Assembly (NCBI GenBank): GCA_001579985.1 | Contig: LRSR01014310.1 | Coordinates: forward strand, 1 to 64,000 | Length of the DNA stretch: 64,000 bases | Origin: Hypsibius dujardini | Lineage: Eukaryota > Tardigrada > Eutardigrada > Parachela > Hypsibiidae | Direction of reading: 5' to 3' | Shown: one piece after another, positions 1 to 64,000 of the stretch | Layout of the letters: every line of letters starts with the position of its first letter | Numbering within the stretch: the first letter of the stretch is position 1 | The notes under the pieces: model-generated | Told to the model about the DNA's origin: nothing | The model's database searches: none | The model's input: the letters and a program-made list of their open reading frames with translations, nothing else | Program-made: the position numbers and the translations under genes

Positions 1-586
1 TAATTTTAAAAGTAATAATATGCTATATTCAGTGTTATTGAGTAACGGTATAAAAAGTATTGATCGGTAATAACTTGTAAGTACTAAATTTGTAGAACCT
101 GCAGTTTTTGTGAGTGTCTCAATTGGCCTGACAAATCTCCGCTCCAAATCGATTGCCCTTCTCATCAACTAAAACATTACACAATTTTGCCCCAAATGAC
201 TCCGACTATTTAATTTTACTTTTCATTTTCACATTTTAGGTTAAATTAACCTCTGAAAGTTTATTCTTAAATTTAGTTTAATTTCTGTAATATAAATATA
301 ACGGAAAAACTAATTAAATTAAATTCTGAAAGTATATATATATCCTTTCATTTATTTACATTTTTGCAATGTATTATATAATTTTAATTTAATTAATTAA
401 GAAAGTTTAGTTTAATTTCAAGGCTGAAAGTATATTTTCAAACTTCGTTAAATTAGATCGAATTATCTGCTTCGGTGTAGTTATTATTCATTATTTAATT
501 TGACAATTGGAACGATTGAAAGTGCAGAAGAAAAAGGTTTCCTCTCTGGTATTATCTCTGATGATATCAATTTGTGTTCCTTGCAG
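1..586 (+). other. Intron 2 of an ATP synthase subunit f copy (left edge)
   Basis: This AT-rich stretch ends in a splice acceptor (ttgcag at 581-586) in front of the subunit f exon. The block at about 95-220 recurs near 15.05, 20.13, 34.5 and 52.65 kb, always on the left side of a subunit f exon or of the place where one was lost. At 52.4-53.4 kb the same block lies between exon 2 and exon 3 homology, so it is read as intron 2. No coding exon is visible here. Confidence 0.55.
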
Positions 587-732
587 GGTACTGGCGTTGG
601 TTCCACAAGTACGTGGCAGTGCGTTACGGGACCGCCGCTCCGTACGTTCAGTTTGCAGTGGGATTGTCTGCCCTCTTCTACTGCATCAACTATAAGAGTA
701 TTCGTCTGCATAGCCAAGCCAAATACCACTGA
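587..732 (+). CDS. ATP5MF: ATP synthase subunit f, last exon (copy 1, intact)
   Basis: The exon follows a canonical acceptor and reads YWRWFHKYVAV, then RYGTAAPYVQFAVG, and ends in the diagnostic QAKYH before TGA at 730-732. Animal mitochondrial ATP synthase subunit f ends in the same way: a WRW-H-KY segment, one membrane helix, and a basic tail ending KYH. The protein is a small inner-membrane subunit of the Fo stator region. Only the C-terminal 48 residues are here; exons 1 and 2 would lie left of the window. This is the only copy of the exon in the window with acceptor, frame and stop all intact, so it may belong to a working gene. It converges on astacin gene A1. Confidence 0.8.
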
Positions 733-1626
733 TCAACCAATCAAGTGACGATGTTCCGTCTGCTTCTCTGCTCTTGTAATGTTTTGCCGTGTTTAGCGTC
801 AGGGGACGTCCTGTTTATGCGCCTACTACTCTCTGAGCAATTGGAAAGAAGCAAACAACTTTTTGAGGCAGTTGTCACTTTGTCTTGGTCGATCGCGATC
901 GTTTTTCATTTCGTAATCATAACTGGTGTGACACGTGAAATCACTTCCGGAAAAACGATTTGGACCAGGAATAAGAAAGAATAAAATTACGGAACGAAAT
1001 CACATCCTCAGTTCACAAAAATTTAATTGCGAAAGAATTTTAATTTAGTTTTTCATTGACTGTTTCAGTCGAAATTGACCCATTTATTAATTTCTCAAAT
1101 AAATTAAATCTGTAAGGACTGTCAGTGACCAAAAAAAGAAAACCCGTGAATTTAGTAACTTGTTTAGATTTATTTTTACATACACATTTTTCTAAGTGTT
1201 TAATTTTTGTTGATTAATTAATTAAAATTTTTGCAATATAAATGACGAAAAAGCTAATTTATTTAAATCTAGTTCAATTAGTTTCAAAATTTAAGATTAA
1301 TTTAACCTCTGAAACTATATTCTTAAGTTTCTTTTGAACGAATAAGTGGATCTTTTGGCCGAGATTGATTCATCAATATTTGGTGTTTGTCTTATTTATC
1401 AAATAAACTTTTGATCACTAACCCATTTAGTTCAGTCATTTCATTATTCAATGAATAACTGAAAAAAGAATCAATGGGTTGATTTTCTCAAAAATATAAC
1501 TAAATGTTTGTCAGAAATTTAATTTCCATGCCGATAAAGGTTTAGAATCGACAAAACGACTAAACAAAGATAATGAAGCGGGCAACGCAAGTTCCCTGAC
1601 AAAGTCGGAAGAAACTGCGAATGATT
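733..1626. other. Convergent 3' spacer, no gene seen
   Basis: This stretch lies between the subunit f stop and the stop of A1. It contains a conserved block (about 820-900, including gaagcaaacaactttttg) that recurs after each subunit f exon, at 15.17, 20.62, 43.76 and 53.6 kb. It is probably the 3' UTR and downstream DNA of the subunit f gene. The rest is AT-rich repeat with no supported ORF. Confidence 0.5.
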
Positions 1627-4600
1627 TTATGAAGCGCAGGATGAATTGCCGTCAGGACAGACACATATCTTGATATTTCCCGGGAGAGGCAGACAGATGA
1701 AAGGACATCCTCCGTTGGAGACCGAGCAAGCATTATTCACTACAAGGTAAACGTCACGATAGTGTGAATTGAGAAAAATAGTTTGAATGGTTTTAATTGA
1801 ACGCACATTTGGGGCATTGTTCTGGCACAAAAACAATTCCGAATGAGCCACCACTTCGTCCGGCTGGAAGGGAATGTTGCTTCATTGCCAATCCACTTTT
1901 GGTGATACTATTCACAGTGCCACTGCAATAGAACACAGATTAAAAGACAATTCCAGAATTCGTTAGCAGTTTTGAGTCACATTGGTGAGTAGGACATCCA
2001 GTAAACTCGTCCTTCTGACAATGAGATTCCAATCGAGTGTTTCCCGGTATTCCCTTGTGCAGAGACAATTCGCTTGCCGCCTCCATTCAACGAAATACGT
2101 TCGATATTTCCCGTATCTGCAGAAAATAGTCAGACCGAAAATTCGCAGACATTTTGCTTCGATCAATTTGATTTGTTCACATTGTATTAACTTGATATGT
2201 CGCTTTACTCTGACAAAAAATCTGCAACTGTCAGCCTTTAATTTGACGGCCGGACATTTCATCAATCGGTTGTTGTCTGTTACAAGAACAGATAAAGGCA
2301 TAAACGTATCAAAGAGACGGTAAAGTGCACGACAAAACACCAACGGACATTCAACTATAGATGAGTTCATCTTTCTATAACCAAGTCAGCTTACTGTGGT
2401 CTGCCCAGTAGAGATCGTTTGCTTCGTAATCCAAAGCCAGAGAAGCAGCCCAGACTCCAGTGACCCAGACTTTACGGTAACTTCCATCCATGGAGGCAGT
2501 CTCAATTGTTGTGAGGGAGTGTGACCAGTAAATTGAACTGCAAATGTTTGAAAGTGATTAATATGGCGGCAAATTTTTTTTATTGAAAATCGTTTTTCGG
2601 GCAAGACAGCAAGAAATTTATGGTAAACTCTTCATCGGTTGCTGTTTTTGTGGATTACAGTAACGAGATGATTGAGCGGTGGTTCCAAAACTACAATGAA
2701 TCTCTTAATGGCACTGCTGTTTCTCCATTAGATCAATATTTACTTGATGTGGAAAGTTGAAAAACTGTTAGTTATATGATGTGATTTATGAAGTTGAAAT
2801 TGTTTAACTGCCCCGAATTTTTCTAGGCTTTTTAAGTGTTAATGCTTATCCCCTCGTCCGCCGGAGGGAAGGGGATAATTTTTTGTCACGCTCTCCAACA
2901 AGCTTGTCTCATCTGGCCGATCTCTATTCGCTTTTAGATTTTTTAATGTTTGGACGGTACGAAATATTTCCTGTCACATGAATTGATCGGTTAGAAGATA
3001 ATTTTTGGCCCGGAAGCGTTTTTACGTAAATCATTTTGAATGAGAATCAATCGAAGTAAAAACACAATATTATTTCAGGACATTCTTGGAGTCATTGCAT
3101 GATTGCTTTTTACTTTGGGATGTTGTGTAAATCAGCAAGACTTACAAGTGAAGTCAGTTTATTTAAGTGAGATTCAGATTTCGTCGAGATCCAGATTTTA
3201 ATTGAATAACGGTCGAGGTTGAGTATGTTTGACAACAATCCACAAACGCATACACTTTAGAGGATTCGATCAGCCGTTGTATTCTCCTGATTTCAATGGA
3301 CAGTTTTATGCCCCAGGATGTGAACTCCATCCGCGCATGCACCGTATATTTTAACTGGTGTGTGACTTGGGGGCGAAGCTTGGCTGTCCCTTGCGTCGGG
3401 AGAATATTGTACCTACTGACGCACTAAAAATCGCAATCCTTGACTACAAAACCAACCAATGTATGACAACTGCTAAAACCATGAGCAAGATCTTTTGGTA
3501 AGCGCATAGAAAATTAGTTAAAAGTTTTAGTGCATTTATTATCGTTCAACTGAAAAGTAGTTGCTTGGTTGAAAGTCAATCACTCCATTAACTTACCCGC
3601 GGGAAGGATGCACGGCAAGTGCTGAATCTATGTTGAACCCCGTATGTGAAATGATAGTTTTGTGTCCAGCCTCCAAATGACTTATCTTTGCTACAAGAAT
3701 GGCGTTGTCTTGAACCCAAAACAGATTTCCGGACACAAAGTCCACGGCCAATCCGCGAAATATTCCGGCTGGAAATGAAAATCTATGCCATAATGAGTAT
3801 CAGTTTTCACGAAATGCCATTAATGACGCTATTTGTCATGAGGTAGTTTACCTTTAGTGACGACCAGATGATTATCTGAGCCATCATATCGAGAGCGTCT
3901 AATTCCCGTTTGAGGATTTGTCCAGTAGAGATGATGGTTTAAACAATCCACTGCAACGGCGCAATGGTTTTCTCCAGAATTGTCTGTAAGCTGTTTTGTA
4001 TCGCCACGATCTTCCACGGGCAAACTCCAAAGGGAGGGACCCTGCCCGAAAACGAGAAATCCACTTGTTTTGTGTGGTTCTGTTGTAGTCCGTCGCTCTG
4101 AAAACACGCGGCCAAAATGGACTCTGCAGGCGAGGAACAATCTTTCTGCCGCATGCCTTCTTTCGGATAGAACCCTGGTTGTACTCACCTCCAAGCTCAC
4201 TTCGAACAGAGCATTTAGGAATAATATGAGATAATAAATATGACCTCCAGTGGCAAACGCCGTCTTTAAAGATGCATAACTGACAGTCATCACTCAGTCT
4301 CAAATCCGCACCCCGTCCGCCTGCAACAAAGCTGTGAAGAGCTTTCCTCTCGCCATTCATCAGATGAAGTTGAAGATTTCCATCCTCGTGCATTTCCAGT
4401 TTGTCCATGCTTGCATGTTTTTGGTAGCCGAGATTGTGAGCACGTCCAAGGCCATGTCTTACACTCCACATTTCCCGATTGTCGCAAGAACGCTGGAGGA
4501 TGAGATCGCCATCTTGTTGCAGCGTGATAATACATGTTCCGTTGGAAGAAGTCAAAGATTGATTTCGCAATAGCATTCTACTGTTTTGAAGTATAACTGT

Positions 4601-7264
4601 GGGATGAGAACATCGGGGTACCGATTATTACAGATACGTGAAAGAACAGGGTTTCTACAGTATCAGGCGAATTAAATATTACATGTTACACTACCTTGCG
4701 CTATACATATTATTACTAATATACTATCAAAGAAGATAAGTTTTAACAGAAATGTTAGTTGAGCCATGGCACATACGTGGAAAAGAATTTCTCATGAATG
4801 CGAGTTTGGTTTGTTAAATTTTATAAAAAGGAAGAGATACGTATATTACTGCGGTTTCTAAATGCATTTATCCTTAGTACAGTATCAGGCAACGAGTTTG
4901 TTAAAAGAAATCATATTTTGGCTCAATAGTTAGCTCAACCCCGACTGAATTAATTGTCAATCAAGTCCCAAAATGTTTATTGTTTATTTTCCGGTAAACG
5001 GGTTTTATTAAGACTCGGTAATTTGCCTTTCGCTTTTCTTCCCCCAAAACGTTATTCGGTAAATTTAGCTTTGTGACCTCACCTTTGGCTCCTTGGAAAT
5101 TCGGTGTTGGAACAAAAGTACACAAATTTACTCCTCCCGATGTCCACAGACATTCGTTGTTTTTGAAAAGGCAAAAGTATCCCCCGTCAAGAACCTTCAA
5201 GCCAGCTCCCGAAAATTGGGGCTTTCTGGTATCAGTGCTCCAGACAAGAAAGAGAGTTTGTGGCAGGTACATGGCCAGGTTCCCGTCGGCTTGCATTGTG
5301 ACAGATGTCGGAGTAAACGTTTGATCTTCGTAGCTCATGTTGGTGGACCAAATGGCACGACCGTCACATTGCCGGTAAAGAACCATATTGCCGTTTGATT
5401 CCATTGAGAGTTTCACGTTTTTGTCTGGTGACCAAAGTGCGTCACCGACTTTGAGACTATTTCCCGACTCAAGTTGTGATCGATGGCATTTATACATCAG
5501 ATTTATCTTTCGTTTGTCAGTGCTGCTTAAACCCAATTGCAATCCAAATGTTTTGTCTTTGTACTTTGGGCGAAGTTTGATGGTGGGTCCAACAGTATCC
5601 CCACTCACGGGATGTCTCCTTGCAAATATATTGCTGCGGTAGTGTAGGATCGACTCGAAATCGTATGGCAATCCAAACGCGGTGATGGTATTGTTGTCCC
5701 ATGAGTGAAAGTTTTCTTCTTCGCCTAATCGAGCCAACAGGTATTAAAATTAATTCAAAATCGTTACAATTATAGTTCCGTTGGGGATTCCTCAATATAG
5801 AAATAAATAGTGCTGCCCCTCCCCCACCTGAAATGGGGGCAGGGTTTAATTTTTTTTGAATTTTCAGTTAAAAAGAGGGAGGGTTGCCCCTCAGAATGCT
5901 CCCCCCACCGCACGTCCAAGTGCCCTCCCCCGAAAGCAACAAATTTTATTAACATTCACCGTGTCCGTATTTTCCCATCAAATCGGCATTGATCTTCACT
6001 GTTTCATTGCTTGAAATTTACCTCGTTGGATATTGGCTGAAACAATCTCAACGTATTCATCGCGGTCGGCTCTGATGTGTTCATGAAAAAAACCGAACGA
6101 AGCAAAACCATGTAATATGTAAGCCTAGCGAGACCGGTGTGGATTTCCTACTGCGTGCACCTTAATTACCTAAGGCATGCATCAACTCATGCTGAATTGT
6201 ACCTTTTGTCCAACAACCTGTAAATGGCAGAATATTAGACGAAGTGCGTTCACGTCATTCGTAAATCTCGCGCTATTTCACGACGTGAAGTTGGGGAAAA
6301 ACCCCGCAATCACCTTTCTCGACAAGTCACGCCCTTTTTTGTGAGCGAAGAACGCCATCTCCGATCTTCACTCACGACATCCAATATCGCCCATGTTTTA
6401 ATCGATGCGCAAGTGAATGAAATAGAGCGTGAATTAAGGACTACCAGAAGTTGGATTCAAGTTGGAATGATTCAAATCGCCCGAGCTTTATTCAGCAAAT
6501 ACTCAGTTTCAAAAGGTTTCTTCCGGTAATGAAATATATCAAAATTGTCATACGGCTCCTTTTCTCACCAGATTCCAGGTTGAGTAGCTGACCGCCTCTA
6601 TTCTGGCGTCCGACATATGAGGAACAGCTAATGTAAGGGATGCTTTCAGTCAGCTTTTTGTTTTTTCTTAGTTTAATTTCCTTTTGTCCAGACACTGAAA
6701 ATTCACATACCCTCGTCCGAACAATTGTGCGATGTGGATAAAGTCTTGCGTATTCCGTTGAACGAATTTAATGCAGGTCCCGTTTTCCATCTCGTTCATT
6801 GCTTGTCGAACTGCGAGGCGTTGTTTGGCAGCTAATCATTCAATCAAGCAATAAGAAAATGCGTATTTATTTATTTTTCTAAAATTAATCAAATTGATTT
6901 GTAATATAACTCACATAACTCCGTCGAAAACTGATACGGCACAACTCCATCAGGCCACCGATAAGCTTCATCCATGACTCCGTTTTTTTCACGTTTGACC
7001 TACAAGACGAACCATCATGTATTCAATTTGTTACTCTGCTACTAACTACAATTAGTAGTAATATTAATAACCCGCCATATATACATTGATTTCAGATATA
7101 TTTTGAGGAACCCTTCCTAAAATATCTCCCTCGAACAACAATCCGTTCGGAGGAGCCAAAAAAGCGTCGGATTCGTCGTTGCTATTAGCCGCAGTGGAAG
7201 AAGCATCCTTCAAACACGAGGTTATAATAAGCAAGCTCAAGGAGATTCCGCGAGCTAAAGACAT
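1627..7264 (-). CDS. A1: secreted astacin / bulb-lectin / YWTD-propeller / EGF protein
   Basis: Fourteen exons (- strand, 5' to 3'): 7264-7085, 6999-6915, 6831-6711, 6627-6569, 6217-6170, 6093-6022, 5724-5083, 4596-4189, 4097-3852, 3768-3597, 2537-2395, 2116-1981, 1922-1807, 1739-1627. They sum to 2541 bases (846 residues). Order of parts: signal peptide (MSLARGISLSLL), astacin prodomain with FEGDI, catalytic domain with HELMHALGFFH and SILHY, two bulb-type lectin domains (exons 7 and 8), LDL-receptor-type YWTD blades (exons 9-13) and a terminal EGF (CAVSNGGC type, here CSVSNGGC). An upstream in-frame Met (7348) is possible, but 7264 puts the hydrophobic core at the N terminus. Oddity: exon 6 is preceded by CG instead of AG (6094-6095), while paralogue A2 has AG there. 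A1 may therefore be mis-spliced or dying despite open frames. Family knowledge: astacins are secreted zinc endopeptidases; the substrate is unknown. Confidence 0.8.
5810..5950. repeat. GC-rich palindromic relic in A1 intron 6
   Basis: Runs of C and G (ctcccccacctgaaatggg, then gctccccccaccg) flank an AT-rich centre. The same block sits at the homologous place in A2 (about 26,618-26,760), so it was present before the A1/A2 duplication. It is probably an old inverted-repeat element; its ends are not clear. Confidence 0.4.
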
Positions 7265-8705
7265 TCTGTTATAACGGTCATTACCGTGGAACGGATCGGG
7301 TAACAACTTTGCGATGTTGAAGAACATCAGATCAGAAAATGCAAACATAAGCCTTTGTTAAAATTGTGTGTCGATGATTAAATTCTTCTTCGGGTACCGA
7401 CCGTATGACGCTTTGAACATTGTGATGATTTGCGAAAACTGTTGCCTCTTCCTTAGTGTCGGTATTTTCGGCGCCGACCGCCGTGGTCATATCTGTCGGC
7501 TGTATCTATTTAAAACTTCCGAAACGGTGCGAAGTTCGCGCCTTTTCTAAAGACGATAAGGATCGAAGAGAACCCGAACACAAGTTCTTTGTAGCGTTGG
7601 GTTGATGCTGTTAGTAGTCGTACGTGAGAGAAATTTCGCCTTTGTATCCCTGTAGCGACCGCTCTTTCCTAACCAAACACGCGGCAGTAATAATGCGGTA
7701 TAGTGAGACTCAAATTCAAAGATGTTGCGCTTTCGAAATTCAGCGACCACGCTTTTCTTGCACTCCCATATAGAATAAATTCTCTGTGTGAAAAATTTCA
7801 AAACTATGCGTATACATATATGCGGTCAATCACCTGTTTTGCACCTGCAGAACCATACAGTATGTAAAACTCATCTAGTTATTGTTTGTATAGGTAATTA
7901 TGTTGGGACGGATAATTATGCCAACGCATTCAATCAAGGGAAATACAGCGCTAGAAAGTACACATGTCTAAAAACTCTCAGATCGATTGCTTGGTTCTTA
8001 AAAAAATGACGAGAATTGTTAAACAAATACAAAAAATTGAAGGTGTGTTAATCTTTTATAAGCTAAATATTCACAGCTATATTTAATTTAATATAAATCG
8101 ATGAATTGAAAAAACTCTGTAGTTTAGTTTCACATTTTTATACTGTTTTTTCGTGTGTTGAATTTTGTAACTTGTTCACATTTCTTTTTACAAACCAGTT
8201 TTCTACGTTTTCTGTTTTTTTAGATTATTAATTATATTTTTGCGATATGAAAGTAACGAAAACGCTAATTTAATTGAATTTAATTGAATTGAACTAATTT
8301 AAAAAGTTTAGATTAATTTAACTTTCGAAAGCGTATTTTTAAATTAAATTTAATTTGTAATATAAGTAGAACGGAAAAACTTATTATATTTTATTTAGTT
8401 CAGTTCAATTCAACTAATAAAGGTTCTGAAAGTATGTACACCCTCAAATGTACTTACATTTTTGCAGTGTAAAGCAAGCGACGAAAATGATTATTTATAT
8501 TAATTTAATTAAACTAATTTAAAACGTTTAGTTTACTTTGAAGTCTGAAATTACATTTTTATAATTTCATTAAATTAACTGAAATCATCTTCTTCGGTGT
8601 GGTTATTATTTATTATTTAATTTGACATTTGGAACGATTGAAAGAGCAGAAGAAAAAGGTTTCCTCTCCGGTATTATCTCTCATCATATCAATTTGTGTT
8701 CCTTG
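7265..8705. other. 5' flank of A1 and intron 2 remnant of the next subunit f copy
   Basis: From 7265 to about 8000 the sequence matches the A2 flank (29,265-30,005). From about 8000 to 8705 it is AT-rich and matches the sequence before other subunit f exons, for example 30,010-30,690. Short ORFs in it are not conserved as proteins. Apart from the promoter candidate I see no gene. Confidence 0.5.
7465..7520 (-). promoter_or_regulatory. Putative core promoter of A1
   Basis: A TATA-like site (GTTTTAAATA on the - strand, 7507-7516) lies about 240 bases upstream of the A1 start codon, with a perfect CGGCGCCG palindrome at 7469-7476. Both are kept at the same spacing in front of A2 (29,507-29,516 and 29,469-29,476). 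No transcript data support this; it is inferred from position and conservation in a flank that is otherwise duplicated as well. Confidence 0.35.
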
Positions 8706-9096
8706 TACAGCTGCTTGCAGGTTACTTGCAAACCTTTGATTTGGTATGGTTTGACAAACAAGACTACACGTTCTTTGACTGGTGAAAATTTCAAACCGGC
8801 TTATCGATCAATCAACTCAATATACGCATTACGAATTTCGTTGCCCAAAAATCTTGATTTGTTGTCGTTTTCTTCGATTGATTCAATCTGTCACCAGTTT
8901 TCAGTTTCCACTTTGCCAAATCTCCGTCATAATTTTTAAATATACTTTTCAAATGAGTACAGTCTATTTCTTTGTGTTTGGTGACCAGATTTTGGTCGGT
9001 TTTTGCTTTAAGAAATTAAAACTTTATAATATGTGTGGTCTTGCGGCTCACGATACGTCATATCAAAAGTTTGCAAGTAACCTGCAAGTAGCTGTA
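8706..9096. mobile_element. Tc1/mariner-type MITE between TA repeats
   Basis: Inverted ends CAGCTGCTTGCAGG and CCTGCAAGTAGCTG (about 33 bases, nearly perfect) bound a 387-base AT-rich core at 8708-9094. TA flanks both sides, as expected for a Tc1/mariner-type target duplication. No transposase ORF is present, so it is non-autonomous. It replaces the splice acceptor region of subunit f exon copy 2; the acceptor there is now supplied by the element edge (TAG). Confidence 0.65.
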
Positions 9097-9243
9097 GGCT
9101 ACTAGCGTTGGTTCCACAAGAACGTGGCAGTGCGTTACGGGACCGCCGCTCCGTACGTACAGTTTGCGGTGGGGTTGTCTGCCATCTTCTACTGCATCAA
9201 CTACAACACCATTCGTCTGCAAAGCCAAGCCAAATACCACTGA
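9097..9243 (+). pseudogene. ATP5MF: ATP synthase subunit f last exon, copy 2 (broken)
   Basis: It is homologous to 587-732 and ends QAKYH then TGA at 9241-9243. The first tryptophan codon is TAG (TAC TAG CGT TGG), and a MITE sits directly upstream. No exon 1 or 2 lies between A1 and this exon. It is read as an orphan duplicated exon, not a working gene. Confidence 0.7.
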
Positions 9244-10087
9244 TCAACCAATCAAGCGACGATGTTCTCTCTGCTTCTCTGCTCTTGTAATGTTTTGCTG
9301 TGTTTAGCGTGAGGGGAAGTCCTCTTTATGTGTCTACTATTCTATTATAAATTATGGAACGGCATCACTTTCTCAGAAAGCTAAAAATTAATTCTGAAAG
9401 AAAATTAGTTAGATTTTTCATTTACTGTTTCAGTCGAAATTGACCCACTAATTAATTTTTCAATTAAATCAAATCTGTAATAAATGTCTGTGACCAAACA
9501 AAAATAAAACATTTAGCAGTTTTTATTTAGTTTTTAACTAAGGTCAAAAGTGACCGACTAACTTTTTAGTTGTTTGCTTTATTTCCCAGTTAAATGTTTA
9601 GTAACTGACACGTTTGACTCAGTTTTGTTACAGCAATAAAAGAACTGGAAAAATATTTAGTTTGTAGTTTTCCTCGAAATGGGTAGACCGATTTCATTTT
9701 TTTTTATATTTCTCAATTTAATTTTTATTAACTAGCCAGAAAGTTCAATTTCTTGTTTTACGAACCGAAAAACTAAAAATTATTTAGTTTGTAGATTTCT
9801 TCAGTTTTCAATTTTGGTCGAAATTGATTGACTAATTTTCGTAGTTCGTCCTACTTGTCAAATAAATCTTTAATAACTAACCCGTTTAGTTCAATTATTT
9901 TATTATCCAATGAAAAATTGAAAAACGAATCAGTGAATTGATTCTTTCAGAAATATAATCAAATGTATGCCTAAGAATTTCAGTTCGATTCCGATTAAAT
10001 TTAGGACCGACAAAATGACCAAACAAAGATAAAGAAATCTGCGACGGAAATTTCTCCAGCAAATGGGGAAGAAATTACGAAAGAGGT
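9244..10087. other. Spacer, no gene seen
   Basis: AT-rich sequence homologous to 733-1626 and to the spacers after other subunit f exons. No ORF with recognisable content. Confidence 0.45.
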
Positions 10088-13000
10088 TATGAAGTGCAGG
10101 ACGAATTGCCGTCAGGACAGACACACTTCTTGTTATTTCCCGGGAGAGGCAGACAGATGAAAGGACATCCTCCGTTGGAAACCGCACACGCATTACTCAC
10201 TAAATGGAAAAGATCACGATAATGTGAATTAAGGTAAATATTTTGAATGGTTTTTATTGAACGTACATCTTGGGCACTGTTCTGGCACAAAAACAATCCC
10301 GGATAAGAATCCACTCCGTCCGGCTGGAAGAGAATGTTGCTTCGTTGTCGATCCATTTTTGGTGATACTATTGACGGTGCCACTGCAACAGAACGCGGAT
10401 TAAGGAAAGACAATTCCAGGATTCTACTAGCAATATTATAATGTAGTTACGTTAGATGGGAGGACGTCCAGTAAACGCGTCCTTCCGACAATGAGATACC
10501 ACAAGAGTATTTCCCCGTATTTCCTTGAGCGGAGACAATTCGTTTGACTCCTCCATTCAACGAAATGCATTCGATATTTCCAGTGTCTGCAGAAAATGAT
10601 CAGACCATTATTTAGCAGACATTTTGTTTCGGTTCATTCGATTAGTTCACATTGTGGCGGATTATATTTCGCTTTACTCTGATAGAGAGTGTGCAACTGT
10701 CACCGCCAACTATGACGGCCGGACATTACATCAGTCCTTTGATGTCTGTTGCATTGACAGATACGGACATAAACGAGGTCAAGAGAAGCGGTTAAGTGCA
10801 CAACAATGACCAACGGACATTCAGCTGCAGATTAGTTCATGCTTCTATAACCAATTCAGCTTACTGTGGTCTGCCCAGTAAAAGTCGTTTGCTTCGTAAT
10901 CCAAAGTCAGAGAATGGGCGTGAACTCCAGTGACCAAGACTTGACGATTACTTCCATCCATGGAGGCAGTCTCGATTGTTGAATGAGAGTGTGACCAGCA
11001 GATTGAACTGCAAATGTATAAAAGTGATTGGGATGGCGGCAAAAAATTCTTTATTCTAAATTGTTTTTCGGGCAAGACAACCATGAATTCATGATAAACT
11101 CTTTATCGGTTCATGTTTCTGTGGATTACAATAATGAGATGATCGAGCGGTGGTTCCAAAACTATAATGACTCTTGACGTCACTGCTGTTTTTTCATTAT
11201 CTCTGTATTCACTTGATGGGGAAAGTCGAAACACTATCAGTTTTACATTATGATTCATGAAGTTGAAATCATTTAACAGTCCCAAAATGTTTTCGGCTTT
11301 TTACATGTTAAAGCATGCCCCCCAGCACGCTTTCCATCTCCGGCCGGCCTCAATTTACTTTTAGGGTTTTCCTGTTTTGGACGATACCAAAAAAATTTCC
11401 TGTCACATGACAGGGTTGGTTGGAAGATAATTTTGGCACGGCAATCTTTTAACGTGTTACATTTTTGAATGGGAATCAATCAAAGAGCTAACACAATATT
11501 ATTTTTATTACATTCTTGGGGTAATTGCATGATTCCTTTTTACTTTCGGAAGTTGTGCACATCAGCAAGATTACCACGACGGGCATGCTGAAATGATTGA
11601 AAGTCTATTTTTCTAATTTGCAGTTTCAGATTTCTGATTATCCATTTACTGAAATCTTGACATATATCTACTGCCCTATTCAAAAATAAATTGGGTTAAA
11701 ATTTCGGAAGGACCACAGGAAGAAAACGCCAAACACCGGGAGGTGGTGTCTGATTATATGAATTTTTTTCTTCTTCTCCTTATTATTAAAAATCTCCCAC
11801 GAGACTGAAGCTTTTTCATATTTGTAAACGCCAGAAACAAAAAGGGATTAGACCTTTAATTTACATAAAAAATATTTTTCGATAAATTTGATTTGTGTTT
11901 CTTAAATCGACAGAAAAGAAAACGTCGTGAGATCTGTTATCGCGCTCTATGCAGCAGAGCTTGAATTTTTGTTTACGTTTTTGAAAGTGAGATTCGGACT
12001 GGCCTCTCTCCTCTGGTCAGTTATCGACTGATCTGGTCTAGACTTTTGTTCATACTCCTAATTGAATATCCTTTCACACCACATCGTCAGTTTTAGAATG
12101 TAAAGAATTACCTATTTTTAAAAAATGGACTTTCAATCATTTCAGCATGCCCCTCGTACAAGTGAAGCTCAACTTATCGTGATGAGATTCAGATTTCATG
12201 GAGATCCACATTTTAAGTGAATACCGTTCGAGGTTGAATATGCCTGACACTATACTACCAAAAGACGCATAAACTTTAGAGGACTCGATTAGCCGTTGTA
12301 TTCTCCCGACTTCAAGGGACAGTTGTATGCCTTAGCCCGGTGCGAATTTGACTTTTGCAATTGCGGACTGGTGGCCAGCACAACCGCGTCAAAACGGCTG
12401 CACATATAATTTGGGACTGCTTAATGCCCGCAATGTTTGCTGTGCCGAAATATTCCTCACAAATACCAGTTAAATCACTGCCACTTATTAAACTCATGCT
12501 TTTGCGGGGCCGTGAAAAGCATGGCAAATTTGCTGACCACTTCAGTCGTGTCCGCAAAGCTCCCACATTAATTACTGGGTCCGCAATAAGCCAGCCATTT
12601 ACTAATCGCACATAAACCAGCCATTATCGCACAACTAAAAAAGTGGTCGTTTAGTTGAAAGTCATTGGCTTTATTGCCTTACCCGCGGGAAGGATGCACA
12701 ACAAGCGCTGAATGATAACCAATTCCCGTATGTGAAATGATGGTTTTATGTCCAGCCTCCAAGTGACTCATCTTTGCTACAAAAATGGCGCTCCCTTGAC
12801 CCCAAAAAATATTTCCGGACACAAAGTCAACCGCCAATCCCAGATATATTCCAGCTAGAAATGAAAATCGATACCACAATCAGTATCGCTCTCCAGGAAA
12901 TGCCCCAAAATGACGTTATATGGCATGACATATTTTACCTTTGGTGATGACCAGATGATTGTCTGAGCCATCGTACCGGAAATGTTTGAAAGTTCTCTCG

Positions 13001-13504
13001 TCTCGCCGACATCTTCCGCAGGCAATCTCCAGAGCGACGGCCCATTCGCGAACACCAGAAATCCTCCATGGTTTCTTGTAACATTCGCATCCCTTTCACC
13101 TAACGTTACAACTTTAAAAACATCCATAAACGCTTTCTCGTCCGAAATATTGGTAAACTTCCTTTTTGCTCAAGACTCCAGTAAGGTCAATCAAACAGTG
13201 GCTCGTGTGACACTCCCGTCAGATCCAATTGAGTGTCCGACAATGTGACCATCTTTCCTTTCCAGGACTCTCTGATCGGGAGATTGTGTCTGGCATGTCT
13301 GTCAGTCTTTGTTGCGTCAAAATTCTGTGACTACTCAGCAAGTTAAAACCAACGATAACGTCAAGATCGTGGACCATTTTGACTGAGTTTGTACATACCG
13401 AGCGTTTCCGGTTTGGTTACAGTTGGTGAGGCACTATGACCTCTTCCCGCAAGTAATAGGAAACAAGACAATTGCAAAACAAAACAGGACACGAGATGAT
13501 CCAT
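10088..13504 (-). pseudogene. B1: type B gene with internal deletions
   Basis: The signal-peptide exon (13,504-13,399, MDHLVSCFVLQLSCFLLLAG) is intact. So are the shared tail exons at 12,854-12,683, 11,007-10,865, 10,586-10,451 and 10,382-10,267, and the EGF exon ending near 10,088. The two large head exons found in B2-B4 are absent. The signal-peptide exon is followed within about 100 bases by a decayed piece of the coiled-coil exon, with stops near 13,200. The propeller part of that exon has lost about 100 bases, joining the TYR-rich blade end to the NISG segment out of frame (near 12,980). B1 is therefore a deleted copy of the type B gene. An intron (11.0-12.7 kb) also carries a MITE. Confidence 0.75.
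11577..12156. mobile_element. MITE with GGGCATGCTGAAATG inverted ends
   Basis: GGGCATGCTGAAATGATTGA at 11,581 is matched in reverse complement near 12,128-12,152, giving ends of about 25-30 bases around a 580-base element in a B1 intron. Other type B and A copies lack it at this place. No coding capacity was found. The target duplication is not clear, so the superfamily is not called. Confidence 0.6.
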
Positions 13505-14420
13505 TGTATCCTGCGTCTAGATCACAATAGGAGTTTTCACCAAGATATGTCCTTCACAATGATCGGTTGAAAACATTGAAATCGGAAGAATTGAAACCTG
13601 CCACAAACTGTAGTGTAAGTGAATGCAGTTAGTGTTTGTTGCTTCGGCATGCAAGTTGAAATGCGCTTCCTGAATATGCTGTCTGAAAGTAAAATGGAAC
13701 TAAAGATATAGTCGTGACTTCCCCTTCGACCCAGGTTTCGTTCGATGTTGATCGGCGAGCCGGAGAATTGAAACTTAATAATCACAGCTACAATCGTTCC
13801 CAGACAAAGGAAGTGACCTCCTTGCACAGTGCGTTCGTGAGAAGGCAGGCAAACAAGAGTGAAGTTGCAGTGCACTATCTATCATCTCGACCTTCTTTTC
13901 TATCGATGAATAAGGGTTCGTCCATGGCTGGCAGTCACTGCAGATGGGTCGCACCTTTGCTGTTAGCTTAAGGAGAAAGAGAAAAACACTTTTCTGATCA
14001 AAATGGATAGAGGATCTGTATGCATAGTACGTGGGATATAACCCTAGATAACAACACGGTGTTGTCAGTCAGTGAAATCAGTGGATTGTCTATGCATTGT
14101 TTGTTCTGTCACGCGCGTGGAACTAATGGCCAAGTCATAAAACGGCCTGTGAGACGTTACTGCAATCGACAATTTTTTTGAAAAATAATGAATTTATTCG
14201 AAAATAAACGATGTGAGGCTAACTGACAGCTGCAGTCAGAAAGGAGGAACAATACGAATTTTAATTACGATACAAGTAAAAAGAAGTCCGGAGTACTAAG
14301 GTAACAGCCTCAGTACCAACAGGAATTGAAACCGTCCTGCTGGTGAATGGCAGCAGTAGGATTTTTGGTAATCCCCCCAGAATAATATTGTGAGGGAAAA
14401 CACAAAAAACAATAAGTACG
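13505..14420. other. Conserved 5' flank of B1 (promoter region)
   Basis: This matches the upstream regions of B2 (40,727-41,620), B3 (49,447-50,170) and B4 (60,036-60,860). A TATA-like site lies about 200 bases from each start codon on the - strand; in B4 it reads ATTATATTTTC. ORFs here are shared only because the DNA is shared, and their frames drift. No gene is called. Confidence 0.45.
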
Positions 14421-14594
14421 AAATTACATGTTATACTTAATTAAATGTTTGTGTTAATATGCATTCTAAAGAATTTGAATTTCTCCCTCTTGAATTTCGC
14501 AAATTTCAACACGTGAAAGAACTGCATTTCCATCGGAATTACGTGAAGTTTTATTTCTATTTCTATTAAGTTTAAAGTTCTATTCTATTATTCT

Positions 14595-14712
14595 TATGAG
14601 TAGAAATTAAAAATCGCTCCCCCCGGGACGGACTGAATTATTTAAGAGAGGCACTTGCCCTAGTGCCCCTGTTACGCCTTTGGGCATGTCGCATGCCAAA
14701 GCGTGACCTTTT
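14595..14712. repeat. Partial copy of the 42.1 kb inverted-repeat element
   Basis: Matches the right half of the element at 42.10-42.37 kb (aaaatcgctc ... ttgggcatgtc). Only one end is present here. Confidence 0.4.
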
Positions 14713-14939
14713 GGGGTATACCAAGTCGAAAGAATTATAAATCATAAAACGATGAACCCTTTATCAGGTCTGTTGCTTCTTAACTAAATATAGCAATGTA
14801 AATTGGAATATTTTTTTGAAATTTGAAATAGTATTACCATGCGGTGCAGAGGGTGAATGATCTGAGAAAGTAGAATTGATTGTTGTATATATATATTTCC
14901 TTACCAACAAGTACATATGCTAAACATTTTGCTGGACAG

Positions 14940-15260
14940 TTTTAGTAATAGTAATAATTTTAGTAGTAATAATATGCTTTATTCAGTGTTACTGAGTAAC
15001 TGTATAAAAATATTGATCGGTACTAGGTACTAAATTTGTAGAAGCTTCAGTTTTTGTGAGTGTCTCAATTGGCCTCAAAAATTTCCTCTCGAACCGATTG
15101 TTGTTCTCATCAATTAATACATTAGAGTATTTTGTCCCAGATGACTGAAAAAATTGGAATGGAATTGGAAAGAAGCAAACAACTTTTTGCGGCAGTTGTC
15201 GCTGTGTCTTGGTCGATTGTGGGTTCATTTATTTATACTGTTTATTTCGTAACAATATCC
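14940..15260 (+). pseudogene. Subunit f intron 2 fused to 3' flank, exon lost
   Basis: The intron-2 block (15,030-15,150) joins directly to the block that normally follows the last exon (15,165-15,220, gaagcaaacaactttttgc). The exon 3 copy of this unit has been deleted. This marks one more unit boundary of the array. Confidence 0.5.
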
Positions 15261-15307
15261 AGCGTGACGTGTGTAGAATCTATTCCGGTAAGATGATTTT
15301 GGACAAG

Positions 15308-15892
15308 AAATGAGAGGCTACAAAACAAAATGGGTCGTTAGGTCGCCAGATCGGAAATTGAGTTCTCGGGTTTTTCCTAATGTACAGTGATGGTACTATA
15401 TTGCGTAAAAGGAATTTGGATGATTTGATTGAAACTGAGGCAGTAAGAGGGGGGAACCATGAGTAGAGTGAAAAGCAGAATTCAGAGAAAAACGTCTTCA
15501 AAGTTTTGCATCTAGTTTTCATCACTCCAACAACGTTTTGAAGCTACTATTCAAAATAAGTCTGTATTACTGAACTAGAGTGATGAGAAAAATAAGAAAA
15601 TAAAGCAAGGGAAAGAGTATTCGGTCGCCGCAAAAAGACAAAAAAGAACGTTTTCAAACAATCAACCAATCAACGGTCCTAAAAAAGTGGTCTTCAGCAG
15701 AACTGCTGCCGAAAGCCCAAAATTTGATATGTACTTAGATTTCTTTTGGAATCGAGTAGAGAAATGAATTTGCGATATTAATGCGTCAAAAAGTGATTTT
15801 TGGATTTTTTCACTCTGGCTACTTCAAATGCGTTTTTCTCGGAACCTTATCCAATGGGATAACGACCCGTTTTGTTTTGCAGCCTCTCAAAT
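15308..15892. mobile_element. MITE with GAGAGGCT inverted ends and AAAT flanks
   Basis: Ends GAGAGGCTACAAAACAAAAT (15,312) and its near-perfect reverse complement (to 15,888) give terminal repeats of about 29 bases. AAAT is directly repeated on both sides (15,308-15,311 and 15,889-15,892). Homologous spacers in other units lack the insert. No transposase is seen. Confidence 0.65.
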
Positions 15893-16535
15893 GATAAAGA
15901 CTAAAATTACGGAACGAAATAATTTTCTCAATTAGCTAAAAGTTAATTGCAAGGAATTTTATTTTGGCTTTTCAGCGACCGTTTTAGTCGAAATTGATCC
16001 GTTAATTAATTTGTCAATTAAATTAAATCTGTAATAAATGTCAGTAACCAAAACAATATGAAAACATCTAGTAGTTTTTATTTAGTCGTTACCGATTTTG
16101 TTTCGAAAACAAATTGCAATCCCATTTTGCTTTTAATGAATCCGACAGAACCTTGTTAGCCTAAAAATAATATTCGTAAATAAATTATTTTATTTTCTGA
16201 TTTCCAGGCATTTTAATTTTGCTTCAGCTAATCAAATTAATTTCCAATTGAATTTATTTATTTTTGATTATAATTTATCGTCACGTCCAGTTACGAAAAC
16301 GTTAAGATTTATTTCATTCTTCAAATTGCTAATATAATTAGACTGAAAAAATATAGCTTCTTTTATTTAGTTTTGCCATCCCTAAACACAAATAACATCC
16401 ATACATACAACTAAAGTTTCGTCATATTTCCCGTTCGATATTCACTTCCCACCCTAATCCTCATACAAACACAAATAGCCAACAGAAACGCACAAGGTAA
16501 AACATGTTCAAATTTTCCACTTTTCCGGTCGAATT
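15893..16535. other. Spacer downstream of NOL6, duplicated at 42.8 and 62.5 kb
   Basis: 16,180-16,535 matches 42,790-43,070 and 62,500-63,900 (the last interrupted by a hAT-like insert). It is the 3' flank of NOL6 carried along in the duplications. No ORF. Confidence 0.5.
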
Positions 16536-17577
16536 TCAACATGCCAAACCGTTGCTCAACAGTCTAAAATCTTCCACCATCGCCGCGATATTCGGAGACA
16601 ACTTCAAGACCGTCCTCCGTTTCCCCTTTTCCTCTTTCTCAGTCATCCGACCATCCGTTAGACATTCCTCCTCTCCATCCCAGACAACCGTCTTAAACTG
16701 CGCCGTCTTCCAGACAACCGTCACGACAGTCCCGCCGTGTGGGTCGACGAAGAAGTACGCCAACTCGTCGAATGTCTCACGTAGCGCCGCGACGTAATCG
16801 TTGACTGCATTGAAATCGAGGAGGAGGCAATTGTCAGGCTTGGCGGTGTTCCCATGGGACAAGTCTAACACGGGAAGCATCTTTGCCTTGGTCGGTTTTG
16901 GCTTTTTGTTGCTGTTGTCTAGATGATCGGTGGATGTCTGGAATGCGGCGACGACGTCGTCTGTCGGGTCGAGGGCTTCATGTCGGCGTGCGGACACAAT
17001 CGGTTTGAGGTAGATCAGAAAGTCCCAGTCATCGCTGGCCGGAGGCCTGAAATGAATCAGACACTCAGTCACAAAAAGCAGACAAAAAACCGTAGATGAA
17101 CAAGCCGATAGGCAGACAACCAGACAGACCATTATAGACTTGTAAATGGCTGTCAGACAGACTTTTTGTAGCAAAGTCGTACCGGAATACGGTTTTCGAG
17201 TCAAACGCTGTCCCAGACAGTTTCCGCGGTGAGTAAAGACACTTTGGCCAAGAGGCCCAGCCGTTTGAGAATGACCGCTGACGGCCCCTTCCGTGTCCAA
17301 TGAGATGTAGTATCGAAATGCGTAATGATACACATCAACGGGAACGATTTTCGCTTGTCAGTAAAGTCTACCTAAATGGCGGCGATGTCGGCGTGAGTCA
17401 TGTCTTTTTTGAAATCATTGATGAGAGGAGACTTGTACCAATTGTGGGTGGCGATGAGCATAAGAATCGGATGAAGGCAACGTCCGGCACGGCCGGTGTC
17501 TCAAACGGCTACAATCAGAAAAAAGGCATTAATTCACAGAAAAAGCAAATTAATACATCTTTAGATTATCGAGCCGA

Positions 17578-17596
17578 TAGACAGACAGGCAGACAA

Positions 17597-17636
<40 letters not shown>

Positions 17637-17672
17637 AAAAACAGAAAAACAGACAGACAGGCAGGCAGGCAT
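17578..17672. repeat. CAGA microsatellite in NOL6 pseudogene
   Basis: CAGA units in tandem (acagacagacaaacagacag type), lying in an intron. It gives artefactual low-complexity ORFs on both strands. Confidence 0.85.
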
Positions 17673-18086
17673 CCACGCAGAGACAAGAGACCTACATGCA
17701 TACAACTAAGAGATTTACATACATACAGGAAAACACTTCGGGTTGATGCAGCTATCCCAAGGGGCGTTACCTGAGCCATGATTAATTCGACTGCCTCATC
17801 CGGAAAATAGTGATGGAGCAGTTGACTGGAGATCCAGCGCTTCGCAATCCGACAAGCAGTCCCGAAGCTTTTATCCTAACCGACAATTCCGCTGATAGCA
17901 CTGGCCAACTTCGGATTTAAATCAAATTTTTCCTTCAGTATCAAGAACTGTGGAGTGTCTTTAAGTTTCAGCTGGCCGTCAGGCAACACAACTTTCCGCG
18001 ACAGAGGCATTTCTCCCAGATAAACCACCTGCAAACAAAAAGCGTCAGATCATTTCATCTGTTGCTGAACTCGTTTGTATGATAGT

Positions 18087-18146
18087 CTGCATGTCTGTCT
18101 GTCTGTCTATCTGATTGCCTGTCTGTCTGTCTGCCTGTCTGTCTGT

Positions 18147-18199
<53 letters not shown>

Positions 18200-18385
18200 T
18201 ATCTGTCAATCTGCCTGCCTGCGTGTCTGGCTACATGACCATCTGTCAGTCAGTTTGTCTGTCTACTTGCCTGCGTACGTGTCTGTCTGTACACTTGACC
18301 ATCCGTTTGTTTGTCTGTTTGTCTGTTTGTCTGTCTGCCTGTCTTTCTATCTCTCTAACTGTCTGCCTATCTGATCATCTGTCTG
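18087..18385. repeat. CTGT/CTGC microsatellite in NOL6 intron
   Basis: About 300 bases of CTGT and CTGC tetranucleotides, with a pure CTGC run near 18,148-18,195. A shorter cognate sits at 33,620-33,830 in the NOL6 fragment, so the array predates that duplication. It is not coding despite long Cys/Leu-rich ORFs. Confidence 0.85.
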
Positions 18386-19107
18386 CCTGCCATGCCTGTG
18401 ACTGACCTCGACAGTGAAGCAATAAGTTGCCTTCCAAACTCTGACTGAGTCCACATCAGCTACTGTGACAAAGTACTCCAGTCCCTTGAGATGTTCCATC
18501 ATTTTGAGCTGAAAGGCCGTTTTGAGTCTTGCCACGGCGTTCCTCTCGTTCGGTCACTTGGCCGATCCCTCCATCACCACATGCACCGGAATTGTTTGCA
18601 AGTAAGGCTGTCGTTCTGTCTGTACTTTATCGGCACTGAAAGCAGCCGGAATGGGTGGGAAGACTTCGGTCGATCGCAAAACTGGTGACTTAGATCGAAT
18701 GGACACGATGTTGAGCGAAAGGTCCGCCATCTTCCAGAGATCCCCGGAGAGACCGTCGTAAATATGTTTGATCTGACTGAAGTATTCCTCGGCGGTGGGA
18801 GAACGCACCGACATTGGGGAGGAAATTTCATTCTGCAAGCAACAAAAATAAAAGATAAATTAATAAGGAAATGCAATGTTAAAATATATTTAAACTATAA
18901 CGAAAAAAATGGACGAAATGTCTGACTGTTTGAATGCATATTGGTCTTCATGCGGGGTCTGTCTGCCTGTTTGTCTGTCTGTCTGTCTGACAGTAACTCA
19001 CCTCTGCTGCTTCAAGACCTCATCCCACAAATTGCCGACGTACACAAAGGACTTCCTCCCAATCGCCGCATGCCTCCGCAAGGCCTGCCTAACAATATCC
19101 CCACAAA

Positions 19108-19412
19108 TTATTCGCTTCTCCGACTCTGTGTTGGCCACCCAAGACACGCCCTCTGCCATGCTTCTGTCTTTTTGCCAGGTCTCTCACGCTTGACACGGAC
19201 TTCCTCCTGAGCGAAGGCTGGTTGACCGGTCTGGGCATTGGCTTGGTCGGCGTGTTTGTTGGCTTTGTGGATTTGATGACCAGCAAGACCTCCAACTGCC
19301 GCACCGGCCAGGGCTCCGATCTTTCCGCCAACCGCTCCGTTACCAAGCGCTCCGAGTACCGCGCCAGTTTTTGTGCCGCGCTTCACCCGTTCAACCTCCA
19401 CCGGCAGGCAAC
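19108..19412 (-). CDS. Glycine-zipper protein exon (partial), abutting NOL6 pseudogene
   Basis: After an acceptor (TCTATAG at about 19,413) the frame reads GCLPVEVERVKRG and then a Gly-rich zipper: TGAVLGALGNGAVGGKIGAL and AGAAVGGLAGHQI. Next come HKANKHADQANAQ and a basic end, and the frame stops at 19,108. GxxxG spacing of this kind is typical of membrane-inserting glycine-zipper segments. No start codon with a signal peptide is found upstream in 19.4-20.0 kb, so the first exon is missing. The last 20 or so residues run into NOL6 homology in another frame, suggesting a rearrangement junction near 19,165. The start phase would fit the donor of the Cys-rich exon at 61,312-61,729. Function unknown. 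Confidence 0.5.
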
Positions 19413-19813
19413 CTATAGAGTAGTACGAATCAACAATAAATAAATCAGTCGTGGAAAAAAACACTTTATAAGAAATCCAATATTGTATATACAATCATTT
19501 GTTCATTGTCCAAGTGATTAGGTTTCATGATGTAAAATGTATTTAATGATTTAGTTTAAAGATTAGAAAGAATTTTTAGATACCACACAGTCAAGGCAGA
19601 ATTTGCAAACTGTGTCCCGAACGCGAGAATTTAACCTAAAACAAGAAATATTACCAAGAAATATAACCGAGCACTACCAAGCAGTCAAGGCAATTCAGGA
19701 AATTCGGTTGAATTAAATTACTAGAATAAAATTATTAATTAGTTGGCCATCTTGTTTGTAAACAAAATACATTCACGTCCCGCTCCGCTGCTTAATATTG
19801 TTCATATTAATAT
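19413..19813. other. Spacer, no gene seen
   Basis: About 19,585-19,690 matches 51,960-52,090, which lies just upstream of subunit f exon 1. This suggests the spacer derives from the 5' side of the subunit f gene. No coding exon recognised. Confidence 0.4.
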
Positions 19814-19920
19814 GATCATTTGTGCTGCGTTTTAGACCCACCCGTACATTATGACTGCACACACTGTGCTTCACTGTAGTCATAATATACGGTGGATCTA
19901 AAACGCAGCACCAAATGATC
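19814..19920. mobile_element. Small MITE, 107 bases, near-perfect hairpin
   Basis: GATCATTTGTGCTGCGTTTT at the left is matched by its near-perfect reverse complement at the right (AAAACGCAGCACCAAATGATC family). Each arm is about 45 bases and the loop is short. Non-coding. Confidence 0.6.
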
Positions 19921-20359
19921 GAGATAGTACAGTATATCAAGCTTGAGCATTCGAATTTTAATTCCGGACCTACTTCATTCAACACGAGTGTTTCGAGATT
20001 TTAGGAAGTTCGCTCAATAACAGTTAAAAACTGCAATTGACTGAGCTTCTCGTTCTTTCCATCGGTCGCATCGATTGCTAGTAATATGTTATTTTCAGTG
20101 TTACTAAGTAATTGGATAGAAATATTCATTGCCTCATTTGTAGAAGCGTCAGTTTTTGTGAGTGTCTCAATTGGCCTAAAAAATGTCCTCTCCAACCGAT
20201 TGCCCTTCTCATCAATTAACACATTACAACATTTTGCCCAGATAACTCGGACTATTCAATTTTACTATTTAATTTTGGAACGATTCGAACGATTCGAAGT
20301 GTAGAGGAAAAAGGTTTCCTCTTCGGTATTATCTCTCATCATATCAATTGGCTACTGGC

Positions 20360-20503
20360 TACGGGCGTTGGTTCCACGCGTACGTGGCGGTGCGTTACGG
20401 GACCGCCGTTCCGTACGTGCAGTTTACGGTCGGATTGTTTGCCATCTTCTACTTCATCAACTACAACACTATTCGTCTGCATAGCCAAGCCAAATACCAC
20501 TGA
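20360..20503 (+). pseudogene. ATP5MF: ATP synthase subunit f last exon, copy 3
   Basis: The reading frame is open from YGRWFHAYVAV to INYNTIRLHSQAKYH then TGA (20,501-20,503). The usual ttgcag acceptor is missing, however: the intron end runs straight into a scrambled ctactggctacggg start. Exons 1 and 2 are absent on its left. It is an orphan exon whose frame survives but which probably cannot be spliced. Confidence 0.65.
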
Positions 20504-20687
20504 TCAACCAATCAAGCGACGATGTTCCCTCTGCTTCTCTGCTCTTGTAATGTTTTCCTGTGTTTAGCGTGAGGGGAAGTTGTGTTTATGCGCCTACTAC
20601 TCTCTTTGCATTGGAAAGAAGTAAGCAACTTTTTGCGGCAATTGTCGCTTTGTCTTGGTCGATTGGGGTTTCATTTATTGATGTTGT

Positions 20688-20975
20688 TGTCGCGGAGCGG
20701 TTTCACGAAGGAAGCTGTAGTAGGGCAGGGTTTATTAGAGACAAAGAAAAAAAGAACAAGGAGGAACAGACACGACTGACTGTTGAGACTTTTCACATCT
20801 GCTCGGCGGAGAAGTGACGATGTGGAAAAGTCAAAGCCATAAAGATGACAAAGATAAGCTAGCTGACCGCCGTCCAGCATTGGTCAGGCGGTCGGAAAAG
20901 GAAAGAGTCGGGGGCCGGGCACTGGTCATCCAGCCCGACACCCGCACAGACAGACAACATCTTTTCTCCGCGACA
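20688..20975. mobile_element. Solo-LTR-like relic (TGTCGCG family)
   Basis: Ends TGTCGCGG and CCGCGACA bound a 288-base insert in the post-exon spacer. The flanks TTGT and CTGT look like a 4-base target duplication with one change, and the homologous spacers of other units are uninterrupted. It has the same terminal sequence as the relic at 30,785-31,236. It fits an LTR of a Ty3/gypsy-like element, though a short DNA transposon cannot be excluded. Internal coding parts are absent. Confidence 0.5.
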
Positions 20976-21327
20976 CTGTTCATTTCGTAATCGAATCTGG
21001 CGTGACACGTGTGAAATCACTTCAGGGAAAACGACTTTGGACCAGGAATGATAAAGAATAAAATTACAGAACGAAATCACTTCATCCATGAGCTAAAAAT
21101 TAATTGTGAAAAAATACTGATTTAGTTTTTCATTAACAGTTTCAGTTGAAATTGACCCACTAATTAATTTCTTAATTTGATTAAATCTGTAATAAATGCA
21201 AGTAATAAAAAAAATAACAAAAAATTTGGTAGTTTTTATCTAGTTTTTAACTTTTAAGTCAAATTGACCGACTAATTTTAGTTAGCTTCATATCCCAATT
21301 AAATATTTTTCAATCGATTCAATTCAA

Positions 21328-21583
21328 CAAACAATCGAGCAATCAACCGGTATCGTATATGAACAATAAAACTATTAAACAATAGAACAATCAATGTAAG
21401 CCGGTTCAGACAGAAAAACAGGAACAACAAAACGGAAAAAAGTATTGAGTGATTGCTTGATTGTGTTGACTGTTCCGTTTTGTTGTTCTTGTTTTTCTGT
21501 CTAAACCGGCTTTCATTGATTGTTCTATTGTTTAATAGTTTTATTGTTCATATACAATACCGGTTGATTGCTCGATTGTTTGT
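21328..21583. repeat. Foldback palindrome, arms about 110 bases
   Basis: CAAACAATCGAGCAATCAAC at the left returns as its reverse complement at the right edge, with arms of about 110 bases and a loop of about 35. It lies in an insert (about 21.33-22.09 kb) that other units lack. The insert also holds a piece (about 21,750-21,855) matching the MITE at 51.74-51.96 kb. Confidence 0.65.
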
Positions 21584-22462
21584 CCTTTGCCAATTTTGTT
21601 TCTGGTGTTGCCTTTTATTTTTGTTTTTAATGTGTTTTTAGCTCGGTGTTGTTATGAAATTTTAAACTTTCATCCATTTTGTACATGGCTTTCATTTTTC
21701 ACATAAACTGGACAATAAATTCCTTGTTGGAAAATGGAACAAAGCAACCGCTGCAGGTCAGGTGGTTGATTGTTCGATTGTATGAAAACCAGCCTCTACT
21801 CCGTCCCTTTTGCCCATAGCCCGGACCCTCCATTGTACTCAATCTTGTCGTTGACTGCAGTAATCGGTCAATCAACTGTTCGAAGCAGCGACAAAATAAT
21901 TTTCCTGGGAGGAGTTAATGATGCCGGCATTTTGCTCGGTTAGTTCAGAGTTCCCGCATTCAGATTCGGTAATTATAAATAGAGCAACGTCTTATCTATC
22001 GATTTTCATCAGAAATAAACACTTCTGAGTGCATCAGTGCACGGGCTTTCCTTGTGAGCTCCTCGGTCTTTCCATCGATCGCATCGACTGCTAGTTTAAT
22101 TTTTATTAACTAGCCAGTTTAGTTCAATTTCTTGTTTTACTAACCAAAAAATTAACAAATAATTTTTTTGTAGTTTCTTTAGTTTTCAGTTTTGGCCGAA
22201 ATTGGCTGACTAATTTCGTTATTGATCTTATTTGTCAAATAAATCTGGAATAACTAACCCGTTTAGTTCAGTTTTTTCATTATTCAATGAATAATTGAAA
22301 AATGAACCTATGGGTCGATCCTTTTAAAAATATAATCAAATGTATGCCGAAATATTTCAATTCCGTTTCGATTAAAATTTTAGACCGACAAAACAACCAA
22401 ACAAAGACGAAGAAATCTGCAGCGGAAGTTTTTTCAACATCGGGAAGAAACTGCGAAAGATG
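21584..22462. other. Spacer between palindrome and A2, no gene seen
   Basis: Its left part belongs to the unit-specific insert. From about 22,090 it matches the usual spacer before the EGF exon, as at 9,700-10,087. No gene recognised. Confidence 0.4.
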
Positions 22463-25400
22463 TTAGGAAGTGCAGGATGAATTGCCGTCAGGACAGACAC
22501 ATTTCTTGTTATTTTCCGGGAGAGGCAAACAGATGAAAGGACATCCTCCGTTTGAAACCGCGCATGCATTGCTCACTAAATGGAAAAAGTCACGAGAATG
22601 TGAATTGAAAAAAATACTTGAATAATTTTAAATGAACGCACATTTGGGACATTGTTCTGGCACAAAAACAATTCCGAGTAAGTTCCCACTCCGTCCGGCT
22701 GGCAGGGAATGTTGTTTCATTGTCGATCCACTTTTGGTGATACTATTCAAGATGTAACTGCAACAGAATGCGGAATAAGGACAGACAATTCCAGAATTCT
22801 ATAACAATATTGAGTTACGTTGGTGAATATGACGTCCAGTAAACGCGTTCTCCCGACAATGAGATGCCACGAGAGTATTTCCCCGCAGTTCCTTGAGCGG
22901 AGACAATTCGTTTGCCTCCTCCATCCAATGAAATGCATTCGATATTTCCAGTATCTGCAAAAAATGATTGGACCAATAATTAGCAGACATTTTGTTTCGG
23001 TACATTCGATTAGAGGATTTTATGTCGCTTTTACGCTGAAAAATAGTTTGGAAGTGTCACCGTCAACTATGACGGCCGGACATTTCATCGGTCGGTTGTT
23101 GTCAGTTACGTTGACGGATCCGGACATAAAGGTGTCCAAAGAGACGTTTAAGTGCAGAACAAACACCAACGGGCCTTCGGTTGTAAATGAATTCGTGTTT
23201 TGACAACCACGTCAGCTTACTGTGGTCTGCCCAGTAAAGATCGTTTGCTTCGTAATCCAAAGCCATAGAAATGGCGCAGACTCCCGTGACCCAGACTTGA
23301 CGATTGCTTCCATCTGTGGAGGCAGTCTCGATTGTTGTGTCAGAGTGTGACCAGTAGATTGAGCTGCAATGTATAAGTATGATTGAGATGGCGGCAATAA
23401 ATTTTATATTGTAAGCTGTTCTTCGGGCAAGACAGAAATGAATTCATGAGTAACTCTTTATCGGTTCCTGTGTTGGGTGGTACCCAACAGGTACCCATCA
23501 CTTACTTATAGCATAGTCTATCTACCTAGTTAAATCATTCCTATCTACCTTCCCATTCTATAATGTACTTACTCAGCTGTTATTACGTACATACTTCCGC
23601 CATGTCGGCAGGAACTAGTACGTTGGAGCAGGAACTATTCTTTATCCCTGACTATATAAGCCTGTGTTCTACAGTAATTTGGAGAGTTCCTTCCTCTCTC
23701 CTCTACCAGTAAAGTCTTCCTGCAATTCTTCTCATATTATTCAGTCTAATAGCTTGCATGTTCAGGTTCTTCCGTCCTAGTAGGGACGGAGGCCTAAGAC
23801 CTGTTTCTGTGAATTACAATAATTAGATTATCGAGCGATAGTTCCAAAACTACAATGACTCTTGACATCACTGCCGTTCTTTCATTATATCTATATTCAG
23901 TTGATGGGAAAAGTTGAAACACTGTCAGTTTCATATTGTGTTTCATATTCATGAAGTTGAAATCATTTAACAGTCCCAACATGTTTCAGGCTTTTACATG
24001 TTAAAGCATGCCACCCAGCACGCTTACCGTCTCCGGCCGGCCTCAATCCTCTTTCAGGTTTTTCCTATGATTTGGACAGTCCCGAATTTTTTTAATATTC
24101 TACGAGGTAATTGTCTGGAAGGCGCGACAAGTTTTCCACGTTTGGCATTTTGTATGGGCATCAAACGAAGAGCAAACACAATAATGTTCTTGGGGCCACT
24201 GTATGGCTACTTTTTACTTTCGGATGTTATGCACATCAGCAAGATTTTCAAAAGCAAAGCTCAACCTATTTGAGGTGAGATTCGGATGTCCTTGAGATCC
24301 AGATTTTAATTGAATACCGGTTGAGGTTGAATACGTCTGAGAACTATCAGACGACGCATACACTTTAGAGGACTCGATTAACCGTAGTATTCTCCCGACT
24401 TCAATGGACTGTTTTATGCGATAAGGTGTGCACTCCCCCGCGCCTGCACCGAATATTTGGACTGGTGTGTGGTTCGGGGGGAGGCGGGGCTTAGTTGTCC
24501 CTTGAGTCCGACAGAATACTGTTTCTAATGACAAACTACAAATCGCAATTCTCGATTGTCCAAAGCAATCAGTGCAAGACAACTGCTCATACTATGAGCA
24601 AGCTATTTTGGTAAACGATCAGAAAACTTATTAAACGTTTTACTGCATTTATTGCACAACTTAAAAGTAGTTGCTAATTTGGAGGTCAATCGCTTCAATA
24701 ACTTACCCGCGGGAAGGATGTACAGCAAGCGCTGAAAAAAATCCGATTTCCGTATGTGAAATGATAGTTTTGTGTCCAGTCTCCAGTTGACTCATTTTTG
24801 CTACAAGAATGGCGCTGTTTTGAACCCAAAACATATTTCCGGAAACAAAGTCCACGGCCAATCCGTAACTTATTACACCTAGAAATGAAAATGGAGGTTA
24901 TAATCAGCAATGCCCTCCAGAAAATGCCACCAAATAACTATTTTCATGACGTATTTTACCGTTCGTGACGACCAGATGATTGTCTGAACCATCATACCGA
25001 GAACGTCTAATTCCCGTTTTATGATTTGCCCAGTAGAGATGATGGTTAACACAATCCACAGCAACGGCAAAATTATCTTCTCCAGAAATATTTGTAAGCT
25101 GTTTTGTGTCGCTGCGATCCTCCACAGGTAATCTCCAAAGGGAGGGACCCTGTGCAATAACGAGAAATCTTCCTGTTTTGTGTGGGTTTGTTGTAGTCCA
25201 TCGTTCTGAAAACAGGTGGTCAAAATTGACACTGCAGGCGAGGAACAATTTTTCTGCCGCATACTTACTTTCGCATAAAACTCTGGTTGTACTCACCTCC
25301 GAGAGCACTTCGAACAAAGCAGTTAAGAGGCGTATGAGATAATGAATATGACTTCCAGCGACAGGAGCCGTTTCTGAAGATGCACATCTGACAATCGTCA

Positions 25401-28400
25401 CTCAGCCTCAAATCCGAATCATGACCATCAACGACCGAGCTGTGAAGAGACTTCTTCTCGCCATTCATCAGATGAAGTTGAAGATTTCCATCCTGGCGCA
25501 TTTCCAGTTTGTCGATGCTTGCATGTTCCTGGTAGCCGAGATTGTGAGCTCGTCCAATACCGTGTTTCGTGCTCCACATTTCCCTTTCGTCACAAAAGTG
25601 CCGGATTACGATATCGCCATTTTGCTGGAGCGTAATATTGCACGTTCCACCGAAGGAAGTCAAAGATTGACCGCGCAACAGTGTTCCATTGTTCTGAAGT
25701 ATAACTGCCGATCGAAAATTCAAAGTGCAATGGACGTGTACATTACAAGTGAGGACAAATTAATCGTTATTGCTATAGCCAAACTGATATTACGAAATTT
25801 TTATCAATTGCCTCATATTAAGTTGTTGTTTTAGAAACGGTCAATATACGATGAAAAGGGTGATCGGTAAATTCAGCCTTGTGACCTCACCTTTGGCTCC
25901 TTGGAAAATTGGTGCTGGAACTAAGCGACACAAATTTACACCTCCCGATGTCCATAGGCACTCTTTGTTTTTGTGCAGACAGAAGTATCCCTCGTCAAGA
26001 ACTTTCAAACCAGCCCCCGAAAATTGGGAATTTCTGGTGTCAGTGCTCCAGACAAGATAGCGAGTTCGTGGCTGGTACATTGCTAGATTCCCGTCAGCTT
26101 GCATTGTGACAGATGTGGGAGTAAACGTTTGGTCTTGAAAGCTCATGTTGGTGGACCAAATGGCACGACCGTCACATTGCCGGTAGAGAACCAAATTGCC
26201 ATGCGACTCCATTGAGAGTTTCACTTGACCATCTGGTGACCAAAGTGCCTGACCAACTTTGAGACTATCCCCCGACTCAAGTTGTGATTGTCGACATTTG
26301 TACATCAGATTGATCTTTCGGATGTCAGTGCTGCTCAAACCCAATTGCGATCCAAATATCTTGCCTTCGTACTTTGGGCGGAGTTTGATAGTGGGTCCAA
26401 CAGTCGCCCCACTCACAGAATTTCTCCTTGCAAATAAATGGCTGGGGTAGTGTAGAATCGACTCAAAATCGTAGGGTAATCCGAACGCGGTGATGGTATT
26501 GTTGTCCCACGAGCGAAAGTTATCTTCATCGCCTAATCGAGCCAAGAGGTATAAAAATTAATTCAAAATCATTACAATTGCAACTTCGCTGAGGATCCCT
26601 CAACATGGAAATAAATGTCGTTGTTACTCCCCGCCCCTGAAATGGGGCCAGGGCTTATTATTATTTTGTGAATTTTCAGTTCAAAAGAGGGAGGATTGTC
26701 CCTCAAAATGCCCCCCCCCCCGCACGTTCAAGTGCTCTCCCCCCGAAACAAATTTAAGGAACATCCACCGTGTCTGAGTTTTGCTATCAAATTAATACTG
26801 GATATCTTCACTGTGTCCTTGCTAAAAATTTACCTTGTTGGATATTGGCTGAAACAATTTCAACGTATTCATCGCGGTCGACTCTGGAGTGTTCATGAAA
26901 AAAACCTGAACGAATCAAAACCATGTCATATGTTAGTATAGCGAGAAAAGTATGGATTTTCTACTGCGTGCACCTGAATTACCTAAGGCGTGCATCAACT
27001 CATGCTGAATTGTACCCTTCGTCCAACAACCTGTAAATGGCAGAGTATTAAACGAAGTGTGTTTTGAACGTCCCATTCCATGTTCACGTCAATCATAAAT
27101 CTCGTGCTATTTCACGACGTGAATATGAGGAAAAACCCGCAATAATCTTTTTCGACAAGTTAATGTATTTTTCTGTGCGCGAAGAATGTCATCTCCGATC
27201 TTTACTCACAAAACCAAAAATCCGCCCATGTTTCAATAAATGCGCAAGCGAATGGAATAGAGCCTGAGTTAAGGACGGCGTAAAGTTGGAATCAAGTTGG
27301 AGTGATTCACATCGCGCGAGTTTTATTCAGCGAGTACTAAGTTTCAGATAGTTTCATTCGGTATTGAAACATGTTGAAATTGTGATATGGCTCCTTTTCT
27401 CACCAGATTCCAGGTTGAGTAGCTGACCGCCTCTATTCTGGCGTCCCACATATGACGAACATCTAGGTAAGGGATGCGTTCAGTCAGTTTTGTGTTTTTT
27501 CAAAGTGTGATTTACTTCTGCACTCACTCGGGCAATAATGGAGATTTTCCCTCTCGATCAAGGTGGGGTTTTTTTTACAAGTACTTGTCTATTTATCATG
27601 ATTTTACATTAGAGTCTCCGCGTGGAAATTACATAAGCGGTTTCAGAAAAAAATAAAGAAGAAAAAAACTTCCCGTGCCAATTGTTGGTATGAGGCAACG
27701 CTTGATTGATTGATTTTTCAATTGATTTTCCGAACTTCAAGTTTTTTTTATGCCAAAAAATATTTTGCTGAGCGTACACGTATTTTTTGAACAAACTACA
27801 AGCCTTCAACAACATTTTAAAAATAAAACGCAAATTTTCAAACTTAACGTAACACCGCAAAAAAAATAAATGAAGAGAGGAGTGTAAATGACCGTACTCT
27901 AGCCTTACGCTTCTTATGGTTGCAGGGCCGAGTGCAGGCTGCAGCCTGCAGCGTTGTTTGCTTACATTTTTTGGATCTCTCCGTTTTTATTTTCTACTTT
28001 ACTACTAACCTTTAGTTTATATTTTTGAGCTGTTCCGGTTGATCGAACTTTTGATCTTCTTTAAAATATTTCTTGAGTCTAGTTAGTTTAAAAAATACGC
28101 GTACGCACGTTTTGTTGAGCGTACACGTATTTTTTAAACTAACTAGGCTCCTCGAGAAATATTTAAAAAAATCAGAAATGTTTCGATCAACCGGGGCAGC
28201 TCGAAAAAATAAACAAATAATAGTTAGTAGTAAAGTAGAAAATAAAAACAGAGAGATCCGAAAAATGTAAGCAAACAACGCTGCAGGCTGCAGCCATAAA
28301 AAGCGTAAGGCTAGACTACGGTCATTTACACTCCTCCCTTCATTTATTTTTTTGCGGTGTTACGTTAAGTTTGAAAATTTGCGTTTTATTTTTAAAACTT

Positions 28401-29264
28401 TGTTGAAGGCTTGTAGTTTGTTCAAAAAATACGTGTACGCTCAGCAAAATATTTTTTGGCATAAAAAAAACTTGAAGTTCGAAAAATCAACTGAAAAATC
28501 AATCAATCAAGCGTTGCCTCATACCAACAATTGGCACGGGAAGTATTTTTCTTCTTTATTTTTTTCTGAAACTGCTTATGTAATTTCCACGCGGAGACTC
28601 TAATGTAAAATCATGATAAATAGACAAGTACTTGTAAAAAAAACACCAGCTCGATCGAGAGGGAAAATCTCCATTACTGCCTTAATCAGACACTGATAAT
28701 TCACATACCCGTGTCCGAACATTTGTGCTATATGGATGAAGTCTTGCGTATTCCGTTGGACGAATTTAACGCAAGTCCTGTTTTCCATCTCACTCATTGC
28801 TTCTCGAACTGCGAGGCGCTGCCTTTCAGCTAATCATTCAATCAAGCAAAAAGGAAAGACGTATTTATTCACCCTCCATAACGAATCAAACTGTTTTGTA
28901 ATTTAACTCACATAAGGCTGTCGAAAACTGATACGGCACAACTCCATCAGGCCAACGATAGGCTTCATCCATGAATCCGTTCTCTTCACGTTTGACCTAC
29001 AAAACAAACCGTCTTTTACTCAGTTTGTTACTCTGCCACTAACTACATTTAGTAGTAATTATAATAATAATCCGGCATATATACATTGATCACAGATATA
29101 TTTTGTGGATCCCTTCCCAATATATCTCCTTCGAACAAGGATCCGTTCGGAGGAGCCAAAGAGGCGTCGGATTCGTCGTTGCTATTAGCCGCAGTGGAAG
29201 AAACATCTTTCATACACGAGGTTATAATAAGCAAGCTCAAGGAAATCCCGCGAACTAAAGACAT
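22463..29264 (-). CDS. A2: secreted astacin / bulb-lectin / YWTD-propeller / EGF protein (intact)
   Basis: Fourteen exons: 29264-29085, 28996-28912, 28829-28709, 27462-27404, 27030-26983, 26905-26834, 26532-25891, 25704-25297, 25205-24960, 24878-24707, 23363-23221, 22954-22819, 22757-22642, 22575-22463 (stop TAA). Each has the same length as in A1; the total is 2541 bases, 846 residues. Signal peptide at 1-20; prodomain FEGDI at 44-48 (its Asp is the zinc-blocking residue in astacins); HELMHALGFFH at 158-168; SILHY at 213-217; and the four Cys expected of an astacin domain (one each in exons 3, 4, 5 and 7). Lectin domain 1 follows (VLYRQCDGRAIWSTN, MQADGNLAMY), then lectin domain 2 (LQQNGDIVIRH, RQDGNLQLH). 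Five YW/FW blade motifs (LYWA, MFWV, IYWS, LYWADH, VYWTS) precede the terminal EGF. All splice sites are GT-AG. Introns hold a 1.15 kb palindrome and a solo LTR. Confidence 0.88.
23471..23799. mobile_element. Solo LTR relic in A2 intron
   Basis: A 330-base insert begins TGTTGGGTGGTACCCAAC and contains a TATA-like box (gactatataagcc). It is flanked by CCTG(T) on both sides. The homologous intron in other units (for example 11,106 and 45,160) is uninterrupted. Its size and promoter-like content fit a solo LTR, BEL- or copia-like by its start. No internal genes. Confidence 0.6.
26618..26760. repeat. GC-rich palindromic relic in A2 intron 6
   Basis: Orthologous to the block at 5,810-5,950 in A1; C and G runs flank an AT-rich centre. 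Shared by position, so older than the A1/A2 split. Confidence 0.4.
27531..28681. mobile_element. Foldback element: 1.15 kb near-perfect palindrome
   Basis: The left end GGCAATAATGGAGATTTTCC pairs with the right end GGAAAATCTCCATTACTGCC, and the arms (over 500 bases each) remain nearly identical to the centre at about 28,105. The same short protein frame therefore appears on both strands (27,609-27,860 - and 28,352-28,603 +); it is a by-product of the symmetry, not a gene. It lies in the A2 intron between exons 3 and 4; A1 lacks it, so it inserted after the duplication. No transposase. Target duplication not resolved. Confidence 0.75.
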
Positions 29265-30689
29265 CCCGTTAAAATAGTCACTACCGTGGTATGGACTGGG
29301 TAACAAATTCGCAATTATGAAGAACATCAGATCAGAAAATGCAAACATAAGCTTTTGTTAAAATTTTGTGTCGATGAATAAGTTTTTCTTCGGGTACCGA
29401 CCGTATGGCGCTTTTAACATTGTGATGATACGCAAAAACTGTTGCCTCTTCCTTAGTGTCGGTATTTTCGGCGCCGACCGCCATAGTCATATCTGTCGGC
29501 TGTATCTATTTAAAACATCCGAAACGGTGCGAAGTTCGCGCCTTTTCTAAAGACGATAAGGATCGAAGAGAACCCGAACACAAGTTCTTTGTAGCGTTGG
29601 GTTGATGCTGTTCGTAATCGCACGTTAGAGAAATTTCGCTTTTGTGTCCCTGTAGCGACCGCTCTTTCCCGAACGAATACGCGGCAGTATTAATGCGATA
29701 TAGTGAGATTCAGATTCAAAGTTGATGCGCTTTCAAAAATTCAGCGACCGCGCTTTTCTTACACTCCCATTTCATACACATTCTTTGCGTGGAAAATATC
29801 CAAAGTATGCGTATATATATATGCAGTCTATCACCTGTTTTGCTACTGCAGAACCATACAGTATGCAAAACTCATCCAAAACTCATCCAGTGATTGTTAA
29901 AATATGTATGTTGGGACGGGTAAATTATGCCAAGGTAGTCAATCAAGGGAGATACAACGCTAGAAAGTACATGTGTCTAAAAACTCGTTCTGAATCGATC
30001 GCTTAATTCTTCAAACAAATGACGAGAATTGTTAAACAAATACAAATATTGAAAGTGTGTTGTTTTTTTATAAGCTAAATAATCACAGTTATATTTAATT
30101 AAATTTGATTCGACGAATTAAAAAAACCGGAGCTTAGTTTCACGTTTTTCTACTGTTTTTCTTGTGTTGAATTTAGTAATTTGTTTATTTTTTTTCAAAC
30201 CAGTTTCAACGTCTTCACTTTTTGTAGATTATCTAGTTTAATTTTTGCTATATGAGTGTGACAAAAACGTTTATTTAATTTAACTGAATTGAGTTGAACT
30301 AATTTAAAAAGTTTAGATTGATATAACCTTCGAATGTATACTCTTAAACTTAATTGGTAAAATAAGTAGAACGGAAAACCCTATTTTATTTAAATCGGTC
30401 CACTTCAACTAGCATAAATTCTGATAGTGTATAAATCCTTAAAATTACTTACATTTTTGTAGTGTAAAGCTAGAGACGAAAATTATTATTTAGTTGAATA
30501 TTTAACTAATTTAAAACGTTCAGTTTAGTTTGAAGTCTGAAAGTATATTTTTTAATTAAATTAAATCATCTTCTTCATTGTGGTTGTTATTTATTATTTA
30601 TTTTGACAATTGGAACGTTTGAAAGTGCAGAAGAAAAAGGTTTCCTCTCCGGTATTATTTCTCATCATATCAAATTTTTTTCTTTGCAG
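29265..30689. other. 5' flank of A2 and intron 2 remnant of subunit f copy 4
   Basis: Homologous to 7,265-8,705. Apart from the promoter candidate I see no gene. Confidence 0.5.
29465..29520 (-). promoter_or_regulatory. Putative core promoter of A2
   Basis: A TATA-like site (29,507-29,516, - strand) and a CGGCGCCG palindrome (29,469-29,476) are spaced exactly as before A1, about 245 bases upstream of the start codon. Confidence 0.35.
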
Positions 30690-31296
30690 GCTACTTGCGT
30701 TGGTTCCACGCGTACGTGGCAGTGTGTTACGGGACCGCCGCTCCGTACGTGCAGTTTGCTGTCCGTGCGGTTTGTCTGCCATCTTGTCGCGTCTGCTGAT
30801 TCATCGACGCCTGGACCGCAAAGCAAGGCCTTCTTGCCTGTCATCGCCACTCCGCGTCTGGTCATCTCTTAATGTTATTAGCCTACACGTACTTTAGTAC
30901 TGTTCTGTCTTGGAGTGAGTTCTAATCCATTTGTGGGCATTTCTGTACTCTGTCTTACGTGGGCAATTCTGACATATTTATGAGCGCTTTTGTACTCTGT
31001 CTTGGTGGATGTTTACGTTGATGTGGCCATTGGTCATTTAATACTTTATACACGTACTTGTGCATGTACGCTCTCGTAGCGCTTATATAAGCTCGCGAGT
31101 TGCTGTTATGAAAGTATCAGTTTGCATCTCTTTAGTTTTCTCCTCTTCCGTCCTAGTAATACGACAAGCAAGCTCCGTCCGTTGTTCTGCTAGTATAATA
31201 GGGTCGACTTGAGAAGTCTGGTTAGCTACCGCGACAATCTTCTACTGCATCAACTACAACACCATTCGTTTGCATAGCTAAGCCAAATACCGCTGA
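30690..31296 (+). pseudogene. ATP5MF: ATP synthase subunit f last exon, copy 4, split by an LTR
   Basis: The acceptor (tctttgcag) and first part (RWFHAYVAV region) are at 30,690-30,784; the remainder (ATCTTCTACTGC ... to TGA) is at 31,237-31,296. Between them lies a 452-base solo-LTR insert. The exon also has internal changes after VQFAV that shift the frame. It is clearly non-functional. Confidence 0.75.
30785..31236. mobile_element. Solo LTR relic inside the subunit f exon (TGTCGCG family)
   Basis: It begins TGTCGCGTC and ends CCGCGACA, with ATCT directly repeated on both sides (30,781-30,784 and 31,237-31,240). It contains a TATA-like box (cttatataagctcg). It is a typical solo LTR of an LTR retrotransposon, probably Ty3/gypsy-like from the 4-base target duplication. 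It shares its ends with 20,688-20,975. No internal region remains, and the target repeat is still perfect, which suggests a fairly young insertion. Confidence 0.7.
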
Positions 31297-31428
31297 TCAA
31301 CCAATCAAGCGACGATGTTCCGTTTGCTTTTCTGCTCTTTTTTAAGTACCGAGAAAACAACCAAACAAAGATAAAGAAATCTGCGACGGAAGTTTGTCCA
31401 ACAAATCGGGAAGAAAATACGAAAGATG

Positions 31429-32832
31429 TTAAAAAGTGCAGGATGAATTGCCGTCAAGGCAAACATATTTCTTGTTATTTTCCGGAAGAGGCAGACAGAT
31501 CAAAGGACATCCTCCGTTGGAAACAGCGCATGCATTGCTCACTAAATACAAAAAATTACAATGATGTGAATTGAGTTAATGCTTTTGAATTGAACGCACA
31601 TTTGGGGCACTTTTCTGGCACAAAAACAATTCCCATTATGTCCCCACTTCGTCCGGCTGGAAGGGAATGTTGTTTCATTGCCGATTCACTTTTGGGGGTA
31701 CTATTCACGCCACTGCAACAAATCACGGATTAAGGAAAGACAATTCCAGGATTCGTTAGCAATATTGAGTTTCTTAGCTTGCCAGGACGTCCAGTAAACG
31801 AGTCTTTCCGACAATGAGATGCCAAGAGAGAATTTCCCCGCCCATCCGTGAGTCGAGACAATTCATTTGCGTCTTCCATTTAACAAAATGTACTCGATAT
31901 TTCCAGTATCTGCAAAAAATGATCGGACCAATAATTAGCAGACATTTTGTATCGGTCAATTTGATTAGTTCACATTGTAGCGGATTACATTTCGGTTTAC
32001 TCTGACAGCGAGTGTGCAGGTGTCACCGTAGATGAGTACATGTTTCTATAACCAAGCCAGCTTACAGTCGTCTGCCCAGTAAAGGTCATTTGATACGTAA
32101 TCTAAAGCCAGAGAAGAGGCCCAGACTCCAGTGACCAAGACTTAGCGGTTCCCTCCATTCATGGAGGCAGTCTCGATTGTTCTGTAGGAGCATGACAAGT
32201 AGGTTGAACTGCAAATGTATAAAAGTGATTGAGATGGCGGCAAGTTTTTTTTATTGTAAATGGTTCTTCGAGTAAGACAGCATAAAATTCATGATAAACT
32301 ACGGTGATTTAGCGATGGTTCCAAAACTTTAATGGATCTCTTGACGGCACTGCTGTTTTTTCATTGTCTTTGTATTCACTTGAATATTCGCCCGTACATG
32401 CACCGTGTATTTGGATCGGTATTTGACTCGGGTAGAGGGGGGGGGCTTAGTTGTCCCTTGAGTGCGGAGAATACTGTACCTATTGACGCACTTTAAATTG
32501 CAATCCATGACTACAAAAACAAATAATGCATGAGAACTGCTAATACCATGAACAAGATATTTTAGTAAACGATCAGAAAACTAAACGTTTTACTGCATTT
32601 ATTATTGCACAACTTAAAAACTGGTATTCTAGTTAAAGGTCAATCGCTTCATTAACTTACCCGCGGGAAGGATGCACGGCAAGCCCTTGAATGAAGTTGT
32701 TATCCGGATGTGAAATGATAGTTTTGTGTCCAGTCTCCAAGTGAGCTAACTTTGCTACAAAAATGGCGCTGCGTTCAACCCAAAACATATTTTCAGATAT
32801 GAAGTCCACGGCCAACCCGTGATATATTCCAG
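31429..32832 (-). pseudogene. Broken type B tail (propeller/EGF exons only)
   Basis: Tail exons remain at 32,832-32,661 (GLAVDFISENMFWVERSAIF, open), about 32,190-32,045 (a stop after NGGNR), about 31,915-31,785, about 31,715-31,605, and the EGF exon 31,548-31,429. In the EGF exon one Cys has become Tyr (KKYVC) and the end reads SCTF. Upstream, 32,880-33,110 matches the type B intron between the coiled-coil and head exons, so the missing head was type B; the coiled-coil exon is deleted. NOL6 sequence follows directly. Confidence 0.7.
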
Positions 32833-33304
32833 CTAGAAATGAGAATCGAAACTTTAATCAACATCGCTCTCTAGAAATAGCCGCCAAATGACGCTAATTT
32901 TCTACGTCGTCCATTCTCGGCACTTTTTGAGGCCCAAATATTCCTTGAATACAGCACAGTGCTTTCATTCACCGCAGCAGTTAATCAAATTATTATCGTG
33001 GCACTAAAATTATTATTACTCGTTTCTTCTTGAACGGGGATAGTGAACCGCAGCTTAGGTCTCAGCAATATTTTCATCGGCCTTGGCAAGTTGATTTTCA
33101 AATGTACAAAATGGGCACAATTTTGGGTGGCAGACTTCGAGCAATCAGGGTGGTCTGAGTTTGAGCAACACTTGGCCAGAACTTGCCACTGCTTTCTTCT
33201 TAATCTCTGATTTAATGCTCAGCCCAAGCGGAAAAATTAGATTGAGAAAGGGGCGAGGCCGGGGGAGGAGTTCCGGGGTATGGGCAAAAGGGGCGGGACG
33301 TTAC

Positions 33305-33995
33305 CTGACCCATGATTAGTTCGACTGCCTCATCCGGAAGATAGTGATGGAGCAGCTGACTGGAGATCCAGCGCTTCGCAATCCGGCATGCAGTCCGGAA
33401 GCTTTCATCCTGACCGACAACTCCGCTGTTAGCACTGGCCAATTTCGAATTTAAATCGAACTTTTCCTTCAGTAGCAGGAACTGTGGAGTGTCTTCAAGT
33501 TTGAGCCGGCCATCAGGTAAAACAACTTTCCTCGACAAAGGCACTTCCCCCAAATAAACCACCTGCAAATAAAAAGCGTTACATCATTTCACCGACTGCT
33601 AAACTCGTTTGTATGATAGTCTGCTTGCCTATCTGTCTGTCTATCTGACTGCCTGCTTGCCTGCCTGCGTGTTTGGCTACATGGCCATCTGTGAGTCAGT
33701 CTGTATGTCTACTTGCCTGCGTACGTGTCTGTCTTTACACTTGACCATCCGTATGTGTGTTTGTCTGTTTGACTATCTGACTCTCTAACTGTCTGCCTAT
33801 CTGATCAACTGTGTGCCTGTCATGTCTGTGACTACCTCGACAGTAAGCAATAAGCTGCCTTCCAAACTGATTGAGGCCACATCAGTCACTGCCACAAAAT
33901 ACTCCAGTCCCTTGAAATGTTCCATCAGTTTCAACTGAAAGTCCGTTTTAAGTCTTTCCACGGCGTTCCTCTCGTTCGGCCACTTGGCCGATCTT
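33305..33995 (-). pseudogene. NOL6: NOL6 fragment (two exons)
   Basis: Exon 33,562-33,305 is 258 bases, the same length as 18,028-17,771. It is open throughout (VVYLGEVPLSRKVVLPDG, GQDESFRTACRIAKRWISSQ). The next exon upstream runs from 33,836 to about 33,995 (AKWPNERNAVERLKTDFQLK, then GLEYFVAVTDVA). It is cut off where subunit f intron sequence begins. Both exons are less decayed than the 16.5-19.2 kb copy, but the gene is only a fragment. Its left edge carries a piece of the ATGGGCAAAAGGGGCGG element. Confidence 0.75.
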
Positions 33996-34880
33996 TCGAT
34001 CCTTTATTGACGTAATGTGTGGAGTTGTATATTTTATTTATTTTGGTAACCGAATAAAATAAATCGTTTAAATTCATTTTGTTTGATTTGACGCAGTCCT
34101 GCACGATTCTTTTCATTTATTGATGAAGGAATACTAGTTAATAAATGTTGTCTTATTTTATGGTCCTTGAACACTTATTAGTAATATTGTTTAATACAGA
34201 TGTCAACGTTGTTTAATTCCAAAGCCGACCATTTAATCTATATGTTATATTTTTAACTGATATACTTTTCAAATATATATTTTAATGGTGATTGATAAAA
34301 AAATGTATATATAAGTAAGTCATCTATTTTCAATGAATGAAAGTAGAATTAATTATTTTATACTAATATTTCTTTACTATCAACTAAATATGCTAAACAT
34401 TTTGATGGACAATTTTAGTAATATTAATAATTTTAGTAGTAATAATATGCTATTTTGAGTGTTACTGAGTAACTGGATAAAACTATTCATCACCAAACTT
34501 GTAGAAACTTCAGTTTTTGTGAGTGTCTCAATTGTATTGAAAAAATTTCTCTCGAACCGATTGTCGTTCTCATCAGTTATAACATTAGAGCATTTTGCCC
34601 CAGATGACTCGGACTATTCAATTTCACTCTTCCTTTTTTTATTTGTCATATAAATCTTTATTAACTAACCCGTTTCGCTCAGTTTATTTCATTATTTATT
34701 TAATAATTGCAAAACGAATCAGTGGGTCAATTCCTTTTGAAATATAATCAAATGTAGAGCATGCCGAGGAATTTTAATTCGGTTTCGATTAAAACTTTGA
34801 ACCGAGAAAACAATCATAAAAGATAAAGAAATCTGCATCGGAAGTTTGTCCAATTAATCCGGAAAAAATTACAAAAGATT
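33996..34880. other. Subunit f intron 2 remnant, last exon absent
   Basis: 34,010-34,130 matches 52,490-52,620, and 34,490-34,630 matches 52,640-52,790; both lie within intron 2 of the subunit f copy at 52-53 kb. The last exon of this unit is missing: the sequence passes straight to the spacer before the B2 stop codon. No gene. Confidence 0.5.
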
Positions 34881-37800
34881 TTATGAAGTGCAGGATGAAC
34901 TGCCGTCAGGGCAAACACATTTCTTCTTATTTCCCAGGAGAGGCAGACAGATGAAAGGACATCCTCCGTTGGAAACCGCGCAAGCATTGCTCACTAAATA
35001 GAAAAAATTGCCGCCGTAATGTAAACTGAGTTAAATACATTAAATGGTTTAAATTAAACGCACATTTGGGGCACTCTTCTGGCACAAAAACAGTTCCGCG
35101 TAAGTCCCCACAGCGTCCGGCTGGAAGGGAATGTTGCTTCATTGTCGATCCACTTTTGGTGATACTATTTACAGTGCCACTGCAACAGAACACGGATCAA
35201 GGAAAGAGAATTCCAGAATTTGCTAGCAAAATTGAGTTACTTTGATGAAGAGGACGTCCAGTAAACGCGTCCCCCCGACAATGAGATGCCAAAAGAGAGT
35301 TTCCCCGCATTTCCTTGACTGGAAACAATTGGTTTGCCTCCCCCATTCAACGAAATGCATTCGATATTTCCAGTCTCTGCAAAAAATAATCGCACCAATA
35401 ATTAGCAGACATTTTATTTCAATCAATTCGATTAATTCACATTGTAAAAAATCATATGTCGCTTCAGTCTGACAAAGACAATGGAGTGTCACCGCGAACT
35501 ACGACATGACATCAGTTCATTATTGTCTGTTTCATTGACAGATGCGGACATAAAAGTATCAAAAGAGATGTTAAAGTGCACCACAAACATCTAAGTTCAT
35601 GATTCCATAGCCAAGTCAGCTTACTGTGGTCTGCCAAGTAAAGGTTGTTTGCTTCGTAATCCAAAGCCAGAGACATGGCGTCGACTCCACTGACCAAGAT
35701 TTTACGGTTACTTCCATCCATGGAGGCAGTCTCAATTGTTGAATCAGAATGTGACCAGTAGATTGAACTACAAATATATAAGTGATTAAGATGGCGGCAA
35801 AAAAATTTCCGACCTCAATCCGCTTTTAGATCTTTCCTCTGTTTCGGACGACATCAAAAAACTTTGCTGTCACACGAGGTGAATGGTTGTAAAATAATTT
35901 TTGGCGCGGCAACTTTTGCACCTGTTGCAGTTTGAATGGGAATCAATCGAAGAGCAAACACAATATTGTTATTGTTACATTTTTGGAATCACTGCATGAT
36001 TGCTATTTACTTTCGGGTGCACATAAGCAAGACTACAAGTGAAATTCAGTTTATTGAGGTGAGACTGAGATTTCTTTGAGATCCAGATTTTAGTTGAATA
36101 CCGGTGGAGATTGCATATGTCTGACAACTATCAAAGACGCATAAACTTCGCTTCACTCTGACAGAGTGAGAGTAATAATTTTATGCCCTAGGGTGAGTAC
36201 TCCGCCGTCCCTGCGCCGTATATTTGGACCGGTGTGTTACTCAGGGGGCGGTGTTTAGTTCTCCTTTAAGTGCGGGAGAGTACTGTATCTATTGACACAC
36301 TATAAATCCGTTGGCAAACCAAAGTAATTAGTGCCTGACAATTACTAGGTCAGTCGCTCAGTTAATTTACCCGCGGGAAGGATGCACAGCGAGCGCTGAA
36401 TATGTGTTGATTCCTGTATGTGAAATGATAGTTTTGTGTCCAGCCTCCAGGTGACTCATCTTTGCTACAACAATAGCTCCGCTTTGAACCCAAAACATGT
36501 TTCCGGACACGATGTCCACGGCCAATCCGCGATATACTCCAGCTAGAAATGAGAATCAAGGTTTGAATCAGAATCGCTCTCCAAAAAATGCCACCAAATG
36601 ACGCTAATTTTCATGACGTATTTTACCGTTTGTGACGACCAGATAATTGTCTGAGCCATCATACCGCGAGCGTCTAATTCCCGTTTCCAAAATTGTCCAG
36701 TAAAGATGATGGTTAACGCAATCCACTGAAACTGCTTGATTTCTTTCTCCGGAAATGCTTGAAAGTTGTTTCGTCTCGCCAACATTTTCGCTAGGCAGTT
36801 TCCAGAGCGAAGATCCCTGCGCAAACACCAGAAATCTTCCTCGATTTCTCCTAATATTTGCATCCCTTTCACCTGGTGTTTCCACTTTAAAAACATCCCT
36901 CAACGCTTTCTCCTCCGAAATATTAGTAAACTTCCTTCTTACTGAAGACTCTAGTAAGGTCAACCGATCAGTGGCTCGTGTGACACTTCCCGTCAGACCC
37001 AATAGACTGTCCGATAATGTAGCCATCTTTCCTTTCCAGGACGTCTCTGATCGGGAGATTGTGTCCGACACGCCTGTCAATCTTTGTCGCGTCAAAGATT
37101 CCGATTGAGTGAGGTTTCGTGTAAGACCGGCCAAACTGTCTGACAAGGTGGCCATCTTTCCTTTCCAGAACGTCTCTGATCGAGAGATTGTGTCGGACAT
37201 GTTTATCAGTCTTTGTCGCGTCAAGGAATCCGATTGAGCGAGGTTTCGTGTGAGACCAGCCAAACTGTCTGACAAGGTTGCCATCCTTTGGTTTCCCAAA
37301 GAAAGACTGCCGGACATGTCGTGGAACTTCGTTTGAAACCGCGATTCGGCTTGGGAAAAATTTCTCAAAAAACCCAAACGCATTTCCTTCAAGTTTGCCA
37401 GATTTGTGTTTCCCGTTGATTCGGAACGGGAAATGTTGCCAACAAGATCAGCAAATTTTAGTTTTGTTGATCCATCCAATTGAGAAAGGTTTCTTGTGAG
37501 AATTGACAGGGCGTCAGATAATTTTATGAGTTTTTGCTCGACCAGTGTCTCGGATCGGGAAAGATGTCCAGATACTTGGGAGAGCTGGTCAGAAATGTTT
37601 GCCAGTTTCCGTCCTCCGTTTGACTCGGAGCGTGAGAGGTTTGCAGATACTCCAGACAGAGTTCCAAATACATCTGCAATCTTACGTTATCATGATGAGT
37701 CCGATCGGTAAAAATTAGCGGATGATACTGCCAAAGGGTACAGAATCTTATTTTCTACCCCGATATGCCTAATGTGTTTTGCACGGATGGTGGACTAATA

Positions 37801-40726
37801 AAATAATTTGGGGGAAAAATCCCAAAATCTGCCAGACGTTTTGGTTTTGGTAATTTGCGAGTTTTAGAAATTCCGATAATGCAGCTTTGTACTGGCATTC
37901 GTCTCGGCGACTGATTACATAGTTACAGGAACAAAGTGACATAAAATATTTATCGTTACTCGCTTCTTTGTGAACGCGGCTAGTGAACCACAGTTTATGT
38001 CTCAACAATATTTTAATGGATCTAGATAATTTAAGGTTAAAAAATAAATTATGTTTTCTTATCTTTGGTTTTTTATACCTGAAATTTCAGTTTTGTGCAA
38101 AACAACATTTGTTTTTGTCCTAGAAAACCTAGTTTGGCTTAAATAAATTTTATTTGAATAAATTTTGTAAAAACGCTTACCAGGACATTACTTGGGATCG
38201 ACGGATGAAAATGATAATGATAAGGTAATTTATTCAAATGACAAATGATAAAGAATTAATGAAGAAATCGTTTTCTGAAATTCATTTGTTCATTTTGTTT
38301 ATTGTATACAAAATAAAATTCAAGATGATCAGGGATTCAAATCCCAGTCCATCCCCCTCTGTCTCAACTCTCGAGAAATTGTTTGTCAAACCTTGAATGG
38401 TGACTGAAAAGTTCGCCAACTGTCCATCGATTTTCAAACTGGCAGCTGATAGAACCAAAGCTTCAGATTCAGATAGATTTGTCTTAATCTCGCGCAACGT
38501 CTCCGAGATCCTTGAAATTTCACTCCGTGCAAAGGCATCTAAAAGACTGATCTGTTTGCCATATTGCACCTGTCCAGGCATCTCCCCTTCGTATGCAGAC
38601 GTTTTTGGTACGTTGATCGGTGTCTTCAGTTCCGACGTGGTTCGTGCCAATTTCATCTGGATATTCGCAATGACAGTTGTTGAAGTGGTGGCTCCTCGAA
38701 AGGCCGCCAGACTGATTTTTGTCATTTGAAACGGTTTGATGACGAATTTCTCCCCGTCCCACATGCTGAATTGACGGGCGTCCATCAACAAAGATCTCAA
38801 CCGAGATTGTTCTTCGTTGACAGACTTTAGGCCGGCTTGGGAAGTGTTCTTGTCTGGGCATACAATTCCCCAATTACCATTTGCTTTAAGGCTGCTCCAG
38901 ATGGTTCTCAAATCTTCAAAGAGGATGGCAGATTCGGAAGAAGCCGCTACCCGTGTAGTTAAAACAATTGCGCTGGATCTTTCTGAATCGGCGACCTGCG
39001 AACTGGTGCTGATCATCACTCGTTTTAGGGCATCCCGCAGATGTCGGTCATTTTTGTCGTAGATCTCGTTCATGATCTACACACATATGGGTAAGAACAT
39101 GTTGAATTTAGAGACATGACCGACAATGGGTCTCGCAAGAAGGGGGGGGGGTGTTTTCATAAAATAAGCACGCGTTTTGGAATGGCTCAACGCCTAATTT
39201 AATTTTGAGCGCTGTTGTTAACATAGTGCTGGAAGCTTCCTAAAGATATCTTGAGAATTCGAGTTGGACGAAAGTCTGTGGCGTAACTGACCTTTCGGGG
39301 GGGGGAGATTAAACCTGTTTTAATTAAAATCTTTGGGAGGTCTTTGGGATTGGGAAAGTGGAGGCAACAGGCATCTGTTATTTTGGTTAATTATCTTGCT
39401 AAATCTATTAAATTATTCACTTAATTCAACTAAGAGCTACTTTGTTCTGTTATTCTTTTTTTTCTTCTTTATTTTCTACTTTATTATTTATTTCTATTAT
39501 TCATTTTAGTTTTATCAAATCGGCCACTGGATAAGATTCCATTCCATAGAACATTATCCTTGAATTATGACAAAATGTTCAGCAGGAATTTTTCTTCCTA
39601 CTTTTGTTGTGATATCCGGTCGTGCATTTTTCGCCGTCCAAAAGACAGCGTCCCACATGTCATGAGTCAAATCGCTCGATCCGACCTTCTCCACCTCCAT
39701 TAGCTCTTCCAGATGGCTTACAACTTCATCAGAACTGATGAAAAAGTTTTCGTTTTGAATCTCCGTGGTGATGACGTTGTTTGACACAACCAGCTCCATC
39801 TTCTTCAGGTCAGCCACAGGCAGATAAATTTTTTCCTCGTTGGGAAACTTTCGCAGCATTTTGCCAAATAATTCGGAGCGTTGCATGTGCTGAAACTTGA
39901 TCTCGACGGAACGCTTTTCAGTGCGATGCGTTTGTAGACTGTAGAAGACTTCGAGACTCGATGTAAAAACTTTCGGATGATGGCGAATATTATCCGCAAC
40001 CTCGATGCATGTTTCGTTGGTAGAACAGGTGATTCGAAAGGCGAAAGTGGATGGCTGATTGGCATAGGAAGTCCATTCATTCGCAATATAGTACTTTTCA
40101 GAGCGCACTTTACTCTCGATTCTGATATCCTCAATCGGCAGCATTCGAATACTGTGTTTCGAGACGTTCCGTCCTAGTTCAGATGACACGGCAGTCTGAA
40201 TGGCTTTCCAGTACTCGGGATACCACATTTTCACTTCAAAAACGGTTTCAAATGTTTCCGTAAAGTAGTTGCGGTGGGTTGTCGTTGAATTCGGTTGCAG
40301 AATCAGTGCCGGAGAGCAGTAGAATCGTTCGGAGGAGCTGTCGCCTGAGCCTTCTTTTTTGTAGATAGAGACATGGAAATTGTCGTATTCCAACGAGATG
40401 AAAGCATTGGGAGACACCTCAATTGCTCCCCATCCTACAAGCAAAATACAGTGTTACTTTATTTGCCCTCAAAGGGAGCAAATTAAATATTTTAAACATA
40501 CCTTATAATAAAAAAAATTTATACAAAAAAATAAAGTATTTAAAATTCTGTGACTATTCAGCAAGTTAAAATAAATGTTTGCGTCAAGTCGTGAGCCATT
40601 TTGACTGAGCTTGCTCATACCCAGCGTTTCCGATTTGGTAACAGTTGGTGGAGCACCATGACCTCCTCCCGCAAGAAATAGGAAATACGTGAATTTCAAG
40701 ACAAAACAGGACACGAGTTGATCCAT
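34881..40726 (-). CDS. B2: secreted coiled-coil / YWTD-propeller / EGF protein, long stalk
   Basis: Nine exons: 40726-40621, 40434-39602, 39076-38392, 37673-36627, 36542-36371, 35767-35625, 35376-35241, 35179-35064, 34993-34881. The total is 3351 bases, 1116 residues, frame consistent. Signal peptide MDQLVSCFVLKFTYFLFLAG. Exon 2 (residues 36-313) is an unrecognised domain with YYIANEWTSYANQPST and DMWDAVFWTAKNARPDITTK. Exon 3 (313-541) begins IMNEIYDKNDRHLRDALKR and has MWDGEKFVIKPFQM. Exon 4 is a long coiled coil of 43-residue repeats (LSDSLAGLTRNL, SRSETSWKGKMAT) that ends in the first propeller blade (HHLYW). The tail exons match type A. Blade motif YWAD reads YLAD here. The exon 2 donor is AAAA/GTAGG. 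No transmembrane segment other than the signal peptide. Function unknown; the parts suggest an oligomeric stalked extracellular protein. Confidence 0.82.
37000..37290 (-). repeat. 129-base coding tandem repeats in the B2 stalk
   Basis: The string gccatctttcctttccag recurs exactly 129 bases apart (37,022 and 37,151), and the following text is nearly identical. The unit encodes 43 residues of heptad-like coiled coil. B4 has a single copy (near 56,872) and B3 has none, so the number changed after duplication. Confidence 0.75.
39110..39330. repeat. G-run relic in type B intron
   Basis: G homopolymers and the motif gtctgtggcgtaactgacc lie between exons 3 and 2 of B2. The motif recurs at the same place in B3 (48,105) and, decayed, in B4 (58,515). 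It is probably an old short element sharing the GGCGTAACGG end with the copy at 42.1 kb. Confidence 0.35.
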
Positions 40727-42094
40727 AGTTTCCTGCGTCTAAATCCCAAAAAGAGTTTTCACCAAAATAAATCACTCACAATGCTCGTTCGGAACCGTGA
40801 AAAAAGAAAAATAGAATTCTTGCCGCAAACTAGTTCCAATAAATACAGTAAGTGTTGGTTGGTTCAGCATGCAAGTTGAGATGCGCTTCTTGATTATGCT
40901 GTCGGAGAGTAAAATGGAACTGAAAATATAATCGTCACTTCCCGTTTAACGGAAGTGTCGTTCTACGTTGGTAGGCGAGGCAGAGAAGTCAAGTTAACTA
41001 ATCACAGCTAGAATCGTTTCCAAACAGCGGATGTGACATCCTTGTACAGTCCGTTCGGAAGAAGGCAAGGCAAACAACAGTGAAGTTACAATTCACTATC
41101 TACCTATCAACTCGACCTTCTTTTCCATCGATGAATAAAGGCTCGTCCATGGCTGGCCACCATTGCGGATGGGTAGCGACTTTGCTGTCAGCTAAAAGGG
41201 AAAGCAAAAAACACTTTTGTGATCGAAATTGAAACGGATCTGTACTCCTGAGACGTGGTACATAGTCTCAGATGACAACACAGTCAGCGACATCAGTTTA
41301 TTGTTTATGCATTGTTTCTTCTATCACACGCGCGGAATTAGTGGCCAAGCCATAAAACGGCCTGTAAGACGTTACCGCGATCGACAACATTTTTGGAAAG
41401 TAATGAAATTATTCGAAAATAAACGGTGGCTAGGCCAACCGATAGCTGCAGTCAGAAAAGAACAATACAAACTTTAATCACGATACAAGTAAAATTAAGT
41501 CCGGAGTGCTAAGGAAGCAACATCAGTTCCAACAGGAACTGAAACCGTTCTGCTGGCGAATGGCGGCAGTAGGATATTCCGTAATTTCTCCGGATTAATA
41601 TTGTGAAAGAAAAAAAAAGCAAAAAAAACAATGTGTATTAAGTTACAGGTTACACTATATTAAAAAAATTCGTGCTAATATGTATTCTAAAGACGTTTGA
41701 GGGACGCCCTTTTGAATTTCTAAAATTTCAATACGCGAAAGAATTGCATTTCATCGGAATTACGTGAAGTACTATGTTGTGCGTTTACGGTATTAATTAA
41801 AATATTAAATATATACTTTGTAATCAAAATGAGTGTTAAAATAAAATAAGGCAAATCGATTCAAATTCTTTTTTATGCAAACTCGCTCCACTGTTTTCTG
41901 CTTTTTGTTAATTGTAATTTTCGTACTATTAAAATTACAGTATTTGCTAACGTCATATTTTGGGTTTAGTCTAATTTCTAGTACGTTAAAATATCACGCC
42001 ATTACCAAACATATTATTAACAAAAGGTCCACTTCCTATCTAAAACAAAAACACTCGGCCGGACCGTTAAGTGTATTGTCAGGTGTGAATAGAG
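40727..42094. other. 5' flank of B2, no second gene seen
   Basis: 40,727-41,620 is homologous to the upstream regions of B1, B3 and B4, with the TATA-like site near 40,922-40,932. The rest is AT-rich and holds only unsupported short ORFs. Confidence 0.45.
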
Positions 42095-42370
42095 CAAAGG
42101 CATGCGCAGAGGCGTAACGGACTTTTCGGGGAGGGGCAGTTTAGCCGGGGGGCACTTCTTATTAATTAAAATTATAAACTGCCCCTCGGCAATGGCCCGA
42201 TTTAATTGGGGGTGGGGGCATTCGCCCAAATGCACAGTAGACTTTTCGTAGGGGGCACTTTTTCTTATGAATAAAAATTAAAAATCGCTCACGCCGAGAC
42301 GGACTGATATAATTAAGAGTAGCACTCGCCCTAGTGTCCCCTTACGGCTGTGGGCATGTCACATGTCTAA
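42095..42370. mobile_element. Short inverted-repeat element (GGCGTAACGG ends)
   Basis: The left side reads gcagaggcgtaacggac with a G-rich run; the right side (cccttacggctgtgggcatg) is its imperfect reverse complement. About 275 bases, non-coding. A partial copy lies at 14.6-14.7 kb. Confidence 0.4.
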
Positions 42371-42789
42371 GCGTTCACCTGCCCCTCAAAAACGTGGTCC
42401 GAGAAGACATACAGTTCAACTGACCGCTCCAGAAAATCAAATTTTCAAGTGTTGGCTTAGTTTGCATTGTTTGGTTAGCTTTTTGTATTTGTACCTCCAT
42501 CTCGTATGGATAGAGAGATGAGCAGACTTCGTTTGCTTGGGTTCGTTTGGATTGAGTGATAGATCATGTCTAGCTGAATTAAGAGCCTCAAAGAACTTGA
42601 ACACAATGTTCATGTTCCTGGTTCAGTAGCCTCCATGGCACATCTTCATATCATTCCTAGCTAATGGCGGCTGAGTTGTGATTTGGCTGTACATCCGGAG
42701 AAATTCCAGCTGGGTAGTGACCTGGTTATTCGGCCGTCCGGCCGAATAGCTTCAACCAAAATAAAATCCGTAGACCATTTTCATTCATT

Positions 42790-43070
42790 TTCTTATTTTC
42801 AGGCATTTTAATTTTGCTTCAGCCAATCAAATTAACTTTCAACCGAATTATTCATTTTGATTTTAATTTATCGCCACGTCCAGCTACGAATATGTTTAGA
42901 ATTATTTAAATTTTCAAACTGCTAATTTAATTAGACTGAAAAAATATAGCTCAGTGTGAGTTCATATTTTTTATATAGTTTTGTCATCCCTAGACACGAA
43001 TAATATCCATACAGACAAAAACTAAAAGTTTGTCATATTTCCTGCTCGATATTCACTTTCCACCCTATTA
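42790..43070. other. Duplicated NOL6 3' flank without NOL6
   Basis: Matches 16,180-16,480 and 62,510-62,660 plus 63,750-63,850, which lie just downstream of NOL6 ends. The NOL6 coding part itself is absent here. It is a scar of the segmental duplication. Confidence 0.5.
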
Positions 43071-43502
43071 TTCTGCTAACGCTAATTTGATTTAATTCAA
43101 CCAATTTAAAAAGTATATTCCTAAACTAAATTAAATTTCTACAATGTATGTATAACAAAATAGCTTTTGATTTATTTAATTCAATTCAGTTAATTTAATT
43201 TAAATTGTTTCTTTAATTTAAATTTTTAAAATATACATATATCTTTAAATTTATTTATATTTTTGCAATGTAAAACTATGGACGAAAATGATTATTTAAT
43301 TTGCTTTATTTCAAATAAATTAGTTTTAAAATTTCAGATTAATTTGAAGTCTGAATATTTATTTTTAAATTTCATTAAATAAATTAAACCATCTTCTTCA
43401 TTTTGATTGTTATTAATTATTTAATTGAAAGAATTCAAAGTACAGAAAAAAAGTTTCCTCTGCGGTATCATATCTGATTATATCAATTTTTTCTCCTTAC
43501 AG

Positions 43503-43647
43503 ACTACTGCGTTGGTTCCACGCGTACATGGCGGTGCGTTACGGGACCACTGCTCGGTTCGTACAGTTTGCGGTGGGGTTGTCTGCCATCTTCTACTGCA
43601 TCAACTACAACATCATTCGTCTGAATGGCCAAGGCAAATACCACTAA
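43503..43647 (+). pseudogene. ATP5MF: ATP synthase subunit f last exon, copy at 43.5 kb
   Basis: The acceptor (ttctccttacag) is kept and the DNA matches along the whole exon, ending AKYH then TAA. One G is missing in the tactggcgttgg start (tactgcgttgg), which shifts the frame. Orphan exon without exons 1-2. Confidence 0.7.
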
Positions 43648-44018
43648 TCAACCAATCAAGCGACGATGTTTGTTCTGCTTCTCTGCTCCTGTATTGTAAT
43701 GCCGTGTTTAGCGTGAGGGGAAGTCCTGTTTAAATGCCTACTATTCTCTTTGCAGGTAGAAAGAAGCAAACAACTTTTTGCGGCAGTTGTGGCTTCTTCT
43801 TAGTCGATCGCCGTTTCATTTATTGATGCTGCTCATTTCGTAATTGTACTTGGCGTGACACGTATCAAATCACTTCCGGGAAAGCCATTTTGGACCAGAA
43901 TAGATAAAAACTAAATTTCGTTAAAACTAAAAATTTTGACCAACAAAACGACCAAAAAAACATGAAGAAATCTACGACAAAGGTTGCTCAACAAATTGGG
44001 AAGAATTTGCGAAAGAGG

Positions 44019-47000
44019 TTATGAAGTGCAGGATGAATTGCCGTCAGGGCACACACATTTCTTGTTATTTCCCGGGAGAGGCAGACAGATGAAAGAACAT
44101 CCTCCGTTGGAAACAGCGCATGCATTGCTCACTAAAAGAAAAAGAAAAAGAAAAAACACAATGATGTAAATTGGGGAAAATACTTTGAATGGTTTAATTG
44201 AACGCACATATTGGGCACTGTTCTGGCACAAAAGCAATTCCAACCAAGGACCCACTCCCTTCGGTTGGAAGGGAATGTTGCTTCATTGCCGATCCACTTT
44301 TGGTGATACTATTCACGGTGTAGCTGCAACAGAACGCGGATTAAGGAAAGAAAATGTCAAGATTCGTTAGCAATATTGAGTTACGTTTCTCGGACGGACG
44401 TCCATGAATGGGTCAGTCGTAAATTTCTTCTGATTTTATTTATTTTACTGCAACAAAACGCGGATTAAGTAAAGACAATTCCAGGATTTTCGCTAACAAT
44501 ATTGAGTTACGTTAGTTGGTAGGACGTCCAGTAAACTCGTCCTCCTGACAATGAGATGCGCAAAGAGCGCTTCCCCGCACTTCCTTGAGCGGAGACAATT
44601 CGTTTGCCTCCTCCATTCAACGAAATGCACTCGATATTTCCAGTTTCTGCAGAAAATGATCAAACCAATAATTATCAGACATTTTGCTTCGGTAAATTTG
44701 ATTAGTTTACAATACAGCGGATTATATTTCGTTTTCCTCTGACAAAGAGTATGCAAATGTCACCGTCAACTATTACGGCCGGACATTACATCAGTCCATT
44801 GTTGTCTGTTGCATTGACAGATGCCGATATAAACGTTTCAAAAATGACGGTAAAGGCACGACAAATATCAACAGACGTTCAGTTGTAGATTATATTTCTA
44901 AAACCAAGTCAGATTACCATAGACTGCCCAGTAAAGGTCGTTTGCTTCGAAATCCAAAGCCAGAGAATTGGTATGGACTTCAGTGATCAAGACTTGACGA
45001 TTACTTCCATCCATGGAGGCAGTCTCAATTGTTGATGAAGAGTGTGACCAGTAGATTGAACTGCAAATGTATAAAAGTGATTGAAATGGCGGCCAAAAGT
45101 TCTTTATTGTAAATGGTTTTTCGGGCAAGACAGCAAGAAATTCATAGTAAACTCTTCATCGGTTCCTGTTACTGTGCATTACAATAACGAGATGTTTTAG
45201 CGGCGGTCCCAGAACTACAATGAATCTCTTGATGGTACTGTTATTTTTTCAATATTTCTGCATTCATTTGATGCGCAAAAATGAAAAACTGTTAGTTTTA
45301 AATTGAGATTTTTGAAGTTGAAATCATTTTACTGCCACAAAAATTTGTTTGTGCTTTTTTCATTTGAAAACCTGCCCCTCGCCCGCCGGGGAGGTGGAGG
45401 AAACAGTTTTTGCTACGATTTCTCATCCGGCCGATCTCAATCCGCTTTAGGTTTTTTCTTTTATTTGCACGGTACCAAAAAACATTTCGGTTATATGAAT
45501 GGATTGGTTGGAAGGTAATTTTTTTGCGGCAGTTTATTTACGTGTAGCAGTTTGGAAGGAAATAATTTGAAGAGCAAACAGAATATAATTTTTGTTACAT
45601 TCCTGAGGTCACTGCAAGATTGCTGCAAGTGAACTTCAACTTAATGATAAGAAAGTCAGATTTTTTCCATATCCAGATTTTAATCGAATACTGCTCGAGT
45701 TTAAATATGTTTGACAACTATCAAAAGACGCACAAATTTTAGAAGGCTAGATTAGCCGTTCTATTCTAACTACTTCAAGAGATAATTTTGTGCCCTAAGG
45801 CGTGAACAGCACCTTCGCCAAAACCGTATATTTGGACCGGCGTGTGACCGGGGGGGGGCGGGGCTTAGCTGTCCCTTAAGTCGAGAGAAAACTATACTGA
45901 TACACTAAACATCGCAATCCTAGACTACAAAAGCTATCGGTGCATGAACATGTTATTTTGGTAAACGCTCAAAAAATTAATTGAAAGTTTTAATGCATTT
46001 ATTATTGCAAAATTTAAAAATTGGTTGTTTTTGAAGGTTAATCGCTCTATTGACTTACCCGCGGGAAGGATGCACGGCAAGCGCTGAATGGTAGTTGATT
46101 TCTGCATGAGAAATAATAGTTTGGTGTCCAGCCTCCAGATGACTCATCTTTGCTACAAGAATGGCTCTGCCTTCAATCCAAAACAAGTTTCCAGATACAA
46201 AGTCTACGGCCAATCCGTAACGTAAGTCAGCTAGAAATAAAAATTAAGGCTACAATCAGCATTGCTGTCAAGAAATCGCTACCAAATGACGCTATTTGCT
46301 TTGGCGTATTTTACCTTTTGTAACGACCAGACGATTGTCTGAGCCATCATACCCAGAACGTCTAATTCCCGTTTGCTCAATTGTCCAGTAGAGATGATGG
46401 TTAACACAATCCACTGCAATTGCTACATTGTGCTCCCCGGAAACGTTTGAAAGTTCTTTCGTCTCCCCGATGTCTTCGCCAGACATTTTCCAGAGCGACG
46501 GTCCCTGCGCGAACACCAGAAATCCTCCACGGTTTCTCCCAGCATTAGAATCCCTTTCGTCTGCCGTTTCCACTTTAAAAACATCCATCAATGCTTTATC
46601 GTCCGAAATATTGGCAAACTTCCTTCTTGCTGAAAACTCCAGTAAGGTCAACCGCGATTCGGCTTGAGAAAAATTTCTTGCCAGGTCGGCAAATTGTTGT
46701 CGTGCCGTATCAGATCGCAAAAGATTACCAGATATTTCCGATAGCTGGTCTGAAATATATAAGAAATGCAAATAATTCGGGTAAAGGATCGCAATGGGAT
46801 TGGACACCCTGATACGTTTGAATATTTTTCACGTACTATTTACTGGGCTAATTAAGTAAATTTAAAAACATCCTAATCCGCTATTGACGCTTTTCGAGGC
46901 TCAACCAATCCTTGAATACATCGCAGTGCTTGCATTCGCTGCAGCAGCTGATCAAGTTATTATCGTTGCAGCAAAATTATCGCTACTCATTTCTTCGTGA

Positions 47001-49446
47001 ATTCAACTAGTAAACCGCATAAATATATAATTATAAAATACGTAAATGATAACCTATTCAAATGATGGAGAAGTGCTGAAGAAATTGTTTTTTTTAATTT
47101 ACTTTATTATTCCTATATAAAATAACATTTAGGATGACTGGGGTGTCAAATCCCAGTTCCTTTGTTCTGTCTCTGTCTGAAAAAACATTGTTTGTCATAC
47201 CTTGAATGTTGACTGAAAAGTTCGTCAACTGGGCATCGTTTTTCGAATCAGCAGCTGATAAAACCGCAAAATTCTGCTGAACCAAAGCTTCAGATCCAGT
47301 TAGTTTTGCTTTAATTTCGCTCAACGTCTCCGAGATTCTCAAAATTTCATTCCGTGCAAAAGTTTCAATAAGACTGATCTGTTTGGCAGATTCCGCCTGT
47401 CCAGGTATCTCTCCTTCGGTTGCAGACTTATCCGGCACGTTGATTCGAGTCCTCAGTTCCGACGTGGTTCGACCCACTTTCATCTGGATATTTGCAATGA
47501 CAGTTGTCGAAGTAGTTGCTCCTCGAAAGGCTGCCAGACTGATTTTTGTCAGTTGAAACGGTTTGACAACGAATTTCTCCCCGTCCCACGTGCTGACTTG
47601 ACGGGCGTCCATCAACAAAGATCTCAACTGAGATTGTTCTTCGTTGACAGACATTGGGCCGGCGTGGGAGTTGTTCCTGTCTGGGCATACAAATACCCAA
47701 GAGCCACTTGCTTTGAGGCTGCTCCAAATGGTTCGCAAATCTTCAAAGAGGATGGCAGATTCAGAAGGAGAAAGTGCCCCCCGGGCATTTGAACCACTTG
47801 CGCTGGATCTTTCCGAATCAGCAATCTCCGAATTGCTGTTGTTCATTGCTCGTTTTAGAGCGTCCCGCAGATGTCCGTCATTTTGAGCATAAATGTCATT
47901 CATGATCTACCCATGGATAAGAACATGCTAAATTTAGAGACATGACTGACATGGGCCTCGAAAGTAGGGGGTAAGGGATGATTTCGTAAAGCAAACACGC
48001 GTTTTAGAAATTGCTAACGCCAAATTTATTTCCAACGCTGTTTTTAACATAATGCTAGAAGCCTCGAGCTCACAGAGGTATCTTCAAACTCGAGCTGGAC
48101 AAAAGTCTGTGGCGTAACGGACCTTTTGCAAAAGGGAAAAATTCAATCCTTGTTTTGAAATTAAATTACAAGGTCCTTGTAATTGGAGAAGACGGGGCAA
48201 CATTATTATTATTATTTGTTTTAGTTTTGTCAAATCGACCACTTCATAAATTTCCATCAAGGCTTGTATCATATTATCCTCGAATTATAACAAAATGTTT
48301 ACAGAGTTTTTTCTTCCTACCTTTGTTGTGATATCCGGCCGAGCATTTTTTGCCCTCCAAAAGACAGCGTTCCACATGTCACGAGTCAAATCGCTCGATC
48401 CGACTTCCTCCACCTCCATCAGCTCCTCCAGCTGGCGAGCAACTTTTACAGTTTCATCAGAAATGACAAAAAAGTTCTCGTCTGTTATCTCAGTGGCGAT
48501 GACGTTGCTTGACACATCCAGCTCAATGTTTTTCAGGTCAGCCACAGGCAAATAGATTGTATCCTCGTTGGGAAATTTTCGCAACATTTTGCTAAATAAT
48601 TTGGAGTGTTGCATGTGCTGAAGCTTGATCTCGACAGAACGTTTTTCAATACGATGCGTTTGTAGACTGTAGAAGACTTCGAGACTCGAGGTAAAAACTT
48701 TCGGATGGTGGCGAATAATATCTGCGACCTCGATGCATGTTTCGTTGGTAGAGCAGGTAATTCGAAAGGCGAAGGTAGACGGCTGATTGGCATAGGAGAT
48801 CCATTTATTAGCAATATAGTACTTTTCAGAGCGTACTTCGCTGTCGATTCTGATCTCCTCAATCGGCAGCATTCGAATGCTGTATTTCGAGACGTTCCGT
48901 CCTAGCTCAGATGACACAGCCGTTTGAATGGCTTGCCGATACTCGGGAGACCACATTTTCACTTGAAAAAAAGTTTCAAATGTTTCCGTTAAGTTGTTGT
49001 AGTGAGTTGTCGTTAAGTTCGGTTGCAGAATGAGTGCCGGAGAGTAGTAAAATCGTTGGAAGGAGCTGTGTTCTGTGCCTTCCTTTTTATAGATAGAGAT
49101 CTGGAAATTGCCATACTCCAACAAGATGAAGGCATTGGGAGACACTTCAATTGCTCCCCATCCTACAAGTGGAATACAGTGTTACTTAATTTGCCTTAAA
49201 AGGGAGCAAAGTAAATATATTTAATATATTTTTTGTAACAAAAAAAATTGCTGAAATACTTAAAATTCTGTGACTACTCAATAAGTTAAAATAAACGTTC
49301 GCGTCAAGTCGTGAGCTATTTTGACGGAGTTTGTACATACCCAGCGTTTCCGTTTTGGTTACAGTTGGTGAATCACTATAACCTCTTCCGGCAAGAAATA
49401 GGAAACACATCAATTGCAAGACAAAACAGGACACGAAATAATCCAT
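44019..49446 (-). CDS. B3: secreted coiled-coil / YWTD-propeller / EGF protein, short stalk
   Basis: Nine exons: 49446-49341, 49162-48321, 47906-47201, 46749-46315, 46230-46059, 45060-44918, 44646-44511, 44323-44208, 44131-44019. The total is 2769 bases, 922 residues. Signal peptide MDYFVSCFVLQLMCFLFLAG, then SPTVTKTETLG. The head domain in exon 2 (residues 36-316) has YYIANKWISYANQPSTFAF and DMWNAVFWRAKNARPDITTK. Exon 3 (316-551) has HLRDALKRAMNNSNSEIADS and MWDGEKF-like TWDGEKFVVKPFQL. The coiled-coil exon is only 435 bases (DQLSEISGNLLRSDTARQQF), the shortest of the family, and ends in HHLYWTIEQTGIRRSGYDGS. Tail exons have the canonical lengths; the EGF is CAVSNGGCSFICLPLPGNNK. All junctions are GT-AG, with no stop inside. 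Secreted; function unknown. Confidence 0.83.
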
Positions 49447-50258
49447 TGTACTCTGTGTCTAAATCACAAAAAAGTTTTCACTAAAATATGTTCGTCACAA
49501 TACTCGGTTGGAAACCTTGAAATCGGAATAAAAACCTTGCCACAAATTGTAGTTCGAGTGAATGCAGTTAGTGTTTGTTGCTTCAGCATGTAAGCTGAGA
49601 TGCGCTTCCTAATTATGCTGTCGGAGAGTAAAATGGAACTGAAGATATAATCGTGACTTCCGGTTCGACCCAGGTTTTCGTTCGATGTTGATCGGCGATT
49701 CAAAGAAAGAAGTCAAGCTTATAATCGCAAGTGACCTCCTTGCACAGTGCGTTCATGAGAAGGCAAGGCAAACAAAAGTAATGTTACAGTGCACTATCTA
49801 TCATCTCGACCTTCTCTTCTATCGATGAATAAGGGCTCGTCTATGGCTGGCAGCCGCTGCGGATGGGTCGCACCTGTTGCGGTCAGTTTAAGCGGAAAGC
49901 GAAAACACTTTTCTGATAGAAACTGAAAAGGATCTGTATGCCTAGGACGTGGGCCATTACCCTAGATGGAAATACAATCACTGACATCAGTCAATTGTCT
50001 ATGCATTGTTTGGTCTGTCACGCGCACGGAATTAGCAACCAAGTCATAAAACGGTCCGTAAGATGTTACCGCGACCGACAAAATCTTCCAAAAGCAATGA
50101 ATTTTTTCGGAATTAAACGGTGGACAGGCCCACCGATAACTGCAGTCAGGAAAATAGCACGATGATACGATGTAAATAAAAAAATCCATTGGAAATACGT
50201 TTATTGCTGAGTTAAGCGTTTGTGATGTTTATTAAAATATTCAGTATAAACTATTTAA
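49447..50258. other. 5' flank of B3 (promoter region)
   Basis: Conserved with the flanks of B1, B2 and B4. A TATA-like site lies at about 49,641-49,652 on the - strand, roughly 200 bases from the start codon. The conserved ORF on the - strand here drifts between copies and is not called. Confidence 0.45.
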
Positions 50259-51300
50259 GGGGAACTCGCCGTATACCGGCGTCTGAAAATGCGTTTTACC
50301 AGTTTGGCACCACAAGTACTTTGAATATTTATCTTTGCCATGATCAAGTCGTAATAAGAAAACACATTAAAAAAAAGTAAGAAAAAAGACTGGCAAGATT
50401 GGGCTCCTAGGGCAGTAAAAACTGACCCCATTGCATGCATTTGTCTCGTCCCCTCAATTGCTGTATCAACAACAGTGCGATTTCTTCTCGCTCTGTAATA
50501 CGTGAACGTGTATAAATATTCGATTTTCTTCTATTTTGTGCACTCTGTTCTGGAAAACATGGATGCCTTTTTCGATCAACACGGGTAAGGTAGTATTCAT
50601 GACAATGTGAATTGTTGCCAGGAAATGTACAGAGTTGCTAGAAGGCCGTAACGGTAAAATTTTCTGAGACTGTATGAGTCAGGATCAATAGGAATGCAAA
50701 GCGTTGATAAAAGGGAAAGCGCCTAATGCTATGATGTCACGTTTGTTTACAGCACGAGAGGTTATGGGTCTACGCAGTTCTTCAACATTTTCCCCACTAA
50801 GTTCTACGCCTTCTAGTCGCTTTAATACTCATTTTCTCTCCCATGTTCAAGCAACATTTCAAATCTAAATTAAAAAAGCTGCATTGGAAACTTGGCTAAA
50901 CGTTTACAAACACTTGTATCTAATGTTGTGGTAATGAAACTGTTTTTTGTCATGCACCCTTACCTAAGGATGCTAATCTTTTTCAAATCTTACCGTCTAA
51001 TTTTAAGCTGATTTTTTCCAATAGAGTTTTTATCATCTTCGATCGTGTAAAAAAGTTAATTATCAAAAACACCTGCAAATATTGCCTGGGGGAAATGTTT
51101 TGGGCATATTTTGGGTTCTTCGGCCCCCCCTTCCCCCAACTTCTGTAGCGTGTTTTTTTTCAATTTGATTTTTTCAAACGATAGTTGTGCCATTTTTGTT
51201 TATTATACGGTTATGAAATAAAGCATTTTATAAGAGGCAAAGAAAACATGACGATTAGGCTAAGGGTCCAAAATGCCATTTTTCATGCGGCGAATTCCCC
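50259..51300. mobile_element. piggyBac-like non-autonomous element between TTAA repeats
   Basis: TTAA at 50,255-50,258 and 51,301-51,304 flank a 1,042-base insert. Its ends read GGGGAACTCGCCG and CGGCGAATTCCCC, inverted repeats with one mismatch. TTAA target duplication is the signature of piggyBac transposons. No transposase ORF is visible. The B2 and B4 flanks lack it. Confidence 0.7.
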
Positions 51301-51738
51301 TTAACGTGAGAGAAAGTCCTTATGCAGTTCCGAAGAAAAGGCATTTTGCTAGGATATGAGATGAGAAACACAGGAATATTTAAATAGTACGAGTTACTTA
51401 ATGTATAATACTGTAATGGAGATTTGAAAAAAAGGAGGAATTTTGCACGAGTCTGAATAAGAGATGTCCGGCTCTTTTTATATGTCTGACATGAGAGAAA
51501 AATGGTTTTCGCAGCAGAAAGTCGAAATGAAATTGGGAAGATCTTAAGGTTGATTTGATACCGCTCATTTCTCCATACTGTATGTACTGTGTGGGAATTA
51601 GTGGGAGACGCGTACTCCTCTGGACCAATTAAAGAGGTGCAATTTCCCCCAAGCATTTGCACGCGTATTTGTTTGTATCTTTGGACAGTGACCGGTTTTT
51701 ATCGGTTTTTTTTCTTCTTTTTTTTTATCAGCTGCATG

Positions 51739-51957
51739 CATGTACAATCAACGAGAAGATTGAGTAGACTGGAGGTCCGGCGTATGGGCAAAAGGGGCGG
51801 GGTAGGGGGTGCTTTTCAAACAATCGAACAATCAACCACCTGACCACCCCCTGCTCCGCCCCTTTTGCCCATAACCAGACCCCCCTCTCCCCTGATCCGC
51901 CCCTTTTGCCCATACTCCGGACCCTCCGGTGTACTCAATCTTCTCGTTCATTGTACT
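51739..51957. mobile_element. MITE with AACGAGAAGATTGAGTA ends
   Basis: The left arm (AACGAGAAGATTGAGTA ... ATGGGCAAAAGGGGCGG) and the right arm are reverse complements over about 52 bases, with a further inner palindrome around the GGGGCGG run. Pieces of it lie at 21,750-21,855 and 33,260-33,300. Non-coding. Confidence 0.6.
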
Positions 51958-52145
51958 ACGAGGCAGTTAAGACAGAATTTGCAAAATGTGTCCCGAACGC
52001 GAGGACAGAGAATTAGCGATGGCAAATCTAAAGTAAAAATACATATAATAACCTAAAAGAAGTATTACTAAGAAATATAACAGAGTACTGCTACATTTTT
52101 TTGGTGGTGTTGTGATGTGTTTTCCTCTTCTCCAGAACGAGCAAA

Positions 52146-52419
52146 ATGAAGTTTACCTATTTCGGAATCGGAGCGTACCCGGTGGAGTACAAATTAGCAT
52201 GGTTGGCTGCGCTTGATTGATGTATAGGCTCGATTTGATAGCTCGTTAAATTTACCATGGTCGGCTCAGCTTGATTGATGTATTAGCTTCATTTCATTGG
52301 CTTTTTTAATTTTTACTCAGCGGACACGCCATTCGGACAGGTGAAGATTGGGAAACTTCCGGCATGGCTACTACGACGCAGCATCAATCCCATGGCCATG
52401 TCGAGAGCGGTTACTCATG
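52146..52419 (+). CDS. ATP5MF: ATP synthase subunit f, exon 2 and candidate exon 1
   Basis: Exon 2 (52,321-52,419) follows ttttactcag and reads DTPFGQVKIGKLPAWLLRR, then SINPMAMSRAVTH, ending at CATG/GTAAGT. This is the conserved matrix-side part of subunit f (insect proteins have DTPFGQVKL at the same place). Its end phase fits the YWRWFH exon exactly. A start at 52,146 (MKFTYFGIGAYPVEYK), after a ctccag acceptor, resembles the family N terminus. However, I find no donor in the phase exon 2 needs, so a small exon is missing from my model or this copy is damaged. It is the only exon 1-2 copy in the window. The next exon 3 (53.37 kb) is truncated. Confidence 0.65.
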
Positions 52420-53371
52420 GTAAGTACACTTTCCAAAGCGAGGAAGGGGAATGATGCTTTCAAATGCAACTTTAATCTCATCAATCAATCAATTTATTAA
52501 CGTATTGTTTGGAATTATAAATGTGATTTATTTTCTTAACCTTACAAAATAAATCTTTCAAATTTATTGATTCTGTTTGCTTTGACTTAGTCCTTCACGA
52601 TTCTTTTTTTTTATTGGATCGCCAAATTTTTGGAAGCTTCAGTTGTTCTAAGTGTCTGAATTGGCCCTGAAAAATTTCCTCTCGAACCGATTGTCGTTCT
52701 CATCAATTACTGTAATAATTACATTAGATCATTTTTTCATGAATACATTAGACCATTTTGCCTAAGATGACTCAGACTATTGAAGTTTACTCTTTAGTTT
52801 CACATTTTGTAATACTCTTTTTTTCGTGTGTTGAATTTAGTAACTTGTTTGGCTTTATTTATGCAATATCATTTTTATATGTACTTATTGTTTGTGGATT
52901 ATTTAGTCAAATTGTTGCAATGTCAGTGTAACAGAAAATTATATTTAGTTTAATTTAGTTTGATTAATTAAAAAAACCCTGCTGTTTAGTTTTAAATTTT
53001 ATAGTGTTTTTTCATACGTTGTTGAATTGTTGAATTGCGATATGAGTACAACTAAAAGGCTCGTTTAATTTAATTTTACTAATTTAAAAAGTTTAAATTC
53101 ATTTAACCTCTGAAAGTAAATTCTTGAATTTATTTTAATTTTTGCAATATTAGTAGAACGGAATAACCTTTTTTTATTGAATTCAGTTCAATTCAACTAA
53201 TTTAAATTGTTTCTTTAATTTGTATTCTGAAATTATATATATCTTCTAATTTACTTATATTTCTGCAATGTAAAGCTAGCGACAAAAATGATTATTTTTA
53301 ATATTTTATTTTAATTAAATTAATTTTAAAAGTTTAGTTTAATTTGAAGTTTGAAATTGTATTTTTAAATT
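52420..53371 (+). other. Subunit f intron 2
   Basis: It starts with a clean GTAAGT donor and contains the blocks that recur before every other exon 3 copy (52,640-52,790). Its 3' end, with the acceptor, has been deleted together with the first part of exon 3. Confidence 0.5.
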
Positions 53372-53485
53372 TTACGTTACGGGACCGCCGCTCCGTACGT
53401 TCAGTTTGCCGTCGGATTGTCTGCCCTCTTCTACTGCATCAACTTCAAGACTATTCGTCTCCATACCCACGCCAAATATCACTAA
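53372..53485 (+). pseudogene. ATP5MF: ATP synthase subunit f last exon, 5'-truncated
   Basis: The frame RYGTAAPYVQFAVG to HTHAKYH then TAA (53,483-53,485) is open. The acceptor and the codons for YWRWFHKYVAV are gone: AT-rich intron sequence joins directly at acgttacggg. It therefore cannot complete the exon 1-2 pair upstream in the normal way. Confidence 0.7.
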
Positions 53486-54238
53486 TCAACCAATCAAGCA
53501 ACGATTTTCCCTGTGTTTTTTTGCTCTTTTAATGTTTCGCCGTGTATAGCGTGAGGGGAAGTTGTGTTTATGCGCCTACAACTCTCTGAGCAATTAGAAA
53601 GAAGCAAACAACTTTTCGCGGCAGTTGTCGCTTTGTCTTGGTCGATCGCAGTTCCATTTATTAATGCTGTTCATTTCGTAGTCGTATCTGACGCGACACG
53701 TGTAGATTCACTTCTGGATAGACGATTTTGAACCGGGGATAATGAAGAATAAAATAACGGAACGAAATTGTTTTCTCAGTTCACTAAAAACTAATTGCGA
53801 AGGAATTTTAATTTAGTTTTTCAGTGACCCATTTATAATTTATTTAATTAAAGAGGTAAGAAAACATTTTGTTTTTATTTAGTTTTTTTTAGTTTTTAGT
53901 TTTTCTTGTTTTACTAACCAAAAAATTAAAAAATATATATTAGTTGTAGTTTTCTTTTAGTTTTCAATTTTGGCCGAAATTGACTGACAAATTTCGTTGT
54001 TCGTCTTATTTCTCAAATAAATCTAATAACTAACCCGTTTAGCTAAGTTATTTCATTATTCAATGAATAATTGAAAAACGAACCTGCGGGTCGATATTTT
54101 TAGAAATATAATCAAATGTATGCCGAAGAATTTCAGTTCCGTTTCGATTAAAATTTTGGACCGACGAGACAACCAAAAAGAAAAAGAAATCTGCGACGAA
54201 AGTTTGTCCAACAAATCGGGAAGAAACTACGAAAGAGG
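53486..54238. other. Convergent spacer before B4, no gene seen
   Basis: Homologous to 733-1626, including the gaagcaaacaacttttcgc block. Nothing else recognised. Confidence 0.45.
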
Positions 54239-57200
54239 TTATGAAGTGCAGGATGAATTGCCGTCAGGGCACACACATTTCTTGTTATTTCCCGGGAGAG
54301 GCAGACAGATGAAAGGACATCCTCCGTTGGAAACAGCGCATGCATTGCTCACTAGAAGGAAAATGGTCACGAGAATGTGAATTAAGGAAAATAAATTGAA
54401 AGATTCTAATTGAACGCACATTTGGGGCACTGTTCTGGCACAAAAACAATTCCGAGTAAGGCTCCACTCCGTCCGGCTGGAAGGGAATGTAGCTTCATTG
54501 CCGATCCACTTTTGGTGATACTATTCACGCCACTGCAACAGAACGCGGATTAAAGAAAGACAATTCCGTAATTCGCTAGCAATATTGAGTTACCTTGACC
54601 AGTTCGACGTCCAGTAAACGCGTCCTCCCGACAATGAGATGCCATGAGAGTTTTTCCCCGCACTTCCTTGAGCGGAGACAATTCGTTTGCCTCCTCCATT
54701 CAACGAAATGCATTCGATATTTCCCGTATCTGCAGAAAATAATCGGAACAATAATTAGCAGGCACTTTGCTTCGGTACATTTAATTAGTTGACATTGCAG
54801 CGGATTATATGTCGCTTTTATTCTGACAGAGAGTCTGAAAGTGTCACAGTCAACTTTGACGGCCGGACATTTCATCAGTCGGTTGTTGTCAATTACATTG
54901 ACGGATCCGAACATAAACGTGTCCAAAGACACGGTTAAATGCAGGAAAAACACCAACGGACATTCAGCTGTAGATGAGTTCATGTTTCTATAACCACGTC
55001 AGCTTACTGTCATCTGCCCAGTAAAGGTCATTTGCTTCGTAATCCAAAGCCAGAGACATGGCGTAGACTCCAGTGACCCAGACTTGACGATTACTTCCAT
55101 CCATGGAGGCAGTCTCGATTGTTGAGTAGGAGTGTGACCAGTAGATTGAACTGCAAATGTATAAACATGATTGGGATGGCGGCAATAAATTCTTTATTAT
55201 AAACTCTTATTCTGACAGGACAGCAATAAATTCAGGGCAAACTCTTCATCAGTTCCTGTTTCTGTGGATTACAATAACGAGATGATCGAGCGGTGGTTCC
55301 AAAACTACAATGAATCTCTTGACGGCACTTCTGTTTTTTCATTATCTCTGTATTCACTTGATGGGGAAAGGCTTCCTGTTAGTTTTATATTGTGATTTAT
55401 GAAGTTGAAATCATGTAACTAAAACAAAATTTGTTAGCCTTTTAAAAGCTTGTTAAAGCTTGCCCCCCTCGCCCGGCGGGGGGGGGGGAAGTGAACATTT
55501 TTTTGCGACCCCCTCCAGCAGGCTTGCCTTCTCCCCGGCCGATCTCAATCCGCTTTTAGGTCTTTCCTTTGTTTTGGACGGTACCGAAAAAAAGTTCTGT
55601 CACATGACTTGAGTGGTTGGAAGATAATTTTTGACGCGGCAACTTTTCCATGTGTAGCATTTTGAATGGGAATCAGTCGAAGAGCAAACACGATATTATT
55701 TGTTACATTCTTGGGGCCACTGCATGATTGCTTTTTACTTTCGGACGTTGTGTTGTGCACATCAGCAAGATTACTAGAAGTGAACTTCAACTTATTAAGG
55801 TGAGATTGAGATTTACTCCAGATCCAGATTTTAAGTGAATACTGGTCGAAGTTGAATATGTCTGACAACTATCAAAAGACGTAGAAATTTTAGAGGACTC
55901 GATTGGCCGTTGTATTCTTTCGACTTCAAGGGACAGTTTTATGGCCTAGGATGTGAATATCGCCCTCGCATGCACCGTATATTTAGACCGGTGTGTGACT
56001 CGAGGGGGAAGGCGGGGCTTAGCTGTCCCTTGCGTCGGGAGAATACTGCACCTATTGACGCAATATAAATCGCAATCCTTGACTGCAAAAGCAATCAGTG
56101 CATGACAACTGCCAATACCATGAGCAAGATATTTTGGTCAACGCTCAGAAAATTAATTAAAAGTTTTACTGCATTTATTATCGCATAACTCAAAAATTGG
56201 TTGCTTAGTTGAAGGTCAATGGTTTCATTAACTTACCCGCGGGAAGGATGCACGGCAAGCGCTGAATTTGAGTTGATTCCCGTATGTGAAATAATATTTT
56301 TGTGTCCAGCCTCCAGGTGACTCATCTTTGCTACAAGAATGGCGCTGCCTTCAACCCAAAACTTGTTTCTGGACACAAAGTCCACGGCCAACCCGTGATA
56401 TATTTCGGCTAGAAATGAAAATCGATGCTTTACTCAGCATCGCTCTCCAGAAAATGCCAAGAAATGACGCTATTTGTCATGACGTATTTTACCTTTAGTG
56501 ATGACGAGATGATTATCTGAGCCATCGTACCGAGAACGTCTAATTCCCGTTTGCCCATTTGTCCAGTAGAGATGATGATTAACACAATCCACTGCAACTA
56601 CGCGATTGTATTCTCCGGAAATGTTTGAAAGTTGTCTCACCTCGCCGACATCTTCCCCAGGCAATTTCCAGAGCGACGGTCCCTGCGCAAACACCAAAAA
56701 TCCTCCACGGTTTCTCCTTTCGTCTGGCGTTTCCACTTTAAAAATATCTATCAACGCTTTCTCGTCCGGAATATTGGTAAATTTCCTTCTTGCTGAAGAC
56801 TCCAGTAAGGTCAATCGATCAGTGGCTCGTGTGACACTTCCCGTCAGACCCAATAGAGTGTCCGACAATGTGGCCATCTTTCCTTTCCAGGAAGTCTCTG
56901 ATCGGGAGATTGTGTCTGACATGTCTGTCAATCTTTGTCGCGTCAAAGAATCCGATTGAGTGAGGTTTCGTGTGAGACCGGCCAAACTGTCTGACAAGGT
57001 CGCCAGGTTTTTGTTCCCCTTTGATTCGGACCGGGAAATATTTTCTGCAAGATCAAAACAATTTTGCCGCATCAGATCGCGAAAGATTACCGGATATTTA
57101 CGAGAGCTGGTCTGAAATATTTAAGAATTGCAAACAACTCGGGTAAAGGATCGCAATGGGATTGGATACCCTGATACGTTTGAATTATTTTCACTGTGTG

Positions 57201-60035
57201 CTGGATTAAATAATTAAATTTGGAATAATAATTATCGTCCGCTCTCGACGCTTTTCGGGGCTGAGACATTCCGATAATACGACGCAAAGCTTGCATTCGC
57301 CACAGCAGTTGATCAAATGATTATTGGTGCAACAGAATTATCATTACTCATTTCTTCGTGAACGAGGCTAGTGAACCGCAGCTGAGGCTTTAGCAATATT
57401 TTTCGACCTTGACAAATTGATTTTCGAACATAATTTCATTTTGGTAGCCATCAATTATTTAAAGTTGACGAAATTTCAAAGCTATGTAAACAACGGAAAT
57501 TTCTCTGCGTTACAAAACTCTTTTTTGGTTTGAATAAACTTTGCTTGAATCTATTTTGATAAAAAACTTAACCAGGAAATTACTTGGGATCGGTCGATAT
57601 TTAAATGATAAATGTTAAAATACATAAATGATAAGCTATTTAAATGATGAAGAAATGCTGAAGAAATTGTTTTCTGAAATTCACCTATTCAGTTCATTAT
57701 TTGTATATAAAATAACATTCAAGATGATTGGGGTGTCAAATCCCAGTTCGTCCTCTTTTGTTTCAGTTCACAAAAAATTGGTTGTTAAACCTTGAATAGT
57801 GACTGAAAAGTTCGCCAACTGTCCATCGTTTTTCGAATCGGCAGCTGATAAAACTGCAAATTTTTGCTGAACCAAGGCTTCAAATCTGGTTAGGTTTGCC
57901 TTAATCTCGCGCAACGTGTCCGAGATCCTCGAAGCAAATTCCGGCTGTCTAGGCATCTGCCCTTCGGTTGCAGATTTATCCGGTACGTTGATTCGAGTCC
58001 TCAGTTCCGACGTGGTTCGTGCCACTTTAATCTGGATATTCGCAATGGCCGTCGTCGAGGTGGTGGCTCCTCGAGAAGCCGCCAGATTAATTTTTCTCAG
58101 TTGAAATGGTTTGATGATGAATTTCTCCCCGTCCCACATGCTAACTTGACGGGCGTCCATCAACAGAGACTTCAATCGAGTTTGTTCTTCGTTGACAGAC
58201 ATTGGGGCGGCTTGGGAGTTGTTCCTGTCTGGGCACACAAGTCCCCAAGAGCCACTTGATTTAAGGCTGCTCCAGATGGTTCGCAAATCTTCAAAGAGGA
58301 CGTCAAATTCGGAAGGCGTCGCTAGTTGTGTAGTTGAAACAATTGCGCCGGGTCTTTCTAAACTGGCGACCTCAGAACTGCTGCTGATGATTGCTCGCTT
58401 TAGAGCGTCCCGCAGATGTCGATCATTTTTGTTGTAGATGTCATTCATGATCTACAAATGGGTAAACGCATGCTTGATTTAGAGACATGACGGATATGGG
58501 TCTCGGGGGGGGGGAGTCCGAGGCATAATTGACCGTTCGCTGGCCGGGGGGAGGTCAATCCCAAATTCGAATTATAATTAGAGATCCTTGGGAGGGCGAT
58601 GCAACCGTGAATTTACCCATTTTGCTAGTGATAAAATGCCTCTTCCACATTTTGGGAAAAAATAAAAACGAATTTAGAACGTTTAACATTTTCATTTAAC
58701 TATTTAACTCAGCAATATTTTACACTTTTTTCTATTTTAGTAGTTCTTTTTAGCTACATTTCCGACCTATATTTATTATTTTCATTCAGTATTTTAGTTC
58801 CATTAAAACGGTTCGGGATGAGATTCCGACAAAAATTGTATTACATTATCCTTTCAATTATAGCACCTCTTACCTTACCTCTTACCTTTGTTGTGATATC
58901 CGGTCGAGCGTTTTTTGCCCTCCAAAAGACAGCGTTCCACATGTCACGAGTCAAATCGCTCGATCCGACCTTCTCCACCTCCATCAACTCTTCCAGATGG
59001 CGAGCAACATTGACAATTTCATCAGAACTGACAAAAACGTTCCCGTCTTTTATCTCAGTGGCGATGATGTTGCTTGACACATCCAGCTCAATCTTCTTCA
59101 GATCAGCCACAGGCAAGTAAATCATATCCTCGTTGGGAAACTTTCGCAGTATTTTGCCAAATAATTCGGAGCGTTGCAAATGCTGAAACTTGATCTCGAC
59201 AGAACGTATTTCAGTACGATGCGTTTGTAGACTGTAGAAGACTTCGAGATTCGAGGTAAACACTTCCGGATGATGGCGAATATTATCCGCGACTTCACTG
59301 CATGTTTCGTTGGTAGAACAAGTGATTCGAAAGCTGAAGGTGGACGGCTGATTGGCATAAGAGATCCATTTATTAGCAATATAGTACTTTTCAGAGCGTA
59401 CTTCGCTGTCGATTCTGATCTCCTCAATCGGCAGCATTCGAATGCTGTATTTCGAGACATTCCGTCCTAGCTCAGATGACACGGCCGTTTGAATGGCTTG
59501 CCGATACTCGGGAGACCACATTTTGACTTGAAAAAAAGTTTCAAATGTTTCCGTTAAGTTGTTGTAGTGGGTTGTCGTTAAGTTCGGTTGTAGAATGAGT
59601 GCCGGAGAGTAGTAAAATCGTTGGAAGGAGCTGTGTTCTGTGCCTTCCTTTTTATAGATAGAGATCTGGAAATTGTCGTATTCCAACGAGATGAAGGCAT
59701 TCGGAGACACCTCAATTGCTCCCCATCCTACAAGCAGAATGCAGCGCTACTTTATCTATATTATTCGTTTAAAAAGGAAACCAACTTAATATGTAAAAAT
59801 ATACTTCTTATAATGACAAAAAAATGTATAAGAAAAATAAAAAAAAACTTAAATATTTGTGACTACTCAGTAAGTTAAAGTAAACGTTTGCGTCAAGTTG
59901 TGGGCCATTTTGACTGAGTTTGTAGATACTCAGCGTTTCCGATTTGGTTACAGTTGGTGAGGCATTTTCAACCCTTCTCACAAGAAATAGAAAATACGTG
60001 AATTTCAATACAAAACAGGACACGAGATGACTCAT
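54239..60035 (-). CDS. B4: secreted coiled-coil / YWTD-propeller / EGF protein
   Basis: Nine exons: 60035-59930, 59727-58886, 58451-57791, 57044-56493, 56408-56237, 55150-55008, 54729-54594, 54532-54420, 54351-54239. The total is 2838 bases, 945 residues. Signal peptide MSHLVSCFVLKFTYFLFLV. The head (residues 36-316) and second region (316-536) match B2 and B3. Exon 4 starts at a different acceptor (57,045, CTTGCAG) from B3: the ancestral acceptor upstream is kept, but the sequence after it has stops, so the gene appears to have moved its splice site while keeping phase. The stalk has one 43-residue unit (NLTQSDSLTRQRLTDMSDTI). Propeller motifs HHLYWTNGQTG, SIYWSH and LYWADD are kept. The 113-base exon 8 is a 3-base in-frame deletion of the usual 116. 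A possible upstream Met (60,047) is less likely by homology. Confidence 0.83.
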
Positions 60036-61311
60036 TGTTTCCTGCATCTAGATCACAAAAAGATTCTTTACCAAGATGTGTCACTCACAATGCTAGTTTG
60101 ACACCTTGAAATAAAAAGAATAGAAGCCTTGCCGCAAACTAGCGCCAATAAATACAGTTAGTGTTTGTTGCTTCAGCATGCAAGTGTTGAGATGCGCTTC
60201 CTGATTATATTGTCTGAGTAAAATGGAACTGAAAATATAATCGTAACTTCCCGTTCGACGGAGGTTTCGTTCGGTGTTGATCGGTGAGGCAGAGAAGTCA
60301 AGTTACATAATCACAGCCAGGATCGTTTGCAGACGACAGCGGAAGTGACGTCCTTTCACAGTTTGTTTGTGAGAAGGCATGTTACGTTGCACTATTTATC
60401 GTCACGAACTTCTTTTCCATCGATGAATAAAGGCTCGTCGCTTTTTGCTGTCAGCTTAAGGGGAAAGCAAAACACACTTTTGTGATCGCAATTGAAAAGG
60501 ATCTGTATGCCTCGGACGTGATACATAGTCTCAGATGACAACACAATCAGCGACATCAGTGAATGCATTGTTTCTTTTATCGCACGCGCGGAATTAGTGG
60601 CTAAGTCATAAAACGGCTTGTAAAACGTTACCGCGTACGACAAAATTTTTGAAAGGTAATGAATTTATTCGAAATTGAACGGTGGCTAGGCCAACCGACA
60701 GCTGCAATCACAATAGAACAATACGAACTTTAATTACGCTAAAAGCAAAAATAAGTCCGAAATGCTAAGAACACAACATCAGTTTCAAGAGGAGTTGAAA
60801 CCATCCTGCTGTCGAATGGTAGCAATAGGATATTTAATCATTTCTCCGGAGTAATATTGTGAGAGAAAAACAAAACCAAAAAAACAGTGAATATGAAATT
60901 ACAGGCTATACAGATAAACAATTATACCGCGCCATTAATACCCACAGCCTTTAAACCACAGCAGAAACACTTCCCAACAAATTTCTTTCCAAATCCGTTT
61001 TGCCTCACCCAAATGAAATATTGGCGACCTACCGTGGGTCTTAAAAAACATCGTTTCTCGAATCAAGTGTCACACAGAAAGGAATCAGTACAAACTAGGC
61101 GGACATTTTCCGTCTCACACTTTTTTATACACACCCAACCATCCATCAATTCAGTCGCAACTCACTACTTATTGTTTTTGATGTTTTGAATATATTTCCT
61201 TCAGAAAATATCCTCAACAAATATTTAATTAAAAATTGACCGAGCTAACATTCAGTGCAGTCACCAACAAAGTAACTAAAGCCCATAGAGCTATAATTCA
61301 GAACATCTTAC
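60036..61311. other. 5' flank of B4, then AT-rich spacer
   Basis: 60,036-60,860 matches the other type B flanks; the TATA-like site is at about 60,232-60,243. From 60,860 to 61,311 I see no exon. In particular there is no glycine-zipper exon downstream of the Cys-rich gene. Confidence 0.45.
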
Positions 61312-61729
61312 CTGGAAAAAGTTCTGATGCCACAGGTGTAACAGTTATAGGTGGTTTATGGTGAGGAGCAATCGTACCCTGTTTGCGTTGAGAGTACATT
61401 GTCGGCGTCGCCGCCGTTGCCGTAGCAGTCGTCATCCTTGCCATCGGAATATCTTCAGCCGCTCCGGCCGAACACATTCCGCCATTCGTGTTTTGTTGGT
61501 CCCGCTCGCAACCTGCCGCGCACTCTGTCAAGAAAGCCGGTTCCTCCCTTTGACGGCAAGTATAAAGAATCTTGGGGTTGCTGTCCAGCTCATGATCGAG
61601 TCGCTCCCAGCACGACCGCGGAAGACTCCTGGCGCACACTTGTCCGTCTACGATGCAGCATGCTGATAGGTATTTCAGAAAGAGAGGGGAAGCCATTAGC
61701 AGCCAGCTGAAGACCGTCCGATTCCCCAT
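61312..61729 (-). CDS. Cys-rich secreted protein, first coding exon
   Basis: It starts MGNRTVFSWLLMASPLFLKY, a clear signal peptide, followed by six Cys in VCARSLPRSCWERLDH, LYTCRQREEPAFLTECAAGC and GGMCSAG. A Thr/Ala/Pro-rich region (MTTATATAATPTM, HKPPITVTPVASELFP) comes next. A good donor (CCAG/GTAAGAT) ends the exon at 61,312; without splicing the frame stops at 61,298 (143 residues). The Cys pattern resembles small invertebrate secreted modules, but I cannot name the family. No second exon is visible to the left. Its donor phase (1) fits the glycine-zipper exon at 19.1-19.4 kb. It stands alone between B4 and an A-type fragment. Confidence 0.55.
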
Positions 61730-61990
61730 TGTAAATGATAAACGCTCAGTTCACGGCTGTTCACTAATAAAATCCGCAGCCCACAGTTGAACTAACTCGG
61801 CTCACAGTATAAGTTACTCGATGTCTAGCTGTCACAAAGCGATAAATTCCGCGTGTGTGGAGGTTTTCCTTCCGATCGCTTAGTCTATCTGGGTACAATG
61901 TACATAGTTGCGTGGTTTTTTATTTTCGCTAACGGGAACCCTTAAGACAACTCGGTCTCCATTGACGGAAGTAACGTCACGCCAATCGCG
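61730..61990. other. Upstream region of the Cys-rich gene
   Basis: Short, less AT-rich spacer with no ORF. A TATA-like string (CTTATACTG on the - strand, about 61,808) lies 80 bases from the start codon. Weak evidence. Confidence 0.25.
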
Positions 61991-62330
61991 CTATCTGTTT
62001 TGATACGGCACAACTTCATCAGGCCACCGATAGGCTTCATCCATGATTCCGTTCTTTTGACGTTTGGTTTACAAGACGAACCGTCATGTATTCAATCTGT
62101 CATCCTGCTACTAACTACAGTTAGTAGTAATTATAGTTAGTAGTAATGATAATAATCTGGCATATACAGATTGATGTCAGATACATTTTGAGGATCCTTT
62201 CCCAATATATATCCCTCGAACAACGATCCGTTCGGAGGAGCCAAAAAAAGGCGTCGGATTCGTCTTTGATATTAGCCGCAATGGAAGAAGCATCATTCAT
62301 ACATGAGGTTCTACATACACATATCCCTAT
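61991..62330 (-). pseudogene. Fragment of a type A gene (exons 1-2)
   Basis: Exon 2 homology (NGIMDEAYRWPDEVVPYQ) at about 62,068-61,998 and decayed exon 1 homology (DASSIAANIKDESDAF) at about 62,300-62,160 remain. The frame is broken around the FEGDI region. The rest of the gene is absent. It shows that a third type A copy once lay at this end of the array. Confidence 0.7.
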
Positions 62331-62665
62331 GAAGATTTTTATATACAGCAATTTCTATATTCTTGACAGGCACACGGGATGCATGACGAAATCAAAAACC
62401 AATCGTTACCGAGTCTGTTTCAAAAACAAATTGCAATCTCCATTTTGCTTTAATGAATCCGACACAACATTGTTAATTTAAAAATATCCGCAAATCAGAT
62501 ATTTCAATTTCCGATTTTTAAGCATTTTAAGTTTGCGTCAGCTAATCAAAGAAACTTTCAATCGAATTTGTTCATTTGTGATTTTAATTTATCGTCACGT
62601 CCAGCTACTAATATGTTTTGATTTATTTAATTTTTCAAATTTCTCATTTAATTAAACTGAAAAAA
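62331..62665. other. Spacer matching the NOL6 downstream flank
   Basis: 62,500-62,665 matches 16,180-16,360 and 42,790-42,960. The match resumes at about 63,750 on the other side of the hAT-like insert. No gene. Confidence 0.45.
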
Positions 62666-63747
62666 TACAGCTCACAAGGGGTCGGAACGGAAGCGCTCTT
62701 GTCGATCAGCCTGAATTTTTCGTTTTAAATAGCATACAAACTATGTAGATTTTAGAAAAAAATTTCATCTGCCGGCGAGCTGTAATCTCGGCGGAAAAAA
62801 TCTAAAGTTCCAGGAGCACACTGATGTCTTGTTCGTAGACTTCAACGATTGATTGTTTGATTGTTGGTAGTTAATTCACGATCGTATTTGATTTAAGTTA
62901 CCACACTTACATACAAGAAATAAACATTTTTTACGCCTCTACAGGCCTCAAACTATCACTTTCAAAAGAAGTATAAGAAATCTAAAACAGTAACTGTTTT
63001 CAGTGACTGATTCAATTCGCTGAAATGGCACGGCCAGGCTTAGTATTCATACCAGGCTTTGATTGATTGAACAAGTCGTATTTCAACTAATTAAACAATC
63101 AAGCCTGAATTCACAATTAGAAATGCAGCGCAGGCATTCCTGTAGGCACGTAGTGTTTTAATTAACGTTACTGACAGGAAGAAATATAATAAATAACGTC
63201 CGAAATTAGCAGGAAGGAGCTCAAACTTGCTGATCACATTGCAAGTAAGTATACAAATGATCCAATCAAACAATCAATCACGAGTCGCCACTGATTCCTG
63301 AACATCAAATCAATTGCTTGTAGTTATTCTGTCACGACATTTACACCTAGTTTATTTGTTGGTGAATTTCGTATCAGAATCAATCATAGCTATGACGATG
63401 TTAAATCTGGCTGTGCTGCAGTTGAGTTCTTCAAATAATTTCCAATGGTTTCTTACAATAATTATCTTCAAATATGACAGTTTCAGTCTAGTACCCGTTT
63501 AAAAGATAAGTTTTAAAATTTATTCAAATAGTTCGGGCGTCTCAATCAGTCAATCAAACATTGAAGCCTACGACCAAGACAGCAGTGTGCTCCTGGAACT
63601 TTGGATTTTTTTTCCGATAAGACTTCAGCTCGCCGGCAGATGAAATTTCATTCTAAAATCTACATAATTTTTATGCTATTTGTAACAAAAAATTCAGGCT
63701 GATCGGCATGAGCGCTTCCGTTCCCACCCCTCGTCAGTTAAAGCTCA
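62666..63747. mobile_element. hAT-like non-autonomous element
   Basis: Terminal inverted repeats of about 200 bases start CAAGGGGTCGGAACGGAAGC on the left, with the matching right end near 63,700-63,739. ACAGCTCA (62,666-62,673) and AAAGCTCA (63,740-63,747) look like an 8-base target duplication with one change. The uninterrupted site survives at 16,350 and 42,950. A CA-GGGGTCGG start and 8-base duplications are hAT features. No transposase ORF; the small ORFs inside are unsupported. Confidence 0.6.
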
Positions 63748-63904
63748 TTTTTCAATTTAGTTTTGCCATCCCTAGACACGAATAACATCCATTCAGACAA
63801 CAATTAAATCCTGTCATATTTCCTGTTCGATATTCACTTCCCATCCTAATCCTTATACAAACAAACAAAAACAGCCAACAGAGACGCACCAAATAAAGAC
63901 ATGT
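63748..63904. other. NOL6 downstream flank
   Basis: Matches 16,360-16,503 closely, including the tttccacttttccggtcg region at the gene end. No ORF. Confidence 0.45.
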
Positions 63905-64000
63905 TCAAATTTTCCACTTTTCCGGTCGAATTTCGACATGCCAAACCAAACCGTTGCCCAACAGCCTGAAATCTTCCACCATCGCCGCGATATTCGGAGA
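63905..64000 (-). CDS. NOL6: NOL6 C-terminal end (partial, runs off the window)
   Basis: The frame reads SPNIAAMVEDFRLLGNGLVW, then HVEIRPEKWKI, and stops at 63,905-63,907. This agrees with the family C terminus (an EDF-L-GLV-VE-R-W pattern). Unlike the copy at 16.5 kb it keeps the full tail, so it may be the 3' end of a working NOL6 gene lying to the right. It would be transcribed leftward, like the A and B genes. Confidence 0.75.
   Translation of the reverse strand, partial: SPNIAAMVEDFRLLGNGLVWHVEIRPEKWKI

What the first reader, a model, noticed from the sequence alone, without database searches (positions are those of the whole stretch)
1627..60035. Two gene types with unrelated heads share one propeller-EGF tail, exon for exon
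Type A (astacin plus lectins) and type B (unknown head plus coiled coil) end in the same five exons, of 172, 143, 136, 116 and 113 bases with identical phases. Only the head differs. This looks like a head swap through a phase-1 intron just after the first blade, followed by tandem duplication of both products in one array. A local family whose members keep one putative binding tail and exchange a protease-lectin for a stalked domain is unusual and could be a co-operating extracellular system.
Basis: partly seen in the sequence, partly recalled or inferred. Interest (0 to 1): 0.8.

Follow-up and report, generated by a model that had tools for sequence, protein, structure and literature searches.

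The report
Two secreted protein types, one hypervariable propeller
In an unidentified animal, a tandem gene cluster joins the same six-bladed propeller to two unrelated front ends (a protease with lectins, and an unknown domain on a coiled stalk), and the ligand-facing side of that propeller differs strongly from copy to copy while the rest is conserved, as expected of a fast-changing recognition molecule.

Summary
Seven copies of one tail lie on the minus strand. All have the exons 172/143/136/116/113 in the same phases (exon 4 is 113 in two copies). Four complete genes read open with GT-AG introns, except that exon 1 of the type-B genes uses a weak donor: A2 (astacin + two B-lectins) and B1-B3 (unknown head + coiled region). 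A1 has lost one acceptor, T2 and T4 are B remnants, and a fossil A 5' end lies at 62001-62313.

The swap is misplaced. Blade 1 is also shared, so the junction is upstream of blade 1. Tail introns and 3' flanks are shared too (75-86% nt), so this is segmental duplication. The 3' half of A2's tail groups with B3 (AU p=0.0097 against an A clade), so tails recombined between types.

The tail is an LRP-like YWTD propeller + EGF whose ligand-facing residues are hypervariable. Positions -3 and -1 before the inner strand of the blades have dN/dS 2.1-2.7; opposite-face loops 0.21, heads 0.20-0.41. Some correspond to LRP6 residues at the sclerostin/DKK epitope.

Best reading: secreted recognition proteins sharing a diversifying propeller on two effector heads; ligand and species unknown.

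The parts
1627..3768 (-). Tail T1 (gene A1): exons 3597-3768, 2395-2537, 1981-2116, 1807-1922, 1627-1739; blades 2-6 + EGF
   Evidence: LRP2/LRP4/LRP6 by phmmer, (query was the B3 copy)
3852..7264 (-). A1 head + blade 1: exons 7085-7264 (signal/pro), 6915-6999, 6711-6831, 6569-6627, 6170-6217, 6022-6093 (acceptor CG, not AG), 5083-5724 (astacin C half + lectin 1), 4189-4596 (lectin 2), 3852-4097 (blade 1)
10087..13499 (-). T2: B-type remnant; five tail exons intact, blade 1 internally deleted, head exon 2 and exon 3 deleted, B exon 1 still present at 13332-13499
22463..24878 (-). Tail T3 (gene A2), five exons 172/143/136/116/113
24960..29264 (-). A2 head + blade 1, complete: signal + FEGD propeptide, astacin with HELMHALGFFHEH, lectin 1, lectin 2 (25297-25704, phase 1-1), blade-1 exon 24960-25205 (phase 1-1)
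   Evidence: Pfam
31429..33102 (-). T4: B-type remnant; tail exons with two stops and a lost exon-3 donor, blade 1 missing, B intron sequence upstream (32907-33102)
34881..40726 (-). Gene B1 (1138 aa): 40555-40726, 39602-40434 (head), 38392-39076, 36627-37673 (coiled region + blade 1), then 172/143/136/116/113
44019..49446 (-). Gene B2 (944 aa): 49275-49446, 48321-49162, 47201-47906, 46315-46749, then 172/143/136/116/113
54239..60035 (-). Gene B3 (967 aa): 59864-60035, 58886-59727, 57791-58451, 56493-57044, then 172/143/136/113/113
62001..62313 (-). Decayed fossil of an A-type 5' end (part of exon 1, intron 1, part of exon 2), about 2 kb upstream of B3's ATG
   Evidence: 82.7% to both A1 and A2; start codon absent, acceptor AA, frame lost

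Best explanation
The window holds a tandem array of secreted modular recognition proteins. Shown: one ~2.7-kb genomic block (blade 1 to EGF, with introns and 3' flank) has been duplicated under two unrelated heads, with the junction just before blade 1. Shown: the block encodes an LRP-type six-bladed YWTD propeller + EGF whose framework is conserved, while the residues around its ligand-facing side change rapidly in every blade. Both heads are under purifying selection, and tail segments have recombined between types. Inferred: the variable propeller face binds ligands that differ or change (most likely microbial or other non-self surfaces; allorecognition or gamete recognition are possible), and the constant heads decide what happens next. 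Type A would process or hold the target with an astacin protease and two B-type lectins. Type B would present propellers on an oligomerising helical stalk with an unknown N-terminal domain. Neither ends in a membrane segment in the predicted models, so they would act as soluble molecules.
For: Exon-for-exon tail in seven copies and complete open models. Homology to LRP2/4/6 propellers, E down to 1e-137; single-propeller LRP4 1e-27. Sites -3 and -1 before strand A, over six blades: dN/dS 2.08 and 2.71, against 0.17 at -4 and 0.12 at 0; top loops together 0.66, bottom loops 0.21, strands 0.28, EGF 0.22. The -3/-1 comb has 55 distinct residues against 20.8 expected, 0 of 200,000 random sets; sliding the comb gives at most 39. 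Of 20 positions with four or more residues, 19 lie in top-face loops, which are 66 of 252 positions. 18 codons at -3..-1 reject omega=1 (2dlnL 10.0, p=0.0015). LRP6 D98, R141 and N185 are the -1 residues of blades 2-4; they lie on the top surface and overlap the SOST/DKK epitopes (PMC10089208). Heads are constrained: B exon 2 0.24, exon 3 0.41; A astacin 0.20, lectins 0.25-0.32. Cross-type exchange: AU p=0.0097.
Against: Only five intact copies (six for the tail exons) and no population data. The -3..-1 window was narrowed after seeing the data; the whole top-face loop set is not above 1 (omega 0.66-0.92 by definition used, LRT p=0.30). No transcript or protein evidence. No ligand or immune context. 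Gene conversion can bias codon tests. A1, T2 and T4 are damaged, so part of the array is decaying. The type B head could not be modelled (pLDDT 36). Lack of a membrane anchor was judged from the sequence, not with a predictor.
Confidence: 0.6

Rival explanations
1. Ordinary duplicated secreted proteins in which each propeller has been tuned once to a different fixed endogenous ligand (matrix or lipoprotein type). The variable face reflects neofunctionalisation after duplication, not a continuing recognition conflict.
For: LRP propellers normally bind endogenous ligands; the data are paralogue divergence, not allelic polymorphism.
Against: Nearly every blade varies at the same two positions in nearly every copy, with up to six different residues in six copies. 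That is more than a few specificity shifts would need, and tails have kept recombining between types.
Confidence: 0.25
2. Relaxed constraint: the duplicates are decaying and loops simply drift.
For: A1 has lost an acceptor, T2 and T4 are broken.
Against: Bottom-face loops of the same proteins are conserved (0.21), strands 0.28, and heads 0.20-0.41. Hot sites exceed the synonymous rate, while pS there equals that elsewhere, so they are not mutational hotspots.
Confidence: 0.08
3. Reproductive recognition: astacins act as hatching or sperm-penetration proteases in several animals, and gamete proteins also diversify.
For: Fast-evolving binding face plus astacin; literature on astacins in fertilisation and hatching (titles and abstracts).
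Against: Nothing in the window points to reproductive expression.
Confidence: 0.12
4. One reading: one head swap through the phase-1 intron after blade 1, then clean tandem duplication.
For: The intron is phase 1 in both types and the tails share an origin.
Against: Blade 1 is shared; homology stops at the start of blade 1; the A clade is rejected in the 3' half of the tail.
Confidence: 0.03

Closest known systems
LRP/LDLR-family YWTD propeller + EGF (LRP6 E1, LRP4, LRP2)
   Same: Six YWTD-type blades followed by an NGGC...CxCP EGF; PDB phmmer E down to 1e-137; blade-by-blade alignment to LRP6.
   Different: Soluble, a single propeller at the C-terminus, no LDLR class A repeats; the Pro at -2 that most LRP6 blades have is absent; the binding face is hypervariable among paralogues.
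Podospora HET-D/HET-E (HNWD) incompatibility receptors
   Same: A propeller with a nearly invariant framework and a few fixed codon positions per repeat under diversifying selection on the interaction face, plus concerted evolution (PMC12222747).
   Different: WD40, intracellular fungal NLR, repeats inside one gene. Here the fold is YWTD, secreted, and the variation is between tandem genes with two kinds of head.
Coral tachylectin-2 (Oculina)
   Same: Invertebrate propeller lectin with positive selection and a star-like tree (PMC2880987).
   Different: Selected sites there showed no spatial clustering; here they cluster on one face and repeat in every blade.
Astacin (M12A) multidomain proteases
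   Same: Pfam Astacin E=3e-57; HELMHALGFFHEH, FEGD propeptide, YDFESILHY (Met-turn Met is Leu).
   Different: Followed by two B-lectins and a YWTD propeller; I found no published example, but the library is partial.

Membership tests
LDLR/LRP YWTD propeller + EGF module | Six blades with YWTD/GLAVD-type motifs closed by an EGF module | tested here: met
   Pfam Ldl_recept_b just under its cut-off (19.9 vs 21 bits)
LDLR/LRP receptor family | LDLR class A repeats and transmembrane anchor | tested here: not met
   no LDL class A match in Pfam scan of full models; models end after the EGF
Astacin M12A | HExxHxxGxxHE zinc site, Met-turn, catalytic-domain profile | tested here: met
   A2 motif and Pfam 193.7 bits; Met-turn Met replaced by Leu
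Bulb-type (B) lectin | B_lectin profile above curated cut-off | tested here: met
   38.2 vs 32.4 bits, two stretches, in A2
Bulb-type (B) lectin | Mannose binding | not testable with these tools
   needs a glycan-binding assay
Hypervariable-face propeller receptors (as HNWD) | Few fixed codon positions per repeat under diversifying selection on one face | tested here: met
   works like, not a homologue (different fold family)
Hypervariable-face propeller receptors (as HNWD) | Demonstrated recognition of variable partner and allelic polymorphism | not testable with these tools
   one assembly only; own genome not held

The most novel reading that the evidence does not exclude
A combinatorial secreted recognition system in an animal: one diversifying YWTD propeller, homogenised and reshuffled among tandem genes (with broken copies as possible donors), is displayed on two interchangeable heads, a lectin-protease and a stalked domain, in a way that parallels protease and recognition arms of a soluble immune pathway.
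Probability: 0.35. Interest if true: 0.88.

Novelty: new variant of a known kind. Interest (0 to 1): 0.72.

Why it matters
LRP-type propellers are known as conserved docking platforms (Wnt antagonists, laminin, apolipoproteins). A paralogue set that keeps the framework and changes the docking face in every blade would be a new variable-receptor scaffold in animals, like the fungal HNWD propellers but secreted. The head exchange makes it possible to ask directly whether recognition and effector functions are traded as units. Both ideas are testable with long-read transcripts, population resequencing and glycan or bacterial binding assays.

Tried and rejected
Whole-genome search for the window's own assembly: none held. 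Head B: no significant Pfam match (the weak UDP-galactopyranose mutase hit is below cut-off), no PDB match by profile, no relative in viral contigs, AlphaFold model pLDDT 36, so no fold search was run. Rfam scan: nothing. Literature searches for this domain mix or for variable YWTD propellers: none found. Stop codons seen after tail exon 2 in most copies were rejected as damage: they lie 3' of a conserved GTAAGC donor. Mutational hotspot rejected: pS at the hot sites is not raised. DGR-like targeted mutagenesis considered and dropped: hot codons differ at all three positions and the host is a eukaryote. From memory only, untested: head B recalls uncharacterised proteins of Daphnia-like crustaceans.

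Full report
What is there. The window is eukaryotic (spliced genes; no whole genome held). All the genes in question are on the minus strand. Self-comparison shows seven tails: T1 = A1, T2, T3 = A2, T4, T5 = B1, T6 = B2, T7 = B3. In each tail the five exons are 172, 143, 136, 116 and 113 bases, with exon 4 of 113 in T4 and T7. They are entered in phases 1, 2, 1, 2, 1, with AG/GT borders everywhere except T4's exon 3. In-frame stops that appear after exon 2 in a naive reading are intronic: they follow a conserved GTAAGC donor.

Complete genes. A2 reads through 14 exons to 847 codons: signal peptide, FEGD propeptide, astacin with HELMHALGFFHEH, two B-lectins, six blades and an EGF (Pfam). B1, B2 and B3 read through 9 exons to 1138, 944 and 967 residues: signal peptide, a ~350-residue head without a significant Pfam or PDB match, a helical stretch, then the same six blades and EGF. 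The helical stretch has hydrophobic periodicity 3.6 in B1 and B3 beyond all 500 shuffles, but not in the short B2 version. Exon 1 of the B genes uses a weak GTCACA donor that is conserved in all B copies. In A1 the acceptor of exon 6 is CG where A2 has AG, so A1 may not make an active protease. T2 has lost the head exons and part of blade 1 but keeps all five tail exons open. T4 has two stops and no blade 1. A decayed A-type exon 1-intron-exon 2 lies at 62001-62313, about 2 kb upstream of B3's start.

Where the swap is. Blade 1 (211 nt) is 65-77% identical in protein between A and B, so it belongs to the shared part. A/B similarity begins at its first residues; the 60 nt upstream score no better than shuffles. 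In A, blade 1 starts its own exon behind a 91-base intron; in B it sits in the same exon as the helical stretch. The shared block also includes the tail introns and the 3' flank (75-86% nt identity). The swap is therefore a segmental event with its border just before blade 1, not exon shuffling through the intron after blade 1.

History of the tails. The tail tree is star-like, with all copies 75-84% alike. In the 5' half the two A tails stay apart from the B tails with weak support. In the 3' half A2 joins B3 with 97% bootstrap, and a clade of the two A tails is rejected (AU p=0.0097). A heads are 84% alike, more than A tails (79%). Tails have thus been exchanged or converted between types.

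What the tail does. By sequence it is an LRP-type YWTD propeller (LRP2/4/6). When the five intact copies, plus T2 for the tail exons, are aligned, variation falls on one face. Loops B-C and D-A (the face that binds ligands in LRP6) have omega 0.66. Loops A-B and C-D on the opposite face have 0.21, strands 0.28 and the EGF 0.22. The assignment of loops to faces follows the known YWTD topology, not a model of this protein. Within the D-A loops, residues -3 and -1 before the inner strand have omega 2.08 and 2.71, while -4 and 0 have 0.17 and 0.12. These twelve sites carry 55 different residues in total against 20.8 expected, never reached in 200,000 random draws, and the same comb slid along the protein gives at most 39. 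Of 20 positions with four or more residues, 19 are in top-face loops. The codon test on 18 sites (-3..-1) rejects omega=1 with p=0.0015; that window was narrowed after inspection, and the whole top-loop set does not exceed 1 (p=0.30). Synonymous change at these sites is ordinary, so they are not mutational hotspots. In the alignment with human LRP6, whose numbering was fixed by six residues named in PMC10089208, D98, R141 and N185 fall at the -1 position of blades 2, 3 and 4. That paper places them on the top surface, overlapping the sclerostin and DKK epitopes. In our blade 3 the -1 residue itself is a constant Ser, and -2/-3 vary instead. The heads, by contrast, are constrained: B exon 2 0.24 and exon 3 0.41, A astacin 0.20, lectin 1 0.25 and lectin 2 0.32.

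Mechanism. Shown: shared diversifying propeller, constant unrelated heads, tail exchange between types. Inferred: the propeller recognises variable ligands and the heads are effectors, a protease with glycan-binding lectins in A and a multivalent stalked display in B. Non-self recognition is the most likely use; gamete recognition and fixed endogenous ligands are rivals. The pattern closely resembles the hypervariable WD40 propellers of Podospora HET-D/E (PMC12222747). It differs from coral tachylectin-2, where selected sites were not clustered (PMC2880987). No held paper describes this domain mix or a hypervariable YWTD face, though the library is partial.

Limits. Five intact copies of one assembly, no transcripts, no population data, host unknown. 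The head-B model failed.

Noticed in passing
+ strand: 673, 9184, 20444, 31237, 43588, 53426 (about 103 bp each): Six copies of what looks like the last exon of mitochondrial ATP synthase subunit f, convergent with each tail; five read open to the same AKYH/GKYH* end (PDB ATP synthase subunit f E=5e-5). The rest of the gene was not found.
   Followed up: partly
16536-17354 (-), 33212-33583 (-), 63755-64000, 42951-43067: Pieces of a nucleolar protein 6 (Nrap/Utp22) gene: domain 6 at 16.5-17.4 kb and a domain 5 fragment at 33.2 kb inside the T4 unit (Pfam); the 3' end is copied again at 63.8 and 42.9 kb.
   Followed up: partly
62001-62313 (-): Fossil A-type 5' end directly upstream of B3, compatible with B having replaced the body of an A gene.
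   Followed up: yes
27531-28681: 335-nt inverted repeat, 97% complementary, inserted in the A2 intron about 24 nt past the exon-3 donor; absent from A1.
   Followed up: partly
9812-12978 against 53968-56703: One 250-column alignment window, mostly intron, of T2 and B3 tails is 96% identical against about 80% elsewhere: a likely recent conversion tract involving a broken copy.
   Followed up: no
19111-19494 (-); 61298-61750 (-): A glycine-zipper protein (weak Pfam hits below cut-off) and a small Cys-rich secreted-looking ORF without a Pfam match.
   Followed up: partly
36604-37686 / 46292-46828 / 56470-57120 (-): The helical stretch of type B differs greatly in length between copies, through internal ~43-residue repeats and a different acceptor in each copy.
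   Followed up: partly
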